Position numbers and translations under genes: made by a program
Shown: positions 1-64,000 of the stretch, piece by piece
Layout: each line of letters starts with the position of its first letter
How positions within the stretch are numbered: position 1 is the stretch's first letter
Notes under the pieces: model-generated
Seen by the model: only the letters and a program-made list of their open reading frames with translations
Databases searched by the model: none
What the model was told of the DNA's origin: nothing
Source: Lentibacillus sp. CBA3610
GTDB taxonomy: Bacteria; Bacillota; Bacilli; Bacillales; Amphibacillaceae
Direction of reading: 5' to 3'
DNA length: 64,000 bases
Assembly: GCF_013373365.1 (NCBI RefSeq)
Contig: NZ_CP035925.1
Span: 3,534,001-3,598,000, forward strand

Positions 1-498
1 TTCATCCAGGACGTATTCAGGCTGCTCATCCAGGTTTGTCGACACAAGGAATACTGACTCATCACTATGGTCATAAACAATAATGTTCTGATAAACCATT
101 AAGTGAAAATCCGGCATGTCAATATCGTCAGGTAAATCTTCGCCAATGTTTTCATAGCTTCGGATGGCATCATAGCCGATGTATCCGACAGCACCGCCTA
201 AAAATGGAAATGGCAGCCGGGAATCCAACTGAGGGAATTTGTTTTGAAAAACAGATAAAAAAGGTTCGTTTCGGTACTCGGTGGTTTTCTTCCCATGATG
301 CAAAATGGTTGTTACATTGCCGGCGCCTGTGAATTCCTGATAAGGATCAGCACCAATAAAGGAATACTTGCCTTTTTCCTCATGCTGGATTGAGCTTTCC
401 AATAAAAACTTTTTCCTGCCGTAGAGATTTTCGTATATCCCAATCGGCGTCAGTGTATCGGCATTCAGTTTGATGTACTTGTAGGGGAGTGTGTTCAT
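1..498 (-). CDS. trpE: Anthranilate synthase component I, N-terminal part
   Basis: First committed enzyme of tryptophan synthesis (chorismate plus ammonia or glutamine to anthranilate); cytoplasmic. Only the first 166 codons lie in the window and the 3' end is beyond position 1. The visible N-terminal domain has the family pattern: the regulatory LLESS motif, then KYSFIGADP, then FLGGAVGYIGYD. The start at 498 has an AGGAG site seven bases upstream. The gene follows two tandem T-box leaders that carry tryptophan specifier codons, so it is almost certainly the first gene of a trp operon. Identification rests on motif recognition; a paralogue such as PabB is less likely given the Trp leaders. 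Confidence 0.88.
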   Translation of the reverse strand, partial: MNTLPYKYIKLNADTLTPIGIYENLYGRKKFLLESSIQHEEKGKYSFIGADPYQEFTGAGNVTTILHHGKKTTEYRNEPFLSVFQNKFPQLDSRLPFPFLGGAVGYIGYDAIRSYENIGEDLPDDIDMPDFHLMVYQNIIVYDHSDESVFLVSTNLDEQPEYVLDE

Positions 499-528
499 CT
501 GTTCAAACTCCTTTCATGTTCATTTGAA

Positions 529-840
529 TAAAAAAATCCTCTGCAAACACACATATAATTTGTGTTTGCAGAGGACGATTGCGACCGCGGTGCCACCTCT
601 TTTGGAGATTCTCATAAATCCCCATCTTGTTCAGATACGGGAAAAATCTATTTCCTATATCCTATCCGTATAACGGCGGAATTCCGTGTTTCCGTACTGG
701 CATTCAGGAAACCTCTTGTAAGTCCATTCAGCCATCATTCACGTACCGGTATCGCACCATCACCGGCTCTCTTGGACGCTTCACGAAAGCTTACTTCTCT
801 TACTCAGGCGATTTATCGTTATTTTAGTTTTGTGACATAC
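529..840 (-). promoter_or_regulatory. Proximal Trp T-box riboswitch
   Basis: Leader read on the minus strand just before trpE. The conserved T-box sequence (AGGTGGCACCGCG) lies at 586-601. A 14-bp perfect terminator stem (537-550 with 562-575) is followed by a run of seven T. The specifier loop holds a TGG tryptophan codon at 724-726 in the usual AATGGAC context. By family knowledge, uncharged tRNA-Trp would stabilise the antiterminator and allow trpE transcription. Confidence 0.9.
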
Positions 841-1121
841 AAAAGGGTCCCCCATCCGAAAAGGACGAGGAACCCGTGGTACCACCTTTATTAGCTGAAA
901 AACAGCTCACTTTGGTCATATCAAGCGATCATGCTTAATAGGTGTCTCGTGTAACGATGAGACCTGATCGCCAAAGCCTACTGCACAAATTGGTTCGGTC
1001 TGGAAGCTCAGAAGTCCATTCATCTGCCCGACACACCGGTTCACACCCGCCACCGGCTCTCTTGAGTGAAAAAGACAGATTACTAATCTTCATCATGGCT
1101 CAGTTCGAAATTTAATTATTG
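841..1121 (-). promoter_or_regulatory. Distal Trp T-box riboswitch
   Basis: A second complete T-box upstream of the first, same strand. The T-box motif (AAAGGTGGTACCACGG) is at 874-889. A roughly 13-bp terminator stem spans 845-875 with a T run at 841-844. The specifier TGG codon is at 1016-1018, again in AATGGACTTCTGAGC context. Two tandem Trp T-boxes give a steeper response and are known from some Bacillales trp operons. Confidence 0.9.
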
Positions 1122-1127
1122 TCATTC

Positions 1128-1156
1128 ATAATAGTGCTGTTTTCGCTTGCTGTCAA
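1128..1156 (-). promoter_or_regulatory. trp operon promoter (sigma-A)
   Basis: Minus-strand TTGACA (1151-1156) and TATTAT (1128-1133) separated by 17 bp, placed directly upstream of the distal T-box. Transcription would start near 1121. Confidence 0.75.
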
Positions 1157-1242
1157 GTGGTTTTTGAAAAATTATTAAATAATGCTGTCTCAAACATGCT
1201 GTCATATGCTATTTTAGATATATACATTTTTTTATAAAGCAA

Positions 1243-1343
1243 GTTCAAAAAGTCCGGTAACAATGACACATCGAATAGTGCGGGCTTTGCGATAGGATAT
1301 CGCGACTTAGCCTGCCTGTCCTTGTTACCCTCCTTTTTTGAAC
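1243..1343. repeat. 101-bp element with terminal inverted repeats
   Basis: Both ends read GTTCAAAAA inwards, followed at slightly different spacing by GGTAACAA on both arms. The interior contains a perfect GCGATA/TATCGC hairpin (loop GGA) at 1290-1304. The element ends 27 bp before the ddl start, so it would fall within any ddl leader transcribed from further upstream. It resembles a MITE or a structured leader; no coding capacity is convincing. Confidence 0.55.
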
Positions 1344-1370
1344 ACACATTAAGAGAGGGAGTTCTGGAAC

Positions 1371-2477
1371 ATGCCAAAGAAAAAGGTTGGAATTATTTTT
1401 GGCGGGAAATCTGCTGAGCATGAAGTGTCATTGCAATCAGCTAAAAATATTGTTGATGCGATTGATAAAGATAAATATGAGGTTGTTTTAATCGGGATTG
1501 ATAAACAGGGGAAGTGGCATATCAATGATCAATCGTCCTATCTGATTAATGCGGAAAATCCGAAATTGATTCAATTGAATAAATCGAATGAGGCAGTTGC
1601 TATCGTACCGGGTGAAACGGATCATCAGCTAGTCAAGGCGGCAGATGCCAGTTTGCTTGACCAGTTGGATGCGGTGTTTCCAATTGTTCATGGCACATTA
1701 GGTGAGGATGGCAGCCTGCAGGGAATGATGCAGATTGCGAATTTGCCGTTTGTCGGAACCAGTGTACTGGGGTCTGCCATTTGTATGGATAAGGATATTG
1801 CCAAACGACTGCTGAAGGCCGCGGGTATTCAAGTGGCAAATGGATTGGCATTTTCACGTGCAGAACGGGGTCAGATTGATTTTGCCTCGGTAAAAAAGCA
1901 GGTGGGTGCGCCAATGTTTGTCAAACCTGCAAATCAAGGGTCCTCTGTCGGGGTGAGTAAGGTATCAACGGAAGAAACGTTTGATAAAGCGATCGATCAG
2001 GCATTTCAGTATGATCGAAAAGTGGTTATAGAGGAGACACTTAAAGGCCGGGAAATCGAGTGTGCTGTATTGGGGAATGATGAACCGAAATCTTCAGTGC
2101 CGGGCGAAATTTTACCGCAAACTGAATTCTACTCATATGAATCCAAATATATTGACGAAACCGGGGCAGAGCTGGAAATGCCTGCTGAATTGTCAAATGA
2201 GGATACTGAAAAACTGAAAAAAACAGCTGTGGAAGCTTTCAAAACGCTTGAATGTGAAGGGCTGGCCCGTGTTGATTTTTTCTTGACTGAAGATGGGGAA
2301 GTTTATGTGAATGAGGTTAATACACTTCCAGGATTTACCCGAATCAGTATGTATCCGAAATTGTGGGAACTCAGCGGTGTTTCTTATCCGGAGTTAATTG
2401 ATCGTTTGATTGAATTGGCTATTGAGCGCCACCAGCAAAACAGTTCCTTGAAAAGTGCTGTATGGGATGAGGGATAG
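1371..2477 (+). CDS. ddl: D-alanine--D-alanine ligase
   Basis: Joins two D-alanines with ATP to make the dipeptide for peptidoglycan precursors; cytoplasmic. The 368-residue protein has an N-terminal FGGKSAEHEVSL motif, the ATP-grasp lid with GSSVGVSK, and the C-terminal EVNTLPGFT metal/substrate motif, and has normal length for the Ddl family. The start is preceded by GAGGGAG. It stands alone, with the trp leader divergent on the left and the nitroreductase convergent on the right. A repeat array lies between its stop codon and the shared terminator. Confidence 0.95.
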   Translation: MPKKKVGIIFGGKSAEHEVSLQSAKNIVDAIDKDKYEVVLIGIDKQGKWHINDQSSYLINAENPKLIQLNKSNEAVAIVPGETDHQLVKAADASLLDQLDAVFPIVHGTLGEDGSLQGMMQIANLPFVGTSVLGSAICMDKDIAKRLLKAAGIQVANGLAFSRAERGQIDFASVKKQVGAPMFVKPANQGSSVGVSKVSTEETFDKAIDQAFQYDRKVVIEETLKGREIECAVLGNDEPKSSVPGEILPQTEFYSYESKYIDETGAELEMPAELSNEDTEKLKKTAVEAFKTLECEGLARVDFFLTEDGEVYVNEVNTLPGFTRISMYPKLWELSGVSYPELIDRLIELAIERHQQNSSLKSAVWDEG

Positions 2478-2486
2478 GTGCTGAAG

Positions 2487-2695
2487 ATCAGCGGAAACGT
2501 GTCGTGAATCAGCAGAAGAAGCAAAGTATCAGCAGGAGAGCGGATGAATCAACAGAAGAGCGGGTAAATCAGCAGAAGAAAAGAAATATCAACAGAAGAG
2601 CGGATAAATCAACAGAAGAGCAGAAATATCAACGGAAGAGCAGAAATATCAGCAGTAGAAAAGAAATATCAACAGAAGCGCATATGCATCAGCAC
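2487..2695. repeat. 20-bp spaced-word array A (ATCARCAGAAGAG)
   Basis: Eleven imperfect units whose ATC core starts at 2487, 2508, 2528, 2548, 2568, 2588, 2608, 2628, 2648, 2668 and 2688. The step is exactly 20 bp after the first. The core word is ATCARCAGAAGAG, followed by about seven looser bases. It lies between the ddl stop codon and the terminator, so it would be transcribed as ddl 3' UTR. A long reading frame through it is only a by-product of 3 x 20 = 60 bases. Confidence 0.9.
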
Positions 2696-2727
2696 AAAAA
2701 GGCTGCTCCTTTATGGAACAGCCTTTT
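2696..2727. terminator. Bidirectional terminator, ddl / nitroreductase
   Basis: Stem AAAAAGGCTG-TCC pairing with GGA-CAGCCTTTT. A-rich and T-rich flanks on either side suit termination from both converging genes. Confidence 0.8.
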
Positions 2728-2728
2728 C

Positions 2729-3289
2729 CTATCCTTTGAATGTGGTGAATTTCTCCGCAGCGGGTATACGGTCTTTTTTGGCAGGTTTTTCATCAAAATA
2801 GCCAAGATGCAGGAAGCCGACGATTTTTTCATTTTCTCCGACGTTCAGAATTTCTTTGACTTGTGAATCATAAATGTGTGAATTGGTTTTCCAGACGACG
2901 CCAAGTTGCTGTTCCCAGGCAAGCAGCCAAAAGTTCTGGATCATGCTGGCGGTTGCCCCGAAGTTTTCATCCCATTGCTTCGTGCTCTTGGGTTCATCCA
3001 TCACGACAATAAGAAAGGCGGTTGGCTCTCTGAGATATTCCAGGCGGTTTTGCTGTCTTTCTTCCGGATAGGTGGCCGCAACTTGTTGCGCAAAGCTTTC
3101 GGTTTGAAACGGTCCAACGAAAATGAAGCGCCAAGGCTGACGAACGCCATGTGTGGGTGCCCAGACGGCATCTGCCAAGAGTTCCTTTACTGTTTCCTCG
3201 GTAACAGGTTTATGATTATAGTGTTTTTTGACAGAACGACGGTCACGGATCACCTTTTGCAGTGCGGTTGGCTGTTTTGTCAGTTCCAT
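2729..3289 (-). CDS. Nitroreductase family protein
   Basis: FMN-dependent NAD(P)H oxidoreductase of the nitroreductase fold, 186 residues, cytoplasmic. Seen: the FMN-phosphate motif RDRRSVKKH near the N-terminus, WAPTHGVRQPWRF in the middle, and a C-terminal VGFLHLGYFDEKP segment typical of the family. The frame is open 30 codons further upstream, but the start at 3289 has a GGAGG site at the right spacing and begins where the family homology begins. The natural substrate cannot be told from sequence. It is monocistronic and converges on ddl. Confidence 0.85.
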   Translation of the reverse strand: MELTKQPTALQKVIRDRRSVKKHYNHKPVTEETVKELLADAVWAPTHGVRQPWRFIFVGPFQTESFAQQVAATYPEERQQNRLEYLREPTAFLIVVMDEPKSTKQWDENFGATASMIQNFWLLAWEQQLGVVWKTNSHIYDSQVKEILNVGENEKIVGFLHLGYFDEKPAKKDRIPAAEKFTTFKG

Positions 3290-3421
3290 TTGATGTCCTC
3301 CCACATTCGTATTATATAAAATATATGCGGATAATTGATAATTATTTTCAATTACATTTGTAGCCATATTGTAGCTCATAAAGCATAAAAAAGCAAAATG
3401 AATAAATTTTTAAAAAGGGTC

Positions 3422-3508
3422 TTGATATGTGAAATTAATCACGTATAATGGGTGAGGAAGTTGGATTAAAAACCAAGTATTGTTAAATTGTATGTGAAAT
3501 AATTCACA
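3422..3508 (+). promoter_or_regulatory. Promoter with two Rex/FNR-type operators
   Basis: TTGATA (3422-3427) and TATAAT (3444-3449) are 16 bp apart. The whole spacer is the palindrome TGTGAAATTAATCACG (3428-3443). A second site, TGTGAAATAATTCACA (3493-3508), lies about 40 bp past the start of transcription. Both fit the FNR/CRP pattern TGTGA-N6-TCACA, and the second also fits the Rex pattern in all but one base. Positions within and downstream of the promoter argue for repression. Confidence 0.7.
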
Positions 3509-3527
3509 AATATAGGGGGGGAGAAAA

Positions 3528-4562
3528 ATGAAATCGTTTCTAAATCAAAAAGGGGTTTCGTTGTCTATTCGAGAATATGTCATTACGGCATTAAGTTATA
3601 TGGCACTGGGGTTGTTCTCGTCTTTAATCATTGGTCTTATTATCCAGACAATCGGGGAGCAGGCGGTTGCTTTGGGATTTGACAATCTCGAATTTATGGT
3701 TGAAATGGGCGGCTATGCCATGGAAACCAAAATCATGGGCGGTGCTATTGGTGTAGCGATTGCCTATGGCTTGAAGGCACCACCGCTTGTCCTTTTTTCA
3801 GCACTTTTTGCCGGAGCATTCGGAGCTGAACTTGGCGGACCTGCCGGGAGCTATGTGACAGCGTTGTTTGCAACAGAATTTGGGAAAATTGTCTATAAAA
3901 CGACGCGTGTGGATATTATTGTAACGCCATTTGTGACCATCTTCATCGGTTTTGTAGTCGGAACGTTTATTGGCCCGCCGATTAACACATTTATGGTCTG
4001 GTTTGGCGAGATTATTAACTGGTCAACCGAACAGCAGCCGTTTATCATGGGAATTCTAGTTGCGGTTTTGATGGGATGGGCATTGACGGCTCCAATATCC
4101 AGTCTTGCTATTGCCATCATGCTTTCGATTGACGGGTTGGCTGCTGGAGCGGCAACGATTGGATGTGCGGCGCAGATGATGGGCTTTGCAGCATCCAGTT
4201 ACCGTGATAATGGGTTTGGCGGATTGCTGGCACAAGGAATTGGCACATCGATGCTGCAAATCGCAAATATATTGAAAAAGCCAATTATTATTGTCCCACC
4301 GACTATTGCCGGAGCTCTTTTAGCACCATTTGCGACCGTCTGGCTTGGGCTAACGAATAATGAGCTTGGTGCCGGTATGGGAACAAGCGGGCTGGTCGGC
4401 CAAATTATGACCTTTGAATCGATGGGCTTCTCATGGGATGTTTTTTGGTCGATGATGGTTCTGCATGTTGTTGCACCGGCAATCATCAGTCTTGTGATTG
4501 CTGAATGGTTCCGGAAAAAAGGCTGGATCAAGCCGGGCGATATGACAATTGAATATGAATAA
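3528..4562 (+). CDS. PTS EIIC-like membrane protein (PTS_EIIC_2 type)
   Basis: A 344-residue, very hydrophobic protein with about ten membrane segments. It starts with a short cytoplasmic stretch (KSFLNQKGVSLSIREYVI) and has glycine-rich loops such as FGAELGGPAGSYV. I read it as the stand-alone EIIC-like family, which lacks IIA and IIB domains; no other PTS gene is nearby, so sugar transport is unproven. The start has a G7 ribosome site six bases away. The promoter holds two redox-type operators, which suggests expression tied to oxygen or NADH status. Confidence 0.65.
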   Translation: MKSFLNQKGVSLSIREYVITALSYMALGLFSSLIIGLIIQTIGEQAVALGFDNLEFMVEMGGYAMETKIMGGAIGVAIAYGLKAPPLVLFSALFAGAFGAELGGPAGSYVTALFATEFGKIVYKTTRVDIIVTPFVTIFIGFVVGTFIGPPINTFMVWFGEIINWSTEQQPFIMGILVAVLMGWALTAPISSLAIAIMLSIDGLAAGAATIGCAAQMMGFAASSYRDNGFGGLLAQGIGTSMLQIANILKKPIIIVPPTIAGALLAPFATVWLGLTNNELGAGMGTSGLVGQIMTFESMGFSWDVFWSMMVLHVVAPAIISLVIAEWFRKKGWIKPGDMTIEYE

Positions 4563-4664
4563 TAAAGTCGCCTGCGTATGTATTTTGTCACATGATCGTT
4601 AAAGGTTCTCTGTTATACTGGTGGCAAAAGCTATACATTTTTTCAGTAGAAAGGAAGATGTGTG

Positions 4665-5117
4665 ATGGATCAGTTTATGGAGCGGGCAGTTGAGCTTGCG
4701 ACGGAGAACGTCCGAGATGGCGGGGAGCCTTTTGGTGCCGTCCTCGTAAAAAATGATAAACAGGTGACCGAGGGTGTCAATGAACTGCATAGTCGGTTTG
4801 ATATTACGGCACATGCAGAAATTCAGGCAATGCGAAAGGCACAAAAGATGATGCATTCACATGTGTTACAGGGGTATACGATGTACGCCAGTGGTGAGCC
4901 GTGTCCAATGTGTCTGACAGCGATGTACTTTGCGGGTATTGAGACGATTTATTATTGTGCTACATCTGAGGATGCAGTTGATGCAGGCTTAGGTAAGGCG
5001 AAAAATATTTACGAGGAATTACAGAAATCGAAAGACGGTCGCTCAATCGAAATGATTCATATGCCATTAAAGGATGCCCAGGAGGATCCGATGCAGCTAT
5101 GGAAGGAACGCTCCTAG
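4665..5117 (+). CDS. guaD: Guanine deaminase / nucleoside deaminase family
   Basis: Zinc-dependent deaminase of the cytidine-deaminase fold; guanine to xanthine is the likely reaction. The 150-residue protein has the catalytic HAE motif, the PCPMC zinc ligands, and overall similarity to Bacillus GuaD. A GTG lies one codon upstream, but the ATG at 4665 has the better spacing to AAGGAAG. The stop codon TAG is part of the CTAG target duplication of the IS element that follows. The uninterrupted ancestor would have ended at the same codon, so the gene is intact. Its own terminator has been pushed away by the insertion. Confidence 0.8.
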   Translation: MDQFMERAVELATENVRDGGEPFGAVLVKNDKQVTEGVNELHSRFDITAHAEIQAMRKAQKMMHSHVLQGYTMYASGEPCPMCLTAMYFAGIETIYYCATSEDAVDAGLGKAKNIYEELQKSKDGRSIEMIHMPLKDAQEDPMQLWKERS

Positions 5118-5300
5118 GAGCCTTGGACAGAAGTATGCCGTAATTTATGTAAAATAATGTATATTCGATAATTGATTAAAATTGCTTTAAATATGCTTTG
5201 GATGAAATCGCCTAATACCCTTTCAATGCAGGGTTTATAAGGTTTTAACCATTAGAAAAGCACTCTTTTAATGTACAATGTTTTTGAGAGAAAAACAAAC

Positions 5301-5373
5301 CAACGAAGAGTGCTTTGAATTTCATTGTACCTTATTTGTTTAAAAAACGCCACAGTTTAGCCACTCTTCGTTG
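5301..5373 (+). promoter_or_regulatory. Leader hairpin of the outer IS
   Basis: Twelve-base perfect inverted repeat, CAACGAAGAGTG (5301-5312) with CACTCTTCGTTG (5362-5373), ending 24 bp before the transposase start. Such structures often keep outside transcription from entering a transposase gene; that role is inferred here. Confidence 0.5.
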
Positions 5374-5841
5374 AATCTCAAAACGAGGAGAGATTAAATG
5401 GCACAACGAAACCCCGATGCCCCTAATCAGATTGTTCTTTTCCAGGAATTATTACAGGACAAGATTGAACATAAGCCACATGCTGCCCGGTTCTTTTCGT
5501 ACTTGGCAGAGGAGTTGGATCTGACCTACTATGAACGCTTACGAATGGGGCGCCACCTACACCCGCCGTATCGTAACGGCTGTTATTTTTTACGCCCATG
5601 TACCATGGACATTATGCAGCTCAGAAGATCTGTCGTTTGCCGAGGACAGTATTGGCGCACAGTGGATATATCCGGCATGCGTATGCCAAGTTATAAACAG
5701 TAGAACGAACGATAGATGCTCTTTGGCTGAAGTGGACCGCCTTTTCATTTCAAGTCATTGGAATCTGTGAAGGTTGTCCCTGATTGGCCGACAACGCATG
5801 CATATTGATGGTACAAAAGTCAAAAGCCAATGCCTCGAAGC

Positions 5842-7468
5842 CAGCACTGAGGATAAATTTATTTTCATATTCACTTGTTTCTTTGAAATTCACTATATTA
5901 AACACTGAATATTCGGAAATTATTTTTCTCCTATTTTACCAAAAAAGAGAAGCCGAATTTTCAGGGGATAATTTTTTGAAAACTTTACACAAATAGATTT
6001 CTTTGCTTGGCATCACATCCTTTGCTAATATGAATCTATCAGGTGAACCGCACTGTATAGGTTTACCATTTCGTTATATCCTCGTCTGGTTAGTCGTTTT
6101 GTTCTGATGGTCTCTAACAGATTTGAGGATATTTCTTTTGCCGTCTTTTTGACACGCTTAAGTATGTTTGAGCCATTTTCAAATAGCTGCATCAAAATAT
6201 CCGTTATTTGTGTCAAAAGATAATGGTTCTTCATGGCCGTGTAATCATGGCTTGATGCATGTCGATTATGATATTCGGAATATGCTTTTTGTCTGTTGAA
6301 ACCTTCATTTTCAATCTTCCAGCGGCTTCTGCCTGCATTAGAGAAGCTTTCGACAGTTTTTATCCGTGATTTTGATATCGGTCAAAAACATGAAACGCTT
6401 TTGGCCATCTGCCGTTTGATCGTACCTTCCAATACATGAATGTCCCAATCATTATACGCAATGTGATTAACCCAACGAATCTTGTCCTGCTGCCCTTTCC
6501 ATTAGTCTCTTCATCTTATCCAACGCATGAAACTCTTCACTGATGCTTTTGATGCGGTCTTCTTTAAAGCGTAACAGGAACTTCCAATGGTTGTTATGAC
6601 AGGTTTTAAATACGTTCTCACATGCATACAGACTATCGGCAATAATGCAGATTGGCAGCCTCTTAAATGTTTGATTTAATCGGGAAGCCATACGATAAAA
6701 CGCATTTAATTCACAGTCCTGTTTGGGACCTCTTCTGACTTCATCTCAATAAACTCGGAATCAACACTGAAAACCCATATTGCCAACACCAGTTTCGCCT
6801 CCAGGACATGATGCATGTAAACAGTCTTTCGACATTCCCTTCTTCGTTCTTTGTATTTCCCGCCTCAAGCATGATCGCAATGCTTCTGATTGAAACGTGA
6901 ATAACCCGGTCCATCAAAATTAATAAATCGCCCCAATTACTTGCCGCCAATACGGCCATCTCAAAACCACCTCTTTTCAATAACTCCCTGATCATATAAG
7001 TCCGTATGTTACGCAGTTCATCCGGTTCCAGCGCGAGAGGAGTCATTGATGGTGTCGTAATGTGGTAATTCCTCCAAGGTTTCAATGTTCAACGCCTTTT
7101 TGATGTTGACAATACATTCATCTTTGTTGAATTGATTCGTCATCGATCGCATGCTTTTTCAGTCACATACATTTCAGGATGATCATGAAAAGAAGGATAT
7201 CGCACCCATAATCGATATAGCTTTGATGGCGTGGATCAGAGACATGTTTCATTATGTTTTGCAAATCTTTAAAAAAGTGTTTCCTGAATTTCATGAGCTC
7301 GAAAAAATAATTTTCACCTTTTTCCATGTTTCTTTTTATTTTTCTCGTTACCATCTTAAAATCCCCCTAAAATATGCGGTATAATAGGCTTTCTCGTAAT
7401 TATATTATACCATGTTTTTCCATATTTTAGGTCGTATTAGCTCGAAAAATTTTTACTCTTCAGTGCTG
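5842..7468 (-). mobile_element. Inner insertion sequence nested in the IS1182 element
   Basis: A 1627-bp element with imperfect terminal inverted repeats that share CAGCACTGA followed by A/T-rich sequence. It is flanked by a 9-bp duplication CCTCGAAGC (5833-5841 and 7469-7477). It lies inside the transposase codons for KANASK of the outer element. Its own transposase is on the minus strand and badly decayed. The length and 9-bp duplication resemble the IS4 superfamily, but I cannot assign the family. Confidence 0.85.
6025..7354 (-). pseudogene. Decayed DDE-type transposase of the inner IS
   Basis: Fragments in several minus-strand frames form one degenerate gene, beginning near 7354 with VTRKIKRNMEKGENYFFELMK. 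Later pieces include LEPDELRNIRTYMIRELLK, then LPICIIADSLYACENVFK (a likely catalytic-aspartate strand), then CHNNHWKFLLRFKEDRI, and finally KNHYLLTQITDILMQLFENG near 6234-6175. The protein looks like a DDE transposase of IS4/ISNCY character; the exact family is uncertain. Several stops and frame changes make it non-functional. Confidence 0.65.
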
Positions 7469-8956
7469 CCTCGAAGCACAAAGCGATGAGTTATGAGCAC
7501 CTGACAAAGAAAATCGATCGCCAAACAAACGATATGGAAGCATTATATGACGTTATTAAACCATACATAGATGAAGTGGAGCAGATGCCGGACCATAAGC
7601 TGAAAGCTTGTATACATGAACAGGCGGAGCAAGTGCAGCGTCTTTTGCGGAAACAGCATCAATCAGAATTACAACAAAAGGAACAGCAGGTATTCAACCT
7701 CGATTCAGAGGTAGAGGAAACCGAAACGAAGCGTGTTACGATGAGAAGTGTAAAATCAGTTGCCCTGTTTTAAATGATGTGCCAGCGAATCATTTGAACT
7801 GACAGGGATGTCTTTGAACGAACGTCGCATTTACACAGGATCGAATTCACACGATGGAAACAGGCAAAACAACACTGGAGCAAAGTGGCAAGGAAAATGG
7901 GAATAAAAAGATCCCACCAGGAAAACAAATCAATTTTACAGATCCAGATTCAAGTATCATGCTTACGAAACACCATGGTGTGCAGCAATGTTACAACCAT
8001 CTCGCCTGGGTTGATGTCAAAGCGCATATTATCCTTGGTGCACATACAAGCAACAATGCTTCCGATCAACTTGGGTTACAACCAACGTTGGAACATGCGG
8101 AAAAAATGTGCGGCTCGTTAAAAGACATACAAGCCGGCGCCGATGCCGGTTTTTTCTCAGCCAATAATATTGCTTTCATGAGAAGGAAAGGGACGGACTT
8201 TTATGCCTCGTACGCCGTAGCGAAATCCCCGTATGCCAAGGATAAGTTTGCGTATGATGCACAGAGTGATACCTACACATGCCCAGAGGGCCAGATGCTT
8301 TCACGGCAGAAAACAAAGAAATCAGGAAAGATTGGAGGAATACAGCAATAAAGAAGCCTGCCAGTCCTGCCCGCTTTAGCCCCGCACTGTACGAAAGCAA
8401 AGACGGTATTCGGAAAATAGAAAGGGATATGGAAAATGACCCTATCAGGGAAGAAGCGAAAGCGAAGGCTGACAGTGAGAAAGGTAAAGAAATTCTGAAA
8501 CAGAGAAAAAGCGTCCCGGAACCTGTATGGGGCAACATTCAAGTGCAGGATGAGTGGAAACAGATGCATGGACGTGGGATGGACAATGCTTCACGTGAAT
8601 TCAAATTGCACTGCGTCATGCACAATATCCGGAAAATCGTGAAAGTCTACTTTAACAGTCCGTCGTATCATGAAACGTCCACCAGAGGAACAATTATACA
8701 AGGATTACCGGCTAATAAAGCAGACTTAATGAGAGGAGGTGAATAACGTTTCGCTCAAGAAATTAAAAAATAACATAGTGAAGCTTATTTGGTGTGCCTT
8801 TTTTAAATGTCCTCTAATTCTTACATTAAACAAGCCAAAATGAAAACCCGGGCGTTTTTTTAAAGAAAACTTTTGTCCAAGACTCCTAGCCAATGAACCA
8901 TCACAGATATTATGATAGGGTAAAGCAAGCTGGATTATACAGAAGGGAGCGTCGTG

Positions 8957-9820
8957 ATGAACAGTCTAATCGAAAAAGCTTTACATCATGCGGACGATCA
9001 TAGCACTATAGAACAGGCAAAGCGGATAGCGGGCGGATCAATCAATGAAAGCTATTTCGCGAAAACCAATAACGGACAATACTTCATTAAATATCATTCA
9101 GACGCTCCGGATCGCTTTTTTGAACTGGAAGCAAAAGGTCTGGATCTGATCAGGGAAACCAATTCGATTGCGGTGCCCAATGTATTTGCATTTTCTGATG
9201 AAAAACAGAATGCATTTCTCGTTATGGAGTGGGTGGAAGGCACACGAGCGGCGGATACTGACTGGAAATTAGGTGATGCGATTGCTGAAATGCATCACGC
9301 CTCAGGTGAGAAGCATGGTTTCGATTATCATACCTTTATTGGATCGCTGCCGCAGCCGAATGGGTTATTTTCAAGCTGGCTTGAGTATTACCGGGATCGC
9401 CGGCTTGGGGCTCAATTACAGCTGGGAATCGATCGGGGCATGATGCCAGGCAAACGGCGTGACCGGATGGAAACATTACTGGAAAAGCTGGATAAATGGG
9501 TGCCGGCCAATGTGGAGCCATCCTATCTGCATGGTGATTTGTGGGGTGGCAACTGGCTGGCGGGACCCGGTGGTGAACCAAATGTCATTGATCCGTCATT
9601 CCTTTATGGCGATCGTCACTTTGAATTGGCCTTTACCGAAGTATTTGGCGGCTATTCCAATGAATTTTACCGGGCTTATCAGGAGCGGTTTCCGTTGTCA
9701 CCGGATTATGAAGACATCAAACCGCTGTATCAGCTGTATTACTTGCTCGCTCACTTGAACATGTTTGGTGAACCATACGGGCGGTCTGTGGACACGATTT
9801 TAAAAAGGTATGTTGGCTGA
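8957..9820 (+). CDS. Fructosamine kinase family protein
   Basis: Predicted to phosphorylate fructosamines or ribulosamines on glycated amines, leading to their release; cytoplasmic. The 287-residue protein has the aminoglycoside-kinase-like fold motifs: GGSINESYF at the N-terminus, the catalytic HGDLWGGNW, and DPSFLYGDRHFELAF as metal-binding aspartate and tail. ATG at 8957 is preferred to the GTG one codon earlier because of its spacing from AGAAGGGA. It begins 67 bp past the target duplication of the outer IS. Confidence 0.88.
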   Translation: MNSLIEKALHHADDHSTIEQAKRIAGGSINESYFAKTNNGQYFIKYHSDAPDRFFELEAKGLDLIRETNSIAVPNVFAFSDEKQNAFLVMEWVEGTRAADTDWKLGDAIAEMHHASGEKHGFDYHTFIGSLPQPNGLFSSWLEYYRDRRLGAQLQLGIDRGMMPGKRRDRMETLLEKLDKWVPANVEPSYLHGDLWGGNWLAGPGGEPNVIDPSFLYGDRHFELAFTEVFGGYSNEFYRAYQERFPLSPDYEDIKPLYQLYYLLAHLNMFGEPYGRSVDTILKRYVG

Positions 9821-9935
9821 CGCCTTTGACACAATTTCGTCATAAAACATGCTGTAGATGTGCTGAATCTCACAATTTCTCCCTATGCTGAATCATGTAT
9901 GATAGAGATACATGATACGATTGGTGGGATAATCC

Positions 9936-10388
9936 ATGACATTTTATGAATTTCTCGTTTTTATACATGTGTTTTCAGCCATATTAGGTTTGGGCCCTGG
10001 GTTTATTATGATTTTTGTTGTAACCGGAGCTGAAACGATGACCGAATTGAGACATGCTTTTCTCATCCGGAACCGGCTGCATATTTTTGTGATGGTTGGC
10101 GGGACAATGCTTTTGATAACCGGTCTTTGGATGGGAGCACTGAATACTGCCCTGTTCAGCCAGGGCTGGTATGTGTTGAGTCTGACATTATTCCTGATTG
10201 CGCTTGCTTTTGGCCCGATCGTTTTGTCGCCACGGTCGAAGCCGGTCAAACAATTGCTTAAGGAGCACCAGGGAGATGATATACCTGATGAATATTATGT
10301 GCTGTCGAAAAAACTCTTTTTCTATGAACGGATTGAAAATGTCATTTTTCTGATTGTGATTGCCTTAATGATTTTAAAACCTTTTTAA
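9936..10388 (+). CDS. DUF2269 integral membrane protein
   Basis: A 150-residue protein with four hydrophobic segments and short polar loops. The N-terminal FLVFIHVFSAILGLGPGFIM and the R-x-R-x-H motif (RNRLHIFV) in the second segment match what I know of DUF2269. Function is unknown. The next gene starts 85 bp downstream on the same strand, so the two may be co-transcribed up to the terminator at 10942. Confidence 0.7.
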   Translation: MTFYEFLVFIHVFSAILGLGPGFIMIFVVTGAETMTELRHAFLIRNRLHIFVMVGGTMLLITGLWMGALNTALFSQGWYVLSLTLFLIALAFGPIVLSPRSKPVKQLLKEHQGDDIPDEYYVLSKKLFFYERIENVIFLIVIALMILKPF

Positions 10389-10472
10389 TCAAGTGTTTTG
10401 TTAAAAAATCTGATAGTTCCACCCTCGCCTGTCTTTTTCATTGTTATAATAATAGAGAAGGGTGGGGTGGAA

Positions 10473-10940
10473 ATGAAAAAATGGTCGGATAGTATTGAAA
10501 TTGATGCGCCGATTGAACATGTCTGGAAACTGTTTGATGGTTCGCTGGAGGATATGCAAAAAATCATGCCGAACGTGATAGCACATGAACCGGTAAGCGT
10601 TACAGATGATGGTGTCGGCAGCATTTATCGGCAGAAGTTTCGGGAAGGGAAGAGGGTAGAGGAATACGAAGTGGAAACATTCGTTTATGAGAATCAGCCT
10701 GATTATAAAGAAATGAAGGTCGGTTTTACACTTGCCAATACATTTCGGATTACAGCCTATTATGAGCTGCAAAAGTTAGGTGATCATAAAACGTATTTCC
10801 ACTACGAGACAACCAATCAGCCGTTAAAATGGTATTTTAAAATTCTAGTGAAACTGGCCGGCAGCAACAAGATTGTCACGCAATTTATGAGCCGAGTCAA
10901 AAATGCGGCTGAAGAAGAATATAAACAGGCAAATACATAA
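10473..10940 (+). CDS. SRPBCC (START-like) ligand-binding family protein
   Basis: A 155-residue protein that begins KKWSDSIEIDAPIEHVWKLF, the opening strand and helix of the SRPBCC/polyketide-cyclase-like fold. It continues with alternating strands and a final long helix. The frame is open 25 codons upstream, but the ATG at 10473 follows GGGTGGGGTGG. The likely role is binding a small hydrophobic ligand; nothing narrower is supported. Confidence 0.7.
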   Translation: MKKWSDSIEIDAPIEHVWKLFDGSLEDMQKIMPNVIAHEPVSVTDDGVGSIYRQKFREGKRVEEYEVETFVYENQPDYKEMKVGFTLANTFRITAYYELQKLGDHKTYFHYETTNQPLKWYFKILVKLAGSNKIVTQFMSRVKNAAEEEYKQANT

Positions 10941-10941
10941 G

Positions 10942-10972
10942 AAAGGCGCACATGCCCGGATGTGCGCCTTTT
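10942..10972. terminator. Bidirectional terminator
   Basis: Perfect 12-bp stem AAAGGCGCACAT / ATGTGCGCCTTT with loop GCCCGG. It serves the SRPBCC gene and, in reverse, the convergent VanY-like gene. Confidence 0.9.
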
Positions 10973-10985
10973 CAATCGTCTAATA

Positions 10986-11999
10986 TTACCTCAAATACTC
11001 TTCAAGTGTGATCGCCTGTTCCATGATGTCAGTCGCCGCTTTTTCGCCAACGTACCGCAGATGCCATGGTTCGTACTGGTACTGGGTAATGTCTTCCTTG
11101 CCTTCCGGATAACGGATGATAAAGCCATATTCGGCTGCATGCTGCTCGAGCCACTGACCTTCATCGGTTTCACCAAATTCCTCCGTTAACCGAAAATCAA
11201 CATCCGGACTGGTGACATCCATCGTTAAACCGGTCTGATGCTCGCTTTCCCCGGGCCGTGCACTGAAGTTATTGGCAGCTTCCTCGCCGTGTTCCTGAAC
11301 ATTGGAAGCAAAAATGGCATCCTGTCTGTCGAACGAACGGTACCCGGACTGGGCGAATAGTTCAAGCCCTTCTTCATCGGCAGCTTCAAACATATTTTCC
11401 AGAGCTGTGGCCGCTACTTGCCGCATCTGTTTTTTTGGTAAAAAATCCTCAAACGGAAACCGGACATCCGGTACAACGAGATTTACAGGTTCAAATCCAT
11501 CCGGCAGTGAATTTTCTTTATTGATGAGTGACAGGATTTCGTGTGGATTGCTGACTATATTTGAATGATCATTGTCAGGCTTTTCAAGTTCTGAGCCTGG
11601 CTTAATTGTCGTGTTATTTTCGAGTGTTTCGTTTAGTGAACTACGCGTGTCATCATCAAAAATTCCCGTGACAGGCAGTGATTCCTGCTGCATTTGATAA
11701 TCTGTAACAGCCCACGTCGTCATGCTATCATACGTTCCATTTGGATCGATGGAATAATCTATTTTATGCAAGGCTTCCTGCAGGGATTGGACAGCATCCC
11801 CTGTATCATTTTTCTGCAGGTGTTCTTGGGGTAATTGTAATTGGTTATGTGCTGGTTCTGTTTTATCTTGATTATCTGATTGATTGGTTGGTGCGGGCTC
11901 AGTGGTTTGCTGATCTTCTGAAGCACTATCACTGCAGGCTGTGATCAGAAAAAGTATGGCAAACAGCACTGTAGCAACTGTGAAGCTTTTCTTGAACAT
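10986..11999 (-). CDS. VanY-type D-Ala-D-Ala carboxypeptidase lipoprotein with peptidoglycan-binding domain
   Basis: Secreted, membrane-anchored enzyme that trims D-alanine from peptidoglycan stem peptides. The N-terminal signal ends in the lipobox LITAC (Cys 22). A charged linker follows, then a PG_binding_1 domain (about residues 60-135, QKNDTGDAVQSLQEAL). The M15B peptidase domain has SGYRSFDRQ, SEHQTGLTMDV and EPWHLRYVG, which carry the zinc ligands His and Asp and the catalytic Glu-x-x-His. It resembles Bacillus YodJ with an added wall-binding domain. Length is 337 residues. Confidence 0.88.
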   Translation of the reverse strand: MFKKSFTVATVLFAILFLITACSDSASEDQQTTEPAPTNQSDNQDKTEPAHNQLQLPQEHLQKNDTGDAVQSLQEALHKIDYSIDPNGTYDSMTTWAVTDYQMQQESLPVTGIFDDDTRSSLNETLENNTTIKPGSELEKPDNDHSNIVSNPHEILSLINKENSLPDGFEPVNLVVPDVRFPFEDFLPKKQMRQVAATALENMFEAADEEGLELFAQSGYRSFDRQDAIFASNVQEHGEEAANNFSARPGESEHQTGLTMDVTSPDVDFRLTEEFGETDEGQWLEQHAAEYGFIIRYPEGKEDITQYQYEPWHLRYVGEKAATDIMEQAITLEEYLR

Positions 12000-12141
12000 C
12001 CAATTCTCTCCCCATCATACGATTTACTTATCCTATCTATGATAACACGTCATGTTTGAGGTGGTCTATGGCAATTCGAGGATGCCTGCTCAGCAGCTGC
12101 ACGGAATAATCAAACGTTTGTTGAAGTAAACGGTGACAACG

Positions 12142-12178
12142 CTAAAAGCCAGTTCCTCTGCGCAGAACCTGGCCTTCA
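12142..12178 (-). terminator. pepT terminator
   Basis: On the minus strand AAGGCCAGG-TTC pairs with GAA-CTGGCTTTT and is followed by T-rich sequence, six bases after the pepT stop. Confidence 0.75.
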
Positions 12179-12183
12179 AATCG

Positions 12184-13416
12184 TTATCCTCTTGCTTCAT
12201 ACAACTGACAAATTTCGATTATCACATTGGTGGCCTTTTCCATATTATCAACCGAAATGTATTCATATTTCCCGTGAAAGTTCTCGCCGCCAGTGAAGAT
12301 ATTTGGTGTCGGCAGGCCTTTGTATGAAAGTTGTGAACCATCAGTACCACCGCGGACAGGTTTGACAAGTGGCTTAATTTCAAGGTTTTCCATTGCCTGG
12401 TACGCGATATCCACGATTTCTTTGACCGGCTCGATTTTTTCACGCATGTTATAATATTGGTCTTTCATATCAATTTCGGCTGATCCCTCACCATATTTGA
12501 CATTAATCTCATTGATAAATTGACGCATTGTTTCTTTTCTTGCTTCAAAGTTATCTTTGTCAAAATCCCGGATGATATAGGATATGACGGTTTCTTCCAC
12601 ATCACCGCTGATTGATATTAAATGATAAAACCCTTCATATTTCTCTGTGTGCTCGGGTGCTTCCTGCTCTGGGACTTTGCTGATAAATTCGGCAGCCATT
12701 TTGCCGGCATTCACCATTTTATTTTTGGCTGTTCCCGGATGGACACTGTTGCCATGAAAAGTGATTGTGGCACTAGCGGCATTAAAGCTTTCATACTGCA
12801 GTTCACCAAGCGGTCCGCCATCCATTGTATAAGCGTATTTGGCAGCGAAACGATCAACATCAAATTTATGCGGGCCACGGCCGATCTCTTCATCCGGCGT
12901 AAAAGCGACGCGGATTTTCCCATGTTTGATTTCCGGATGGTCGATGAGGTGAGCCATTGCGGTCATAATTTCCGTTATACCAGCTTTGTCATCGGCACCA
13001 AGCAAGGTTGTCCCGTCTGTTGTGATAAGCGTATGGCCTTTATAACTTGGCAGCTCCGGGAAGTCACTTGCTGACAAGACAACGCCTTTATCGTTGTTTA
13101 AAGTCAAATCATTGCCATCAAAATTTTCCACGACTTGTGGTTTTACGTTTTTGCCGGTAAAGTCAGTAGCTGTATCAACATGGGCCAAAAAGCCAATGGT
13201 CGGAATGTCTTTTTCCGTGTTGGCCGGAAGTGTCGCCATACAATAGCCGTTGTCATCAATTGAAACATCCTCCATACCGATTTTCTTTAATTCATCCACA
13301 AGCAGGTTGGCTAATTCCAGTTGTCCCGGTGTGGAAGGAGTTGATTCATTAGCCTTATTTGATTGCGTATCGATTTTAGCGTAGCGTGTGAAACGTTCGA
13401 TCAAATCTTTTTTCAT
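12184..13416 (-). CDS. pepT: Peptidase T (tripeptide aminopeptidase)
   Basis: Dizinc M20B aminopeptidase that removes N-terminal residues from tripeptides in the cytoplasm. Seen: [10 protein letters not shown] (first metal His and Asp), [11 protein letters not shown] (bridging Asp), [14 protein letters not shown] (catalytic Glu), and [18 protein letters not shown] near the C-terminus. The 410-residue length is normal. An upstream in-frame start exists at 13452, but the ATG at 13416 has AAAGGAG at proper spacing. Monocistronic, with its own terminator. Confidence 0.93.
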
Positions 13417-13570
13417 TATGTCGTCATCTCCTTTACCCATCCATTTTACCATTTTTACTGTCTGAAAATGAAGATTAACTCGTGCTGTTCATTGGCTTTT
13501 CCATCAGTTAGAATAAGAAGTGAAAACAATGAACGGGAATGGCGATAAATTTTAACTTGGAGGGTTTTAA

Positions 13571-14413
13571 ATGTCTGTTGTGGTGAGTGCTGAATGGCTG
13601 AATGAACAATTGGAAAAGGCCTCTGACAAAACGGTGGTAGTGGATACACGTTTTCAACTGCAGGATGAGGATGCCGGCAGAAAAGCATATTTGGAAGGCC
13701 ATATTCCGCAAGCGGTTTACTTGGATTTAAACAAAGATTTATCTGAAAAGCCAGCTAAACATGGCGGCAGTCATCCATTGCCTGATATGGAGATGTTTGC
13801 TGCCAAAATAGGCAACATCGGCATTGATCATGATAAAACGGTCGTTATTTATGATCAGCAGAATGATATGTTCGCCGCACGCCTCTGGTGGCTCTTGCAA
13901 TACATGGGTCATGAAGATGTTCATTTACTTGATGGCGGTCTTGATCAATGGGTGAAATCAGGTTATACCGTCACAACAGAAATGCCGGCCCTTGAAGCGA
14001 AGGGATTTAAACCAGCATTTCAGGAAAATGACGTTGCAGATATTGAGGAAGTCATGGACAAACTGCAGAATCAGGCAGCTGCGTTAATTGATTCACGCTC
14101 AAGAGACCGCTATCTTGGTAAAACCGAACCACTTTATAAAAAGGCCGGTCATATTCCTGGTGCTAAAAATTTCTTTTGGAAGAATGTTTTCGACACAGAT
14201 GGAAAATGGAAAGGAACTGCAGAAATCGAAAAAAACTTTGATGCTTTATCCAAAGATGACGAGATTATCGTGTCGTGTGGATCCGGTGTTTCCGCATGTC
14301 CAAACATCCTTGCATTGAAGTCGGCCGGTTACGAAAATGTGAAACTTTATCCCGGCAGTTTCAGTGACTGGATTTCCTATGATGACAATAAAGTTGAGAC
14401 AAAGGAAGAATGA
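13571..14413 (+). CDS. Two-domain rhodanese sulfurtransferase
   Basis: Thiosulfate or 3-mercaptopyruvate sulfurtransferase, 280 residues, with two rhodanese domains. The N-terminal one (about 5-125) is inactive-type, with no cysteine at the loop. The C-terminal one has the active-site loop CGSGVSAC, close to the CGSGVTAC of mercaptopyruvate sulfurtransferases. The start is preceded by TTGGAGGG. Its stop overlaps the beginning of the tag reading frame, so both genes are likely on one transcript. Confidence 0.88.
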   Translation: MSVVVSAEWLNEQLEKASDKTVVVDTRFQLQDEDAGRKAYLEGHIPQAVYLDLNKDLSEKPAKHGGSHPLPDMEMFAAKIGNIGIDHDKTVVIYDQQNDMFAARLWWLLQYMGHEDVHLLDGGLDQWVKSGYTVTTEMPALEAKGFKPAFQENDVADIEEVMDKLQNQAAALIDSRSRDRYLGKTEPLYKKAGHIPGAKNFFWKNVFDTDGKWKGTAEIEKNFDALSKDDEIIVSCGSGVSACPNILALKSAGYENVKLYPGSFSDWISYDDNKVETKEE

Positions 14414-14415
14414 TC

Positions 14416-14982
14416 ATGAACAAAAAACGCTGTGCCTGGGTAACAGATGACCCAATCTATATTGAATACCATGATCATGAGTGGGGAAGGCCGACCCATG
14501 ATGATCAGAAATTATTTGAAATGCTTTCTCTGGAAGGTGCGCAGGCAGGTCTGAGTTGGATTACAATCCTTAAGCGCAGGGAAGGCTACCGGAAAGCATT
14601 TGATAATTTTGATCCTGAAAAAATCGCTCATTACGATAGTGATAAGATTCATAAACTGATTCAGGACAAGAATATTATCCGGAACAGACGTAAAATTGAA
14701 TCCGTCATCACCAATGCCATGGCCGTATTGAGGATTCAGCGGGAATTCGGCAGCTTTGATGCATATATCTGGCAATTTGTCGGTGGAGAGCCAATTGGAA
14801 ATGACTGGTCCGAGCATGCTGAGGTTCCCACGTCTACCAAAGAATCCGAACAAATGAGCAAAGACCTGAAAAAACGCGGCTTTAAATTTGTCGGACCAAC
14901 GATATGCTATGCATTCATGCAGGCAACAGGAATGGTCAATGATCATACAAAAGATTGTTTTCTCGGGGGCCATGAAGTCTGA
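14416..14982 (+). CDS. tag: DNA-3-methyladenine glycosylase I
   Basis: Removes 3-methyladenine from alkylated DNA as the first step of base-excision repair. The 188-residue protein carries the family hallmarks CAWVTDDPIYIEYHDHEWG, FEMLSLEGAQAGLSWITIL and GFKFVGPTICYAFMQA. The C-terminal zinc ligands lie in NDHTKDC. Two ATGs are possible (14410 and 14416). The second is seven bases from AGGAAG and is chosen; the first overlaps the stop of the sulfurtransferase. Confidence 0.93.
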   Translation: MNKKRCAWVTDDPIYIEYHDHEWGRPTHDDQKLFEMLSLEGAQAGLSWITILKRREGYRKAFDNFDPEKIAHYDSDKIHKLIQDKNIIRNRRKIESVITNAMAVLRIQREFGSFDAYIWQFVGGEPIGNDWSEHAEVPTSTKESEQMSKDLKKRGFKFVGPTICYAFMQATGMVNDHTKDCFLGGHEV

Positions 14983-15006
14983 CCCCCTTGTCCCGTTCTG
15001 CACAAA

Positions 15007-15042
15007 AACCCCTCCCTGTATAAACAGGAAGGGGGATTTCAG
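15007..15042 (-). terminator. ald terminator
   Basis: Minus-strand stem CCCCCTTCCTGT with ACAGGGAGGGG and a four-base loop, followed by TTTTTG. It also lies past tag and may act in both directions. Confidence 0.85.
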
Positions 15043-15059
15043 CTTTGTTCGAGCAATGT

Positions 15060-16178
15060 TTATTCATTCATGGCTTCTTCAACCGAAACATAATCGAATT
15101 CTAAGTCGCGGGCAACGGCTTCATAGGTGACTTTTCCACCTGCGACATTGACACCGGTGCTGATTGCCGGATTATCCTGAATCGCTTTAGCCAATCCTTT
15201 TTTAGCAATCTGTACCGCATATGGGACGGTCACGTTGGTTAAGCCGACAGTTGCTGTACGTGGCACGGCACCTGGGATGTTGGCCACAGCGTAATGCAGG
15301 ACGTCGTGTTTAGTGTAGATTGGATCATCGTGTGTTGTTGGATGATCGACCGTTTCAAAGTTTCCGCCTTGGTCAATGGCAACATCAACAATAACCGAAC
15401 CTGGCTGCATGCTCTTAACCATTTCTTCTGATACCAGCTTAGGCGCTTTGGCCCCTGGAATGAGTACCGATCCAATGACGAGATCTGACGCCTTTACCGC
15501 TTCGGCAATGTTAAACGGATTGGACATGAGTGTTTGCACACTGGATCCGAACATTTCGTCCAATTCACGCAAGCGGGCCGGATTCAGGTCAAGGATGTTC
15601 ACTTGTGCGCCAAGTCCTGCTGCGATTTTTGCCGCATTCGCACCAACAACACCACCGCCAATCACGGTTACCGTACCGCGTTTAACACCTGGAATACCAT
15701 TGAGAACGATCCCTTTACCGCCCTCCAATTTTTCCAGATAACGTGTTCCGATTTGGGTTGCCATTTTTCCGGCAACTTCACTCATTGGTGTCAGCAATGG
15801 CAATGTACCGTTCGTTGTAATGGTTTCATAGGCGATAGCTGTGACGCCATTTTCAACAAATGCTTTTGCCAGCTCAGGTTCAGCAGCCAAGTGAAGATAT
15901 GTGAACACGATGAGCCCTTTGCGGAAGTATTTATACTCAGATGGCAATGGCTCTTTCACTTTCATGATCATATCTGCTTTTTCCCAAACATCTGAAGCGT
16001 TTTCAGAAATGTCAGCACCAGAAGCTTTGTACTCTTCATCTGTAAAACTGCTGCCAAGTCCGGCACCTTTTTCAACAATAACTGTTTGCCCGGCATTGAC
16101 TAAATTATCCACACCAGCTGGCGTCATGGCAACTCGGTTCTCATTGTTCTTTATTTCCTTTGGCACCCCAATAATCAT
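15060..16178 (-). CDS. ald: Alanine dehydrogenase
   Basis: NAD-dependent oxidative deamination of L-alanine to pyruvate and ammonia, used to catabolise alanine and in sporulation. The 372-residue protein starts [17 protein letters not shown]. It has the substrate lysine in [11 protein letters not shown], the catalytic histidine in TYLHLAAE, and the Rossmann motif [11 protein letters not shown]. The start at 16178 has AAGGAG nine bases before it; the ATG three codons upstream sits on the ribosome site itself. It follows adeR on the same strand, as expected for a regulator and its target. Confidence 0.95.
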
Positions 16179-16262
16179 ATATACCATCTCCTTGATAGCA
16201 AGTTTATATCTCTATCATACGCGTTTTGTATCGCATAAACTTCATTAAATAAAATAAAAGTT

Positions 16263-16300
16263 ATAGGCGTTGTTTGTGTTTTTACACAAATAATGCCTAT
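16263..16300 (-). terminator. Hairpin between adeR and ald
   Basis: Long imperfect stem with ATAGGC ends and an ACACAAA / TTTGTGT top, read on the minus strand and followed by a T-rich stretch. It overlaps the adeR stop and probably ends the adeR transcript before the ald promoter. Confidence 0.6.
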
Positions 16301-17547
16301 GTCAATTCATTGATGACGAGGTCAAGATAGACGGCTGTTTTTTGGCTGGGATCATTCAGGTCAAACTCGGCGATTTCACGAATTCGCTTTAAACGATAAT
16401 TCATTGTATTGGAATGAATGAAAAGTTTTCTCGCTGCTTCTGTTGTATTGGAGTCTGTTTGCAGATAGACATACAGTGTCGGCAATAATGATGTATGGTT
16501 TTGCGCATCATAGGCACGAAGCCGTTCAACATACGGATTGGTATAGCCGATCTGGTTTCTGATCGTGGCTAAATCATCAGCGAATTCATAAACGCCCAGA
16601 TCTTCATAAGCGATTAGATGGTCCAGTTTGTTTGGGAATTTATGTTTCACCTCTGTAACTTTCAGAGCTTGTTTGTATGAATCTTTTATATGACTGGGAG
16701 ATTCATAGACAAAACCTGATGTGCCACGGATGCCGTTGATTTGAAACTGAGCATTGATTTTATCAATAAACTGCCGGATAAAATCCTGTACAGCCTTTGT
16801 AGCATGTTCACCCTTGTTCACACGGGTAATCATAATGAAATCATTGTCATCAAACAGCCGGAAAAGGACCTGAACCCTCACTTGAGTTTCCACTAAATAA
16901 TAAGCGTGTATTTTCATGCGTTCTGTAACCTGGTTGGGGAATTGAATGATGGCCACCGCCAATTTGCCGTCCAGGTTTATGTTGTACTGTTCGGCTTTCC
17001 GTAAAATATGACCATCTTCCGTCAGATCCCCTGTCAGGAGCTGCCAGAAAAAATCATTATGGCCTTGCTCGGATGTTTCTTTTGCCTGGTGCCGTTTCAG
17101 CAGGAGCTTCTTAACTTGCAAGGCGGCTTCTTTCAAGGATTGCAGCTCTTTTTCGTTAAGTTGTTTATCGGCTGTATGTGCCCAGATAAAGCCGAGGATT
17201 TCATTCTTTTTCCGGATGGAAACGGCAACACGATTGCTAAGCCCGATCTCGTCTATTTCAGGGATGATAACCGGATCATCATTGTCGATCAGTTTAGGCA
17301 TAACACCCTTTTTCCAAAGCCCATTAAGCACTTTATCCGGAACTTTCCGGTTCATAATTGTCGAAATTCGAGCCTCATCAATGTTTTCGCTATGTTTGCT
17401 GTAAGAGACAACATGATGGTGGGAGTCTTCTATGGTTATCGGGCATTCAAAAACTTCCGCGATATAATCGGCCAGATTTTCCGGTGAATCAATGATATCA
17501 TTTAAATGTTGTTTAAATTGCCCCGGATGGTTTAAAATATTATTCAT
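16297..17547 (-). CDS. adeR: PucR-family transcriptional activator of ald
   Basis: A 416-residue regulator of the PucR/CdaR type. The N-terminal region (about 1-150) is GAF-like. The C-terminus has the family helix-turn-helix: SNTTEAARKLFIHSNTMNYRLKRIREI. In Bacillus subtilis the equivalent protein AdeR (YukF) lies next to ald and activates it in response to alanine. The same pairing here, with the gene 118 bp upstream of ald, supports the name. Direct proof of the target is absent from the sequence. Confidence 0.78.
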   Translation of the reverse strand: MNNILNHPGQFKQHLNDIIDSPENLADYIAEVFECPITIEDSHHHVVSYSKHSENIDEARISTIMNRKVPDKVLNGLWKKGVMPKLIDNDDPVIIPEIDEIGLSNRVAVSIRKKNEILGFIWAHTADKQLNEKELQSLKEAALQVKKLLLKRHQAKETSEQGHNDFFWQLLTGDLTEDGHILRKAEQYNINLDGKLAVAIIQFPNQVTERMKIHAYYLVETQVRVQVLFRLFDDNDFIMITRVNKGEHATKAVQDFIRQFIDKINAQFQINGIRGTSGFVYESPSHIKDSYKQALKVTEVKHKFPNKLDHLIAYEDLGVYEFADDLATIRNQIGYTNPYVERLRAYDAQNHTSLLPTLYVYLQTDSNTTEAARKLFIHSNTMNYRLKRIREIAEFDLNDPSQKTAVYLDLVINELT

Positions 17548-17716
17548 GTTTCCCTTCCTCTATCTACTAGTCTACTAGTTTGATTTCATGATAAAAACGT
17601 AACGATTTGTGTAAAAGAACGAATTGCTTACTTTATATTTTAGCTGATAGACAAAATGATTTAAACTATTATCTGCTACACTTATTTGAAGAGGCATCTA
17701 AGGGGGAAAAATACAG

Positions 17717-18775
17717 ATGAAAAAAATCCTGAGAATTGGAAGCGCTTTTATCGGAATCATTGTCGGGGCAGGTCTTGCGTCCGGACAGGAAATCTTACAG
17801 TACTTTACCAGTTTTGGCTTATGGGGTATTGCCGGGGCGGTTGTGACAACTGCTTTGTTCGCATATGTCGGCATGATGCTCGTATGGCTGGGCAGCCGGG
17901 CGAAGAACCCATCGCATAAAGAGGTGATTTATGGCGTCAGCGGACGTTTTCTTGGCTTGGTCATTGATTATATTCTGATTTTCACTTTATTTGGTGTCGG
18001 TGTTGTCATGGTTGCCGGGGCCGGTTCCAATCTTAATCAGCAGTTTGACATACCGGTTGTTGTCGGGACAACTTTAATGCTGATCCTGTTGCTCATGACA
18101 GGTATGTTAAACGTTGACCGGGTCGTGTCGATTATCAGCGGCATCACACCATTTCTTATTATCTTTGTTGTGATCGTTTCCATTTACAGCTTTATGACGA
18201 TGGATGATTCGTTTATTAATCTGGACAGTATTGCAAGAGAACATCCGACGAGTCTGCCAAATTGGTTTATTTCAGCCATTAACTATGTATCGTTTAATAC
18301 GGCAGTCGGAGCATCAATGGCAATCGTCACAGGAGCTGCTGAAACAGACCGGAAGACAGCGGCATGGGGCGGCTTGGCCGGTGGTATTGGTCTGGGTCTG
18401 GTTATTCTGTTTAGTCATTTGGCTATTTTCGCTAAAATTGAAGATGTTGGCAGTCTGGAATTACCAACGCTTGGAATTGTAAATGACATTTCACCGGTTT
18501 TAGGTGTGATCATGTCCATCGTATTATTTGCCATGATTTTTAATACAGCCATCAGTATGTTTTTCTCTTTTGGCGCCCGCTTTACCGAAGCAGGGACGAA
18601 GAAATTCAAAATCTTTTTTGTGATAACAGTGATTGTCGGCTATGCCGCAAGTTTTGTCGGATTTACCGATCTTGTTTCCTCACTCTATCCTTTTATCGGT
18701 TATCTCGGACTTGTGCTCATCGTCGTGCTTATCGTTGCACCATTCATTATTGGAAAACGGGGAAGAAGGGGCTAA
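17717..18775 (+). CDS. YkvI-family membrane transporter
   Basis: A 352-residue polytopic membrane protein with roughly ten transmembrane segments. It begins KKILRIGSAFIGIIVGAGLASGQEIL, where the glycine-rich first helix is typical of the APC-like transporter fold and of the YkvI family. The substrate is unknown. The start follows AAGGGGG. It is divergent from adeR and ends in its own terminator; a link to alanine metabolism is possible only by location. Confidence 0.7.
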   Translation: MKKILRIGSAFIGIIVGAGLASGQEILQYFTSFGLWGIAGAVVTTALFAYVGMMLVWLGSRAKNPSHKEVIYGVSGRFLGLVIDYILIFTLFGVGVVMVAGAGSNLNQQFDIPVVVGTTLMLILLLMTGMLNVDRVVSIISGITPFLIIFVVIVSIYSFMTMDDSFINLDSIAREHPTSLPNWFISAINYVSFNTAVGASMAIVTGAAETDRKTAAWGGLAGGIGLGLVILFSHLAIFAKIEDVGSLELPTLGIVNDISPVLGVIMSIVLFAMIFNTAISMFFSFGARFTEAGTKKFKIFFVITVIVGYAASFVGFTDLVSSLYPFIGYLGLVLIVVLIVAPFIIGKRGRRG

Positions 18776-18802
18776 TGCCACGTCCCGTTCATAGCATGAA
18801 AC

Positions 18803-18845
18803 AGGCAAATTTTCTGGGCAGGTCCCACGAACATTTGCCTTTTTC
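18803..18845 (+). terminator. Terminator of the YkvI-family gene
   Basis: AGGCAAAT pairs with ATTTGCCT across a 20-base loop, followed by TTTTTC. Confidence 0.75.
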
Positions 18846-18905
18846 TTTGTGCTATTTCGTTTGGCACGTGCAAATATATTTTTGGGAAAATAATCAAAAA
18901 ATCAA

Positions 18906-19445
18906 TCAGCCAAACATCCGCTTTACTGCCTCTTGGAATTCCCGAAAATAATCCGGTATGTCATCGTCAGCCAATCCGGCCTCCATATTCTCAGCGATTG
19001 ACGCGTTATACCACTTCTGTTCATCATATCCTGCGTTAAAATTGTCCCACAACGCATCGCCCTGGCGTTCAAATTCTTTTTCCATCGATAAAAGGTTATC
19101 CAATTTATCCGCAACAATCAGATATTTCACGTCCTTTGCGGCATATTTAACCGTATCAATGGTGTGCTGTTTTCGCTGGCGCCATGTTTTTGATTTGTCT
19201 TCTGTATGAAGAGAGACAAGCCGGGCAACCTGAATGCCAAATGCTGCTTCAATATCTTCTATTTCATATGGTGTGTCCTCTGCAACGTCGTGCAGGTAAC
19301 CGGCCGAAATCAGTTCATCGCTGAATCCTGAGTCTTCCAGTCGCTTAGCTACGCGTATAGGATGGGTGATATACGGGGTGCCGGAGCTTTTGCGTGTCTG
19401 GCCTTCATGGGCTTTTTCGGCAAAAGTTCTGGCTCGTTGTTTCAT
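18906..19445 (-). CDS. HD-domain phosphohydrolase (RelA/SpoT hydrolase-like)
   Basis: A 179-residue single-domain protein with the SpoT-type HD pattern: KAHEGQTRKSSGTPYITHP, then SAGYLHDVAEDT (metal HD), then IVADKLDNLLS (downstream Asp). Such small proteins may hydrolyse (p)ppGpp, but stand-alone HD proteins of this type are biochemically mixed, so alarmone hydrolysis is inference. ATG at 19445 is chosen over TTG at 19448 because of spacing to GGAGG. Confidence 0.75.
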   Translation of the reverse strand: MKQRARTFAEKAHEGQTRKSSGTPYITHPIRVAKRLEDSGFSDELISAGYLHDVAEDTPYEIEDIEAAFGIQVARLVSLHTEDKSKTWRQRKQHTIDTVKYAAKDVKYLIVADKLDNLLSMEKEFERQGDALWDNFNAGYDEQKWYNASIAENMEAGLADDDIPDYFREFQEAVKRMFG

Positions 19446-19680
19446 CAATTTTCCTCCAGTCAGGCATTTGATATTGTAAGATAGTGTAGCATTTGGTTAA
19501 CCTATATTCAAAGGATGCACCGCAGTAATAGTCTGAGTGAACTATTGCAGTAATGATTTGATGATAATGGCCCCCATTAGAGGGGGTTTGGATTTTTCGT
19601 AATTCCGATGTTCATGATTCCATAAACGTTAAAAACTTGGTATGATAGGAGTAACGACATTTAAGTTAGGATGAATCGTG

Positions 19681-20730
19681 ATGGCTGAAGGAATTAACAA
19701 ACGTAAAACGGAGCATATACGACTGTGTTTAAACGATAATGTGGAAGGTGTGGATAAGTCAACAGGGCTTGAGGGGATTTCGTTCATACATAACGCACTG
19801 CCGGAGATAAATTTTGCCGATATAGAGACGGGCACCCATTTTCTGGACAAGCCACTCAATGCCCCTTTCCTCGTCAGTTCGATGACGGGCGGGTCGGAGC
19901 TGGCGGCGCAAATCAACCGGAATCTGGCGAAAGCAGCTGAACAAAAAGGCTGGGCTGTAGCACTTGGCTCAACAAGAGCTTTATTGGAAAGTGATGCGCA
20001 TCAGGAGTCGTTTTTGATCCGTAAGCATGCACCGACTGTTCCGCTGATTGCTAATATAGGAGCAGTACAATTGAATTACGGTTACGGAGCCGAAGAGTGT
20101 CGGCGGATTGTTGAGTTGACGGGTGCCGACTCGATTCTTCTGCATTTTAATCCGCTGCAGGAAGCTGTCCAGGATGAAGGTGATTTGAATTTCGAGAACC
20201 TGCTGCCGAAAATTGAAAAAGTCTGCTCTGCTTTAGATGTTCCTGTTGGCGCTAAGGAAGTCGGCTTTGGAATCGACGGCACCATCGCCAAAAAACTATA
20301 CGATGCAGGCGTATCTTATATTGATGTGGCAGGCGCCGGTGGAACATCCTGGAGTCAGGTTGAAAAACTAAGGTCCAATGACCCGCTGAAAAAAGCTGCA
20401 GCGGAAGCATTCAATAACTGGGGAATCCCGACAAAGGACTGCATTGTTTCGGTCAGAAGTGCGCTGCCGGATGTTCCGGTCGTTTCCAGTGGTGGCATGA
20501 AAACGGGGATGGATGCAGCAAAAGCCTTGACAATCGGAGCGGACGTCATAGGTTTTGCGAGAAAACTGCTGCAGGCAGCAACTGAGTCGGATGCAGCCGT
20601 TATTGAAACGATGGAACAAATAGAGCTTGAACTGAAGATGACGATGTTTGGCGTGGGAGCCAAAACGCTGGATGACTTGAAAAATACAAAACGCGTATCG
20701 ATCATGGGCAAATCATTGTTGGAAGACTAG
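19681..20730 (+). CDS. fni: Isopentenyl-diphosphate delta-isomerase, type 2
   Basis: FMN- and NADPH-dependent isomerisation of isopentenyl and dimethylallyl diphosphate. The 349-residue TIM-barrel protein starts with RKTEHIRLCL. It has LVSSMTGG, VALGSTRALL, HFNPLQEAVQDEGD and VAGAGGTSW, all standard for type 2 IDI. GTG at 19678 is one codon before the ATG used here; the ribosome site is weak (TTAGGATG), so either is possible. It is monocistronic with a strong terminator. Confidence 0.93.
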   Translation: MAEGINKRKTEHIRLCLNDNVEGVDKSTGLEGISFIHNALPEINFADIETGTHFLDKPLNAPFLVSSMTGGSELAAQINRNLAKAAEQKGWAVALGSTRALLESDAHQESFLIRKHAPTVPLIANIGAVQLNYGYGAEECRRIVELTGADSILLHFNPLQEAVQDEGDLNFENLLPKIEKVCSALDVPVGAKEVGFGIDGTIAKKLYDAGVSYIDVAGAGGTSWSQVEKLRSNDPLKKAAAEAFNNWGIPTKDCIVSVRSALPDVPVVSSGGMKTGMDAAKALTIGADVIGFARKLLQAATESDAAVIETMEQIELELKMTMFGVGAKTLDDLKNTKRVSIMGKSLLED

Positions 20731-20732
20731 TT

Positions 20733-20770
20733 AAAAGAGCTGTTTACTGTATCAGTAAGCAGCTCTTTTA
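20733..20770 (+). terminator. fni terminator
   Basis: AAAGAGCTG-TTACT pairs with AGTAA-CAGCTCTTT, followed by TTATTG. Confidence 0.85.
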
Positions 20771-20797
20771 TTGTTTATAAAACGACGGAAAATATAA

Positions 20798-20893
20798 AAA
20801 CGCCAAAGTGTGAGTGGAAAACGCCAAAGTTCAGTCCAAAAACGCCAAAGTTAAAGTAAGAAACGCCAAAGTTAGTTGGAAAAACGCCAAACA
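20798..20893. repeat. 21-bp spaced-word array B (AAACGCCAAAG)
   Basis: Five units whose CGCCAAA core starts at 20801, 20822, 20843, 20864 and 20885, a step of exactly 21 bp. The conserved word is about 11-13 bases (AAACGCCAAAGTT) with six to eight variable bases between words. It lies after the fni terminator and ends 81 bp before the MBL hydrolase start, so it may be outside or at the edge of that gene's promoter. Confidence 0.9.
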
Positions 20894-20973
20894 TCAGGTT
20901 AACGTTTGATTCAAGAAACATGGTTATAATCCGGAAATCTTCAAATACTAAAGTGAAAAAGGAGGTTTTCATA

Positions 20974-21837
20974 ATGGACAAAGAAATGCATGAACCAAGA
21001 GACAATAAATTCATTCCGATGACATCGGTTACGAGCGGTACAGGACGAGAAGTTATTAATGATGTGTATTATTATACAGATCAGATTGCAAATATTGCTT
21101 TTCTCGGTTATCCGGATAGAGGTGATTGGGTGTTGGTTGATGCCGGACTGCCGGGTGCTGCTGATGAAATCCGCTCAGTTGCGGCCGAGCGTTTTGGAGA
21201 GGACAGCAGGCCATCTGCCATTATTCTGACGCATGGGCATTTCGATCATGTCGGTGGTTTGCTTGAGCTAGTAGATGAATGGAATGTCCCGGTATACGCC
21301 CATGAATTGGAAATGCCATATTTAACCGGTGAAAAGAGTTATCCAGAGCCGGATCCGGGTGTAGAAGGAGGCACATTAGCCAAGATATCCGGCATTTACC
21401 CAAATGAACCGATTAATTTAGGTAACGCCGTAAAACCATTGCCGGATGACAATACAATCCCCGGTCTGGAGGATTGGGAATGGATCCACACCCCCGGACA
21501 TTCGCCGGGTCATGTAGCATTTTACCGGGAAAAGGATTCATTGCTCCTATCAGGGGATGCATTCATCACGGTGAGACAAGATTCGTTTTACAATGTATTG
21601 ATGCAAAATGATGAAGTCAATGGACCACCACGTTACTTAACAACGGATTGGGATGCTGCCAAAAAATCCGTGGAAAAATTGGAAGCACTCAACCCTGGTA
21701 TGGTGGTGCCCGGTCATGGAACAGCTATGGAAGGAGAGGAGCTGAAAGAAGGTTTGAGTCATCTTGTTCAAACGTTTGATCAAACTGCAGTACCAGACTA
21801 CGGCCGTTATGTTGACGAACAAGATAAACAACATTAA
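20974..21837 (+). CDS. MBL-fold metallo-hydrolase
   Basis: A 287-residue protein of the metallo-beta-lactamase fold. Seen: the metal-binding THGHFDHVGG, the strand LLSGDAF, GHSPGHVAFYR, and VVPGHGTAM near the C-terminus. It is probably a glyoxalase II-like or other thioester/lactone hydrolase; no specific substrate can be read. The upstream frame is open, but the ATG at 20974 has AAAAAGGAGG at ideal spacing. It is preceded by repeat array B. Confidence 0.82.
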   Translation: MDKEMHEPRDNKFIPMTSVTSGTGREVINDVYYYTDQIANIAFLGYPDRGDWVLVDAGLPGAADEIRSVAAERFGEDSRPSAIILTHGHFDHVGGLLELVDEWNVPVYAHELEMPYLTGEKSYPEPDPGVEGGTLAKISGIYPNEPINLGNAVKPLPDDNTIPGLEDWEWIHTPGHSPGHVAFYREKDSLLLSGDAFITVRQDSFYNVLMQNDEVNGPPRYLTTDWDAAKKSVEKLEALNPGMVVPGHGTAMEGEELKEGLSHLVQTFDQTAVPDYGRYVDEQDKQH

Positions 21838-21871
21838 TCCGAAAAAAGAAATTTTAATTGGAACAAAATAG

Positions 21872-21904
21872 GGAGGTACCGGTTATCTTTGCCGTTTCCT
21901 CCCA
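21872..21904 (+). terminator. Possible terminator after MBL hydrolase
   Basis: GGGAGG-ACCGG can pair with CCG-TTCCTCCC, but the stem has mismatches and no T run follows, so termination is uncertain. Confidence 0.35.
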
Positions 21905-22010
21905 TTCATCTAAACACGTTCGTTTCTGAAAAACGTTGTTCATCCAAGCATAATATTTAATTTTAAAGTTGAGCCTGTGCTAAAATAACAGACAGAAATG
22001 AGGTGTTTAA

Positions 22011-22736
22011 ATGAATATAGAGGTATGGTCAGATTTTGTATGTCCGTTTTGTTATATAGGTAAACGCAGATTGGAATCGGCTCTGGAGCAATTTCAACAT
22101 AGTGATGATATAGAACTCGCGTATAAAAGTTATGAACTGGATCCGGAGGCTGAAGTGAATCCTGGTCAGAATATGCATGAATATCTGGCTGCTAAAAAAG
22201 GAATGTCTTATGAACAGGCAAAAAGCATGAATGAAAGTCTGGGAGAACAGGCTGCAGAAGTTGGATTAACATACCATTTTGATTCGATGCAGCACACGAA
22301 TACATTTGATGCGCACCGTGTCGCCAAGTATGCCGCTGAAAAAGGCAAAGGGAAAGAAATGACGGAGCGCCTCTTGAAAGCTTATTTTACAGATTCGGAA
22401 TTGATCAGTGACCACGCAACATTGATTAAACTTGCTGGTGAAGTTGGTCTGGATGAGGATGATGTGACAGCCTTGCTGAAGGTGGATGATTATGCTATCC
22501 ATGTACGGGCCGATGAAGAGCAAGCGAGACAATTGGGCGTGCAAGGCGTCCCATTCTTTGTTTTTAACGAAAAGTACGCTGTATCCGGCGCCCAGCCACA
22601 GGAAGTCTTCACTGAAGTGCTGCAAAAAGTATGGGATGAAGAGAATGAAAAACCGGTATTGCAATCATTAGATCCAAAAAAATCAAAAACCACATATTGC
22701 ACGGATGAGGGCTGCGAAACTGTGGAAGACGATTAA
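22011..22736 (+). CDS. DsbA-family oxidoreductase (FrnE-like)
   Basis: A 241-residue thioredoxin-fold protein without a signal peptide, so cytoplasmic. The active site is CPFC in SDFVCPFCYIGKRR. The long helical insertion and the cis-proline strand GVQGVPFFVFN match the FrnE/2-hydroxychromene-carboxylate isomerase-like group. A short C-terminal tail adds CTDEGCE, a further CxxxxC pair also seen in FrnE-type proteins. The start has GAGG at proper spacing. It is followed by a strong terminator. Confidence 0.85.
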   Translation: MNIEVWSDFVCPFCYIGKRRLESALEQFQHSDDIELAYKSYELDPEAEVNPGQNMHEYLAAKKGMSYEQAKSMNESLGEQAAEVGLTYHFDSMQHTNTFDAHRVAKYAAEKGKGKEMTERLLKAYFTDSELISDHATLIKLAGEVGLDEDDVTALLKVDDYAIHVRADEEQARQLGVQGVPFFVFNEKYAVSGAQPQEVFTEVLQKVWDEENEKPVLQSLDPKKSKTTYCTDEGCETVEDD

Positions 22737-22788
22737 CGTCATTATGATTCAGACTGCGATAAAAAAATCAATTTATATGAAATGAGCA

Positions 22789-22832
22789 AAAAGAACCTTT
22801 AAAACGTGATGTCACGTTTTAAAGGTTCTTTA
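22789..22832 (+). terminator. Terminator of DsbA-like gene
   Basis: Near-perfect 19-bp stem AAAGAACCTTTAAAACGTG with its complement, then T-rich sequence. Confidence 0.92.
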
Positions 22833-22861
22833 TATGTTTACAAATTTTTTTATAAATTATG

Positions 22862-22927
22862 TTGCAGTTGTCACAAAATCTGCTATAATTGAGTCAGCAT
22901 CTAATTGATAATGATTTTCATTATTAA
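22862..22927 (+). promoter_or_regulatory. Fur-regulated promoter of the yclNOP region
   Basis: TTGCAG (22862-22867) and TATAAT (22884-22889) are 16 bp apart. The sequence TTGATAATGATTTTCATTA and its continuation (22905-22927) match the Fur box consensus closely. Iron-replete repression by Fur is expected. Confidence 0.8.
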
Positions 22928-22969
22928 TTAGAATCTATAAAAAATAATAATCATTTTAATGTGTATTCG

Positions 22970-23230
22970 AGGGTTTTTTATGAAGATTTGGCATCTGGTG
23001 ATGGTAGCAATTAAGTAAAAATAAAATTCGTTTCATCGACTGCCCTGGGTACATTGGATTCATCCGGATCGGGCATTTTGCTTGCGCTGATGGTTTACTT
23101 TCAGACATATTATTTATTCTGACAGAAGACCAAAAGCAACTACAGCATGCGGCATGGAAGTAGAATAACGCGACTGAATATTAATTGCTGGAATGAGTAT
23201 GAGTGGCGTTGGCCTCATTATGTAGCAGTT
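22970..23230 (+). pseudogene. Scrambled remnant of a FecCD-type permease
   Basis: The 5' part translates to KIKFVSSTALGTLDSSGSG and ILLALMVYFQ. These match the NKFVSPTTAGTLDAARLG and following segment of the permease fragment at 23267. Further on, 23180-23228 reads ILIAGMSMSGVGLIM, which in a normal permease comes before, not after, that segment. Stops are frequent. It is best read as a rearranged relic of another permease copy. Confidence 0.55.
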
Positions 23231-23266
23231 AAGCAGGAATCAACAAACAAGTTGTGAGGTTTAAGT

Positions 23267-24085
23267 ATGAGACTATGGATATTAATAATTGTAACTATCA
23301 TTCTGTCAGTGATATCGCTATTTTTAGGTGCGATAGATATTAGCTTAAATGACTTGCTGGATTTAGATTCGGATGAACTGCAAATCTTTTTAATAAGTCG
23401 AGTGCCCCGGTTATTGGCCATTATAATGGCAGGCGCAGGAATGAGTATAGCTGGTCTGATTATGCAGAGTTTGAGTCGGAATAAATTTGTATCTCCAACA
23501 ACAGCTGGAACATTAGATGCAGCTAGACTGGGGATCATGATGTCTATGCTGTTTATTACAAATGTCACGTACACACAGCAAGTTATATTCAGCTTCGCGT
23601 TCTCTTTAATAGGTACATTCCTTTTTATGCAAATTCTGGACCGCATTAAATTTAAAGACGTTATATTTGTTCCATTAATTGGGATTAATGTTATGGGGAT
23701 TATATTCTATATTTACGCAAATAAATTTACTGTTGCCGGTATGGGAGAGGATTTTGCAAAAACTTAGGGATGAGTTATAAAGGTAGTCCTTAATTTAGGT
23801 CTTATTCTTGTCGCCATTATTTCTAACATCCGGTCGTAATTAACTTGTCCGGTGTTATTCCGTTTTTTTAGGTTATTGTACCTAACATCGTGTCTTTTTT
23901 TAAGGGAGATAACATTCCGTAAAACAATTACTCTTACAATGGTAGTCGGAGTTGCATTTTTAATTAATTTGCGACATAAATCGGTCGTATCATCGTATAT
24001 CGTATGAGATACCAAGCAAACGTTACAGTGGCAGTATTTGGCAGTGCAATCTTCTTTAATTTTTGTTAGTTATTTAGGGGGAGAA
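23267..24085 (+). pseudogene. yclN: Iron-siderophore ABC permease YclN-like, broken
   Basis: It begins as a normal FecCD-family permease with ISRVPRLLAIIMAGAGMSIAG and NKFVSPTTAGTLDAARLG. It hits a stop at about codon 167 after GEDFAK. Downstream the homology continues in other frames (FLGLIVPNIVS-like, then FKGDNI and TITLTMVVGVAFLIN), with several frame changes and an overall deletion of roughly 120 bases. The start has a good RNA context but no full-length product can form. The intact gene would supply one of two permease subunits of the importer. Confidence 0.85.
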
Positions 24086-24089
24086 GCAT

Positions 24090-25043
24090 ATGCAGAAAAT
24101 AGTAAGAGGTTTGATTTTTTTAGCGGTACTAGTCATATAGTGTTTTATTGTATGCATTTTATGATATAAAGGGTGGTTTTGATTATGCCTTTCCAAGACG
24201 TGTTATTCGTATAGCGGCCATGATGGTTACGGGAATAGCTATTTCTTATGCAACAGTTGCGTTCCATACCATTACACACGTATATTAACCCTTCCATTAT
24301 GGGGATTGAACTCCATGTTATGAAGTTGTGCCAGACTCATTTTCTTTTTTGGCAGGATCGACGTCGATTTGGGTGTCAAACTATTTGAACTTTGGTGCAG
24401 CGCTTATTGCAATGGTTTCTATCGCGCTAATTTTATAATCGGTTCTATTTCAGAACAAAAAATAATATCCAATCTATTTATTTTGCTGTTAGTTGGTATC
24501 ATTTTAGGAACGCTTCTCGGGAGTTTTGTAACGTTTCTCCAGGTTTTAATTGACCCTGTGGAGTATATAGCCTGCAAACATTCATTGCAAGTTTCACTGA
24601 TGCAAGCAGAATTTTGTAATGTTGGCGAATTGCCATGTTTAGTCGTTGCATTTTTATTTACGGCCATCGTATTATGCATCAGCTGAAATTTATGTGTTGG
24701 GTCGTGAAAAATGCTATCAAATCTTGGTATAAATTACGACCGTATGGTAATGAATATTCTAATTTTAGCTTCGGTGTTGATTGCGACGTCAACAGCGTTA
24801 GTTGGCCCGATTACGTTCTTAGGTTTATTGGTAGCAAACTTGTCCTATCAATACCTGGTTACATATAAGCACTCAATCCTAATATTAGGAGCAAGTCTTA
24901 TAAGTATTATTGCGTTAGTAGGGGGACAGTTTATTGTTGAACATATATTTGAATTGAGAACGACTTTGAGCGTTATTATTAATTTCATTGGTGGTATTTA
25001 CTTCATTTACTTATTATTAAAGGAAAGCAGGGGGATAAAATGA
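24090..25043 (+). pseudogene. yclO: Iron-siderophore ABC permease YclO-like, broken
   Basis: Starts at 24090 behind GGGGGAGA and stops after about 16 codons. Homology resumes in shifted frames: FDYAFPRRVIRIAAMMVTGIA, then ILTPSIMG and FFLAGSTSIWV. A clean block follows from about 24450 (SNLFILLLVGIILGTLLGSF) and from 24711 to the end (LGINYDRMVMNILILASVLI). The total length is near normal (about 318 codons), so the damage is mostly small indels. The stop overlaps the start of yclP, showing the original operon coupling. Confidence 0.85.
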
Positions 25044-25813
25044 TTGAAATCAATGAGTTGACGAAGCGATTTGGTAAAAAAGATGTTGTGGATAAAGTTT
25101 CCGTAAACATTAAGCCTGGGACGATAACGTCATTTATCGGTCCGAATGGGGCTGGAAAATCTACATTATTGTCAATGGTGAGCCGGTTTTTGGATTCTGA
25201 TACCGGTGAAGTATTAGTTGACCAGGAAAACGTGAAAAAGTGGAAGTCGAATGATTTTGCAAAACGTGTTTCAATTTTAAAACAGTCCAACTTTTTAAAT
25301 GTCCGTTTAACGGTACGTGAATTAATTTCATTTGGCCGATATCCGTATTCTAAAGGCCGCTTGACAGCAGAAGATGAAACGTTTGTCGATCAAGCTATTG
25401 ATTATATGAACTTGCAGGATATGGCGGATCAGTTGATTGACGAGTTATCTGGTGGACAGAAACAGCGTGCATTTATCGCGATGGTCATTGCTCAGGATAC
25501 AGAATATATATTACTTGATGAGCCTTTAAACAACTTGGACATGAAGCATTCTGTGCAAATTATGAAAACACTAAGGAAGCTTGTGAACGAACTTGGTAAA
25601 ACGGTTGTTATTGTGTTGCATGATATTAATTTTGCATCTGTCTATTCAGATCGTATTGCCGCATTAAAGGATGGAAAATTAGTAAAAAACGGTCCGACAC
25701 AAGAAATTATTAATTCCAAAACGCTTCGTGAAATTTATGAAATGGATATACCCGTTCATGAACAGAACGACGGTTGTCGTATTTGTGTTTATTTTAACGC
25801 GCGTGCAAATTAG
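25040..25813 (+). CDS. yclP: Iron-siderophore ABC transporter ATP-binding protein
   Basis: ATPase subunit of a FecE-like importer, 257 residues, apparently intact. Seen: Walker A GPNGAGKST, Q-loop LKQSNFLNVRLTVRELI, signature LSGGQKQR, Walker B YILLDEP and the H-loop VIVLHDINFA. It overlaps the last four bases of the yclO pseudogene. In Bacillus the YclNOPQ set imports petrobactin. With both permeases broken, this ATPase has no partner in the window, though it might serve another permease. Confidence 0.88.
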   Translation: MIEINELTKRFGKKDVVDKVSVNIKPGTITSFIGPNGAGKSTLLSMVSRFLDSDTGEVLVDQENVKKWKSNDFAKRVSILKQSNFLNVRLTVRELISFGRYPYSKGRLTAEDETFVDQAIDYMNLQDMADQLIDELSGGQKQRAFIAMVIAQDTEYILLDEPLNNLDMKHSVQIMKTLRKLVNELGKTVVIVLHDINFASVYSDRIAALKDGKLVKNGPTQEIINSKTLREIYEMDIPVHEQNDGCRICVYFNARAN

Positions 25814-25884
25814 CCGGAAATTTACACATATTAATTGATGATTGTATATTAAACACATTTTCATTTAATTTTTATCTCTGAACA

Positions 25885-25975
25885 GCCCGTATAAACGTAA
25901 CCCCCTTCGTTAGGTACGGGTGGTTTTGTGAATAACAGCAAAGTATACAGAACGCCCTTCATTAAAGGCGTTATA
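25885..25975 (+). terminator. Two small hairpins after yclP
   Basis: CCCGTA...TACGGG (about 25890-25922) followed by TGGTTTTG, and AACGCC...GGCGTT (about 25950-25973). Both are plausible terminators for the yclNOP transcript. Confidence 0.5.
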
Positions 25976-26064
25976 CAACAATATATAATAGTTCAAAAAT
26001 TTCATATAAATTTGGCTCTTCACCATAATCTATGGTTGATAAATCAAATTTAATTTGATGATTA

Positions 26065-26200
26065 CGATCGCTACGGGAAAACACTACGCTTTCCGTGGGC
26101 CCCGAGCTCGAGCCTCCTCGAAAAAAGAAGTTCGCTTTTTTCTGTGGGGTCTTCACACTGCGCTTTCCCACAAGAGTCTACGTGTTTTTCCTCCGCTATC
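26065..26200. repeat. Bacillaceae-type intergenic repeat
   Basis: The sequence runs CGCTTTCCGTGGGCCCCGAG-like, then CCTCCTCG, a hairpin GAAAAAAG/CTTTTTTC (26120-26142), GTGGGGTCTTC, CGCTTTCCCAC and GAGTCTACGTG-TTTTCCTCCGC. I recognise this pattern from intergenic repeats common in Bacillus and relatives; that is from memory. It may be a decayed mobile element, and it separates yclP from yclQ. Confidence 0.55.
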
Positions 26201-26287
26201 TAGTTGCTAATGCCATATTTATTCATATATTTCAACCCTGGATTTTGGCGTTGACCCATAAATTTTTGAAAAAATTCGTATAAGGCA

Positions 26288-26355
26288 TTGACGAAAATGA
26301 TTAATGATTCTATAATCGTTACAACCTTAATTGATAATGATTATCATTATTGATT
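26288..26355 (+). promoter_or_regulatory. Fur-regulated promoter of yclQ
   Basis: TTGACG (26288-26293) and TATAAT (26311-26316) are 17 bp apart. A perfect 19-bp Fur box GATAATGATTATCATTATT lies at 26333-26351. This gives yclQ its own iron-repressed promoter. Confidence 0.9.
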
Positions 26356-26387
26356 GAACGGTTAAAATAATATGAGGAGGAATAAAT

Positions 26388-27440
26388 ATGATGCAAAAGA
26401 GGATAATACTTGGCATTACTTTTGCGATGCTGGTGCTCTTTCTTATAGCTTGTGGCGGGTCTAATAATGAATCTGCTGGTGAAGAAAATACAGCTTCTTC
26501 CGGGGACGGAACAACTGAAGAGGATACAGAAGAGAATGCAGAAGAAACTGGTTCTACATATCCAATGACAGTTTCTCCAACGCTTTCTTCACATGAAAGC
26601 AGAAATGGAACTCAAAGTAATTTTAACGATGTAAATTTTGAGTCCCAGCCTGAAAATATTGTTGTATTTGATTATGGTTTCTTGGATACACTGGATGCAC
26701 TTGGTGTTGAAGGGATTGTTGGGGTTCCTCAGGGCTCTTCCGTACCATCACACCTTGAAGATTACAATTCAGATGAGTATACAAATATCGGAACATTAAA
26801 AGAACCGTTACTTGAAGATATTGCAGCATTAGAGCCGGATGTCATCTTTATCTCCGGTCGTCAAGCCGCATTCTATGATCAATTAAAAGAAATCACGCCT
26901 AATGTCGTATATGTGGGTACTGATCAAGAACAACATTGGGAAACATTTTCGGCTTCTGTAGATATAGCAGCGAAAATGTTCGGTAAACAAGCGGAAGCTG
27001 ATGAATATATGGCTGATTTAAACTCTAAACAAGAAGAAATAAATAACCTTGCTTCAAATTTTGAATCAAGCTTAGTTACGATGTACAATGAAGGTCAATT
27101 ATCCGGTTATTCAACCCCCTCCCGTTTTGGCTACGTTTATGATTTATACGGATTCCAGCCAGTGACAGATGATATCGAATCTTCAAGCCATGGTTCCAAC
27201 TTTGGATATGAAGCAGTTTTAGAATTCAATCCGGAAGTATTATTTGTAATCGACCGTACTGCAGCTATTAGCGATGGTTCAAACATTGAGTCTGATATGG
27301 AAAATGACATTATTCAACAAACGAATGCTTATCAAAACGATCGTATTGTATACTTAGACCCTCAATTGTGGTACTTAGGTGGCGCCGGTTTACAATCCGA
27401 GCTTGCAAAAATGGAAGAAATATTAGCTGAATTGGAATAG
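26388..27440 (+). CDS. yclQ: Iron-siderophore substrate-binding lipoprotein
   Basis: Extracellular, lipid-anchored binding protein of an iron-siderophore importer. A signal peptide ends in the lipobox LIACGG, followed by an acidic linker (about residues 24-60) and a type III periplasmic-binding fold. Seen: NIVVFDYGFLDTLDALGV, then LEPDVIFISGRQ. The 350-residue length is somewhat above the Bacillus YclQ because of the acidic linker. AGGAGG precedes the start and a perfect Fur box lies upstream. It is intact although the permease genes next door are not. Confidence 0.88.
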   Translation: MMQKRIILGITFAMLVLFLIACGGSNNESAGEENTASSGDGTTEEDTEENAEETGSTYPMTVSPTLSSHESRNGTQSNFNDVNFESQPENIVVFDYGFLDTLDALGVEGIVGVPQGSSVPSHLEDYNSDEYTNIGTLKEPLLEDIAALEPDVIFISGRQAAFYDQLKEITPNVVYVGTDQEQHWETFSASVDIAAKMFGKQAEADEYMADLNSKQEEINNLASNFESSLVTMYNEGQLSGYSTPSRFGYVYDLYGFQPVTDDIESSSHGSNFGYEAVLEFNPEVLFVIDRTAAISDGSNIESDMENDIIQQTNAYQNDRIVYLDPQLWYLGGAGLQSELAKMEEILAELE

Positions 27441-27542
27441 GTTAAATCCGATTGAAATATAATTCCTGTAATTAGAGATTAATTGACGGCAATAGCACCA
27501 ATGATTCACCTTGGTGTTGATAATAATAGGGTGATAATCAAG

Positions 27543-27572
27543 AGGGGATTGACTAATTAGTCGATCCCTTTT
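27543..27572 (+). terminator. yclQ terminator
   Basis: AGGGGAT-GAC pairs with GTC-ATCCCT, loop TAATTA, followed by TTTTG. Confidence 0.8.
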
Positions 27573-27746
27573 GTGTGGCAGAATTGAGTAAAAACCCCGA
27601 TAAATTGTAACCAAAATGTTAAGAGCGTGACGAGTCCTATTGTCACAGGAATGGATTTAATTTAATGCTATAATAAAACTTGCGGTATTCCCATATAATA
27701 TGTTTGAATGAAAGAACCATGTAAAGAAATGAGGGACAAGTATCTT

Positions 27747-28505
27747 ATGAAGAAGTTTATAATGCTAATGATGGCACTGAGTTTGGCTGTCGTACTGGCA
27801 GCTTGCAACGGTGATTCTGAGAATAATGATGACAGTGGCAATGAAGGAAACGAGGATGAACAAGCTTCCCAGCAACAGGAAATGCCAGAACCTGATTTGG
27901 AAGGTGTCCCTGATGTTGTAGCGGAAGTCAATGGTGAAGAAATAACCAAAGAAGAATTTGAAAGTACTTACCAGGGGCAATTTCAGCAAATGGCTATGCA
28001 AGCACAGATGACCGGACAGGAAATTGACCAGAATCAAATGAAACAGCAGACTGCAGAAGGCATGGTTGGTACCGAGCTCATCATACAGGAAGCAAACAAT
28101 CGTGATTATAGCGCGTCTGATGAGGAAGTCGACGAAACATTGAATGAATTGGCACAACAAAATCAGATCGAGTCAACAGATGAGTTCATATCGGCTCTGG
28201 AAGAACAGGGCATGGCTGAAGACGAAATTATGTCTCAGGTAGAAACACAAGTGAAAATCGATAAATTGATTGCTGAAGAATCAGGTGATCTCGAACCGAC
28301 GGAAGAAGAACTGCAATCAGCTTACGATCAGTTTAAATCTCAGCAGGAGCAAATGAGTGGGGATGGTGAAGAGGCAGATATCCCTTCTTTTGATGAAATG
28401 AAATCAGATCTTGAAACACAAGTAAGGAATCAAAAACAAGGACAAGCAACACAATCCATCATTGATCAGCTTCGTGAAGATGCAGATGTGACAATCAATA
28501 TATAA
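27747..28505 (+). CDS. PrsA/SurA-like chaperone lipoprotein
   Basis: A 252-residue lipoprotein. Signal peptide with lipobox LAACNG, then a highly acidic and Gln-rich linker, then a SurA N-terminal-like domain (VVAEVNGEEITKEEFESTY onwards) continuing to the end in helices. No parvulin rotamase domain is present, so it would act as a holding chaperone outside the membrane rather than an isomerase; this is inference from architecture. The frame opens 13 codons upstream, but the ATG at 27747 starts the signal peptide. Confidence 0.75.
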   Translation: MKKFIMLMMALSLAVVLAACNGDSENNDDSGNEGNEDEQASQQQEMPEPDLEGVPDVVAEVNGEEITKEEFESTYQGQFQQMAMQAQMTGQEIDQNQMKQQTAEGMVGTELIIQEANNRDYSASDEEVDETLNELAQQNQIESTDEFISALEEQGMAEDEIMSQVETQVKIDKLIAEESGDLEPTEEELQSAYDQFKSQQEQMSGDGEEADIPSFDEMKSDLETQVRNQKQGQATQSIIDQLREDADVTINI

Positions 28506-28512
28506 TATCCCA

Positions 28513-28550
28513 AAAAGCCAGGCTCTCTCAAGATTGTGCCTGGCTTTTCT
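28513..28550. terminator. Bidirectional terminator before hisC
   Basis: AAAAGCCAGGC pairs with GCCTGGCTTTT across a 14-base loop. It serves the lipoprotein gene and the end of the his operon. Confidence 0.88.
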
Positions 28551-28567
28551 GGGTATACAGTTATATG

Positions 28568-29644
28568 TTAATTCTGAAGAGTGGAACTAACGGAAGACAA
28601 GGTAATATGATCCAATGCTTTTATAAAGTGTTTCATTTGCTCGTCAGTTCCGATCGTTATCCGCAGAAAGTGATTGATTTCCGGTTTTTGAAAATGACGG
28701 ATCAAATATCCTTGTTGTTTCAAACGTTGATATAAGGATTCAGCTGAAATTTTATAGTGCGACACAAAAATAAAATTTGCATGCGAGGGCAGAACGTGAA
28801 ATCCGCGCTTTTTCATTTCAGGGATGAGCCATTCTCTTGTCCGGATAATCTTGTGCGTCGTTTTCCGGAAATATGTTCTATCTTTAATAGCTGCTGTGGC
28901 ACCTGCCATGGCCAAACGATCAACCGTGTAGGAGTTGAATGAATCTTTAATTCGAAAGAGCGCTTCAATTAAGCCTGGATCACCAATGGCAAAACCAACC
29001 CGCAGCCCGGCCAATGACCGGGATTTGGACATCGTCTGCACAATCAGCAGATTTGGGTAGCGTTTAACAAGGGAGACGGCTGAGGCGGGAGCAAAATCGA
29101 CATAAGCTTCATCAATCATGACTACTTTTTCGGGATTGTTCGCAACGATTTCTTCAACTGCCTCTACATCCAAATATAATCCTGTCGGTGCATTGGGATT
29201 CGCAATGATAACACCGCCTTCAGATCCGAAAAACGCCTCAATCGGTATCGTGAAATCACGATTTAACGTTACCTCATCATAAGGAATGTTAAAAAGTTTG
29301 GCGTATACCGGGTAAAAACTGTACGTAATAGCGGGAAATCGGATTTTGGCATCCGGTTCGAAAAAAGCCATAAACGAAAACGCGAGTATTTCATCGGAGC
29401 CGTTTCCGATGAAAATATGGTCTTTATTTAGATTATAGAAATTGCCTATTTCAGTGCGAAGGTGATCAGCATCAGGCGATGGATATAAATTTAATTGTTC
29501 AGATTGAATCGCTTCAATAACATTTGGTGATGGGTCATATGGATTTTCATTTGTATTCAGTTTAACGATGCTCGGGTCATTCAGCTGCTCACCAGGCACG
29601 TACGGTTTTGCACGTTTAACGGCTTCACTCCAAAATTTATTCAT
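28568..29644 (-). CDS. hisC: Histidinol-phosphate aminotransferase
   Basis: PLP enzyme for the transamination of imidazole-acetol phosphate with glutamate. It has 358 residues, with the fold type I hallmarks [22 protein letters not shown], the NPNAPTG motif, and the PLP lysine in [16 protein letters not shown] at 29644 is chosen (GGAAGGGA six bases away) rather than the in-frame GTG at 29650. It is the last gene of the his operon, and its start overlaps the hisI stop. Confidence 0.95.
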
Positions 29645-30281
29645 CGGCACTCCCTTCCTTTACGGTATGACGTTTGGCCAGTTCCTGTTTAATATCCGTG
29701 ATGGGGACTCCCATCAATTCCATCAGGACAAGTGTGTGGTAAGTAAGATCAGCCATTTCCCATACGATTTCATCATGGTCATTATTTTTGGCTCCGATAA
29801 TCACTTCACTTGTTTCCTCGCCAACTTTTTTAAGAATTTTATCAATCCCTTCATTAAATAGATAGGTTGTATAAGAATCCTCTTTTGCTTCGTTACGCCG
29901 CTGTTTGATGAGGGCAGCCAGTTCATTTAATCCCATTTGATCAGGCCGGTCACGCTCTTGCAGTGTATGATAAAAACATGATTGGTTTCCGGTGTGGCAC
30001 GTGGGTCCAAGCGGTTCAACCATTACCAGCAGGGAGTCGGCATCACAGTCGTAGCGGATATTTTTAACGAGCTGCCGGTTGCCTGATGTTTCACCTTTAT
30101 GCCAGAGCTCCCGTCGCTTCCGGCTGAAAAACCATGTTTCACCGGTTTCGAGCGTTTTGTTCAACGATTCCTTGTTCATGTAAGCAAGTGTCAGCACTTC
30201 AGCGGTTTCGGCATCCTGAATGATTGCCGGAATCAGACCTTGCTGATCAAATGTGAGTTCGTTCAGCTGCTTGTCATACAT
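29637..30281 (-). CDS. hisI: Bifunctional phosphoribosyl-AMP cyclohydrolase / phosphoribosyl-ATP pyrophosphatase
   Basis: Two domains in 214 residues. The N-terminal cyclohydrolase has [17 protein letters not shown] and the zinc-binding CDADSLLV and GNQSCFY. The C-terminal pyrophosphohydrolase has the [13 protein letters not shown] metal motif. It performs the second and third steps of histidine synthesis. The start at 30281 has GGAGG seven bases upstream; a longer reading frame exists. It lies four bases after hisF. Confidence 0.95.
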
Positions 30282-30285
30282 AACA

Positions 30286-31044
30286 TTACCTCCTGACAGT
30301 AATACCATTTTGATCGAGATGGTTCTTCAGTTCAGGTATCCGGATGTCACCATAGTGAAAGACAGATGCTGCCAGAGCTGCATCAGCATCCGCTTCTGTC
30401 AGAACTTCAGCAATATGGCTGTTTGACCCTGCACCGCCGCTGGCAACCACAGGGACGTTGACATTATCCGTAATGGCCTTCGTCAGCTCAAGATTGTAGC
30501 CGCTCTTGTCCCCATCCGTGTCAATCGCGTTGACCACTAGTTCACCGGCACCAAGTTGTTCACCACGCTTTGCCCATTCAATCGCATCAAGTTCTGTGTC
30601 TTCTCTGCCACCTTTGGTAAAAATAGTCCATTTTTGCGGACCGGTCTGTTTGGCATCGATTGAGAGCACAACACATTGGCTGCCGAATTTTAAGGCTGCT
30701 TCGTTTATGAGGTCAGGTTTTTTCACCGCGGCACTGTTGATTGAAACTTTGTCTGCTCCAGCCCTTAATGTCTGGTGGATATCCTCGATGCTCCGAATAC
30801 CGCCGCCGACCGTGAACGGAATAGCAATTTCCGCTGCTACCTGCTCAACGACATCCAAAAATATCGGTCTTTCTTCATGCGATGCGGTGATATCATAAAA
30901 CACCAGTTCATCCGCACCGGCTTCGTTGTAGCGCTTAGCCAGTTCAACAGGATTGGCCACATCACGGATGTTCTGGAATTTATGCCCCTTTACGACCCGT
31001 CCTTTGTCAACATCCATACATGGGATGATTCGTTTTGCCAGCAT
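30286..31044 (-). CDS. hisF: Imidazole glycerol phosphate synthase, cyclase subunit
   Basis: TIM-barrel cyclase that forms the imidazole ring with HisH. 252 residues, starting [19 protein letters not shown]. The catalytic aspartates lie in CMDVDKG and [13 protein letters not shown], and the phosphate-binding loops in VGGGIRS and VASGGAG. It overlaps no neighbour: hisA ends directly before its start. Confidence 0.95.
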
Positions 31045-31755
31045 CTATGATTCCTCCTGTAATGTTTGAAAAGATACGGTGCCATCATACAAAGCTTTAC
31101 CGATAATGGCACCGTATAGGTTCATATTTTTCAGCTGATTGACATCTTCTTTGGATGAAACACCGCCCGAAGCAATCACATTAATGCCGGTGAGCTGATT
31201 GATGGCTTCCAGTTCTTCAAAATTGGGACCCTTCAGCATGCCATCTTTTAAAATATCGGTATAAATGATGGTGGTAACCCCTATCGTCTCCAGCTTTTGT
31301 ACCAGATCCGCAGCTTTCACGTCACTCGTTTCCGTCCAGCCATCTGTGGCAACGCGGCCATTCCGGGCATCAATGGATACGGCTATTTTGTCGCCATATA
31401 TATTGACTGCCTCTTTAAGAAACGCTTGGTCATTAATGGCGGCTGTGCCGATTATGACCCGATCCACCCCTGCTGACAGATATTGACGGATCGTATTCAT
31501 TGAACGAATGCCGCCGCCGACCTGTACAGGAATATTCGTTGCTTTTTTAATGTTTCGGATTGTTTCAATATTGGTTGAAGCGCCATCTTTAGCACCATCC
31601 AAATCAACGATATGCAAAAATTCAGCCTGGCTCTTCTCCCACTGCCGGGCTTGATCAGCAGGGGAATCGTTATATATTTTTTCTTTGTTATAGTCCCCTT
31701 GTATAAGGCGGACACATTTACCGTCTTTGATATCGATAGCCGGAAAAAGAATCAT
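31045..31755 (-). CDS. hisA: Phosphoribosyl-formimino-AICAR-phosphate isomerase
   Basis: Amadori-type isomerase of histidine synthesis, TIM barrel, 236 residues. Seen: LFPAIDIKDGKCVRLIQGD (catalytic Asp), QVGGGIRS, YTDILKDGMLKGPN (second Asp) and VIASGGVSS. The start overlaps the hisH stop by four bases. Confidence 0.95.
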   Translation of the reverse strand: MILFPAIDIKDGKCVRLIQGDYNKEKIYNDSPADQARQWEKSQAEFLHIVDLDGAKDGASTNIETIRNIKKATNIPVQVGGGIRSMNTIRQYLSAGVDRVIIGTAAINDQAFLKEAVNIYGDKIAVSIDARNGRVATDGWTETSDVKAADLVQKLETIGVTTIIYTDILKDGMLKGPNFEELEAINQLTGINVIASGGVSSKEDVNQLKNMNLYGAIIGKALYDGTVSFQTLQEES

Positions 31756-32357
31756 GAAGCAAGCCCTCCAAAATTTTGTAATAACTGTAACCCGGTGCCA
31801 CCACTTTTTTCAGGGTGAAACTGCATGCCGATCAGATTATTTTTCTGTACGATTGCCGGGACTTTGCCGCCATAGTCGGTACTGCTGATGAGCTCATCCG
31901 GGTTATATGACTTGATTGCATAGGAATGAACAAAATAGACATAAGAATTTTCCGGGATCCCTTGAAGCAGGGTACTTTTGTTATGATGGGCCAATGTGTT
32001 CCAGCCCATATGCGGCACTTTGACAGAGTCATCAATTCGTCCAGCTTCGCCATGAAGCAGTTTGAGTCCGTCCCATTCGCCATCCTCAAAGCTTTTATCA
32101 TACAAAAGCTGCATACCGAGGCAGATGCCAAGGAGTGCTTTGCCATTGGCAGCTTCTTCCTGAAGGGTGCCGGCAATCCCCAAATCACGTAAAGCAGTCA
32201 TCGCATCATGGAACGCCCCGACTCCCGGAAGAATAATCCCGTCACTCTGTCTTATGGTGTCCTGATCATTTGTCAATTGTGATTCAAGCCCGGCTTTTGT
32301 CAGAGCAAATTGTAAACTTTTTATGTTGCCTGCACCGTAGTCGATTATGGCAATCAT
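31752..32357 (-). CDS. hisH: Imidazole glycerol phosphate synthase, glutaminase subunit
   Basis: Class I glutamine amidotransferase that feeds ammonia to HisF. 201 residues. Seen: DYGAGNIKSL at the N-terminus, the nucleophile cysteine in LLGICLGMQLL, and the His-Glu pair in GMQFHPEKSG. A long upstream extension of the frame is ignored because AAAAAGGAGG precedes the ATG at 32357. A hairpin lies in the 125-bp gap to hisB, the only sizeable gap in the operon. Confidence 0.95.
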   Translation of the reverse strand: MIAIIDYGAGNIKSLQFALTKAGLESQLTNDQDTIRQSDGIILPGVGAFHDAMTALRDLGIAGTLQEEAANGKALLGICLGMQLLYDKSFEDGEWDGLKLLHGEAGRIDDSVKVPHMGWNTLAHHNKSTLLQGIPENSYVYFVHSYAIKSYNPDELISSTDYGGKVPAIVQKNNLIGMQFHPEKSGGTGLQLLQNFGGLAS

Positions 32358-32407
32358 GTGATGCCTCCTTTTTTGTAATAATTCGGGCAGCTTAATAGAG
32401 TTAGGCT

Positions 32408-32438
32408 GTTTTGCACCAAGTATACGATGGTGCAAAAC
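32408..32438. other. Perfect hairpin between hisB and hisH
   Basis: GTTTTGCACCA (32408-32418) and TGGTGCAAAAC (32428-32438) form an 11-bp perfect inverted repeat with a 9-base loop. No T run follows on the minus strand, so it looks more like an RNA-processing or stabilising structure than a terminator. Next to it are single copies of words resembling arrays B (AAAACGCCAAA) and D (CGTGCGAG). Confidence 0.6.
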
Positions 32439-32482
32439 GCCAAATCGTGCGAGAAGCCTCTGATGTCAGTACCGCATTTTTA

Positions 32483-33067
32483 TTATAGAGCGCCTTTTGT
32501 CGATGGGATGCCATCGATTCTCTCATTGAGGGATACGGCCTGATCAAGTGCGCGCCCGAATCCTTTAAAAATCGACTCGATGATGTGGTGGCTGTTTGAT
32601 CCGTAAGACAAGTTAATATGCAGTGTGACGCCGGCATGATTGACAAAAGCCCGGAAAAATTCTTCAACAAGTTCAGTGTCAAAATCGCCAACCTTATCTT
32701 TTAGCCCGTTGACGTGATAGACGAGATACGGCCGTCCGCTGATATCCACTGAAATGAAAGAAAGTGCCTCATCCATTGGTGTTGTCACGGTCGCATAACG
32801 GGTGATGCCTGACTTATCACCAAGTGCTTCCTTGAACGCCTGCCCGAGTACAATACCAGTATCCTCGACTGTATGGTGCTGGTCGACATCCAGATCGCCG
32901 TCACAGCTTAACGTCAGGTCAAATAGTCCGTGTTTGGTCATCAGCGTCAGCATATGATCCAGAAAGCCAACACCTGTATCAACTTGCGACGTGCCTTTAC
33001 CGTCCAGGTTCACATCTGCTGATATCGCTGTTTCGGCAGTTTTCCGGTTTATCGTGGTTTCACGCAT
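32483..33067 (-). CDS. hisB: Imidazoleglycerol-phosphate dehydratase
   Basis: Manganese enzyme that dehydrates imidazole glycerol phosphate. 194 residues, the monofunctional Gram-positive form without a histidinol phosphatase domain. Seen: GVGFLDHMLTLMTKHG, the metal-binding HHTVEDTGI and, near the end, SNSHHIIESIFKGFGRAL. The phosphatase step is not encoded in this cluster. ATG at 33067 is chosen by homology; it overlaps the hisD stop by eight bases. Confidence 0.95.
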   Translation of the reverse strand: MRETTINRKTAETAISADVNLDGKGTSQVDTGVGFLDHMLTLMTKHGLFDLTLSCDGDLDVDQHHTVEDTGIVLGQAFKEALGDKSGITRYATVTTPMDEALSFISVDISGRPYLVYHVNGLKDKVGDFDTELVEEFFRAFVNHAGVTLHINLSYGSNSHHIIESIFKGFGRALDQAVSLNERIDGIPSTKGAL

Positions 33068-34346
33068 CGCTCTCATCCTTTCTGATTTGGATTGAATTGG
33101 CATGTGCCGTGAGCCCTTCAGCATCCGCGAGAGACATGATGTCGGCGGAGATCTGATTGAGAGCCGCATTCGGATAATGGATCACACTAGATTTTTTAAC
33201 AAAGTCGTATACACCGAGCGGCGACGAAAAGACTGCTGTTCCGCTCGTCGGCAATGTGTGATTCGGACCGGCGGCATAATCGCCAAGTGGTTCTGGTGAA
33301 AAATTGCCGAGAAAAATAGCCCCCGCATTGGTGATGTTTGCCAGGTTTTCAAATGGCTGTCGAATCATGAGCTGCAAGTGTTCCGGAGCTATCAAATTAG
33401 CGGTATCAAACGCTTCGGAAAGTGATTCAGCCAGTATGATGCGGCCATTCCGAGTGAGCGATTGCTGAATGATCGCATTCCGCTCCAAGTGTTCCGTTTG
33501 CCGGGAAATTTCATCCTTAACGATTTCAGCCATTTGCCTGCTGGTTGTAATAAGAAAAGGACGCGCCTCTTCATCATGTTCTGCCTGTGATAACAAGTCT
33601 GCTGAAACAAAACGTGGTTGTGCCGTTTCATCGGCAATAATGCAAATTTCACTTGGACCCGCAATCATATCAATTGCCACGTCACCAAATACCCATTTTT
33701 TGGCACGGGCTACATAAGCATTGCCGGGGCCGACGATTTTAAAGACTTTGCCGATTGATTCCGTTCCATAAGCCAGTGCTGCAATTGCTTGAGCGCCACC
33801 AACTTTATAAACAGTTTTCACACCGGCCTCCTTTGCAGCAACAAGGACATATGGACTGATTTGTCCGTTTTCATCAGGTGGTGTAGTAATGGCAATTTCG
33901 TTGACTCCCGCCAGTTGTGCCGGAATGACATTCATCAGTACAGAAGAGGGGTAGGAAGCTTTCCCGCCAGGAATGTAGACACCAACTCGTTCAATCGGTG
34001 TCACTTTCTGGCCGAGTGTTATCCCCCCAGGCTGATTCATAAACCAGGATTGTTCCTTTTGTCCAGCATGGAAAGCCGAGATATTTTCCCGGGCTGTCCG
34101 GAGCGCTGCTTTAAATTCCTGACTGACGACTTTTTCTGCCTCCAGGAATTCCTTTTCGGAAACAGTGATCCGATCAAGCTTGAAACCATCGAATTTTTCA
34201 GTTAATCGCTGCAGCGCGTCATCTCCAGTCTTTTTAACGTCAGAAATAATATCCAAAACGGTTGTGTCCAGGTGGCTATCATTGGTTTGCTCCGGTTGAT
34301 TCTGTTTTTCCTGAAAAAATTGGCTGGCAGTTGTTAGCTTCATCAT
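33060..34346 (-). CDS. hisD: Histidinol dehydrogenase
   Basis: Zinc enzyme that catalyses the last two oxidations to histidine. 428 residues, with typical blocks VGVYIPGGKASYPSS, VGPGNAYVARAKKWVFG, MIAGPSEI, SQAEHDEEA (zinc and catalytic residues) and LGDYAAGPNHTLPT. ATG at 34346 has GGAG nine bases upstream; GTG at 34355 sits on the ribosome site. Confidence 0.95.
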   Translation of the reverse strand: MMKLTTASQFFQEKQNQPEQTNDSHLDTTVLDIISDVKKTGDDALQRLTEKFDGFKLDRITVSEKEFLEAEKVVSQEFKAALRTARENISAFHAGQKEQSWFMNQPGGITLGQKVTPIERVGVYIPGGKASYPSSVLMNVIPAQLAGVNEIAITTPPDENGQISPYVLVAAKEAGVKTVYKVGGAQAIAALAYGTESIGKVFKIVGPGNAYVARAKKWVFGDVAIDMIAGPSEICIIADETAQPRFVSADLLSQAEHDEEARPFLITTSRQMAEIVKDEISRQTEHLERNAIIQQSLTRNGRIILAESLSEAFDTANLIAPEHLQLMIRQPFENLANITNAGAIFLGNFSPEPLGDYAAGPNHTLPTSGTAVFSSPLGVYDFVKKSSVIHYPNAALNQISADIMSLADAEGLTAHANSIQIRKDESDA

Positions 34347-34351
34347 TTCTG

Positions 34352-34972
34352 TCACTCCAAACCAGTTTGTAACGTATGAATCATTTTGTGTACACTTTCA
34401 GACTTAGTCGTGAAACTTGCTTTGTTGACAATCAGCCGGGTGCTGACAGAATCCATCTCTTCAAGGATCGTCAGTCCGTTTTCCCTCAACGTATTTCCTG
34501 TCTCCACAATATCCACAATGACATCAGCCAGACCGATGAGTGGGGCAAGTTCAACTGATCCATTGAGTTTAATCGTATTAATGGGAATCTTTTTTTTATG
34601 AAAATGCTTTTCAGCGACAGCCGGATATTTGGATGCCACCGTCAGCACATTATTGTTGGACGGGTGGGTGCCATTGAAACCGGCGACAGCAAATTTGCAC
34701 CTGCCCAGTTTAAGATCAAGTATTTCATATATGTCAGCCTGGGATTCCATGATGTTGTCTTTGCCGACGATCCCCATGTCTGCTGCGCCATTTTCCACAT
34801 AAGTCGGGACATCAAGGGCTTTCACGAATATCAGTTTGACCATTCCGGCAGTATCATAGAAAACAAGTTTTCTGGATTTACTGTTTAAATGATCAAAATG
34901 GATGCCTGCCTGTTCCAACAGTTTAATAGAATCGTCGGCTGTCCGACCTTTTGCCAGTGCTAATGTAATCAC
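34352..34972 (-). CDS. hisG: ATP phosphoribosyltransferase, short form
   Basis: First enzyme of histidine synthesis. 206 residues, the short form that lacks the regulatory domain and needs HisZ, which lies directly upstream. Seen: LALAKGRTADDSIKLLEQAG, GAADMGIVGKDN and the phosphate loop DIVETGNTLRENGL. It starts with GTG at 34972, abutting the hisZ stop (TGAGTG). Confidence 0.95.
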   Translation of the reverse strand: MITLALAKGRTADDSIKLLEQAGIHFDHLNSKSRKLVFYDTAGMVKLIFVKALDVPTYVENGAADMGIVGKDNIMESQADIYEILDLKLGRCKFAVAGFNGTHPSNNNVLTVASKYPAVAEKHFHKKKIPINTIKLNGSVELAPLIGLADVIVDIVETGNTLRENGLTILEEMDSVSTRLIVNKASFTTKSESVHKMIHTLQTGLE

Positions 34973-36214
34973 TCAGTTATCCCTCATTTCTTGTTGCAGC
35001 AGCGTTTTCAGTTCATCGGCGGACTGAAAATTTAATTGTTTTTGCCGATGCCGTATGAACGATTGCTCGTTTTCAAAGTGAACGGTTAACAGACTTGGAA
35101 TGCATGTTTTACTGTTGGTTTCAGTATCCTGTGTCATCACGCGATATCCCGATTCCCTTAGCCGGTTCGCTGCGGGTAAGGCATCATTTATTCCGGTTCT
35201 GTCATAATGTATTGTCACGTCAACTGACTGATCTATTTCCGGCAGCTTTCCGGCAGCTTTTTGGGCGTGGAATAGGTCATCAACAATACAGCCAAAACCG
35301 ATTGCCGGCATGCTCCGGCCGAATTGTTCTGCCAGGTTATTATACCGGCCGCCCATTAATACAGGCTTGCTGTAGCCACTGACATACCCTTGAAAAATAA
35401 TCCCCGAATAGTAGTCCATGTGATTGATCAGTCCAAGGTCCAAGACAATCGCATTTTCGATCTCATAGGCTTTCAGCACATCATAAACGTGTTTCAGACT
35501 TTCGATTGTTTCCCGCATTTTTTCGTTCAATATGATCGATTCAGCGGTTTCGATGACGTATTGCGGGTTGCCGTATAGCATTGGTATGGCTTTAACGGCT
35601 TTTACTACATGATCTTCCACATACAGATCTTCCAGAAAAGGCTCAATATCAGTCAGGTTTTTCGATTGGATCAGTTCCTGCAGCTTTTCTGATTCCTGTG
35701 GTGATAGCGGCAATTCATCGATAAGTTCTTTAAAAAAACCGGCATGACCGATTTCAATCTTGAATTGTTCAAATTTTAAATCCTGCAATATATGAACTGC
35801 CAGTGCAACCATTTCTGCGTCGTTTTCCGCGGTGTTTTCACCAAAACATTCGACGCCGGCCTGGGTGAATTCCCCGTTCTGGCTGCTATCATTGGGCTGC
35901 CGAAAAATATCCTCCACATAACACAATCGGTGGTACATGCCTTCTTTAACGGCCATTTTCCTTGTTATCGGGATTGTCACGTCAGGCCGCAGCACCATTA
36001 CATCACCTGAAGGGTCAATGGTTTTAATCATGTTATGTTTATGGACGGTTCCAATCACAGAGGCGTACATATCATAGCCCTGAAATGCTCTTGTGCTCGT
36101 TTTCTGGTATCCATAGGTATGGAATCGTTTTTTGATGGTGGTTATCAGACTGTTTTTCAACTGATAATCCGTCGGGCTTAAGTTATCCTCAATGCCGGAC
36201 AAATATGATTGCAT
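34973..36214 (-). CDS. hisZ: ATP phosphoribosyltransferase regulatory subunit
   Basis: Catalytically inactive relative of histidyl-tRNA synthetase that pairs with short HisG and confers histidine feedback. 413 residues. Class II synthetase-like core with YGYQKTSTRAFQGYDMY, VLRPDVTIPITR, RLCYVEDIFRQ and GGRYNNLAEQFG. It is the first gene of the his operon, under the promoter at 36284-36312. Confidence 0.94.
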   Translation of the reverse strand: MQSYLSGIEDNLSPTDYQLKNSLITTIKKRFHTYGYQKTSTRAFQGYDMYASVIGTVHKHNMIKTIDPSGDVMVLRPDVTIPITRKMAVKEGMYHRLCYVEDIFRQPNDSSQNGEFTQAGVECFGENTAENDAEMVALAVHILQDLKFEQFKIEIGHAGFFKELIDELPLSPQESEKLQELIQSKNLTDIEPFLEDLYVEDHVVKAVKAIPMLYGNPQYVIETAESIILNEKMRETIESLKHVYDVLKAYEIENAIVLDLGLINHMDYYSGIIFQGYVSGYSKPVLMGGRYNNLAEQFGRSMPAIGFGCIVDDLFHAQKAAGKLPEIDQSVDVTIHYDRTGINDALPAANRLRESGYRVMTQDTETNSKTCIPSLLTVHFENEQSFIRHRQKQLNFQSADELKTLLQQEMRDN

Positions 36215-36258
36215 GTAAAAACTCCAATCAGAACAAGTGATTGCTTTATTACTTTATC

Positions 36259-36312
36259 ACTTTATTTAAGTAAAGTTATTGATATTTTAAACAGTAATAG
36301 ATGATAAGTCAA
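36259..36312 (-). promoter_or_regulatory. his operon promoter and palindromic operator
   Basis: Minus-strand TTGACT (36307-36312) and TAAAAT (36284-36289) have a 17-bp spacer. Just downstream lies ACTTTATTTAAGTAAAGT (36259-36276), an 18-bp palindrome with one mismatched pair, and half-site-like ACTTTATC repeats beside it. No T-box is present in the short leader, so a DNA-binding repressor is the likely control. A YerC/HisR-type TrpR-family repressor is one possibility from family knowledge, not shown here. Confidence 0.6.
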
Positions 36313-36536
36313 CCGATAAATTGAAATTTAATTATGACAATGCCATCAAAGTTGTTATATAAATTCCATAAACCATAAAGCAAAAAAACATGCTACGTGC
36401 TATAATGGATAATGAAATTAATTGATGTTTAGAAACGAAGGAAAAAACGTCATAAATTTATAGTCGTATCTGTTTCTGGTTCTGGGTATAAGGACACTGC
36501 ATCAAGAAACTGGCGTTTAGTGGGGTAATTTAATTT

Positions 36537-37373
36537 ATGCAAGCAAAGCATATCATCAGTATATTACTGTTACTCATGGTCGTTTTAGGTATTTTTAATA
36601 TTCCGGAAAAGACCAGTTCAGAGAAAAAGAAACAAATTAATCATCCGACCGTTTTTGTTCATGGATATAAGGGTACACACAATTCGTTCGGTAATATGCT
36701 GGACCGGTTTGAACATATGTATGGATGGGGACAGACGGCACTGGTTTACGAGGTGTCGCCGACTGGGAATCTCGATGTTTACCAACTGAATAACGGGCAG
36801 TCTGCTGAGCCAATGTATGTACAGGTTATATTCGAAAATAATCGGGCCGGCATTCAGGATACATCTGAATGGCTGGCAAAGTTGATGGCACATATGAAAG
36901 AGACGTATCAGGTAAATTCAGCTAACTTAGTCGGTCATTCTATGGGCGGGCTTGTATCGATGCATTACATTGAAAATTACCAGGATTATTCGACATACCC
37001 GAAAGTTAAAAAGATAGCTGCAATTGGCAGTCCGTTTAACGGTATATACAGTGATGCCTACTTTCAAATTCACCATGATCCGGCAGCAGAGGATCTTAAG
37101 CCTGATTCGTTTGCACTTAATTCACTCCGCTTGAATAAAGATGCTATACCGGACGATTTAAAAGTTTTAAGTATCGGCAGTACCGGGGATTCTGTGGCAC
37201 TGCCGGAAAGTGTCGAAATGATACGAAATATTGTAGATGAGAAGCAATTAACCTATAAAATGATAGAGGACCCTGCATTGGGGCATAGTGCATTACATGA
37301 AGATAGCCGAATCGATCAAATGATTTATTCCTTTCTTCAATATGAGAAGGCAGAAAGAACAGAAAAGGATTGA
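36537..37373 (+). CDS. DUF915-family alpha/beta hydrolase, membrane-anchored or secreted
   Basis: A 278-residue protein with an N-terminal hydrophobic segment (residues 5-20, no lipobox) followed by HPTVFVHGYKGTHNSFGNML, the nucleophile elbow GHSMGG and a late GHSALHED histidine. These are hallmarks of the DUF915 cell-surface hydrolase group. The substrate is unknown. Its stop overlaps the region where murB starts, so the two are likely co-transcribed. Confidence 0.82.
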   Translation: MQAKHIISILLLLMVVLGIFNIPEKTSSEKKKQINHPTVFVHGYKGTHNSFGNMLDRFEHMYGWGQTALVYEVSPTGNLDVYQLNNGQSAEPMYVQVIFENNRAGIQDTSEWLAKLMAHMKETYQVNSANLVGHSMGGLVSMHYIENYQDYSTYPKVKKIAAIGSPFNGIYSDAYFQIHHDPAAEDLKPDSFALNSLRLNKDAIPDDLKVLSIGSTGDSVALPESVEMIRNIVDEKQLTYKMIEDPALGHSALHEDSRIDQMIYSFLQYEKAERTEKD

Positions 37374-38305
37374 TGTTTGTGGTAACTGATCACCATACTT
37401 ATAAACAACTGATAGACATAACATCATCGGACAATGTGATGGCTGATGAATACTTGGAAAATCATACGTACACACATCTGGGTGGGAAAGCCGATTTTTA
37501 TGTGACACCGGAAACGTATGAGCAGGTCCAGGATATTGTTAAACTTTCTTTAAAAAAAGATATTCCATTTACCTTGCTTGGTAATGGTTCGAATCTGATT
37601 GTGAGAGATGGCGGCATTCGCGGAATTGTTTTGAATTTAGGCCGCCTGAATGAAATAAATATCGAAGGCACACAACTTGTGGCACAAAGCGGAGCAAGAA
37701 TCATTGACGCCTCCCGGGAAGCTTTGTCTCATTCGCTGACAGGTCTCGAATTTGCCTGTGGCATTCCTGGTTCAGTTGGTGGTGCATTGTTTATGAATGC
37801 GGGAGCTTATGGCGGTGAGATAAAAGATGTTCTTGAAAGCACGATTCTGGTGGATAGAAATGGTGATCTCTTGACACTATATCCTGAGGACCTTGAATTG
37901 GAATACCGTTCAAGCAACATTCCGGAAAAAGAATATATTGTGCTTGAAGCAACGTTTTCCATGAAAGCGGGCGGATATGAGGAAATTAAAGCCATAATGG
38001 ATGATTTGACGTTCAAGCGCGAGTCTAAACAACCGCTTGAGTATCCATCATGTGGAAGTGTATTTAAGCGCCCGCCAGGTTACTTTGCCGGCAAATTGAT
38101 TCAGGACAGTGAACTGCAAGGCAAACAGATCGGTGGTGCACAAGTATCCTTGAAGCATGCAGGTTTTATCGTTAATCTCGATGGTGCATCGGCGACCGAA
38201 TACATCAATCTGATCCACTATGTTCAGGATACTGTAATGGATAAGTTTGGTGTTACGCTCGAACGTGAAGTGAAAATTATCGGGGAAGAGCCGGTTAATG
38301 AATGA
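37373..38305 (+). CDS. murB: UDP-N-acetylenolpyruvoylglucosamine reductase
   Basis: FAD/NADPH enzyme that makes UDP-N-acetylmuramic acid for peptidoglycan. About 310 residues, type IIb MurB lacking the Tyr loop. Seen: FTLLGNGSNLIVRDGGIRG (FAD), CGIPGSVGGALFMNAGAYG and YPSCGSVFKRPPG (catalytic Ser region). Possible starts are TTG 37370, ATG 37373 and GTG 37379. ATG 37373 is chosen; GTG 37379 has better spacing from AAAAGGA and cannot be excluded. Confidence 0.93.
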   Translation: MFVVTDHHTYKQLIDITSSDNVMADEYLENHTYTHLGGKADFYVTPETYEQVQDIVKLSLKKDIPFTLLGNGSNLIVRDGGIRGIVLNLGRLNEINIEGTQLVAQSGARIIDASREALSHSLTGLEFACGIPGSVGGALFMNAGAYGGEIKDVLESTILVDRNGDLLTLYPEDLELEYRSSNIPEKEYIVLEATFSMKAGGYEEIKAIMDDLTFKRESKQPLEYPSCGSVFKRPPGYFAGKLIQDSELQGKQIGGAQVSLKHAGFIVNLDGASATEYINLIHYVQDTVMDKFGVTLEREVKIIGEEPVNE

Positions 38306-38326
38306 AACGGTAATTTTCTAAAACAG

Positions 38327-38368
38327 CAAAACAGCTGATTCGCCTGTTAAGGTGAATCAGCTGTTTTA
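38327..38368. terminator. Bidirectional terminator murB / ehuA
   Basis: AAAACAGCTGATTC pairs with GAATCAGCTGTTTT, with a long top loop and T-rich flanks both ways. Confidence 0.88.
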
Positions 38369-38372
38369 ATTG

Positions 38373-39143
38373 CTATGATCTGAAACGGTGCAGGAAGCTT
38401 TGCAGCCGTTCATTACTGGAGTTTTCCAATACGTCTGCCGGTGGGCCTTGTTCGGCAATTACACCGTTATCAAGGAATAGAACGCGATCCGCAATATCAC
38501 GGGCAAATTCCATTTCGTGGGTGACAAGAACCATTGCCATTTCACCTTCTTGTGCGATGTCACGGATAACTTCCAGGACTTCCCCGACCAGTTCAGGGTC
38601 AAGCGCCGATGTTACTTCATCAAACAACATGACTTTCGGCCGCATCACCAATGCACGGGCCATTGCCACACGCTGCTTTTGCCCGCCTGACAGCTGACTT
38701 GGATAACTATCCAGTTTATCGCCAAGCCCCACTTTCTCCAGCATTTCAATGGAGCGCTGTTTTGCCTCTTTCTTATCCACTTTCTGTACATGTATTGGTG
38801 CTGACATACAGTTATCAAGAATTGTCATATGTGGAAACAGGTTAAAATGCTGAAAAACCATTCCAATATCACCGCGCACCTGTCGCAAATGTTTTTCATT
38901 AGCCGGTACAAGTTCGCCGTTCTTTTCCATATGCCATAAATTTTTACCGTCGACAATGATGTCACCTGCTGTTGGCTCTTCCAGCGTCATCAGCATGCGA
39001 ATGATGGTTGTTTTGCCGGATCCGCTGGGCCCGATAACGGCTACTTTTTCAGCCGGTTTGATATCCAGGTCAATCCCTGTCAAAACTTCTGTATCACCAA
39101 ACGATTTATGCACATCCTGATAACTTACAATGGCTTCAGTCAC
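38373..39143 (-). CDS. ehuA: Ectoine/hydroxyectoine ABC transporter ATP-binding protein
   Basis: ATPase of a polar-amino-acid-type importer, 256 residues. Seen: Walker A GPSGSGKTT, signature LSGGQKQR, Walker B VMLFDEVTSALD and the H-loop VLVTHEM. Assignment to ectoine uptake comes from the ehuB-ehuC-ehuD-ehuA order and the EhuB-like binding protein. It is the last gene of the operon and its start overlaps the ehuD stop. Confidence 0.85.
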   Translation of the reverse strand: MTEAIVSYQDVHKSFGDTEVLTGIDLDIKPAEKVAVIGPSGSGKTTIIRMLMTLEEPTAGDIIVDGKNLWHMEKNGELVPANEKHLRQVRGDIGMVFQHFNLFPHMTILDNCMSAPIHVQKVDKKEAKQRSIEMLEKVGLGDKLDSYPSQLSGGQKQRVAMARALVMRPKVMLFDEVTSALDPELVGEVLEVIRDIAQEGEMAMVLVTHEMEFARDIADRVLFLDNGVIAEQGPPADVLENSSNERLQSFLHRFRS

Positions 39144-39881
39144 TATGATACAGCTCCTTCCTTTTCTTCTTCATTGATTTGTTTACTGCCGCTCGGTTCT
39201 TTTTTATCAAAACGACGGTTCATTTTACGCTCCAGTTTATTGATCAGTATAGCGGACGGATAACTTAATACAAGGAACAGAATCGCCACAATGGTTAAAG
39301 GTTCCAGATATCTGAAGTTTGCAGCACCATACGAGTTTGCCAGATTCAATATGCCGGCAACCCCAATCGTTGATGCCAAAGGAATTTCTTTGAACATGAT
39401 AATCAAATAATTTCCAAGCATAGGGATGGTCGGTGGAATGGCTTGCGGTAAAATGATTTTGCTCCATTTATGTCCTGTTGAAAAATTAAGTGCCCCGGGC
39501 AGCTTCCCACTGCCCTTTGTCCACCGCTTCAATACCGGAGCGATACACCTCACCGATATAGGTGCTGAAATGTATCCCCAGACCAAGAATAGCACTCGTG
39601 AATGGATCCAGAGCGAACCCGACAACCGGTACCATTGGCCAGGCATAGAAAATGAAAAATAGCTGTACAAGTGGCGGTGTTGACCGGATAAATTCCATAA
39701 TCCATCTGAACAGCCACCTTAATGGCTTAATCGGGATGGCACTCAAGAGCGTCCAGACAAAGCCGAATATGAGCGCGAATAAATACGTTGCAACAGTCAG
39801 TCCTAACGTGATTCCAAGTCCTTCTAATACCATCGGGAAGGCTTCAAAGAATGTATCCCATTGCCAGTTGCCGCTATTCAT
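39143..39881 (-). pseudogene. ehuD: Ectoine/hydroxyectoine ABC permease EhuD, single-base frameshift
   Basis: Permease subunit. The first part (NSGNWQWDTFFEAFPMVLEGLG ... KGQWEAAR) runs from 39881 and ends in a stop at about 39486. The rest (ALNFSTGHKWSKIILPQAIPPT ... NEEEKEG) continues in another frame to 39143. Removing one base from the CCCC/GGGG run near 39493-39496 restores a continuous EhuD of about 245 residues, including the EAA loop. All neighbouring genes of the operon are intact, so a sequencing error is a real alternative to true loss. Confidence 0.85.
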
Positions 39882-40549
39882 CAGCTAGCCACCCCTTTCT
39901 TCGACACATCTTCCATTTTCCTGGTCAGCCATATTAATGGCAGTGCCATGATAAAGTAGAATACAAGTACCAGGAAATAGACCGTTGGTGCCAGAGACAG
40001 ATTACCGCTGCGTAAAATGTCACCATAATATAGAATATCGGTCATACCGATCAGTGAAACAAGCGAAGTCGCTTTAAGCATTTGGATAAGGTAGTTGCCG
40101 AATTCCGGAAGCATCATACGTACGGCCTGCGGGAAAACGACCAGCCGCATCCGCTGAAAACTTGACATATTAAGTGCTGTCGCGGCTTCTGTCTGGCCCT
40201 TTGCAACAGATAATATTGAGCCCCGTACAATTTCCGACATGTAGGCACCATAGTTCAGGGCAATCGCAAGGACACCAGCGAGGTAATCACTTCCCAAATC
40301 AATGCCAAATAGGATCGGCAATGCATAATACAGCCAGAATAATTGTACGATTAAGGATGTCCCACGGAAGACTTCAACATAAAATGTGGTTATAGCCTTA
40401 ATGATCGGATTTTTTGATAAACGGCAAAAGCCGGCAATGAAAGCCATTAAATATCCGAGAATAATGGAACCAACCAATACCTGGATTGTTATCCCAATTC
40501 CTTGCATCAGAACAGGGAATATTTCACTGATTGCGTTAATGTTAATCAC
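39881..40549 (-). CDS. ehuC: Ectoine/hydroxyectoine ABC transporter permease
   Basis: A 222-residue HisM/GlnP-type permease with about five membrane segments. The EAA motif is EAATALNMSSFQRMRLVVFPQA, preceded by YGAYMSEIVRGSILSVAKGQ. It forms the channel together with EhuD. Its stop overlaps the ehuD start. A transcription-attenuating hairpin lies between it and ehuB. Confidence 0.86.
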   Translation of the reverse strand: MININAISEIFPVLMQGIGITIQVLVGSIILGYLMAFIAGFCRLSKNPIIKAITTFYVEVFRGTSLIVQLFWLYYALPILFGIDLGSDYLAGVLAIALNYGAYMSEIVRGSILSVAKGQTEAATALNMSSFQRMRLVVFPQAVRMMLPEFGNYLIQMLKATSLVSLIGMTDILYYGDILRSGNLSLAPTVYFLVLVFYFIMALPLIWLTRKMEDVSKKGVAS

Positions 40550-40566
40550 TCCTTATTTAAAATAAA

Positions 40567-40601
40567 AGGGTCAGACCCCCTGGGTGAGGGAGCCGGACCC
40601 T
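40567..40601 (-). terminator. Attenuator between ehuB and ehuC
   Basis: On the minus strand AGGGTC(C) pairs with GACCCT, with inner CCC/GGG pairing, followed by TTTTATTTT. Partial termination here would make more binding protein than permease, a common pattern in ABC operons. Confidence 0.65.
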
Positions 40602-40647
40602 ATGGAGTCGTTGCAGGGATATTTAAAAGTATATTCTTATGCTTGGC

Positions 40648-41565
40648 TTAATATTTTTCACCACTGCAGATTTCTTCAGTCGTGATATCTTCCGGTGGTG
40701 CGTTATTCTCAGGATCAAAGCCGTTCTGTTCCAGAATTTCAGCCACGGTTCCATCGTCAATCAGCTTTTGCAGTTCTTCATTATATGCTTCACGCAGTTC
40801 ATCGTTATCCTGATGGAAAGCGGCAGCACCATAGCTTGGGACACCTTCAATATCCGGCTGCTCGAAGTCTTCTACAAATTCGACATCGTCACTGGCTGTT
40901 TCCATGGCCATTCGCAATGTCATTTCCGTACCCGTTGTTACGTCAGCACGGCCGGATTGAACGGCTGAAAATGTAGAAGGGATATCGGAAGCTTCCTGTA
41001 TCTGGTCTTCAGATACACCCATCTCCTGTACATACCCGATTTCAGTTGCACCGGACATGATGGATACGGTGGCACCTGATTCGGCTATATCACTATAGCT
41101 TTGCAGATCCATCGGGTTGCCCGCAGGTACAACCAGACCTTCCCCATACGTCATTTCCGGTTCGCCGAAATCTGCGTTTTCACACCGATCCGGATTTATA
41201 GCCATTCCCGAAGTAATGACGTCAAAATTACCTGCATTCAGACCCGGAATTAATTGACTGTAGTCTGACAGTTTACTTTCAACATTATCCACTCCCAGTT
41301 CTGCAAATACCGCTGCCGTAATCTCCGGTGATGCACCTGTCAGTTCCCCATCTTCCCCCTGATAACCGTATGGTTCTTCATTCGCAAATCCAACTGTAAC
41401 GGTTCCTGCTTCCTGAATTTCGGCAAGCCTTGAATCGCCGCCTGATTCGCCTTCACTTCCGCCATCTCCATTGTCACTGCCGCTTGCATCATCAGAACCT
41501 CCGCCGCACGCAGCAAGCACAACAAGAAAGATACCGAAAATCGAAGTAAGTAATAGTTTTTTCAT
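40648..41565 (-). CDS. ehuB: Ectoine/hydroxyectoine-binding lipoprotein
   Basis: Extracellular solute receptor, 305 residues. Signal peptide with lipobox LAACGG, a Gly/Ser/Asp linker, then a type II binding fold. EhuB-specific blocks are visible: GTVTVGFANEEPYGYQGEDG, LTGASPEI, LIPGLNAGNFDVITSGMAIN and PDRCENADFGEPE. It captures compatible solutes outside the cell for osmoprotection or use as nutrient. First gene of ehuBCDA. GGAGG is found 11 bases from the start, with a second AGGAG adjacent. Confidence 0.85.
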   Translation of the reverse strand: MKKLLLTSIFGIFLVVLAACGGGSDDASGSDNGDGGSEGESGGDSRLAEIQEAGTVTVGFANEEPYGYQGEDGELTGASPEITAAVFAELGVDNVESKLSDYSQLIPGLNAGNFDVITSGMAINPDRCENADFGEPEMTYGEGLVVPAGNPMDLQSYSDIAESGATVSIMSGATEIGYVQEMGVSEDQIQEASDIPSTFSAVQSGRADVTTGTEMTLRMAMETASDDVEFVEDFEQPDIEGVPSYGAAAFHQDNDELREAYNEELQKLIDDGTVAEILEQNGFDPENNAPPEDITTEEICSGEKY

Positions 41566-42039
41566 CTCCTAAATGACCTCCCGTAAATTTTTTAAGTATA
41601 AAGGGTTACGTTGACGCTGGGTGAAAAGCCCATATACTTGTTTCTCTTTCCTTAATGAAAATAACCCGTTAGGTAGTAGCTGTGTTCAATATCCGTTAAT
41701 AAGAAAACGTATGTCCACTACTTTTTTACTAGTTATTGAACAACAAAACTGCGGGGAAAGTTTGTAAAAAAGTTATATTATAATGGTATAAGGTATCGTT
41801 CATTGATTCAAATGCGATAAATTTTGATAATTAGGAATTTAACCGCGTAAATTTCGCTCAAACATATAAAAATTGAATATACCGTAATATGCTTTAAAAT
41901 AGCTTTCATTTCTTGTATATGCTCAAATTTCACAATTATTACAGAAAATTCAAATAAATTTTTGTCGAGATAGAGGCCTACAAATGAATTATGTTTGTAA
42001 CCAGGAAATATGTCATGTATCGGAAAAACGCTGACGCGT
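41566..42039. other. AT-rich intergenic region upstream of ehuB
   Basis: No convincing gene. It must hold the ehuB promoter; a minus-strand TATACT near 41597-41602 is a possible -10 but no clear -35 was found. A plus-strand TATAAT occurs near 41780. A short minus-strand reading frame (41808-42176) overlaps the repeat that follows and has no ribosome site or recognisable domain, so it was not called. Confidence 0.4.
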
Positions 42040-42140
42040 CTTTTCAGATACATGAGGTCAGAAGTCGGATTGGAAGAAATCGGCGAGTTAGCCGATTTCC
42101 ATATTGAAAACATCATCCGAAATTTTATGTTTTCTTTTCG
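42040..42140 (+). repeat. Intergenic hairpin repeat, copy 1 of a two-copy family
   Basis: Aligns with 57896-57999 over about 100 bases. Shared blocks are AGAT, then GATCAGA/GGTCAGA, GAAATCGGYG, CATCATCCGAAAT against the related ATCGGAAT, and a 3' block TATGTTTTCTTTTC. The middle contains AAATCGGC / GCCGATTT, forming a hairpin. Both copies have the same strand relative to the window. Confidence 0.6.
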
Positions 42141-42258
42141 ATTTTTAAAACCGGATTGATTAGACGACATCACCATATCATTTTATCTGTGAATTTCTGT
42201 GAAGCTATTAGCCTTGCAAAAGAAACAAAATGCGTGAAGGAACCAATATAATAGTAAA

Positions 42259-42283
42259 AGACCGCACTTCTTCAGTGCGGTCT
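42259..42283 (-). terminator. Terminator overlapping the VOC gene end
   Basis: Perfect 10-bp stem AGACCGCACT / AGTGCGGTCT with loop TCTTC and TTTTAC after it on the minus strand. The codons for the last Arg-Pro-His and the stop form the 5' arm. Confidence 0.9.
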
Positions 42284-43252
42284 GCTTGTATCAAGCGGAT
42301 TTAATCTGGCTTCAATTTCCTCGCGCCGATCTTCAAAAAAAGGTGGAAGTGCCAGTGATTCACCGAGATGTTCGATCTCTTCATCTGTCGTAAATCCGGG
42401 ACCATCTGTTGCCAATTCGAACAAGATGCCATTTGGCTCCCTGAAATAAAGCGATTTAAAATAAAAGCGATCCACTAATCCGGAATTGGGAATGCGTTCT
42501 GCCTGAATGCGATCCTTCCATTTTGCCAATTCCACTTCATTATCGACACGAAATGCTACATGATGAACACTTCCACGGCCGGGCCGTTCTCTTTCCGGGA
42601 GGTCGTCACGCACTTCCAGGTGAATTTCTGCACCTGTTCCGCCCTCGCCAGTTGTGAAAACACGTATGTCAGCCTGGCCGTTGACCGGTGATGGATAGCT
42701 TCCGGTTTGGGAGAACGTTAAAAGATCCGTCAGCACCTTGATGGTTGGCTCAGGATCGCGCACTGTCAGTTTTACAGGCCCGAGACCGATGATGCCTTTA
42801 TCACCTGGGACAGTGCTATCATCCCAAACTTTTCCACCTTTCACCCCTGAGTTTGTTTCATCAGAAATAAGTGTTAATCGCTGGTTTTCAGGGTCGCGGA
42901 AATGAATGACGTTGCGCTCACCCTGTTTGGTAATCCCATCATGGTCTACGTTATATTCGTTCAATCGTTTTTCCCAATATGTCAGTGCGTCATCAGTTGG
43001 AACACGCAGAGAGGTTCCGGATATGCTGCTGATTCCATGGTAAGTTGTGCCTGCCCGTGGTATTTCAAAAAAAGTTAAATCCGTTCCTGGGTTACCGATC
43101 TCATCAGCATAAAAAAGATGATAAACAGATGGATCGTCCTGGTTGATTGTTTTTTTGACCAAGCGCATACCTAAAACATGGGTGTAGAAATGGTAATTAT
43201 TTGCAGCATTTGCTGTAAGGGCTGATACATGATGGATGCCTTTTAGTTCCAT
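42272..43252 (-). CDS. VOC-family ring-cleaving dioxygenase (MhqO-like)
   Basis: A 326-residue protein with two glyoxalase/VOC modules: GIHHVSALTANAANNYHFY ... VLGMRLVKKTINQDDPSVYHLFYAD, and GSVHHVAFRVDN ... PNGILFELATDGPGF. Two metal histidines and a glutamate sit in HHVSALTA, HHVAFRV and LFELATDGPG. It resembles the hydroquinone/quinone-linked extradiol dioxygenases MhqO/MhqA (YkcA). Upstream are two palindromes of MarR type, which suggests induction by quinones or electrophiles. Confidence 0.82.
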   Translation of the reverse strand: MELKGIHHVSALTANAANNYHFYTHVLGMRLVKKTINQDDPSVYHLFYADEIGNPGTDLTFFEIPRAGTTYHGISSISGTSLRVPTDDALTYWEKRLNEYNVDHDGITKQGERNVIHFRDPENQRLTLISDETNSGVKGGKVWDDSTVPGDKGIIGLGPVKLTVRDPEPTIKVLTDLLTFSQTGSYPSPVNGQADIRVFTTGEGGTGAEIHLEVRDDLPERERPGRGSVHHVAFRVDNEVELAKWKDRIQAERIPNSGLVDRFYFKSLYFREPNGILFELATDGPGFTTDEEIEHLGESLALPPFFEDRREEIEARLNPLDTSRPH

Positions 43253-43280
43253 GGAAATGACCTCTTTTCAATTATGAAAT

Positions 43281-43320
43281 TTAGTTTGAATTAAACTAAT
43301 TTGAATTCAAACTAATTATA
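43281..43320 (-). promoter_or_regulatory. Twin palindromic operator and -10 of the VOC gene
   Basis: TTAGTTTGAATTAAACTAA (43281-43299) is a perfect odd palindrome. TAATTTGAATTCAAACTA (43297-43314) follows with shared TAA; both are versions of TAGTTTGAATTCAAACTA. The minus-strand TATAAT at 43315-43320 abuts them, so a bound repressor would cover the transcription start. The architecture suits a MarR-family repressor such as MhqR; the protein is not in the window. Confidence 0.65.
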
Positions 43321-43358
43321 GTATAAATCGATTTTGACACCATGTACAGAATGTTGCC

Positions 43359-43928
43359 TCATTCATCGGATTCTTCATGCTTCGGGCGGAGTCCCCGTTT
43401 TAATTGTTCGATGCTTAACCCGAAGTCCATTTGTAAATGCGGATAATCTTTGAAATTTTCCCAGTCTCCACCCCATTCGAATCCCAGTTCTTTTGCCAGA
43501 TCGGCAACTTCAAACCAGTCCGACTCACCGTTGTTATTGCCATCATAATGAATGTCCCAAATCATGTCGCCATTATTATTGTACAAAGCATAATCGACTG
43601 CAAGCCCATAGTTATGGTAAGATTCGCCGCCTTGTGCGTAGGTGACAATATTCCCATCATCTGCTCGGCCTTGCTCATATAATGCATCTTGCTCGTCGAT
43701 GCTGCGTACGGTTTCTGTAATGGCAACATCAATATCTTTTTCGGCAGCTTGTTCAACCAGCTCCTTTGTTTTTTTGGTGACGACCGGATCAAGGTTTTCC
43801 GGGAGTGAAGCATCCTCTCCTTGGTCAAGATATCGGTCTGTTTGGAATTGGTTATATAGGAAGAGCAATGCTATTAAAACTAATATAATAATGATCCATG
43901 CAGAGATGTCTTTCCGGTACCGTTTCAA
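43359..43928 (-). CDS. cwlK: CwlK-like L,D-endopeptidase (peptidase M15C)
   Basis: A 189-residue membrane-anchored wall enzyme that would cleave the L-Ala-D-Glu bond of peptidoglycan. Uncleaved signal/membrane segment at residues 10-27. The M15C domain has SYHNYGLAVDYALY (zinc His and Asp), GFEWGGDWENFKDYPHLQM (catalytic Asp and zinc His). Length is normal. Function is taken from the Bacillus family member CwlK (YcdD). Confidence 0.82.
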   Translation of the reverse strand: MKRYRKDISAWIIIILVLIALLFLYNQFQTDRYLDQGEDASLPENLDPVVTKKTKELVEQAAEKDIDVAITETVRSIDEQDALYEQGRADDGNIVTYAQGGESYHNYGLAVDYALYNNNGDMIWDIHYDGNNNGESDWFEVADLAKELGFEWGGDWENFKDYPHLQMDFGLSIEQLKRGLRPKHEESDE

Positions 43929-43989
43929 AATTTGCAGTCTCCTTGAGAATAGATTTCCACTGAAATGATAACATATACAGCCAGCAATT

Positions 43990-44216
43990 ATGGGCGTGAA
44001 TGCAACATGGGCGCGTTAGCAGTCAATATGGGCTTGAAACCAAAAACATGGGCGAGTTGGCAGCTAATATGTGCCCAAAAGCGAAAACATGGGCTGGTTG
44101 GCAGTCAATATGGGCCCGAAACCGGAAATATGGGCGCATCGGCAGCCAATATGGGCCGTAGAACGAAAACATGGGCTCATCGCAGTCAACATGGGCCCGA
44201 ATAACAAAACATGAGT
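43990..44216. repeat. 20/21-bp spaced-word array C (ATGGGC)
   Basis: Twelve ATGGGC words (one reads ATGTGC, one ATGAGT) begin at 43990, 44007, 44028, 44048, 44069, 44089, 44110, 44130, 44151, 44171, 44191 and 44211. After the first, the steps alternate 21 and 20 with one late exception. They form a 41-bp higher unit: a GTTGGCAGTCAAT-type spacer alternates with a CCGAAAACGAAAAC-type spacer. It lies between the divergent cwlK and plsY-like genes, upstream of both. Confidence 0.92.
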
Positions 44217-44395
44217 CATCCTTCTCCATCATGGGTTTGAAACACTGCAAAACACGCTAAGAACGAATATCCGGTAATTATCCCTTCTATCATTACAATC
44301 GAAAGAAATCGGAAAAAAGGGGCATGATTTTCAAAAATAATTGTCTTGAAGTTACAGATGTCTGAATATAAGATAAGATAAAGGGGAGGGGATAT

Positions 44396-45019
44396 ATGGT
44401 GTACGTATTGATTGTAAGTTTGATTGGTTACTTGTTTGGCTGTGTTCACGGTTCGCAGCTTGTTGGTAAATATAAAAAAATGGATATTAAGAAGACAGGT
44501 GTCAAAAATTCCGGCGCATCCAATACAACGATATTATTGGGCTGGAAATATGGTATTCTGGTTGCGCTTATCGATATTTTTAAGGCGACATTATCAATAT
44601 TACTGGTATTATATATTCTGGAAAGCCAGGGGATCACCGGGCCGGAACAAACATTATTGGTATATATTAATGCTTTGTTCATCATTATCGGTCATAATTT
44701 TCCCGTTACCATGAAGTTCAGCGGCGGCAAAGGTACGGCATCGTTGATCGGTGTGCTGCTTGCTGTTGATTGGCAGATAGCAGTCATTGGAATCGGAATT
44801 TTACTTTTATTCACATTGGCAACCGATTATTTGGTTGTTGGCGTTTCATTCATGTATGTTTCATTTTTGGTAACGACTTTTCTGTTCTTTGGAATCGAAC
44901 CGACGATGGTTGTTGTGCTATTATCGGTCATGAGTATTATGAAACATATGGAGAATTATAAACGTATCATCAATAAGGAAGAAACAAAAATATCAAGTAT
45001 GTTTCGAAAACAGCCTTAG
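44396..45019 (+). CDS. PlsY-family glycerol-3-phosphate acyltransferase paralogue
   Basis: A 207-residue membrane protein with about five segments. The PlsY signatures are present: GYLFGCVHGSQLVGKYKKMDIKKTGVKNSGASNTT (first two motifs, with Ser and the Gly-Ser-Asn block) and FSGGKGTASLIG (third motif). PlsY transfers acyl groups from acyl-phosphate to glycerol-3-phosphate. Whether this is the main enzyme or a second copy cannot be told from the window. GGGGAGGG precedes the start, and the DUF456 gene follows 15 bp downstream. Confidence 0.8.
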   Translation: MVYVLIVSLIGYLFGCVHGSQLVGKYKKMDIKKTGVKNSGASNTTILLGWKYGILVALIDIFKATLSILLVLYILESQGITGPEQTLLVYINALFIIIGHNFPVTMKFSGGKGTASLIGVLLAVDWQIAVIGIGILLLFTLATDYLVVGVSFMYVSFLVTTFLFFGIEPTMVVVLLSVMSIMKHMENYKRIINKEETKISSMFRKQP

Positions 45020-45034
45020 AACCAGGAGGCCGCA

Positions 45035-45520
45035 ATGCTGGACATTATCGTTTGGATTATTATCGTTGTACTATTTATCGCAAGCTTTGCAGGTGTTATT
45101 TTTCCGATTATTCCATCCCCGTTAGTGCTTTGGGTTGGTTTCCTGCTTTATCATTTTGTCATTAATGCCGATGAATTGACTTGGTTTTTTTGGATAGCAA
45201 TGGCTGTATTAACGGTTATTCTGATCGTATCGGATATCATCGCCAACAGCTATTTTGTCAAAAAATACGGCGGCAGCAAGTGGGGTGAGCGCGGTGCTGC
45301 CATTGCTGTCATCATCGGTTCATTTATTATGCCGCCCTTTGGCATTCTGATCATTCCATTTATAACCGTTCTTGTCATTGAATTAACGCAGGCGAAAACA
45401 TTTGATGAAGCTGTACGTGCTTCCATCGGATCATTAATTGGATTTTTGGGTGGTGCAATCGCCAAGGTCGTTATCCAATTGGTGATGATTGTATGGTTCT
45501 TTATCGTTATCATATTCTAA
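45035..45520 (+). CDS. DUF456 membrane protein
   Basis: A 161-residue protein with four to five membrane segments. The segment AGVIFPIIPSPLVLWVGFLLYHF and the conserved YGGSKWGERGAAIAVIIGSF match DUF456 (Bacillus YqgC). Function is unknown. It forms a tight cluster with the plsY-like gene before it and pdxK after it. Confidence 0.78.
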   Translation: MLDIIVWIIIVVLFIASFAGVIFPIIPSPLVLWVGFLLYHFVINADELTWFFWIAMAVLTVILIVSDIIANSYFVKKYGGSKWGERGAAIAVIIGSFIMPPFGILIIPFITVLVIELTQAKTFDEAVRASIGSLIGFLGGAIAKVVIQLVMIVWFFIVIIF

Positions 45521-45541
45521 CAGCAGAAAGGATTTTTCAGA

Positions 45542-46372
45542 ATGAATCTACCATCACGCGTTATCACAATTGCCGGTTCTGCAGCTGGTGGAAGCGCCGG
45601 CATCCAGGCAGATCTGAAGACATTCCAGGAATTGGACGTTTACGGGATGAGTGTTGTGACAGCTATTGTTGCGCGGCATCCTGAAACAGATAAAAACGTT
45701 CACTTGCAAACACTGGAAGCTATCGAGGCACAATTTGCCACAGCGATGAAGCAGGTTGGTGCTGATGCACTCAAAACAGGCATGTTGTTTTCCAGGGAAA
45801 TTATTGAAAAAGCAGCAGATTTGATTGCCGCTTCAGATAAGAAAACAGTGGTAGTCGATCCGGTCATGGTGGGGAAACTTGATTCGAAATTGCTCGCAGA
45901 TGATGCCATTGATGTTTTGAAGTCACGATTGGTGCCAATGGCTGATGTTATTACACCAAATGTACCTGAAGCATCGTATCTGTTGGATGGACGGAACTTA
46001 AAAACAGTTGATGATATGAAACAAGCCGCCATCGATTTGTACGATCTGGGACCACAATATGTACTGGTTAAGGGCGGCAGGTTGAAAGGTGAAGCGGTTG
46101 ATGTCCTGTACGATGGTGAGACACTGACCGCATTTGAAGCACCGCGGGTTGATACGGAAAACACGAGTGGGGCAGGCTGTTCGTATTCGGCGGCGATTAC
46201 AGCCTATATGACAAAAGGTTATTCGATGCCGGAAGCGGTTCGTCTGGCGAAAAGCTTTGTCACGACGGCGATTGAATATGGTTTCACTTATACTGATATG
46301 GTAGGGCCGACGTATCATGCGGCAGAGCGCATGAAAGGTGAAGCACATAAGATTAAAGTGGAAAAGCTTTGA
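45542..46372 (+). CDS. pdxK: Pyridoxine kinase (ThiD-like)
   Basis: Ribokinase-fold kinase, 276 residues, that would phosphorylate pyridoxal/pyridoxine or hydroxymethylpyrimidine. Seen: TIAGSAAGGSAGIQADLKTFQE, the KTGMLFS segment, VVDPVMVGK, and the catalytic anion hole/base TENTSGAGCSYSAAITAY. The GAGC motif and 'ITPNVPEAS' are closest to Bacillus PdxK (formerly annotated ThiD); dual function is possible. AAAGG precedes the ATG. Confidence 0.82.
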   Translation: MNLPSRVITIAGSAAGGSAGIQADLKTFQELDVYGMSVVTAIVARHPETDKNVHLQTLEAIEAQFATAMKQVGADALKTGMLFSREIIEKAADLIAASDKKTVVVDPVMVGKLDSKLLADDAIDVLKSRLVPMADVITPNVPEASYLLDGRNLKTVDDMKQAAIDLYDLGPQYVLVKGGRLKGEAVDVLYDGETLTAFEAPRVDTENTSGAGCSYSAAITAYMTKGYSMPEAVRLAKSFVTTAIEYGFTYTDMVGPTYHAAERMKGEAHKIKVEKL

Positions 46373-46396
46373 TTGAATTAACTGTTCCGAGTACTT

Positions 46397-46510
46397 GTGA
46401 GCGAAGTGCCTAAGCGTGCGATGGGTCCCAAACCGTGCGAGGAGCTGCTGAAACGTTCGGGATGGAATCAAAATTGTGCGGGGAGCATCACTGACGCGTG
46501 CAAGAGAAAT
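46397..46510. repeat. Degenerate 20-bp spaced-word array D (GTGCG)
   Basis: About six GTGCG-like words begin at 46397, 46416, 46435, 46455, 46476 and 46498, at steps of 19, 19, 20, 21 and 22 bases. The fuller word resembles CGTGCGAKGGR. It is more worn than the other arrays. It fills the gap between pdxK and pncA. Confidence 0.6.
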
Positions 46511-46553
46511 ATCAAAACAGTACAGCAAAAATTGATAAAGGGGAGAGGGATGG

Positions 46554-47105
46554 ATGGGAAAGCGAGCGTTAGTCAATGTGGATTATACGGTTGATTTTGT
46601 GGCGGATGAAGGACGGTTAACGTGTGGTAAACCGGGACAGGCTATTGAGGAAAATATCGTTTCGATTACGAGGGATTTTATTCATGCAGGGGATTTTGTC
46701 GTTTTTGCAATTGATGCACATGAGGAAGGTGACACCTTACATCCTGAGACAGAACTGTTCCCGCCGCACAATATTATTGGTACAGAGGGACAGGAGCTGT
46801 ATGGATCGCTAGCATCCGTTTATGCGGAACATAAGGACAAAAGCAATGTCTATTACTTCGACAAAACACGCTACAGTGCTTTCGCCGGTACCGATCTGGA
46901 GATTAAACTTCGTGAACGGGGAATTGAGGAAATCCATCTCGTCGGTGTTTGTACTGATATTTGTGTGTTGCATACCGCCATCGATGCGTACAATAAGGGC
47001 TTTAACATTGTCGTGCATAAGGATGCTGTTGCAAGCTTTAACGCGGTGGGGCATGACTGGGCACTCGGCCATTTTACAGATACATTGGGTGCGAAAGTGG
47101 TATAA
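46554..47105 (+). CDS. pncA: Nicotinamidase
   Basis: Hydrolyses nicotinamide to nicotinate for NAD salvage. 183 residues, closely similar to Bacillus PncA. Seen: DYTVDFVADEGRLTCGKPG (catalytic Asp), the metal site FAIDAHEEGDTLHPE, KTRYSAFAGTDLE (Lys) and GVCTDICVLHTAIDAYNKGF (nucleophile Cys). GGGGAGAGGG precedes the ATG. Confidence 0.93.
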   Translation: MGKRALVNVDYTVDFVADEGRLTCGKPGQAIEENIVSITRDFIHAGDFVVFAIDAHEEGDTLHPETELFPPHNIIGTEGQELYGSLASVYAEHKDKSNVYYFDKTRYSAFAGTDLEIKLRERGIEEIHLVGVCTDICVLHTAIDAYNKGFNIVVHKDAVASFNAVGHDWALGHFTDTLGAKVV

Positions 47106-47115
47106 GGTTAAGGAG

Positions 47116-47143
47116 AAGCCAGGCGACGTGAAGCCTGGCTTTT
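47116..47143 (+). terminator. pncA terminator
   Basis: Nine-bp stem AAGCCAGGC / GCCTGGCTT followed by TTCC; T run short. Confidence 0.75.
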
Positions 47144-47202
47144 CCGGTTGATAAATCCATCTTCCTTTCAAATAATTACATGTTGTAAATGGGGGATTAC
47201 TG

Positions 47203-47736
47203 ATGGGATCAGTTTTTAAAAGCAAGTACTTTAACAATTTTACAGTCAGACAGGCTGACGAAAGCGATGCACATTCCATCATCAGAATTCTGCGTGATGC
47301 GGCCGGCTGGCTGATTGAGAAAGGCATTCATCAGTGGGATGTTTATTTGACGGATGAAGCAGCTGCGGAGATCAACAAAGACATCACAAAAGGGACAACC
47401 TATATTGTAGAAGATAGTCAGTTCAATGCCATTGCGACATTCAATCTTTCAAAAGAACAGAACGATCTGGACAAAAGCGTATGGGGAAACCGTGACGATA
47501 ACGCCCTTTATTTGCACCGGTTGGCTATTGATAAACACTATCGTCACCTGAATTTAGGCAGGGAGTTATTAAATTGGATTTTAGCTAATGCTGCGGGCAG
47601 CGTGCTTCGTTTGGACTGTATTGCAGACAATCCGCGACTGAATCAATTTTATCGTGATACAGGTTTCACGTTTGTAGGCTATGCCGAGGCAAAGTCGATC
47701 ATGTTTTCCAAATATGAAAAACCTGTTAATGCTTGA
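47203..47736 (+). CDS. GNAT-family N-acetyltransferase
   Basis: A 177-residue acetyl-CoA-dependent acetyltransferase. Seen: FTVRQADESDAHSIIRIL (first strand-helix), LHRLAIDKHYRHLNLGRELLNWI (the acetyl-CoA pyrophosphate loop, with R-x-x-x-L-G in place of the common Q/R-x-x-G-x-G) and LDCIADNPRLNQFYRDTGFTFVG. The substrate is unknown. It is on the strand of the proS leader and ends 30 bp before it. Confidence 0.82.
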   Translation: MGSVFKSKYFNNFTVRQADESDAHSIIRILRDAAGWLIEKGIHQWDVYLTDEAAAEINKDITKGTTYIVEDSQFNAIATFNLSKEQNDLDKSVWGNRDDNALYLHRLAIDKHYRHLNLGRELLNWILANAAGSVLRLDCIADNPRLNQFYRDTGFTFVGYAEAKSIMFSKYEKPVNA

Positions 47737-47764
47737 CTTTGCAAGGGTATCCTTTTATATTTAA

Positions 47765-48013
47765 ACATATAATATATGAAACGTTGATGAGGATAAGTCA
47801 GCTTGTATGTCTTTGACAGAGAGGAAATGGCTGGTGTGAATTTCCAAGACATAACTGGAACCTGCCTCTGAGTTCGCCGTCAGGATGGCTTTTGCCAAAA
47901 GATGTGCGCGGTTTAAACCGTTATGTCATGAAGTGTGCAGTACGTTTGGTCGGCTGCAAACAAGGGTGGTACCACCAGGCCTCGGTCCCTTATTTCAGGA
48001 CGGAGGATTTTTT
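47765..48013 (+). promoter_or_regulatory. Pro T-box riboswitch of proS
   Basis: T-box AGGGTGGTACCACCA at 47963-47977, terminator stem CCTCGGTCC / GGACGGAGG (one mismatch, 47980-48006) and TTTTTT after it. The likely specifier is CCT (47861-47863) in GGAACCTGCCTCTGAG context, a proline codon, fitting proS downstream. Confidence 0.9.
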
Positions 48014-48053
48014 AACATAGAAATTCCACATATTTTTTGAAGGAGTGTCTTAG

Positions 48054-49490
48054 TTGGCTAAAAACAAACAATTTGTTGAAAAAATTACCGCGATGGAAGA
48101 CGATTTCGCGCAGTGGTATACAGACGTTGTCAAACAGGCGGAATTGGTGGACTATGGAACAGTACGCGGAACGATGATTATTAAGCCATACGGTTTTGGC
48201 ATCTGGGAAAATATCCGTGATGAACTGGACAGGAAGTTTAAGGAAACCGGCCATTCCAATGTATACTTCCCATTGTTCATTCCGGAAAGCTTGCTGCAAA
48301 AGGAAAAAGACCACATTGAAGGGTTTGCTCCCGAAGTTGCCTGGGTAACCCATGGCGGCGATGAAGAGCTGGCGGAGCGGATTTGTGTCCGGCCGACATC
48401 TGAAGTACTGTTCGGCGAATATTACTCGAAAAACATCCATTCCTATCGTGACTTGCCGAAATTGTACAACCAGTGGAGCAATGTCGTCCGCTGGGAAAAA
48501 ACAACCCGTCCTTTCCTGCGTTCGCTTGAATTTTTATGGCAGGAAGGGCATACAGCGCACGCGACACGTGAAGATGCAGAAGAGGAAACAGCGCGCATGC
48601 TGCAGATTTACGCGGATGTTGCTGAGGATTATCTGGCTATACCTGTTTTGCACGGTAAAAAGACCGAAAATGAGAAATTTGCCGGCGCGAATTATACCTT
48701 AACAATTGAAAGCCTGATGCACGACGGCAAAGCGTTACAGTCCGGGACGTCGCATTATTTTGGAACAGGTTTTGCTGAAGCGTTCGATATTAACTATCTC
48801 GATGAAAATGGTGATCAAAAACCGATCCATCAGACATCATGGGGCATGTCCACACGTATTATGGGCGCACTCATAATGGTGCATGGCGATAACCGCGGCC
48901 TGGTGATTCCGCCCCGGATTGCACCGACTCAAGCAATGGTTGTGCCGGTTGCCCAGCATAAAGAAGGTGTTCTGGACAAGGCGTATGACTTGCGTGACCG
49001 TCTGCAAAATCTTGTCCGTGTTGATATCGATGGCAGTGATAAGAAGCCGGGCTGGAAATTCAATGAGTATGAAATGAAAGGAATCCCGGTCCGGATTGAG
49101 ATGGGGCCGAAAGACATTGAAAACGACCAAGTGGTGCTGGTCCGCCGTGATACTGGTGAAAAGGAATTTGTTCCACTAGCTGAACTGGAAGAGCGGCTGC
49201 CTGCTCTCTTGGAAGAAGTGCAGCGGAACTTGTACAATCAAGCGCTGGAACACCGTGAAGAAGCAACCACGACGGCTGTTACTATGGATGAATTCAAAAA
49301 AGCTTTGGAAGAGAATCCAGGCTTTATCAAGGCGATGTGGTGCGGCGATGCGGAATGTGAGGAAAAAGTTAAGGAAGAAACGTCTGCCACATCCCGCTGT
49401 ATTCCGTTTGAACAGGAGGAAGTTTCGGATTCCTGTGTATGCTGCGGAAGAGAGGCAAAAGAGATGGTTTATTGGGCAAGAGCTTATTAA
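48054..49490 (+). CDS. proS: Prolyl-tRNA synthetase, type 3 (archaeal/eukaryotic-like)
   Basis: Charges tRNA-Pro. 478 residues, the short form without the bacterial editing insertion. It begins with TTG at 48054 behind AGGAG. Class II motifs: motif 1 around [16 protein letters not shown], motif 2 [25 protein letters not shown], motif 3 [17 protein letters not shown]-terminal zinc-like domain has [10 protein letters not shown] and CVCCGREA, then the terminal YWARAY. The CCT-type T-box upstream supports regulation by proline supply. A worn copy of the last 30 codons lies at 50727-50816. Confidence 0.95.
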
Positions 49491-49531
49491 GCAGTTGGTG
49501 TTTGAAGCTTAAATGCATATGACCACACAAA

Positions 49532-49569
49532 ATAGCATGTGAAAACCTTATGTGGTTTCACATGCTATT
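49532..49569 (+). terminator. proS terminator
   Basis: AGCATGTGAAAACC pairs with GGTTTCACATGCT; loop TTATGT. The T run is weak (TATTAATTATTT). Confidence 0.75.
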
Positions 49570-49781
49570 AATTATTTCGCTGTTTAAAAGACATTATTCC
49601 TCTAAGAGCAGGTTTGCTAATTTTTGTTTACTCTCTTTATCAAATTCTGAAGTGCAAATAACGTATTAATATTAAAACAAATAAAGATGAAACATAAACA
49701 ATAGAAGCGTAATCAAATGAATCTCTTAAAAAGAAAACAAAAACAGTGAGTGGTATGGATACTGCTAACCTTAACCCAAGC
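49570..49781. other. AT-rich gap after proS
   Basis: No firm gene. A minus-strand frame (49640-49783) could encode a 47-residue hydrophobic peptide starting MLGLRLAVSIPLTVFVFFL, but it has no ribosome site and lies in a decayed patch. It is probably a relic. Confidence 0.35.
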
Positions 49782-49913
49782 ATGTATTTAATACGCTTTG
49801 TATGTAACAACTGTCATACTTCCTGGAGTTGATTTGATACGCTGAAAAAGTCATTTACTTTAAATAATGTTGTTAAGTGCCCGTATTGTGAAGAAAAACA
49901 ATTCATTATATGA
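49782..49913 (+). pseudogene. Relic of a CxxC-x20-CxxC zinc-ribbon protein
   Basis: One continuous frame of 44 codons with a TGA at codon 17 (49830-49832): IRFVCNNCHTSWS, stop, FDTLKKSFTLNNVVKCPYC then EEKQFII. The two CxxC pairs are 21 residues apart, as in the small Firmicute family known as cxxc_20_cxxc (TIGR04104). Normally a membrane part follows; here it is missing. It looks like a truncated, stopped relic. Confidence 0.5.
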
Positions 49914-49936
49914 ATATACTTTATTTTTGACCTTCT

Positions 49937-50263
49937 TCATATATAAGTATGTATCACCTTAACAACTCTATTGACAAGGTTGTTAGGTGCTTGTCCTGCG
50001 ATTCGTGCATTCCTCGTTCTCCAATCCAAGTTTTTCATTTGATCGGCAATGACTACTCCCCCGACTACCGCATCATCTGGAATCTGGATATGGAAACCCC
50101 ATTTTCTATCTGTTCGGCTGACCGGACAAACCGTTGCGTAGCCTGTGACCTCATTAAAACGCTTTGGTGAAAGCACAATTGCGAGTCTGTGTCCTGCTTG
50201 CTCTGTTCCTGCTTGGGGGTCAAAATCTAAAAAGATGAAATCCCCTCGGTCTGGACATTGCAT
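49937..50263 (-). CDS. mazF: MazF/PemK-family toxin endoribonuclease
   Basis: A 108-residue toxin expected to cut mRNA at short sites. Seen: the family start PDRGDFIFLDFDPQAGTEQ, the GHRLAIVLSPKRFN strand, TVCPVSRTDRK, and the VIADQMKNLDWRTRNARIAG block with the conserved Gln-x-x-x-x-Asp. Its ATG overlaps the antitoxin stop (TAATG), the classic coupled layout. It resembles the ChpB/MazF branch seen in many bacteria rather than the core Bacillus NdoA. Confidence 0.88.
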   Translation of the reverse strand: MQCPDRGDFIFLDFDPQAGTEQAGHRLAIVLSPKRFNEVTGYATVCPVSRTDRKWGFHIQIPDDAVVGGVVIADQMKNLDWRTRNARIAGQAPNNLVNRVVKVIHTYI

Positions 50264-50496
50264 TAAATTTCTTCCCTCCCCATTGGTCTGCTGAAAAATT
50301 CTTCGTGGGGATTACCCCCTTCACATTGCGCCAAAAGATCTTCAAGCGTTGGCTCATCATCGGCTGGCTCAATAAAGATCCCTTTTTCGTCAGCTTTTAC
50401 ATTCACTTTGGAGCCGTCCTGCACACCGAAACGATCTGCTATTGACTTAGGAATGCGTACCCCAAGACTGCCGCCCCATTTTTGAACAGTCGTCAT
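50263..50496 (-). CDS. mazE: MazE/AbrB-type antitoxin
   Basis: Antitoxin of 77 residues with an N-terminal AbrB swapped-hairpin DNA-binding domain (TTVQKWGGSLGVRIPKSIAD) and an acidic C-terminal toxin-binding tail (EPADDEPTLEDLLAQCEGG). The start at 50496 has AAGGGGG at good spacing. A longer version from 50529, also with a ribosome site (GAGGTGA), is possible. AT repeats upstream (about 50545-50575) could be its operator. Confidence 0.87.
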   Translation of the reverse strand: MTTVQKWGGSLGVRIPKSIADRFGVQDGSKVNVKADEKGIFIEPADDEPTLEDLLAQCEGGNPHEEFFSRPMGREEI

Positions 50497-50726
50497 GTGA
50501 TTGACCCCCTTATTTCCTTTTGATACCATTATATCACCTCGAGAAACTTTTGTATATATCATTATATATATCTTTCGCTGAATTTATGCAAAAATACTGT
50601 TTATTGAAAGGAATTTCCTGAACGTTCATAGAGAATGCAACGCGAAAAAACAAAAATCATGAGTGGCTTCTCATGCTTAAATGTGATCGATTTCTGCTTT
50701 TAACTGGAGCGCTGATCTCTTGAATG

Positions 50727-50816
50727 ATCCTGCTTGAACAGGAGAAAGTTTCGAATTCTTTCGTATGCTGCATCAGAGAGGCAACAGAACCGGTTTACTG
50801 GGCACGAGCTTATTAA
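50727..50816 (+). pseudogene. Duplicated 3' fragment of proS
   Basis: About 90 bases align with the end of proS (roughly 49402-49490) at about 80 percent identity. The frame reads ILLEQEKVSNSFVCCIREA, then TEPVYWARAY and a stop. This compares with [19 protein letters not shown] and [10 protein letters not shown] in proS. No start or upstream part is present. It lies on the far side of the mazEF module from proS, suggesting a duplication or an insertion that carried a foreign or older proS end. Confidence 0.8.
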
Positions 50817-50893
50817 AGCATGAAAAAATCAAGCGCTGTTTGCAGCCGCCCGATTTTTTTCATGTTCCGGAAACTCAAACATGTTCCGGACAC

Positions 50894-50932
50894 GAAAATG
50901 CTGTCCCGGTCAAATGGTGGGACAGCATTTTC
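50894..50932 (-). terminator. Glutathione peroxidase gene terminator
   Basis: GAAAATGCTGTCCC pairs with GGGACAGCATTTTC, loop about ten bases. The stem overlaps the gene stop region; T-rich on the minus strand. Confidence 0.8.
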
Positions 50933-51410
50933 AACTTTGCAGTGCTTCTTCAATATCCTGTTGAAGGGTTTCCGGCTTTGTTTGTGGTGCATAGCGGCTT
51001 ATAACGTCACCATTTCGATTAATCAGGAATTTGGTAAAGTTCCATTTTATTTGTCTGGTCATCATACCTTTTGCCTGTTGTGTCAGGTACACAAATAATG
51101 GATGTGCATGTTCGCCTTTGACATCAATTTTGCTGAACATGGGGAAGGTGACGCCGTAGTTGCTTTGGCAAAAGTCAAGAATATCCGCATCATCCCCTGG
51201 GTCCTGGCTGTTAAATTGATTACACGGAAAGCCCAGAATAACCAGACCCTCATCTTTATACGTATCATAAAGCTTTTGTAGACCGTCAAATTGCGGGGTA
51301 AACCCGCATTCACTGGCAGTGTTGACAATTAGGAGTACTTGTCCTTTATAGTCAGCCAGTGACTTTTCCTCCCTATCCATTGTTTTTGCTGAGAATTCAT
51401 AAACACTAAT
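50931..51410 (-). CDS. Glutathione peroxidase-family thiol peroxidase
   Basis: Reduces peroxides using thiols, in Bacillus-type cells probably thioredoxin. About 159 residues. Seen: the peroxidatic cysteine in IVNTASECGFTPQF, FPCNQFNSQDPG (resolving Cys/Gln region) and WNFTKFLINRNGDV. No ATG, GTG or TTG fits the expected N-terminus. The homology starts at an ATT codon (51408-51410) eight bases after a GGGGG site, so ATT initiation is proposed. The only other candidate is a TTG about 11 codons upstream without a ribosome site. Confidence 0.85.
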   Translation of the reverse strand: MSVYEFSAKTMDREEKSLADYKGQVLLIVNTASECGFTPQFDGLQKLYDTYKDEGLVILGFPCNQFNSQDPGDDADILDFCQSNYGVTFPMFSKIDVKGEHAHPLFVYLTQQAKGMMTRQIKWNFTKFLINRNGDVISRYAPQTKPETLQQDIEEALQS

Positions 51411-51509
51411 GGAAAACGCCCCCTTTTTTGTAAAGAATAACAAGGTGGTCCAATTGTTGTCAAAAAATTGGATCAATAGTATTTGTGTCTTTATTCCGCG
51501 TGTAACAGA

Positions 51510-51733
51510 TAGTAAACCGCCAAAGAACAGTGGCAACTAACTTTCTTTAAATGTCCGATTTTGTTCGGGACTACACGATGCAGATTGCAGGAGGACCCCG
51601 CACAGGACAAGGAAAACTTCGGCGATACATCTTTGAAAGTAAAAGTGGTTTCCTTTTTCGAGGACGTTGCGTCTTTAGCCATTGTTCCTCTTCAATCAGT
51701 ATGGAAAAATGACCCACTTGATTGAAGTTTCAG
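51510..51733 (+). repeat. Hairpin repeat family, longer copy
   Basis: The 5' part AGTAAACCGCCAAAGAACAG-GGC and TTTAAATGTCCGATTTTGTTC match 61584-61640. The 3' part is a hairpin CTTCAATCA / TGATTGAAG with CAGTATGGAAAAA in its arm, followed by AAGTTTC. This matches the other copy's CAGTAGGAAAAA hairpin and TGAAGTTTC end. About 115 extra bases lie in the middle. It is placed upstream of the peroxidase gene. Confidence 0.65.
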
Positions 51734-51769
51734 GTATGGGGAGGCCATTAGAAAATACATCCGCCGAGA

Positions 51770-52045
51770 CTAATATCTTTTATTTTGGCGTTGATGCTGA
51801 AACGCGACGATTAAGTAAATTTCTTTGTTCGGATAATACTTGTAGGAAATGATATTAGGTTTTACTTTAACATAATTTCTGTTTTTATAGTTTCGGGAAG
51901 GAAATAAACACCCTGTTTGGAGGATTGTTTTTTCGATCTCCAGGATGAGTTGTACTTTATATTCTGCGGTTTCCTGTTCGCTGTAGAGTTCGCTTTTAAT
52001 TTCGGAGAGTTTATTTGAAGCTGTTTCGGTCCATTCAACTTTCAT
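51770..52045 (-). CDS. RelE/ParE-family toxin
   Basis: A 91-residue toxin-like protein: KVEWTETASNKLSEIKSELY at the N-terminus, a central LFPSRNYKNRNYVKVKPNIIS and YYPNKEIYLIVAFQHQRQN near the end, which is the typical RelE/ParE beta-sheet with a terminal basic patch. Whether it cuts mRNA (RelE) or poisons gyrase (ParE) cannot be told. The start lies directly after the antitoxin stop. Confidence 0.8.
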   Translation of the reverse strand: MKVEWTETASNKLSEIKSELYSEQETAEYKVQLILEIEKTILQTGCLFPSRNYKNRNYVKVKPNIISYKYYPNKEIYLIVAFQHQRQNKRY

Positions 52046-52314
52046 CTAAATTTTACCATTTCTAACCTTTTCGATAACTTCTTTTGTAGATAGCACTTTA
52101 CCCTGCTCTATATCCTGTTCTGAACACGCAGTCATTTTTCTTATTTTAGAATCTGCTTCAAACTGCTGAATTTCAGTCTCACTTATAGAAGAACCGTGTT
52201 TGTTTTTTTCTTCTAATAAATTAAGCACTGATTCCAATTCATAATTGACGCCATTATAGCCTACCACAGCTTTTTCATCATTGCTTTTCCGTCCTTAACC
52301 TTTAATTTATACAT
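52046..52314 (-). pseudogene. Antitoxin of the RelE/ParE module, frameshifted
   Basis: A good start at 52314 (GGAGGTG, spacing seven) reads MYKLKVKDGKAMMKKLW and stops. One base added to the A5 run at 52271-52275 would join it to the rest (AVVGYNGVNYELESVLNLLEE to KEVIEKVRNGKI, ending at 52046), giving about 89 residues with a C-terminal toxin-binding part. As written, only a GTG at 52267 inside the gene could start a product, without the N-terminal part. Because the toxin reads intact, a sequencing error or a shortened working antitoxin should be considered. Confidence 0.7.
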
Positions 52315-52458
52315 ATACGGCACCTCCTTCTTCAATTATAATACATAAAGCCTTCAGTCGAAAGTTTTTGTTATTTTATGCGAATTTATTTTTTCTAATT
52401 CTTCAAGCTGAACGGGGGTGGGGAAATTATTAAAAGCAGTCAACCTTAATAACATTTA

Positions 52459-52498
52459 AAAAAGGCCATCCAAACGTGTTGCAGATGGATGGCCTTTT
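52459..52498 (-). terminator. trhO terminator
   Basis: AAAAGGCCATCCA pairs with TGGATGGCCTTTT; loop of 13 bases; T-rich on the minus strand. Confidence 0.85.
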
Positions 52499-52507
52499 CC
52501 TGTTTGC

Positions 52508-53494
52508 TTAGTAAGCTTCCTGTTTTTCTTGTTTTTCTTCTTCAATGATTGCAAGTTTACGGTCAATTTCTTCCTGAGATAAATTGTTTTCCCGGACATA
52601 CAGGTTATCCCGGCTTACCCGGCATTCATGGGTACAGCCGCGCATATATTTATGCTCGTTTTCTTCCGAGCAGATGATTTGTTTGTTGCATGAAGGATTG
52701 GCGCAGTTGACATAGCGTTCGCAAGGCTCTCCGTCAAAATAATCCCGTCCAACAACGACGTGCTCGTTTTGGTTGATTGGCACCGAGATACGCTGATCGA
52801 AGACGTAACATTTGCCGTCCCAGAGCTTACCTTGCACTTCCGAATCTTTACCGTACGAAACAATGCCGCCGTCGAGCTGATTAACGTCTTCAATGCCTTC
52901 ATCCATCAGCCAGCCGGAGAATTTTTCACAGCGTATACCGCCGGTGCAATAGGTCAGCACCTTTTTATCCTTCAACTGATCTTTATTTTCGCGAATCCAG
53001 TCAGGCAGTTCGCGGAATGCTTCAATGTCCGGCCGGATTGCCCCGCGAAAGTGTCCAAGGTCATATTCATAATCGTTGCGTGCATCCAGAATAACTGTCT
53101 CTTCATCCTGCATCGCTTCATAAAATTCTTTCGGTGAGAGGAATTTAGCTGTTTTTTCCAGCGGGTTGACATCCTCTTCATCGTTTAATTTCAAACTGAC
53201 AATTTCCTGACGATGGCGGACGTGCATCTTTTTAAAGGTATGCCGATCATGTTTATCAATTTTGAAGGTCATGTCAGCAAAGCGCGAATCCTGATGCATG
53301 GCTTCCATATATTTCTGCGTTTGTTCGACCGTACCGGATACCGTTCCGTTCAGACCCTCATGTGCCACGAGAATCCGTCCTTTGAGTCCGAGGTCCTGAC
53401 AGAAGGCCAGGTGCTCTTCCGAAAAGGTCACCGGGTCATCAATCGGGACGAATTTATAATAGAGCAGTACCCGATAATCCTGATTATTTTCCAT
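52508..53494 (-). CDS. trhO: tRNA uridine-34 hydroxylase, rhodanese type
   Basis: Oxygen-dependent formation of 5-hydroxyuridine at the wobble position of tRNAs. 328 residues: an N-terminal acylphosphatase-like domain ([17 protein letters not shown]), a rhodanese domain with catalytic cysteine in [16 protein letters not shown], and a C-terminal Cys-rich region ([21 protein letters not shown]). ATG at 53494 is chosen over an upstream GTG. It has its own terminator. Confidence 0.92.
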
Positions 53495-53631
53495 TTTTAC
53501 CACCTACCATTTATATTTGCAAGATACAAATGCAGTGGATAACTTATTATAATCTTGCAGAGAAATATTTTATCACGTTTAAACGTTTTTTGCCAGAAGC
53601 AGAAATTTCCCGAACTAATTTTCAAAAACAC

Positions 53632-53660
53632 TTGCATTTTCCTGCGATAAGTAGTAAAGT
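53632..53660 (+). promoter_or_regulatory. Promoter of the cold-shock gene
   Basis: TTGCAT (53632-53637), 17-bp spacer, TAAAGT (53655-53660). Transcription near 53667 gives a leader of about 110 bases before the csp start, typical of cold-shock mRNAs with temperature-sensitive folding. Confidence 0.7.
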
Positions 53661-53776
53661 AGCAATAAGCAAACGGAATTGAAATTAGTAATACTTTACG
53701 ATCTCTTTAACAAGTGGTGTAAAAGTATTTAAGGTTCAATTACTTTGCACATATTTGTATAAGGAGGTCATTTAAT

Positions 53777-53977
53777 ATGATGACTGGAACAGTAAAATGG
53801 TTCAACGCTGAAAAAGGATTCGGTTTCATTGAGCGCGAAGAGGGAGACGATGTATTCGTTCACTTCTCAGCAATCAATCAAGAGGGCTTCAAAACACTTG
53901 AAGACGGTGAGAATGTTGAATTCGAAATCGTTGAAGGCAACCGTGGCCCACAAGCAGCAAACGTAACGCGTCGTTAA
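53777..53977 (+). CDS. Cold-shock protein (Csp family)
   Basis: Single-domain OB-fold RNA chaperone, 66 residues. Both RNP motifs are visible: KGFGFIE (RNP1) and VFVHFSAI (RNP2). It is very close to Bacillus CspB/C/D, but I cannot say which. The start has AAGGAGG ten bases upstream; a second ATG follows immediately. A long leader and a terminator frame it as a single-gene unit. Confidence 0.94.
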
Positions 53978-53993
53978 TAATGACGATTCAATA

Positions 53994-54030
53994 AAAGGTT
54001 TATCTCTTTGTGAGGTAAGCCTTTTTTGTT
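53994..54030 (+). terminator. csp terminator
   Basis: AAAAGGTTTATCTC pairs (with G-U pairs) to GAGGTAAGCCTTTT, followed by a T run. Confidence 0.8.
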
Positions 54031-54071
54031 TAGGATAAATAATGAACGACTTGACCGATTGGAGGGATTGT

Positions 54072-54761
54072 ATGGCAGATGAGCGCCATTGGCATAAGGA
54101 GGCTGAGTTTCAGTGGGATAATCGAGCAGACTTCTGGAACCAGCGTAGTGTGGAAATGTGGGACAACGGCAGCCGGAAAAATATCACACCATTTATTGAA
54201 GAGCATTTGCAGCCAGAAAGCAGCATTATCGATGTAGGCTGTGGTGATGGATATGGTTCCTTTAAGCTGTATCAGTCAGGCTATCATGTGACGGGAGTGG
54301 ATATATCCGGTGAAATGATCAGGCTTGCCAAAAAACGGCTTCATCAGGAAGACATTTTCTTTTCTCAAGGGGACGTAATCGATTTACCCATACAAGATAA
54401 CGGTATAGATAGTGTCATGGCTATTAATGTGATTGAGTGGACAGAATCGCCTGTAGATGTCTTAAAGGAATTTGACCGTGTTTTGACAACGAACGGAATA
54501 CTATTTGCCGGGATCTTAGGACCGACAGCAGGGCCGAGAATGAACAGCTATTCGAGGCTTCGCGGGGAAAGGACGATTTGCAATACCATGATGCCATGGG
54601 AATTTCAGCAGCTTGCCCTGGAAATTGGCTTTGACTATGCAGATGGATTTGGCGTATTTAAAAATGGTGTCAGCGAACATCATTACAGGGATTTGCCGCT
54701 GGATTTGCAACAAGCACTGTCATTTATGTGGGTTTTTATGCTGCGAAAGGTGGGCAAATGA
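54072..54761 (+). CDS. Class I SAM-dependent methyltransferase
   Basis: A 229-residue methyltransferase with SAM motif I in IIDVGCGDGYGSFKLYQ, followed by the acidic VTGVDISGEMI and post-motif GDVIDLPIQDNGIDSVMAINVIEW. The N-terminal EAEFQWDNRADFWNQRS is typical of small-molecule or ubiquinone-type methyltransferases. The substrate is unknown. ATG at 54072 follows GGAGGGA; a frame opening at 54042 is not used. The next gene begins just after its stop. Confidence 0.85.
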   Translation: MADERHWHKEAEFQWDNRADFWNQRSVEMWDNGSRKNITPFIEEHLQPESSIIDVGCGDGYGSFKLYQSGYHVTGVDISGEMIRLAKKRLHQEDIFFSQGDVIDLPIQDNGIDSVMAINVIEWTESPVDVLKEFDRVLTTNGILFAGILGPTAGPRMNSYSRLRGERTICNTMMPWEFQQLALEIGFDYADGFGVFKNGVSEHHYRDLPLDLQQALSFMWVFMLRKVGK

Positions 54762-54762
54762 T

Positions 54763-55071
54763 ATGGACAGAAATGACATCGAGCAAAGAGTAATTGAAAG
54801 CTATCAACAGGATGAAAAGATGATGATTCTCGTTTTCGCGCAGTGGTGCATCAATCATGATGTTGACCCCGAAGTGTTATATGAACGCGCCTATCCAGAT
54901 CAAAAGGACAACCAAGCTTTGAAGGAAGCAATGGATCTGACGGTCACCAAGCAGGAATCAGAGGAAATTGCTGATCAGACACTGCTTAATATACTACAGG
55001 TTTTCGAAAACGGTGATTTGGCATTTGTAATACAGGAGATAATGGCTGATAAAACCAGTAAAAAGCGCTGA
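54763..55071 (+). CDS. Conserved small protein of unknown function
   Basis: A 102-residue acidic, helical protein: DRNDIEQRVIESYQQDEKMM, WCINHDVDPEVLYERAYPDQ, and a long final helix. No domain recognised. It starts one base after the methyltransferase stop with AAAGGTGGG ten bases upstream, so it is co-transcribed with that gene. Coding character is supported by the ribosome site and the tight coupling. Confidence 0.7.
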   Translation: MDRNDIEQRVIESYQQDEKMMILVFAQWCINHDVDPEVLYERAYPDQKDNQALKEAMDLTVTKQESEEIADQTLLNILQVFENGDLAFVIQEIMADKTSKKR

Positions 55072-55132
55072 ATGAATGAAACGTGCTGATGATTAAAGAC
55101 AAATTGACAGATACAAGGGGAGAGGGACGTTC

Positions 55133-55579
55133 GTGGACTGGTACATAAAAGCTTTTCAGAAGCTGACAAATGATGACTTATACGCCATTTTGAAACTCCG
55201 GATGGATATTTTTGTTGTCGAGCAGGAATGCCATTATCCGGAACTCGATAATCATGATCAGGAGGCTATTCATTATTTTTTGAAAGATGGTCATGATATT
55301 GTTGCTAACGCACGTATTTTACCAAAAAATACCATGTCCCAGGAGGCATCCATTGGCAGGGTTGCCGTTGCTGAAAAGTACCGCAGTCGTAACTATGGCC
55401 GTCTGATCATGCAAAAAGCGATTGATTATATTTCCGGTCAATGGAATGAATCAGTTATCAAAATCGAAGCTCAGGCGCATTTAAAAAAATTCTATGCAGA
55501 TCTTGGGTTCCGGCAAGTTTCTGAACCATATCTTGATGATGGGATTCCTCACGTTGACATGATATGGAAGCGAAATTAA
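55133..55579 (+). CDS. ElaA-type GNAT acetyltransferase
   Basis: A 148-residue acetyltransferase of the ElaA group. Seen: LTNDDLYAILKLRMDIFVVEQECHYPELDNHD at the N-terminus, IGRVAVAEKYRSRNYGRLIMQKAI (acetyl-CoA loop) and IEAQAHLKKFYADLGF. It starts with GTG at 55133 behind GGGGAGAGGG. The substrate is unknown. Confidence 0.88.
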   Translation: MDWYIKAFQKLTNDDLYAILKLRMDIFVVEQECHYPELDNHDQEAIHYFLKDGHDIVANARILPKNTMSQEASIGRVAVAEKYRSRNYGRLIMQKAIDYISGQWNESVIKIEAQAHLKKFYADLGFRQVSEPYLDDGIPHVDMIWKRN

Positions 55580-55649
55580 AGTATCATTCATTTGTATTGA
55601 CACATAGTATGATTAGCAATGCATTTTTAGAAAATGGAGGCTGTCAGCT

Positions 55650-56312
55650 ATGATTACGAATGATCAGCTTAAACAATGCAAAAACATACTATTGGAACGA
55701 CAGAATGCGTTAATCCCCCAGGTGAAGGATCATTTCGGAACGTCGCTGGAATTGACGAAACAATCAATGGATGAATTATCCAGTTATGATAACCACCCCG
55801 GAGATATGGGAACGGAGATGTTTGAGCGTGAAAAGGATATCGCTCTGAATGAACATGCGGAACAGGAATTGAAAGAGATCAATGCAGCCCTTCATGCGAT
55901 AGCGGATGGCACATATGGCATCTGCAAAGAATGCGGAGCGGATATTCCATTTGAGCGGCTGGAGGCTGTCCCTACAGCAGACCGCTGTTTTGAGCATGCT
56001 GAACATAATAATAATGCTCCGGTTGACCGTCCTGTAGAAGAAGGCGTATTTAGCCCGAATATAAATCCGGATGAAATAACCGCTGAGGAACAAACAGGAT
56101 ACGATGCGGAAGATGCATGGCAGGAAGTAAGCCGGTATGGCACATCGGAAACAGCATCGGATTTTTATGGCGACCGTGATCATTATGATGAAATGTATCC
56201 AAATAGTGATGAGAATGTCGGAAGTGTCACCGATGAGGAAAGCTTTTTGGCAGCTGATCAGGACGGGAATTTCACGGGTGTTACACCAAATCATGACAAG
56301 TATGAAGAATAG
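55650..56312 (+). CDS. yteA: YteA-family protein with DksA/TraR zinc finger
   Basis: A 220-residue protein. Coiled-coil N-terminus (DQLKQCKNILLERQNALI), then the conserved SSYDNHPGDMGTEMFEREKD block, then a DksA/TraR-like finger YGICKECGADIPFERLEAVPTADRC, in which the last ligand is Cys. A long acidic tail follows (about 120-220). This matches Bacillus YteA, known as a sporulation-associated protein family; it probably contacts RNA polymerase or nucleic acid, which is inference. Confidence 0.85.
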   Translation: MITNDQLKQCKNILLERQNALIPQVKDHFGTSLELTKQSMDELSSYDNHPGDMGTEMFEREKDIALNEHAEQELKEINAALHAIADGTYGICKECGADIPFERLEAVPTADRCFEHAEHNNNAPVDRPVEEGVFSPNINPDEITAEEQTGYDAEDAWQEVSRYGTSETASDFYGDRDHYDEMYPNSDENVGSVTDEESFLAADQDGNFTGVTPNHDKYEE

Positions 56313-56397
56313 GTAATGGCAATGCTGCCGCAAAATTTGGCGAAGATGAAACAATCATAACTTCCAATTCGTATAGTATCATAAGGAGTTGATAAGA

Positions 56398-56604
56398 ATG
56401 GAAGATAATCGCGGATGTATCAAATGCGGCAGCACGGATGCTGAGCAGAATGAAGCAGCCATGACCGGGACAGGCTTATCCAAGATGTTTGATGTACAGA
56501 AAAATCAGTTCATCGTTGTATCATGCAAAAACTGTGGCTATTCGGAGTTCTACAATAAGAATAGTTCGACCGGCAGTAATATTTTTGATTTCTTCTTTGG
56601 ATGA
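56398..56604 (+). CDS. Small zinc-ribbon protein (YpzJ-like)
   Basis: A 68-residue protein with two CxxC pairs, CIKCGS and SCKNCGYSEF, making one zinc ribbon, and a hydrophobic end (NIFDFFFG). It matches the YpzJ/COG3478 type of predicted nucleic-acid-binding zinc ribbon proteins. ATG at 56398 is nine bases from AAGGAG; a TTG three codons earlier is not used. The stop abuts a strong terminator. Confidence 0.8.
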   Translation: MEDNRGCIKCGSTDAEQNEAAMTGTGLSKMFDVQKNQFIVVSCKNCGYSEFYNKNSSTGSNIFDFFFG

Positions 56605-56635
56605 AAAAAAGCTCCTGATCAGGGAGCTTTTTTAA
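56604..56635 (+). terminator. Terminator after zinc-ribbon gene
   Basis: AAAAAAGCTCC pairs with GGGAGCTTTTTT across TGATCA; perfect but for one flanking base. Confidence 0.92.
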
Positions 56636-56698
56636 AAGAAAATATAAAACCCATGGCTGCACAGCTCTGCTGCTGTGGTATTTTTATGGGAACATTAG

Positions 56699-56925
56699 CG
56701 CGATATGGCACGTCCGGCAAAAGTGCTGATTCGCGCGAAAAGGGGGAAATATCGCGCAACAATCATCCGATTTCGCGCGGCGCAGCCCCAATTCCGCGCG
56801 ACAACTGCGTGATTTCGCGCAGCACCCTTTCGACTTCGCGCATCGACCCCTGATTTGACGCACCACCGCCCCGAAACTGTGCGACATCAAACAATTCAGT
56901 GTCATCCTATCATGATTTCACACGA
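56699..56925. repeat. 21-bp spaced-word array E (TTCGCGCG)
   Basis: CGCGC-like words begin at 56732, 56753, 56774, 56795, 56816, 56837, 56858 and 56879, each exactly 21 bp apart. A degenerate one in phase lies at 56711 and worn ones at 56699, 56900 and 56919. The fuller word is GATTTCGCGCR with about ten looser bases. It lies between two convergent genes (zinc ribbon and zinc-ribbon membrane protein), beyond the first gene's terminator. The palindromic GCGC core makes it strand-neutral. Confidence 0.92.
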
Positions 56926-56973
56926 CACAGCTGCGAATTAGCAGTTACTGAAAACTGCAGTCAAAATACCTTC

Positions 56974-57786
56974 TTAAAAACCGCCGAACATCGAGTCCAT
57001 TAGGCTGCCAAGAATCGCACTGAGAAAGGACTGGGTGAAAAAGCCAAATGCCAGGATTGTGATTATGTATAAAACCAGTAATACATAAACCCGGTCAAAA
57101 CCCTCTGCCGGCTGTTCCAATAAAATAAAGGTAGGTATGAACAGAACTAATCCGAGAATACTAATCAGAATCAGTATCACGGCAAGCGCCGATATCCCAA
57201 TTAATGAAAAAATAATTCCTGCTGCGAATAAAAGAACGAATGGAATTAAATAGGCACCGTACTTGGCTATGACATCAGGAAATGTAACCGTCTGTACGGA
57301 TAACTTTGCACCGGCAAACGTTAATCCCGCAATCAGGAATTCCAACAGAACAAAGATTATAATCGGCAGGATAAAACTGTCAAAAAACGAAATACTTCTG
57401 AAGAATCCTGCTGGAATAGCGTTGAGTACAAAGTGGTAGCTTGCCGCTAACAATAAAGCTGATAAAACAATTATGATGATTCCGGAAATCACGTCTGTAT
57501 GGTTTGCTTTTTTCGCTTCGCTTGGGTTTTTAACCAGGGTGACAAAGAAATGACCAAAGTCACTGCCGATCGTTTGCAGTTTGTCCATTGCCTCATTGTT
57601 TTTCGCTGAATATTCCTGGTCCTCTGTTGAATTTTCTTGTTCTTCTGTAAAATGGTCACCCGCAGAATCATGGTCGGTTTCTGTGCTTGTTTCCTTATCA
57701 TGCATCTGCTCAACGTCCAATTGTGCTCCGCAATTAGTGCAAAACTTTCCTTCAGCCGTTTGTTCACCACATGAAGGGCATTGCAT
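56974..57786 (-). CDS. Zinc-ribbon membrane protein (YIP1-like)
   Basis: A 270-residue protein: zinc ribbon with CPSCGEQTAEGKFCTNCG at the N-terminus, an acidic, Gln-rich linker to about residue 80, then five to six membrane segments with the YIP1-like profile (GIIIIVLSALLLAASYHF, FVLLEFLIAGLTFAGAKL). Function is unknown. The start follows AAGGAAG. It is convergent with the small zinc-ribbon gene. Confidence 0.75.
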   Translation of the reverse strand: MQCPSCGEQTAEGKFCTNCGAQLDVEQMHDKETSTETDHDSAGDHFTEEQENSTEDQEYSAKNNEAMDKLQTIGSDFGHFFVTLVKNPSEAKKANHTDVISGIIIIVLSALLLAASYHFVLNAIPAGFFRSISFFDSFILPIIIFVLLEFLIAGLTFAGAKLSVQTVTFPDVIAKYGAYLIPFVLLFAAGIIFSLIGISALAVILILISILGLVLFIPTFILLEQPAEGFDRVYVLLVLYIITILAFGFFTQSFLSAILGSLMDSMFGGF

Positions 57787-57895
57787 TTTATCACTTCCTT
57801 TTTAAATAGGTACCTAAAGTATAATGGTTATTGCTGTATTTTTCATTATATAACGGTTTCGGGATAGTTGAGAAGAATTTAAATATGCTGATTCT

Positions 57896-57999
57896 CTTTT
57901 TGAGATGCCGGGGATCAGACGCCGGGCTGGGGAGAAATCGGTGGCGCTTCACTGATGCCTGTACGGAAGGCGTTATCGGAATTTCTATGTTTTCTTTTC
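57896..57999 (+). repeat. Intergenic hairpin repeat, copy 2 of a two-copy family
   Basis: Matches 42040-42140 over about 100 bases. It includes GATGCC / GGCGTT-type arms and ends in TCGGAATTTC and TATGTTTTCTTTTC. It lies between the YIP1-like gene start and the htrB terminator, in the same orientation as copy 1. Confidence 0.6.
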
Positions 58000-58009
58000 A
58001 AATAAAATA

Positions 58010-58036
58010 AACCTGCAGCTGATTCAACTGCAGGTT
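58010..58036 (-). terminator. htrB terminator
   Basis: AACCTGCAG pairs with CTGCAGGTT, loop nine bases. On the minus strand a short T-rich tail (TTATTTTATT) follows. Confidence 0.8.
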
Positions 58037-58057
58037 CTTAAAAGGAGAAAGAATCTA

Positions 58058-59380
58058 TCATTGTTGTTCTTGCTGACGCTCAGCCAAATCCATTGAAACG
58101 GTTTGTGCCTCACCATTTCGATAGAACTCAAGTTCAACTGTTTCCCCAATTTCCGCTTCATTGTACAGAAATGTACGTAAATCCACGATTGAGGTTATCT
58201 GATTACCATTGATTTGCGTGATTACATCGAATTGCTGCAGGCTTGCCTCATCTGCAGGTGATCCGTTTTCTACTTGGGCAACGACCATACCACCTTCAAC
58301 ATCTTCCGGAACCTGGATTTGGTCACGGTATTGTGGTGGTACTGTATTAATAGGGGCTGAACTGATGCCAATGTATGGCCGTGCCACTTGTCCCTCTGTT
58401 TCAAGCTGTTCGATGATTGGTGTCGCGGTGTCAATCGGAATAGCAAACCCAATACCTTCAACGGCTGTTTGTGCGATTTTCATTGAATTGATTCCGATTA
58501 CTTCACCATCACTGTTGACAAGTGCACCACCACTGTTTCCCGGATTAATGGCAGCATCTGTTTGAATAACTTCAGTAATCCAATCCGGTTGACCATCGCC
58601 GTTTGTATCCATATTAACGGAACGATCCAGACCGCTGATGATACCTCTTGTCAATGTATTGGCGAATTCCATTCCAAGTGGGTTGCCAATTGCAATGACT
58701 GTTTCCCCAACTTCTGCGTCATTTGATGAACCAAGGTTTGCAACGGTATCGATTTGGGATCCATCAACTCTCAGAACGGCAAGGTCGCTTAATTGATCCG
58801 TACCAAGAACTTCTGCCTCTATACGTTCATCATTGTTAAGGGCTACTTCGACTTCCTGTGCATCTGCAACAACATGCTGGTTCGTGACGACATAGGCATT
58901 ACCGTCTTCTTTTTTATAGAGGATGCCTGAACCTGTGCCGGATTCTTCACTCGGTTCCCAAATATTTGTCTGTTGCATTCGGGTGACACCTACAACAGCT
59001 TCTGATGCTTCCTCCATATTTGTGGCGGTTTCCTCATTATCTGAAGCAATTGTTTCGGTAACTTCCGGTGATGATTCGTCTGATTGATTATTTTCCGTGG
59101 CAGCATCTGAATTATTACCGTCATCATTATTTGGTATAATATTGGTAGTAAATAATAGTACGACCACAATGGCTGAGACGACACCGCCAATGATTCCGCT
59201 CAGAAAATTGCCTGATTTATTCCGTTTCGGCTTTTTATCCTGATTCGCTTTGGCATTTTGTCTGGCTGATTGTGCGATACCGCCGTTTGCATCCGGATCC
59301 GATTGGTGGACCGGTTCATTATCCGGATGCTCCTGATTATCTCTATTTTCATTATTATGTTGATGATTGTTAAAATCCAT
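58058..59380 (-). CDS. htrB: HtrA-family membrane serine protease
   Basis: Quality-control protease at the outer face of the membrane. 440 residues: a polar N-terminus of about 55 residues, a membrane anchor (SGIIGGVVSAIVVVLLFTTNI, about 61-80), an acidic linker, a trypsin-like domain with His in VVTNQHVV, Asp in LSDLAVLRV and Ser in NPGNSGGALVN, and one C-terminal PDZ domain (PYIGISS ... LEFYRNGE). It is divergent from cssRS, the same arrangement as Bacillus htrB-cssRS, and is probably induced by CssR on secretion stress. Confidence 0.88.
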   Translation of the reverse strand: MDFNNHQHNNENRDNQEHPDNEPVHQSDPDANGGIAQSARQNAKANQDKKPKRNKSGNFLSGIIGGVVSAIVVVLLFTTNIIPNNDDGNNSDAATENNQSDESSPEVTETIASDNEETATNMEEASEAVVGVTRMQQTNIWEPSEESGTGSGILYKKEDGNAYVVTNQHVVADAQEVEVALNNDERIEAEVLGTDQLSDLAVLRVDGSQIDTVANLGSSNDAEVGETVIAIGNPLGMEFANTLTRGIISGLDRSVNMDTNGDGQPDWITEVIQTDAAINPGNSGGALVNSDGEVIGINSMKIAQTAVEGIGFAIPIDTATPIIEQLETEGQVARPYIGISSAPINTVPPQYRDQIQVPEDVEGGMVVAQVENGSPADEASLQQFDVITQINGNQITSIVDLRTFLYNEAEIGETVELEFYRNGEAQTVSMDLAERQQEQQ

Positions 59381-59551
59381 GAATATATCACCTCTTTACG
59401 TTATCATGAAGTCAACTCTTATTATAATCATCACATTTGGTAGGATTTTGGTGCAAATATGGCAAAAGTGTGTAAATGATAGTTTCAATATTGACATTCC
59501 CGTTATTCAGTGAAAATAATCATAACAAATCAATGATGGAGGCGTCCTTTT

Positions 59552-60244
59552 ATGAGTCATCATATCGGAGTAGTGGAAGATGATGCAAATATCCAAAACA
59601 TTGTATCGGCCTATTTAAAAAAAGAAGGCTTTCATGTAACAGTCATGGAATCTGCTGAGGCTGCCTGGGACCTCTGGGAAACACAGCGGCCGGATATGTG
59701 GATACTGGATATAATGCTGCCTGGCATGGATGGTTACGAATTCTGTAAAAAAATTCGCCAGGAAAGTGATGTACCGATTATAATCATTTCGGCTAAAGAT
59801 GATGAAGTTGATAAAATACTCGGGCTTGAACTTGGGGGCGATGATTATTTAACCAAGCCATTCAGCCCCCGGGAACTATTGGCGCGTGTTAAGCGTGTAT
59901 TCAAACGTGCTGACCATTCTACCGGGAGCAGTCAAGAATCCCATGACCGGATTAAAGTTGATAATTTATTGATTCATGAGAATGATCGCCGGATTTTTTG
60001 GAATGGTGAAGAGAAAGATATGACCACAAAGGAATTTGATATGCTTTTGCTATTGGCGAAAAATATCAATAGAGCCTTTTCCCGGGAGGAATTACTGATC
60101 AGGATTTGGGGGGAAGACTACTTCGGCAGTGATCGTGCCGTTGATGACCTCGTTAAACGAATACGTAAAAAACTGCCCGACATTCAACTGGAGACGGTAT
60201 GGGGTTATGGTTATCGGCTGCGAAGTGAAGAGGAATCGTTATGA
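59552..60244 (+). CDS. cssR: Response regulator CssR, OmpR family
   Basis: A 230-residue regulator. Receiver domain with the phosphorylation site Asp 53 in WILDIMLPG, acidic pocket VVEDDAN, Lys in LTKPFSP; then a winged-helix DNA-binding domain (TTKEFDMLLLLAKNINRAFSREELLIRIWG ... VDDLVKRIRKKL ... GYGYRL). Similarity in the receiver and the neighbouring htrA-type protease support CssR. The start follows GGAGG. The stop overlaps the cssS start. Confidence 0.88.
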   Translation: MSHHIGVVEDDANIQNIVSAYLKKEGFHVTVMESAEAAWDLWETQRPDMWILDIMLPGMDGYEFCKKIRQESDVPIIIISAKDDEVDKILGLELGGDDYLTKPFSPRELLARVKRVFKRADHSTGSSQESHDRIKVDNLLIHENDRRIFWNGEEKDMTTKEFDMLLLLAKNINRAFSREELLIRIWGEDYFGSDRAVDDLVKRIRKKLPDIQLETVWGYGYRLRSEEESL

Positions 60245-61560
60245 AACTGCAATCCCAGTTAAATTTAGCTTTTACTGCCCTCATGCTGGTTATCCTTGGC
60301 GTTACAGGGTATGTGATTTATTCCATGATACTTGGGATGCTGATTGACAATGAGCGGACGGAGCTGCAGCAAAAAGGGGAATTACTTATTCAGGTTTTGA
60401 ATGAACAAGGCCAGGGACAGGGAAGTATTGAGGATTTCAGCAACTTTTTGCGGGAACAGGATCTGCAGTTATTCCTTTATGACCGTGCTCAGGATCAGGT
60501 ACTGATGTCAACGATGCCCGAGCAATATGTCAGGGGGTTCTCAGCTAATAATTACTTTGCGGATGAACGGGAAGAATTATGGGAAGCAGGCAATAATAAA
60601 TTTGTCACGTCGCGCATTCTGATTTATCCGGATCGAACGACACTGGAATTGGTTTTATTGACCCCATTGACGGATCTGCAGACAGTGCAGCAGGATTTTT
60701 TCAGGCGGATGGTTATCGTGTTCATCATCGGTACTATGGCGGCGGTTCTGCTCAGTTATTTATTAACCAATAAATTAGTAACGCCTTTAACAAAGTTGAA
60801 AAAACAACTGAAAAAAATCGAAAAACGAAAATTTGATGATATCGAACGCATAAAAGCAACAGGTGAAATTAAAGAAGTCGAACAAGGGCTGTACGATATG
60901 GCTACGGAGCTTGAGCGGTATATGAAGTCACAGCAGGCGTTTTTCCAAAATGCGAGCCACGAGCTGAAAACACCGCTCATGACCATACAAGGTTACGCGG
61001 AAGGTATTCGTGATGGTGTCTTTAATGAAAAAGATAAGGAAAAAGGACTGGAAATGATGGTGACAGAGGTTAGCCGGTTGAAGACCATCATTAATGAAAT
61101 GATACTTCTGGCAAAATTGGACAGTGAGCAAGCTGAGTACAAAGATGAGCAAATAAGGGCGACTGAGCTGATCGACCAGGTATTGGACCGGGCATTGCCA
61201 TTAGTCAGTGAGAAAGACATCACGCTGAATCATTCTGTGGACAACGAAAGTACCTTTATGGCCGATCAGGAAAAATTACTGCGGGCTTTGTTGAATATTA
61301 CCGTTAATGCCATTCGTCATGCTCATTCACGTGTTAATGTCACGGTTGAGGAAAAGACGATTATAATTGAAGATGACGGGGAAGGTATAGCAAAAGAGCT
61401 CATTCCGCATATTTTCCACAGGTTCGTTAAAGGTAAAACTGGAGAGACCGGGCTTGGGCTGGCGATTGCACGGGCGATTGTAGAGCAGTCCGGCGGCAAA
61501 ATCATGGTGCGGGATTCAGAGCTTGGTGGAGCAAAATTCGTGATTGCTTTTCCTGAGTGA
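60241..61560 (+). CDS. cssS: Sensor histidine kinase CssS
   Basis: A 439-residue kinase sensing secretion stress. Membrane segments at about 9-34 and 157-177 enclose an extracellular domain of about 120 residues. HAMP follows (LTNKLVTPLTKLKKQLKKI), then HisKA with His 240 in FFQNASHELKTPLM, and a HATPase domain with N-box NITVNAIRHA, DDGEGI and GLGLAIARAI. It overlaps cssR by four bases, so the pair is translationally coupled. Confidence 0.88.
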   Translation: MKLQSQLNLAFTALMLVILGVTGYVIYSMILGMLIDNERTELQQKGELLIQVLNEQGQGQGSIEDFSNFLREQDLQLFLYDRAQDQVLMSTMPEQYVRGFSANNYFADEREELWEAGNNKFVTSRILIYPDRTTLELVLLTPLTDLQTVQQDFFRRMVIVFIIGTMAAVLLSYLLTNKLVTPLTKLKKQLKKIEKRKFDDIERIKATGEIKEVEQGLYDMATELERYMKSQQAFFQNASHELKTPLMTIQGYAEGIRDGVFNEKDKEKGLEMMVTEVSRLKTIINEMILLAKLDSEQAEYKDEQIRATELIDQVLDRALPLVSEKDITLNHSVDNESTFMADQEKLLRALLNITVNAIRHAHSRVNVTVEEKTIIIEDDGEGIAKELIPHIFHRFVKGKTGETGLGLAIARAIVEQSGGKIMVRDSELGGAKFVIAFPE

Positions 61561-61583
61561 GAATATATCCCGCATCTAATGGT

Positions 61584-61682
61584 CAGTAAGCCGCCAAAAA
61601 ACGGCGGCCAACTGACCCTAAATGCCCGATTCTGTTCAACTAACATGCAGTAGGAAAAACCGCCCTACTGCATGAAGTTTCA
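61584..61682 (+). repeat. Hairpin repeat family, shorter copy
   Basis: Begins CAGTAAGCCGCC and has the hairpin GCCGCC / GGCGGC (61590-61608), then AAATGCCCGATTCTGTTC, then a second hairpin TGCAGTAGG / CCTACTGCA (61645-61671), and ends TGAAGTTTC. It aligns with 51510-51733. It lies between cssS and typA and may also act as the cssS terminator, although no T run follows. Confidence 0.65.
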
Positions 61683-61740
61683 CTTTATGTTACAATAGGA
61701 TAGTTTTGAACCACTCTGTAATGATTAGGAGCGTACGTTT

Positions 61741-63675
61741 ATGCAATTAAGAGAAGATATTCGTAACATTGCAATTATCGCACACGTTGATCATGGCAAG
61801 ACAACACTTGTTGATCAGATGCTGAAATACTCGGGCACTTTTCGTGAAAATGAACAAGTGGATGAACGTGCTATGGACACGAACGATATTGAGCGTGAAC
61901 GCGGGATTACGATTTTATCCAAGAACACAGCAATTAAATATGAAGATACAACCATCAATATTCTTGATACCCCGGGCCATGCCGACTTTGGCGGCGAAGT
62001 GGAACGGATTATGAAAATGGTTGATGGTGTCTTGTTAGTTGTTGATGCTTATGAGGGTTGTATGCCGCAGACGCGTTTTGTTTTGAAGAAAGCATTGGAC
62101 CAAAAGCTGACACCGATTGTTGTTTTGAATAAAATAGATCGGCCGAATGCCCGTCCGAATGAAGTGATTGATGAGGTATTGGATTTGTTCATTGAACTTG
62201 GAGCGGATGATGAACAATTGGAATTCCCGGTCGTTTATGCATCTGCAATTAACGGGACATCAGGTGAAGAGCCGGATGAGCAGATGGAAACAATGGACCC
62301 TGTTTTTAAGCCAATTTTGAGTCATATTCCTGCACCAGATGATACACAGGAGGAGCCGCTGCAATTCCAGGTTACGCTGCTTGATTATAATGACTATGTA
62401 GGCCGGATTGGTGTCGGTCGTGTTGTCCGTGGCACCATCAGTGTCGGTCAGCAGGTTGTTGTATTGAAGAAAGACGGGACAGAAAAGCCATTTCGTATCA
62501 GTAAATTATTCGGATTCATTGGCTTAAAACGGATTGAAATCCAGGAGGCAAAAGCCGGAGATATTGTAGCGATAGCTGGTATGGATGATATCAATATCGG
62601 CGAAACAATCTGCTCACCGGAAAAACCCGAGGGCCTGCCATGGCTCCGTATTGATGAGCCGACGCTGGAGATGACATTTGTGACGAATAATAGCCCATTT
62701 GCCGGACGTGAGGGTAAATATATTACATCCAGGCAAATTGAGGAACGCTTGATGAAGCAGCTGGAAACAGATGTCAGTTTGCGTGTGAATCCAACTGAAA
62801 CACCGGATGCCTGGACCGTTTCAGGGCGCGGGGAACTCCATCTTTCCATTTTGATTGAAAACATGCGCCGTGAAGGGTTTGAGCTGCAATTGTCGAAACC
62901 CCAGGTCATTATTAAAGAAATTGATGGGGTTAAATGTGAACCGGTAGAGCATGTCCAGGTGGATGTACCAGAAGAATATACAGGTCCGGTGATGGAAACC
63001 TTGGGTGAACGAAAAGGCGAAATGCTTGATATGGTAAACCAGGGAAATGGACAGGTGCGTATTGAATTTAAAGTGCCATCCCGTGGGTTGATTGGTTATG
63101 CAACGGAATTTATGTCACTCACACGCGGTTATGGCATGCTGAACCATACGTTTGATAGCTATGAGCCGGTTGCGAAAGGCCAGGTTGGTGAACGTCGTGA
63201 GGGTGTACTTGTTGCCATGGAAAATGGTAAAACGTCGACTTACGGCATTATGCAACTGGAGGACCGCGGTGTGATATTTGTTGAACCAGGAACCGACGTT
63301 TATGCCGGTATGATTGTTGGGGAGCACAACCGTGAGAATGATTTGACGGTCAACATCACGAAAGAAAAACATTTAACCAATGTTCGCTCAGCAACAAAAG
63401 ACCAGACAGCAACTATCAGGAAAACACGTGATATGTCCCTTGAGGAAGCTATTCAATATTTAAATGATGATGAATACTGTGAAGTAACACCTGAAACAAT
63501 CCGCCTTCGCAAAAAGTTATTAAATCAAAATGACGTGAAAAAGCAGCAAAAAAATCGAAATCGGGGTAAAGTGAAACTTCATTCAGTGGGACGCTTTTCT
63601 CCGCTGATGAAAAGGAACAATAATCCGATAGATCCGGCGATGGCATTGGAAGCTGTTGCCGGTTTTTTGCTGTGA
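61741..63675 (+). CDS. typA: Ribosome-associated GTPase TypA/BipA, frameshifted C-terminus
   Basis: Translational GTPase used under stress and cold. Domains: G domain with AHVDHGKTTLVD (P-loop), ERERGITI, DTPGHADF and NKIDRPNA; then beta-barrel, EF-G-like III and V, and C-terminal domain, all normal to about residue 600. The usual end (LRKKLLN ... basic tail) would be read by adding one A to the A5 run at 63538-63542: it then reads KKAAKKSKSG and stops at 63567-63569. As written the frame shifts and adds about 36 residues that run through the gene's own terminator. Confidence 0.93.
   Translation: MQLREDIRNIAIIAHVDHGKTTLVDQMLKYSGTFRENEQVDERAMDTNDIERERGITILSKNTAIKYEDTTINILDTPGHADFGGEVERIMKMVDGVLLVVDAYEGCMPQTRFVLKKALDQKLTPIVVLNKIDRPNARPNEVIDEVLDLFIELGADDEQLEFPVVYASAINGTSGEEPDEQMETMDPVFKPILSHIPAPDDTQEEPLQFQVTLLDYNDYVGRIGVGRVVRGTISVGQQVVVLKKDGTEKPFRISKLFGFIGLKRIEIQEAKAGDIVAIAGMDDINIGETICSPEKPEGLPWLRIDEPTLEMTFVTNNSPFAGREGKYITSRQIEERLMKQLETDVSLRVNPTETPDAWTVSGRGELHLSILIENMRREGFELQLSKPQVIIKEIDGVKCEPVEHVQVDVPEEYTGPVMETLGERKGEMLDMVNQGNGQVRIEFKVPSRGLIGYATEFMSLTRGYGMLNHTFDSYEPVAKGQVGERREGVLVAMENGKTSTYGIMQLEDRGVIFVEPGTDVYAGMIVGEHNRENDLTVNITKEKHLTNVRSATKDQTATIRKTRDMSLEEAIQYLNDDEYCEVTPETIRLRKKLLNQNDVKKQQKNRNRGKVKLHSVGRFSPLMKRNNNPIDPAMALEAVAGFLL
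63634..63668 (+). terminator. typA terminator, inside the extended reading frame
   Basis: Eleven-pair stem CCGGCGATGGC / GCTGTTGCCGG (with G-U pairs), loop of seven, then TTTTTT. It lies at codons 632-643 of the extended frame, so the ancestral gene ended before it. Confidence 0.85.
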
Positions 63676-63683
63676 TTGGGTGG

Positions 63684-63745
63684 TAATCAGCAGAAAGCGG
63701 GAAATATCGTCAGAACAGGAAAATTATCAATCAGTATCGCTTTTG
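63684..63745. repeat. 20-bp spaced-word array F (same word as array A)
   Basis: Three units with ATC at 63686, 63706 and 63726, exactly 20 bp apart, in AATCAGCAGAAAGCGGGAA-like context. The word ATCAGCAGAA matches array A after ddl, 61 kb away in this window. Confidence 0.7.
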
Positions 63746-63778
63746 TTAAAATGAAACAAAACCGTTAACGGGGTGAAA

Positions 63779-63889
63779 ATGTTGACTGATTGCTATTCAT
63801 ACCGAACAGCCAATCAGATTGGGAGTATGTATGCTATGCCTATGCGGGTCTTAAACACTAAAGCTGACTATTCCGCTGTGAAGCATTAA
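63779..63889 (+). CDS. Possible 36-residue small protein
   Basis: ATG at 63779 follows GGGGTGA at three bases. The frame is MLTDCYSYRTANQIGSMYAM with a short continuation to TAA at 63887-63889. No recognised domain. It lies between typA and the next gene on the same strand. Support is only the ribosome site, so it may be chance. Confidence 0.3.
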   Translation: MLTDCYSYRTANQIGSMYAMPMRVLNTKADYSAVKH

Positions 63890-63907
63890 TTAAAGCAGGT
63901 GATGCAA

Positions 63908-64000
63908 TTGAGAAAGGTTCTAAAACGACTTGGCTTCTTATTAAAATTCCACAAATCAATACCGTTCATAGTGGATTTTTTTCGTTCACACGAGGTAAAG
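63908..64000 (+). CDS. Start of a gene running off the window (possibly DUF1232)
   Basis: 31 codons from TTG at 63908 (AGGTG six bases upstream): RKVLKRLGFLLKFHKSIPF then IVDFFRSHEVK. The pattern of basic helix, IPF and FFRSxEV resembles the opening of DUF1232 (YkvA-like) membrane proteins, but too little is visible for certainty. An ATG at 63902 is too close to the ribosome site. Confidence 0.4.
   Translation, partial: MRKVLKRLGFLLKFHKSIPFIVDFFRSHEVK

What the first reader, a model, noticed from the sequence alone, without database searches (positions are those of the whole stretch)
2487..63745. Six intergenic arrays of a short word repeated at a fixed 20-21 bp step
Arrays at 2487-2695, 20798-20893, 43990-44216, 46397-46510, 56699-56925 and 63684-63745 share one design: a conserved word of 6-13 bases, variable bases between, and a step of 20 or 21 bp (two turns of B-DNA). 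The word differs by array (ATCARCAGAAGAG, AAACGCCAAAG, ATGGGC, GTGCG, TTCGCGCG), but the first is reused at 63686. They occur in 3' UTR, between divergent genes and between convergent genes, so no shared role in transcription fits. Phasing on one face of the helix suggests a binding surface for an architectural protein, or a copying mechanism that preserves step rather than sequence. They are not CRISPR: the spacing is too short and the spacers are not unique cassettes. I know of no described family with these properties.
Basis: seen in the sequence. Interest (0 to 1): 0.85.

Follow-up and report, generated by a model that had tools for sequence, protein, structure and literature searches.

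The report
Replication-oriented 20-21-base DNA repeat arrays
Between its genes this Bacillus relative carries short DNA words repeated every 20 or 21 bases, a repeat type already described in other bacteria, but here the words point the way the chromosome is copied rather than the way nearby genes are read, a clue to a role that is still unexplained.

Summary
Four of the six arrays are beyond chance (0 of 2000 shuffles); array 4 is marginal (3 of 2000) and array 6 is not above chance alone (452 of 2000). In 864 kb sampled, intergenic self-similarity peaks at lags 20 and 21 and their multiples. The kind is known: Subirana and Messeguer described 20-21-nt constant-length, variable-sequence bacterial repeats with a short characteristic word (PMC8161180). 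What appears new is polarity. Words recur at many loci with dissimilar spacers, and in this genome 42 of 44 arrays (family F5, 1 of 2, set apart) carry the word on the leading-strand sequence, switching strand with the replichore. Where both flanking genes lie on the lagging strand, 11 of 11 arrays in three species follow replication, not transcription. Best reading: asymmetric protein-binding words every two helical turns, turned over by slippage, oriented with replication. A functionless mutational process tied to the replication strand is a serious rival. A Sutcliffiella family shows no polarity (6 of 12), so polarity is not general to the class.

The parts
2487..2695 (+). Array 1, family F1 (word ATCRRCAGAAGA, step 20), ten words in register, between a D-Ala-D-Ala ligase gene (+) and a nitroreductase gene (-)
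   Evidence: 0 of 2000 shuffles; words every 20 bp; flanking genes by Pfam
20798..20893 (+). Array 2, family F2 (AAACGCCAAAGTT, step 21), five words, between two + genes, after a terminator-like hairpin seen by eye
   Evidence: 0 of 2000 shuffles; five words every 21 bp
43990..44216 (+). Array 3, family F3 (AAYATGGGC, alternating 20/21), ten words, between divergent genes (peptidase M15 -, glycerol-3-phosphate acyltransferase +)
   Evidence: 0 of 2000 shuffles; spacing; Pfam
46397..46510 (+). Array 4, degenerate F4-like words (around CGTGCGA), marginal
   Evidence: 3 of 2000 shuffles; left out of the strong set; five words at 2-3 mismatches on +, one on -
56699..56925 (+). Array 5, family F4 (ATTTCGCGCGA, step 21), between convergent genes
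   Evidence: 0 of 2000 shuffles; five words every 21 bp
63684..63745 (+). Array 6, possible remnant of F1 words just after prkA; not above chance alone
   Evidence: 452 of 2000 shuffles; relatives G001, G005, G006, G007 have strong arrays at this site

Best explanation
The arrays are DNA-level elements of the known 20-21-nt constant-length repeat class. Each is a run of an asymmetric word of about 9-13 bp, one per two helical turns, hence on one face of the DNA, kept while the bases between drift. I infer that the word is bound by one or more sequence-specific, direction-sensitive proteins, and that the binding is used in a replication-oriented process (fork passage, nucleoid layout or segregation). 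Copy number changes by slippage or unequal exchange in whole units. Shown by computation: step, word/spacer difference, reuse of words, replication polarity in the focal genome, a word that differs between species. Inferred: the protein, the selection, and the role.
For: Neighbouring words lie almost only at multiples of two turns: of 339 neighbour distances 229 are 20 or 21, 70 are 40-42, and 331 in all lie near a multiple; 8 do not (one of them 31); no opposite-strand pair lies within 130 bp. Word identity within arrays 0.89-0.91 against spacer 0.36-0.73; spacers of different arrays 0.31-0.55, six of seven families at 0.31-0.42. Replication polarity: G000 42 of 44 arrays (F5, 1 of 2, set apart), strand switching with the replichore, Fisher p 1.3e-10; 11 of 11 at sites whose two flanking genes are both on the lagging strand, 18 of 20 of those genes scanned having Pfam domains. 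F4 words standing alone in intergenic DNA are also polar, 20 to 1, and F5 6 to 1. Averaged over loci, the centre base of F4 is C 0.81 in G000 (11 loci), A 0.83 in G005 (20) and mixed in G011 (7); the three species share an F4 array at one DUF2935 gene in the same polarity.
Against: No protein was identified. Several unrelated words per genome would need several proteins or a loose one. Word conservation is partly built in, because arrays were found with word patterns allowing 1-2 mismatches. Five of 91 distinct arrays break polarity even with each family's sign fitted. Lone F3 words in intergenic DNA are not polar (6 to 6). Polarity is absent in a Sutcliffiella family (6 of 12) and mixed in Oceanobacillus halophilus (1 of 3). 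G011 and G005 arrays lie almost all on one replichore, so the strand switch is shown mainly in G000.
Confidence: 0.42

Rival explanations
1. Replication-strand-dependent birth or loss without function: arrays form or survive only in one orientation because slippage, template switching or single-strand annealing acts on the lagging-strand template.
For: Turnover in whole units, with exact or near-exact multi-unit repeats inside some arrays. Arrays are A-rich on the leading-strand sequence in F1, F1b, F2, F3, F4 (AT skew 0.28-0.53), like the A bias of Borg repeats on each replichore's coding strand (PMC9879509, passages seen). The near-palindromic Sutcliffiella word is not polar. Lone F3 words are not polar. 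The strand with the leading sequence, which is the lagging template, folds slightly better than its complement (mean -0.63 kcal per 100 nt, Wilcoxon p 0.0055, 93 rows).
Against: Plain slippage copies spacer and word alike, but spacers differ far more than words. F5 (5 of 6) and F6 (3 of 3) have no A skew yet are mostly polar. The folding difference changes sign between families (5 of 7 one way, F1b and F4 the other).
Confidence: 0.33
2. A known polar-motif class: FtsK/SpoIIIE guiding sequences (KOPS/SRS), Architecture Imparting Sequences, or Chi sites for AddAB.
For: Leading-strand polarity. AGCGG, recalled as the B. subtilis Chi, is 3.91 per kb in arrays on the leading-strand sequence against 0.83 in intergenic DNA, while its complement is not enriched (0.61 against 0.57).
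Against: AGCGG is absent from F2 and F5 and near-absent from F3 (0.3 per kb). No rise towards the terminus is seen: 4.5, 3.3, 2.8, 1.4 per 100 kb from origin to terminus, a trend the other way that is not significant (permutation p 0.09). Lone copies in genes are not clearly polar (F1 9 to 7, F3 16 to 13; the other families 0-3 copies), though F1 has more of them than its reversed control (16 against 3).
Confidence: 0.1
3. RNA elements of 3' UTRs or small RNAs, as proposed for the 52-nt class.
For: Some arrays, such as 1 and 6, begin right after a stop codon; 52-nt repeats of B. coagulans are transcribed (PMC8625621, passages seen).
Against: Word strand follows replication, not the flanking genes, at 11 of 11 discriminating sites; arrays also lie between divergent genes; no Rfam family reached threshold at the window's arrays.
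Confidence: 0.06
4. Ordinary local minisatellites with no shared cause.
For: Some arrays are clearly recent duplications.
Against: One unit length across the sample, the same words at 2 to 14 array loci per family in the G000 stretches held, and the orientation rule.
Confidence: 0.03

Closest known systems
Constant-length 20-21-nt tandem repeats of Bacillus and other bacteria (Subirana and Messeguer, PMC8161180; their J Bacteriol 2020 paper is not held)
   Same: Unit 20-21 nt, variable sequence, mostly non-coding, several families per genome, short characteristic word, species-specific; two helical turns already noted; nucleoid protein already proposed
   Different: Replication polarity, word families shared across a genus with species variants, and sites that bear different words in different species are not mentioned in the parts read ('orientation' does not occur in the text)
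52-nt repeats of Bacillus coagulans and relatives
   Same: Constant length, variable sequence; 52 is close to five helical turns (my inference)
   Different: Other unit length; polarity not tested for want of copies (3 hits in one array)
Tandem repeats of Borg elements (PMC9879509, passages seen)
   Same: An intergenic 20-nt unit with one 21-nt copy is described; [quoted passage not shown]
   Different: Borg units are perfect copies that arise independently; here words are kept and spacers differ
KOPS/SRS and Architecture Imparting Sequences
   Same: Leading-strand polarity
   Different: Not phased arrays, and they rise towards the terminus (PMC5993296 seen in listing only; the rest recalled)
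Plasmid iterons and centromere repeats
   Same: Head-to-tail sites at about two turns bound by an oligomerising protein (recalled)
   Different: Single locus per replicon; here many chromosomal loci and several words

Membership tests
20-21-nt constant-length tandem repeats (Subirana and Messeguer) | Unit of 20-21 nt, other unit lengths rare | tested here: met
20-21-nt constant-length tandem repeats (Subirana and Messeguer) | Several sequence families per genome, species-specific | tested here: met
   some words are shared within the genus in variant form
20-21-nt constant-length tandem repeats (Subirana and Messeguer) | Non-coding | tested here: met
   lag 20: 15 intergenic, 0 coding; of 94 word arrays one lay inside a called gene
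20-21-nt constant-length tandem repeats (Subirana and Messeguer) | Short characteristic word within the repeat | tested here: met
   column information
CRISPR arrays | Repeats of about 23-47 bp with spacers of similar length (recalled) | tested here: not met
   word plus spacer is 20-21 bp
CRISPR arrays | Neighbouring cas genes | not tested
   no cas search was made
KOPS/SRS, AIMS | Leading-strand polarity | tested here: met
KOPS/SRS, AIMS | Rising density towards the terminus | tested here: inconclusive
   no rise; opposite trend, p 0.09
Chi sites | Shared recombination pentamer (AGCGG, recalled) | tested here: not met
   0 per kb in F2 and F5, 0.3 in F3
Known structured RNAs | Match to an Rfam model | tested here: not met
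   only three T-box leaders in the window; arrays elsewhere not searched
Protein-bound iteron-like arrays | A cognate DNA-binding protein | not testable with these tools
   needs binding experiments

The most novel reading that the evidence does not exclude
These arrays mark replication direction along a bacterial chromosome: a trans-acting, direction-sensitive DNA-binding system reads two-turn-phased words placed in intergenic DNA, and its word preference drifts across a whole genome together, so sites persist while words are replaced between species.
Probability: 0.25. Interest if true: 0.88.

Novelty: new variant of a known kind. Interest (0 to 1): 0.6.

Why it matters
The 20-21-nt and 52-nt constant-length repeats are described in print as without an obvious function (PMC8161180). 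A strong orientation with replication, held even where flanking genes point the other way, argues against the RNA idea, narrows the cause to replication-linked selection or mutation, and makes it testable by inverting one array. It also gives a way to sort families: polar (this genus) and non-polar (the Sutcliffiella family).

Tried and rejected
Whole-window autocorrelation is dominated by codon period 3; local windows and intergenic counts were used instead. Pooled autocorrelation after prkA over 93 loci gave no peak at 20-21, because few species have arrays there; per-locus scoring gave 9 of 93 loci at 0.65 or more, 7 of them at 20, 21, 40 or 42. Depletion near the terminus: a trend only (p 0.09). 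Chi: rejected as a general cause. Strand folding as cause of polarity: significant overall (p 0.0055) but of both signs among families. 52-nt polarity: too few copies. Virgibacillus proomii word: one array only. Of 42 merged segments in the first G000 catalogue, 14 (AT-rich or weak; array 4 and one F1-like segment among them) were dropped before the density count, and the window was left out of it. One array inside a called gene was left out of the polarity tally (G011 F4). F1 and F1b count two G005 arrays twice: 93 rows are 91 arrays. F5's leading orientation was first set wrongly from one array (1 of 6; 5 of 6 if flipped). G005's F4 arrays come from places listed first, all on one replichore; the pattern lists were capped. 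Several of the Sutcliffiella local skews are weak (0.005 to 0.04). Literature: (combined terms on repeats, leading strand and the like) listed no paper; the 2020 J Bacteriol paper is not held, so a report of polarity there cannot be excluded.
Full report
What the window is. It is bases 3534001-3598000 of a single 4.04-Mb contig. By its serine-kinase gene prkA (61741-63675; gene name recalled) its nearest named relatives are Lentibacillus salicampi (89% identity) and Virgibacillus species (88%). GC skew and gene strand put the origin between 3.20 and 3.30 Mb and the terminus between 1.0 and 1.1 Mb, so the window's + strand is the leading-strand sequence.

Noticed in passing
window 568-816 and 858-1105 (-), 47775-47993 (+): Three T-box leaders, two of them in tandem.
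   Followed up: no
window 57590-57655 (-): A 21-bp repeat with two F1-like words on the - strand inside an ORF without Pfam match, opposite to the polarity rule; could be chance coding repetition.
   Followed up: partly
L103:3051-3517 (G000) and L173:16700-16922 (G005): Composite arrays: F4 words run straight into F5 words; one flanking gene is 93% identical between the two species, so the composite may be conserved.
   Followed up: partly
G011 sample (L149-L168): 52-53-nt intergenic periodicity is raised as well (5 and 3 segments), so both repeat classes may coexist in one genus.
   Followed up: no
G023 (Oceanobacillus halophilus), contig 3: A very large 20-nt family (TTTATAGGCG), 405 word pairs genome-wide, some 30 units in one array.
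   Followed up: partly
families F2, F5, F6 of G000: On the leading-strand sequence the words CGCCAAAGTT, CGCTAAAGTT and CGCTGTAGAT look alike, as if one superfamily had drifted (seen by eye).
   Followed up: no

Follow-up and report, generated by a model that had tools for sequence, protein, structure and literature searches.

Intergenic arrays of short words with a 20-21 bp step and replication-fork polarity in Lentibacillus sp. CBA3610

The chromosome of Lentibacillus sp. CBA3610 contains many dispersed rows of short repeated words, which form a genome-wide class of intergenic elements. The words are more conserved than the spacers that separate them and the step from word to word is kept. 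The orientation of the arrays follows the replication fork rather than the flanking genes. The favoured reading, to which a probability of about 0.4 is given, is that the arrays may be phased binding sites for a putative DNA-organising protein, placed on one face of the helix every two turns, with selection keeping both words and step.

Arrays in the window

The window is the whole stretch of DNA analysed (64,000 nucleotides, positions 3,534,001 to 3,598,000 of NZ_CP035925.1). It was scanned for repeats at lags of 12-60 bp, with three shuffles as control. The matches were arrays 1, 2, 3 and 5 only, at lags 20/40/60, 21/42, 41 and 21/42, respectively, and the three shuffles gave zero arrays at these lags. 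Against their own shuffles, each of the four reaches P=0.0002, whereas arrays 4 and 6 are weak taken singly (P=0.045 and P=0.056). The original prediction of six arrays at a 20-21 bp step is thus strongly supported for four of them; the other two are weak alone and array 4 is irregular.

Array 1 (2487..2695, plus strand) contains the word ATCARCAGAAGAG of family F1 at a step of 20, as indicated by the lag scan, its own shuffles and the site in relatives, where an F1 row is found in G011 and G002 and a decayed one in G007. It is flanked by a convergent pair, one gene taken to be ddl and the other a nitroreductase gene, and adjoins a terminator-like hairpin (2696..2727) detected in the sequence and in the hairpin survey. 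Array 1, the one array compared with plasmid and phage collections, had no match in them. Array 2 (20798..20893, plus strand) has the word AAACGCCAAAGTT of family F2 at a step of 21, from the lag scan and its own shuffles. It is placed between a gene of the FMN-dehydrogenase family and one of the metallo-beta-lactamase superfamily, behind another terminator-like hairpin (20733..20773, plus strand; sequence and hairpin survey), and its site holds an F2 row in G005.

Array 3 (43990..44216, plus strand) lies between divergent genes and repeats the word AAACATGGGC of family F3 at a step of 20/21, with a 41-bp dimer. By eye, no row is present at this site in G007, G004, G011, G009 and G002. Array 5 (56709..56862) carries the word TTGCGCGAAAT of family F4 on the minus strand at a step of 21; the wider bounds first given for it, 56699-56925, take in decayed units. 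Its terminal unit (56707..56735, minus strand) is common to other F4 arrays. Two hairpins precede it: one with A and T runs (56605..56635), 3' of the gene that ends ahead of the array and seen in the sequence only, and a terminator-like one (56655..56688, plus strand; sequence and hairpin survey) that resembles those beside other F4 arrays. Inspection by eye found no F4 row at the site of array 5 in G004, G011, G007, G005 and G009.

The two remaining arrays, 4 and 6, show decay and are supported mainly by the same sites in relatives. Array 4 (46397..46510, plus strand) repeats GTGCG at an uneven step: the first two copies are 19 apart, and no exact GTGCG pair at 20-22 bp spacing exists in the whole window. 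At the equivalent site G004 has a GTGCGAG row. Array 6 (63684..63745, plus strand) is an F1-like row placed 3' of a bipA/typA gene (Pfam), and G005 has a long F1-like ATCAACGGAATAG row at that site.

A dispersed class oriented by the replication fork

An evenly placed sample of 784 kb, with 620 intergenic segments (197,807 bp), has an array density of about 25 per Mb, counting arrays whose step is close to 20-22 bp or to a multiple of it. With a threshold of at least 36 matches in 60-bp windows, the segments passing at lags 20, 21, 22, 40, 41, 42, 60 and 63 number 4, 13, 1, 5, 6, 13, 4 and 6, respectively, and each remaining lag has 0-2. Shuffled intergenic DNA yields 0 at lags 20-22 and a mean of 0.2 at a looser threshold of 34. 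The excess over shuffled sequence, on which the original prediction had staked itself beforehand, is therefore present. In predicted coding DNA of the same sample, periodicity occurs mainly at multiples of three, lag 21 being the commonest. An origin of the intergenic arrays from coding repeats is rejected, since the 20-bp families cannot hold a reading frame.

Six word families (F1-F6) were defined, each recurring at 3 to 18 mapped loci, and each of F1-F4 has the same word at roughly 9 to 18 distinct places. The words do differ by array, as first noted, but reuse is not confined to the first of them: those of arrays 1, 2, 3 and 5 each recur elsewhere. The many further arrays, the dispersed families and the fork-set orientation go beyond the original prediction. 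In the incomplete map of 58 F1-F6 loci, with the F3 places taken among the matches listed, none falls between 718 and 1796 kb around ter. This gap is not absolute, because two rows of other words occur at about 1.41 Mb (L210).

The word lies on the preferred strand of its family relative to the fork in 50/56 arrays (20/23 in the evenly placed sample and 30/33 in the rest). The rule holds in 24/26 arrays whose flanking genes are non-predictive. By gene context, it is followed by 14/14 arrays between convergent genes, 6/8 between divergent genes, 4/4 with both genes against the fork, 25/28 with co-oriented genes and 1/2 in unclear contexts. In three sister species, 21/24 arrays at clear skew comply (27/31 in all). 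These counts disfavour transcription as the source of the polarity. The earlier view that the arrays share no transcriptional context is supported. An element acting at the RNA level (3' UTR, terminator partner or small RNA) is a very improbable explanation. It draws on the terminator-like hairpins, which random intergenic pieces have less often than the surroundings of arrays; it is opposed by an orientation that follows the fork even where the flanking genes converge or both oppose it, and by the lack of an Rfam match at the arrays of the window. The idea that terminators stand only upstream of arrays is not upheld; hairpins occur often on either side and on either strand.

Base composition was considered as another source of polarity. 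GC skew fits F1, F3 and F6 and fails for F4, F2 and F5, whose GC skew is negative when read in the preferred orientation. On the other hand, A exceeds T on the preferred strand in all six families, by a large margin in F1, F2 and F3 and slightly in F4-F6, and this skew is a possible source of the polarity in F1-F3.

Conservation, copying and possible function

The step is kept in 384/463 intervals (F1 73/83, F2 29/30, F3 154/190, F4 104/131, F5 12/12 and F6 12/17), counted with steps of 14-27 allowed and units found by word, a filter that favours word conservation. The modal step, 20 or 21 including the word, leaves spacers of 7-10 bp. Most word columns carry 1-2 bits of information and most spacer columns 0-0.6, and in F3 three spacer columns have at least 1 bit. 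Without the word filter, units one step from the best show a word identity of 0.68-0.74 versus a spacer identity of 0.33-0.56 in F1-F5, and 0.47 versus 0.28 in F6. Mean spacer identity is below 0.6 at a distance of 1-3 units in 38/54 arrays. The predicted preservation of the step with variable spacers is in agreement with these values.

A minority of arrays grow locally by dimers or trimers: duplicated spacers are kept in 16/54 arrays, and L114 has a 60-bp lag with 80/80 matches. Such duplications would be expected of simple tandem repeats, expanded by slippage and later decayed, with a step inherited by chance. This explanation is unlikely, because the words of F1-F4 are each widely dispersed, the arrays are fork-polar and steps are concentrated in several genera. 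Furthermore, all unit columns of an ordinary VNTR are alike and neighbours are the most similar, whereas here words exceed spacers with and without the word filter. Related genera have arrays at 20-21 or 51-53 bp with other words. In several genera steps cluster at 20-22 or 51-53 bp, although other steps occur too, and arrays are very scarce in the other phyla sampled. The single 51-53 bp array examined has a word that recurs at one locus only.

The main rival, possible but rather doubtful, is that the arrays are selfish or mutational and lack a host function. Units would be copied from locus to locus as single strands that anneal at the lagging-strand template, or arrays would grow by fork-dependent slippage, and the strong polarity would be left over from the copying. 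A common terminal unit is present in half of the F4 arrays (9/18 loci versus 1.9% of control windows), which suggests copying. Arrays are also gained or lost between species: at sites S3 and S5, by eye, a row is present in G000 alone among six genomes. The dimer and trimer duplications point the same way, as do the Y1_Tnp domains found in 10/12 genomes of the genus (RAYT and IS200 types pooled). However, G011 has arrays and no Y1 domain match, and by eye F1, F2, F3, F5 and F6 have no end sequence common to most arrays of the family; two F3 arrays have one hairpin in common. Moreover, copying alone would not hold the words while the spacers diverge.

The families were also compared with each other. 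Among equal-step pairs, whole-unit comparison finds F1-F3, F2-F5, F2-F6 and F5-F6 alike in the same polarity (P=0.001-0.008); F1-F3 has P=0.005 in this comparison and P=0.27 in 10-bp windows. Likeness in opposite orientation is seen for F4-F6 (P=0.006), F2-F4 (0.020) and F2-F6 (0.024). In 10-bp windows, likeness is equal or greater in opposite orientation for F3-F5 (P=0.003), F3-F4 (0.010), F2-F4 (0.017), F1-F6 (0.027) and F2-F3 (0.033), and the same orientation prevails in 10/15 pairs. In the whole-unit comparison, equal-step families, F4 apart, are most alike in the fork-preferred orientation; given the opposite-orientation likenesses found there, the lineage claim omits F4. Words seem to drift while the step stays, in line with the original interpretation.

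Over the six families, A/T content shows a raised k=2 harmonic (10-10.5 bp; Fisher P=6e-5), and no other harmonic is larger than this A/T-G/C alternation in any family but F1. Taken singly, P is below 0.05 in F2 and F4 only and 0.056-0.064 in F3, F5 and F6; it exceeds 0.05 in 8/13 arrays of other genera and 3/5 of sister species. A mild signal at 10.5 bp is also present in intergenic DNA at large. The alternation fits a surface on one helix face to which a putative protein would bind or around which the DNA would wrap; a binding surface of this kind was predicted. It also resembles the GC periodicity of 10.75 bp in the arms of E. coli gyrase sites, reported with BIME-2 as strong gyrase sites in the available part of PMC6379681. 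If the arrays were a Gram-positive counterpart of BIME-2, at which DNA gyrase wraps the DNA, the terminator-like hairpins near arrays would be suited as well. Nevertheless, this is quite improbable, as it leaves conserved words and polarity unexplained and the harmonic is non-significant in many arrays.

In the favoured reading of phased binding sites, short sequence-specific contact sites in intergenic DNA would recur every two turns (20-21 bp) and so lie on a single helix face. One or more putative DNA-binding proteins may bind the row cooperatively, or wrap it, and thereby organise the chromosome. Selection on that putative binding would maintain words and step. The polarity could arise from a bound complex acting at or with the fork, or from new arrays seeded at the fork. 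The reading is weakened by the six or more words per genome, which require several proteins or a loosely specific one, by the coming and going of arrays at S3 and S5, and by the duplicated spacers and the F4 terminal unit. The conserved spacer columns of F3, the A-over-T skew, the non-significant harmonic in many arrays and the opposite-orientation likenesses in 10-bp windows count against it too. A broader and more tentative proposal is a chromosome-wide orientation system of Bacillaceae. Its fork-polar rows of putative protein contacts would stand at whole helical turns (2 turns here, and either 2 or 5 among related genera), the words drifting like dialects with putative readers and the step and polarity remaining fixed.

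Fork-following, whole-turn spacing with differing words narrows the candidates to DNA-level processes. As binding rows, the arrays would add a further, new level to the organisation of bacterial chromosomes; as copying products, they would reveal a fork-dependent mechanism of repeat spreading.

Comparison with known systems

CRISPR loci have repeats of roughly 23-50 bp and unique spacers of similar length. The present step of 20-21 bp includes the word and the spacers measure 7-10 bp; on these dimensions the arrays differ from CRISPR, as originally stated. In plasmid iterons and centromere repeats, a single protein family binds direct repeats spaced by about two turns. The present arrays are alike in the two-turn direct repeats and differ in being chromosomal, at many loci and of several word families. 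KOPS, SRS and AIMS are single short motifs, strand-biased with respect to replication and expected to rise towards ter. The strand bias along replichores is common to them and the arrays described here, which form phased rows instead and, on the incomplete map, show no rise towards ter.

REP/BIME elements have a RAYT (Y1) transposase as partner. Like the present arrays they are intergenic and dispersed, and the gyrase sites of BIME-2 are a possible parallel to wrapping. The 20-21 bp direct step and the fork polarity set the present arrays apart. REPs are palindromic (PMC12306157). By eye, the F1 and F3 consensi are non-palindromic and the F4 core is partly palindromic (TCGCGCGA).

Among the matches listed, in titles and abstract openings of mostly non-subscription literature, these arrays are undescribed. 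The original statement that no described family is known was nonetheless too strong, because the STAR elements (Staphylococcus aureus repeat) are a relative in design. According to the available part of PMC3532100, STAR consists of intergenic direct-repeat words and spacers; each S. aureus genome has 32-39 such loci, with local expansion and contraction, sites that differ between species and no assigned function. Its one family has a 14-bp word and 40-44 bp spacers (a step of about 54-58 bp), mostly with one motif per locus, and the main text available contains no match for 'orientation', 'leading' or 'helical' (PMC3532100). The STAR consensus T(G/A/T)TGTTG(G/T)GGCCC(C/A) has 0 core-pair matches in G000 and the F1-F6 words differ from it; the core pair occurs in 1/398 genomes, and that genome carries 9 cores, of which a single row holds 6. 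Judged from that part of the source, no described kind is closer than STAR elements, which share the dispersed intergenic direct repeats and differ in word, in step and in having a single word family. They could be an outlying member of the tentative orientation system, and the present arrays bear on Gram-positive dispersed intergenic repeats such as STAR, a class without an assigned function.

The six arrays of the window and their word families

The genome of Lentibacillus sp. CBA3610 (G000) is one contig of 4.04 Mb that contains the window at 3534001-3598000. The product of the gene preceding array 1, presumably ddl, shows 73-77% protein identity to Ornithinibacillus, Virgibacillus, Lentibacillus and Paucisalibacillus, the nearest named relatives by this gene. 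The original prediction placed six intergenic arrays in the window, each formed by a short word repeated at a fixed step of 20-21 bp. A lag scan of the window (lags 12-60, 80-bp windows, three shuffles as control) detected arrays 1, 2, 3 and 5 at 20, 21, 40-42 or 60 bp, nothing beyond these, and none in the three shuffles. Arrays 4 and 6 are weak alone (P=0.045 and 0.056) and are supported by rows in relatives at the corresponding sites; the steps of array 4 are irregular.

Six word families recur in G000, at 3 to 18 mapped loci each. In the fork-preferred orientation their words are ATCAGCAGAAGAG (F1, step 20, 10 arrays), AAACGCCAAAGTT (F2, step 21, 7 arrays), AAACATGGGC (F3, step 20, 13 arrays), ATTTCGCGC (F4, step 21, 18 arrays), GCTGAAGTTCAC (F5, step 21, 3 arrays) and TCGCTGTAGATT (F6, step 21, 3 arrays). 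The words are shared across loci, which speaks against plain local expansion. Rows with other words also occur (GTACCACT at stretch L221, TTACCACC at L210). Pair matches across G000 with up to 3 mismatches number 38 for F1, 57 for F4, 22 for F2 and 298 for F3, and the backward-pattern controls for these four families gave 0. Among 60 genomes, with up to 2 mismatches, F1 is present in 10 (G000 included), all of this genus, and F2 in 4; with 3 mismatches, F3 is present in 9 of this genus's 12 genomes, against 0-2 for the controls. Its matches in the sister species G001 include F1-F3 intermediates, such as AAACATCGGCAGAAGAG.

The sites were compared by eye with other species (G002, G004, G005, G007, G009 and G011), the species covered varying by site. 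F1 occupies site 1 in G000, G011 and G002, is decayed in G007 and is not found in G005. F2 is present at site 2 in G000 and G005, but not in G004 (where a relic may remain), G011, G007, G002 and G009. Sites 3 and 5 (the latter F4) have rows in G000 only, with none in five other species each. GTGCG rows are found at site 4 in G000 and G004, not in G007 and G009, and G011 and G005 are ambiguous. At site 6 the F1 row of G000 is decayed, G005 has a long row and G011 has nothing. A row shared by two species at one site always belongs to the same word family.

Several F3 arrays of G006 alternate ATGGGC and ATGTTC words as a 40-bp dimer, and an F4-like array of G000 lies within a predicted reading frame (L126, 14642-14967). 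The window also contains a tandem pair of T-box leaders (568-816 and 858-1105, minus strand), a third T-box (47775-47993, plus strand) and a 21-bp repeat (57596-57648) within a minus-strand gene (56974-57786), F1-word-like on the coding strand (CAACAGAGGA, ACAGAAGAAC).

Abundance, breadth and anatomy of the unit

Rates in G000 derive from 36 evenly placed 20-kb stretches and the window (784 kb); four further stretches, picked for F1 matches, were excluded. Intergenic periodicity in this sample clusters at 20-22, 40-42, 60 and 63 bp, and at 20-22 bp it exceeds that of shuffled intergenic DNA (0 segments at a stricter threshold, a mean of 0.2 at a looser one). With stops in every frame, 20 arrays have a lag of 19-22 bp or a multiple of it (25.5 per Mb, a count without its own shuffle control), 2 lie at 51-53 bp and 2 at other steps. 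Extrapolation from this rate gives about 100 arrays of the 20-22 class in the genome.

The 20-22 class, at 25.5 per Mb in the own genome, reaches 17.5 in the genus (syntenic stretches), 16.7 at contig starts and 9.8 in stretches around ddl in other genera of the family, 6.5 in other families of the order and 1.9 in other phyla and classes. In the same order, the rates are 2.6, 0, 19.4, 4.9, 12.9 and 0 for 51-53 bp and 2.6, 5.0, 11.1, 14.7, 6.5 and 7.5 for other steps, from stretches of which some are short or masked (L229, L238) and with step classes assigned automatically. Single rows, such as an AT-rich one at L301, may be due to chance. The 51-53 bp arrays of other genera lie in L223, L225, L226, L231, L049, L290, L292 and L298, and the one word searched recurs at a single locus only. 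Another genus has a 1.6-kb array of step 65-66 bp without the 10.5-bp harmonic (L232, 17370-18982).

Within the unit, information content is 1-2 bits in most columns of the word and 0-0.6 in most of the spacer; exceptions include three F3 spacer columns at 1.0-1.1 bits. The modal step is kept in 384 of 463 intervals, summed over families. Two doubtful F3 chains (L126, inside a predicted frame, and L247) were left out of the anatomy and the chromosome map and kept in the orientation count. Since units were picked by word, identity was re-measured without the word filter on neighbours exactly one step off, giving word/spacer values of 0.68/0.41 (F1), 0.74/0.33 (F2), 0.70/0.52 (F3), 0.71/0.36 (F4), 0.74/0.56 (F5) and 0.47/0.28 (F6). 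Neighbouring spacers are about as alike as spacers from different loci in F2, F4, F5 and F6, less alike in F1 and more in F3. Spacer identity rises two units apart (F1 0.63, F3 0.63, F4 0.47), which shows growth by dimers in some arrays; it is at least 0.6 at 1-3 units' distance in 16 of 54 arrays.

The largest harmonic of the A/T profile falls at 10-10.5 bp in five of the six families (P 0.0014-0.064; F1 P=0.13; Fisher 6e-5 for all six), in 3/5 sister-species arrays and in 6/13 arrays that other genera carry at steps of 20-21 or 51-52 bp (P<0.05 in 5). The 66-bp array has no such harmonic, and general intergenic DNA has a weak signal (0.026 vs 0.019 uniform).

Polarity relative to the replication fork

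GC skew and gene direction place ter at about 1.07 Mb and ori at about 3.26 Mb. The word lies on its family's preferred strand in 50 of 56 G000 arrays, the preference being derived from the same 56 loci with one choice per family; the even sample gives 20/23 and stretches chosen or fetched for matches 30/33. By gene context, the counts are 25/28 with both genes along the fork, 14/14 convergent, 6/8 divergent, 4/4 with both genes against it and 1/2 unclear. Gene-neutral or opposing contexts together give 24/26 (binomial P ~5e-6). This independence from genes argues against RNA or transcription and agrees with the earlier view that no shared role in transcription fits the arrays. The G000 rule, widened to take in the word variants F1b and F4b, is kept in 27 of 31 arrays from stretches of sister species, twelve of which (six G001, six G005) had been selected for F1 or F2 matches. 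Limited to places with a 20-kb GC skew of magnitude 0.03 or more, the count is 21/24 (G001 8/8, G005 12/15, G002 1/1).

Terminator-like hairpins occur within 130 bp upstream of 16/56 (same strand) and 11/56 (other strand) arrays and downstream of 9/56 and 12/56, vs 81/1120 random intergenic pieces, so the arrays sit near terminators with no clear side. None of the 58 mapped F1-F6 loci lies at 718-1796 kb (P=0.002, clusters merged; the F3 list covers part of the places), and rows of other words occur inside this gap at about 1.41 Mb. F4-like arrays of G007 (L192, ~10950-11107; L193, ~17500-17640) and G002 (L187, 13878-14035) end in a common hairpin, TTTTGCACC...GGTGCAAAA, and two unlinked F3 arrays (L266, L267) begin directly after similar hairpins (ACTGTCGAA...TTGAGACAGT).

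Origin, possible reader and known systems

Whole units are alike in the same orientation for F1-F3 (P=0.005), F2-F5 (0.003), F2-F6 (0.001) and F5-F6 (0.008), vs 1.0, 0.49, 0.024 and 0.27 in the opposite one. These sequence comparisons fit families that are lineages, whose words would drift under a constant step and polarity. Against this, in 10-bp windows same-orientation likeness is higher in just 10/15 pairs, and F3-F5, F3-F4, F2-F4, F1-F6 and F2-F3 reach significance when oppositely oriented. For F4 at least, copying from locus to locus is probable, because 9/18 of its arrays end near CCAGGCGTGCC (up to 2 mismatches; control windows 1.9%).

The conserved words and the kept step point to sequence-specific contacts, which would be set along one face of the DNA as first proposed; a DNA-organising protein is our best guess for the reader (probability about 0.4). 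The main rival, that the arrays are products of copying at forks without function, accounts for polarity and F4 tails as well as, or better than, such a protein; overall we consider it somewhat less likely. Wrapping by gyrase would have parallels in E. coli, both in the gyrase motif, whose GC content has a 10.75-bp periodicity, and in BIME-2, dispersed repeats that are gyrase sites (PMC6379681), but leaves words and polarity unexplained.

The claim that no described family has these properties goes too far. Among the matches listed in searches of the open-licence literature, none described these arrays. The STAR element of Staphylococcus aureus, its function given as unknown in PMC3532100, is the closest described kind. 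The arrays are not STAR elements themselves, as both the word test and the step test failed; they differ from STAR in word and step and, by analogy, may work like it.
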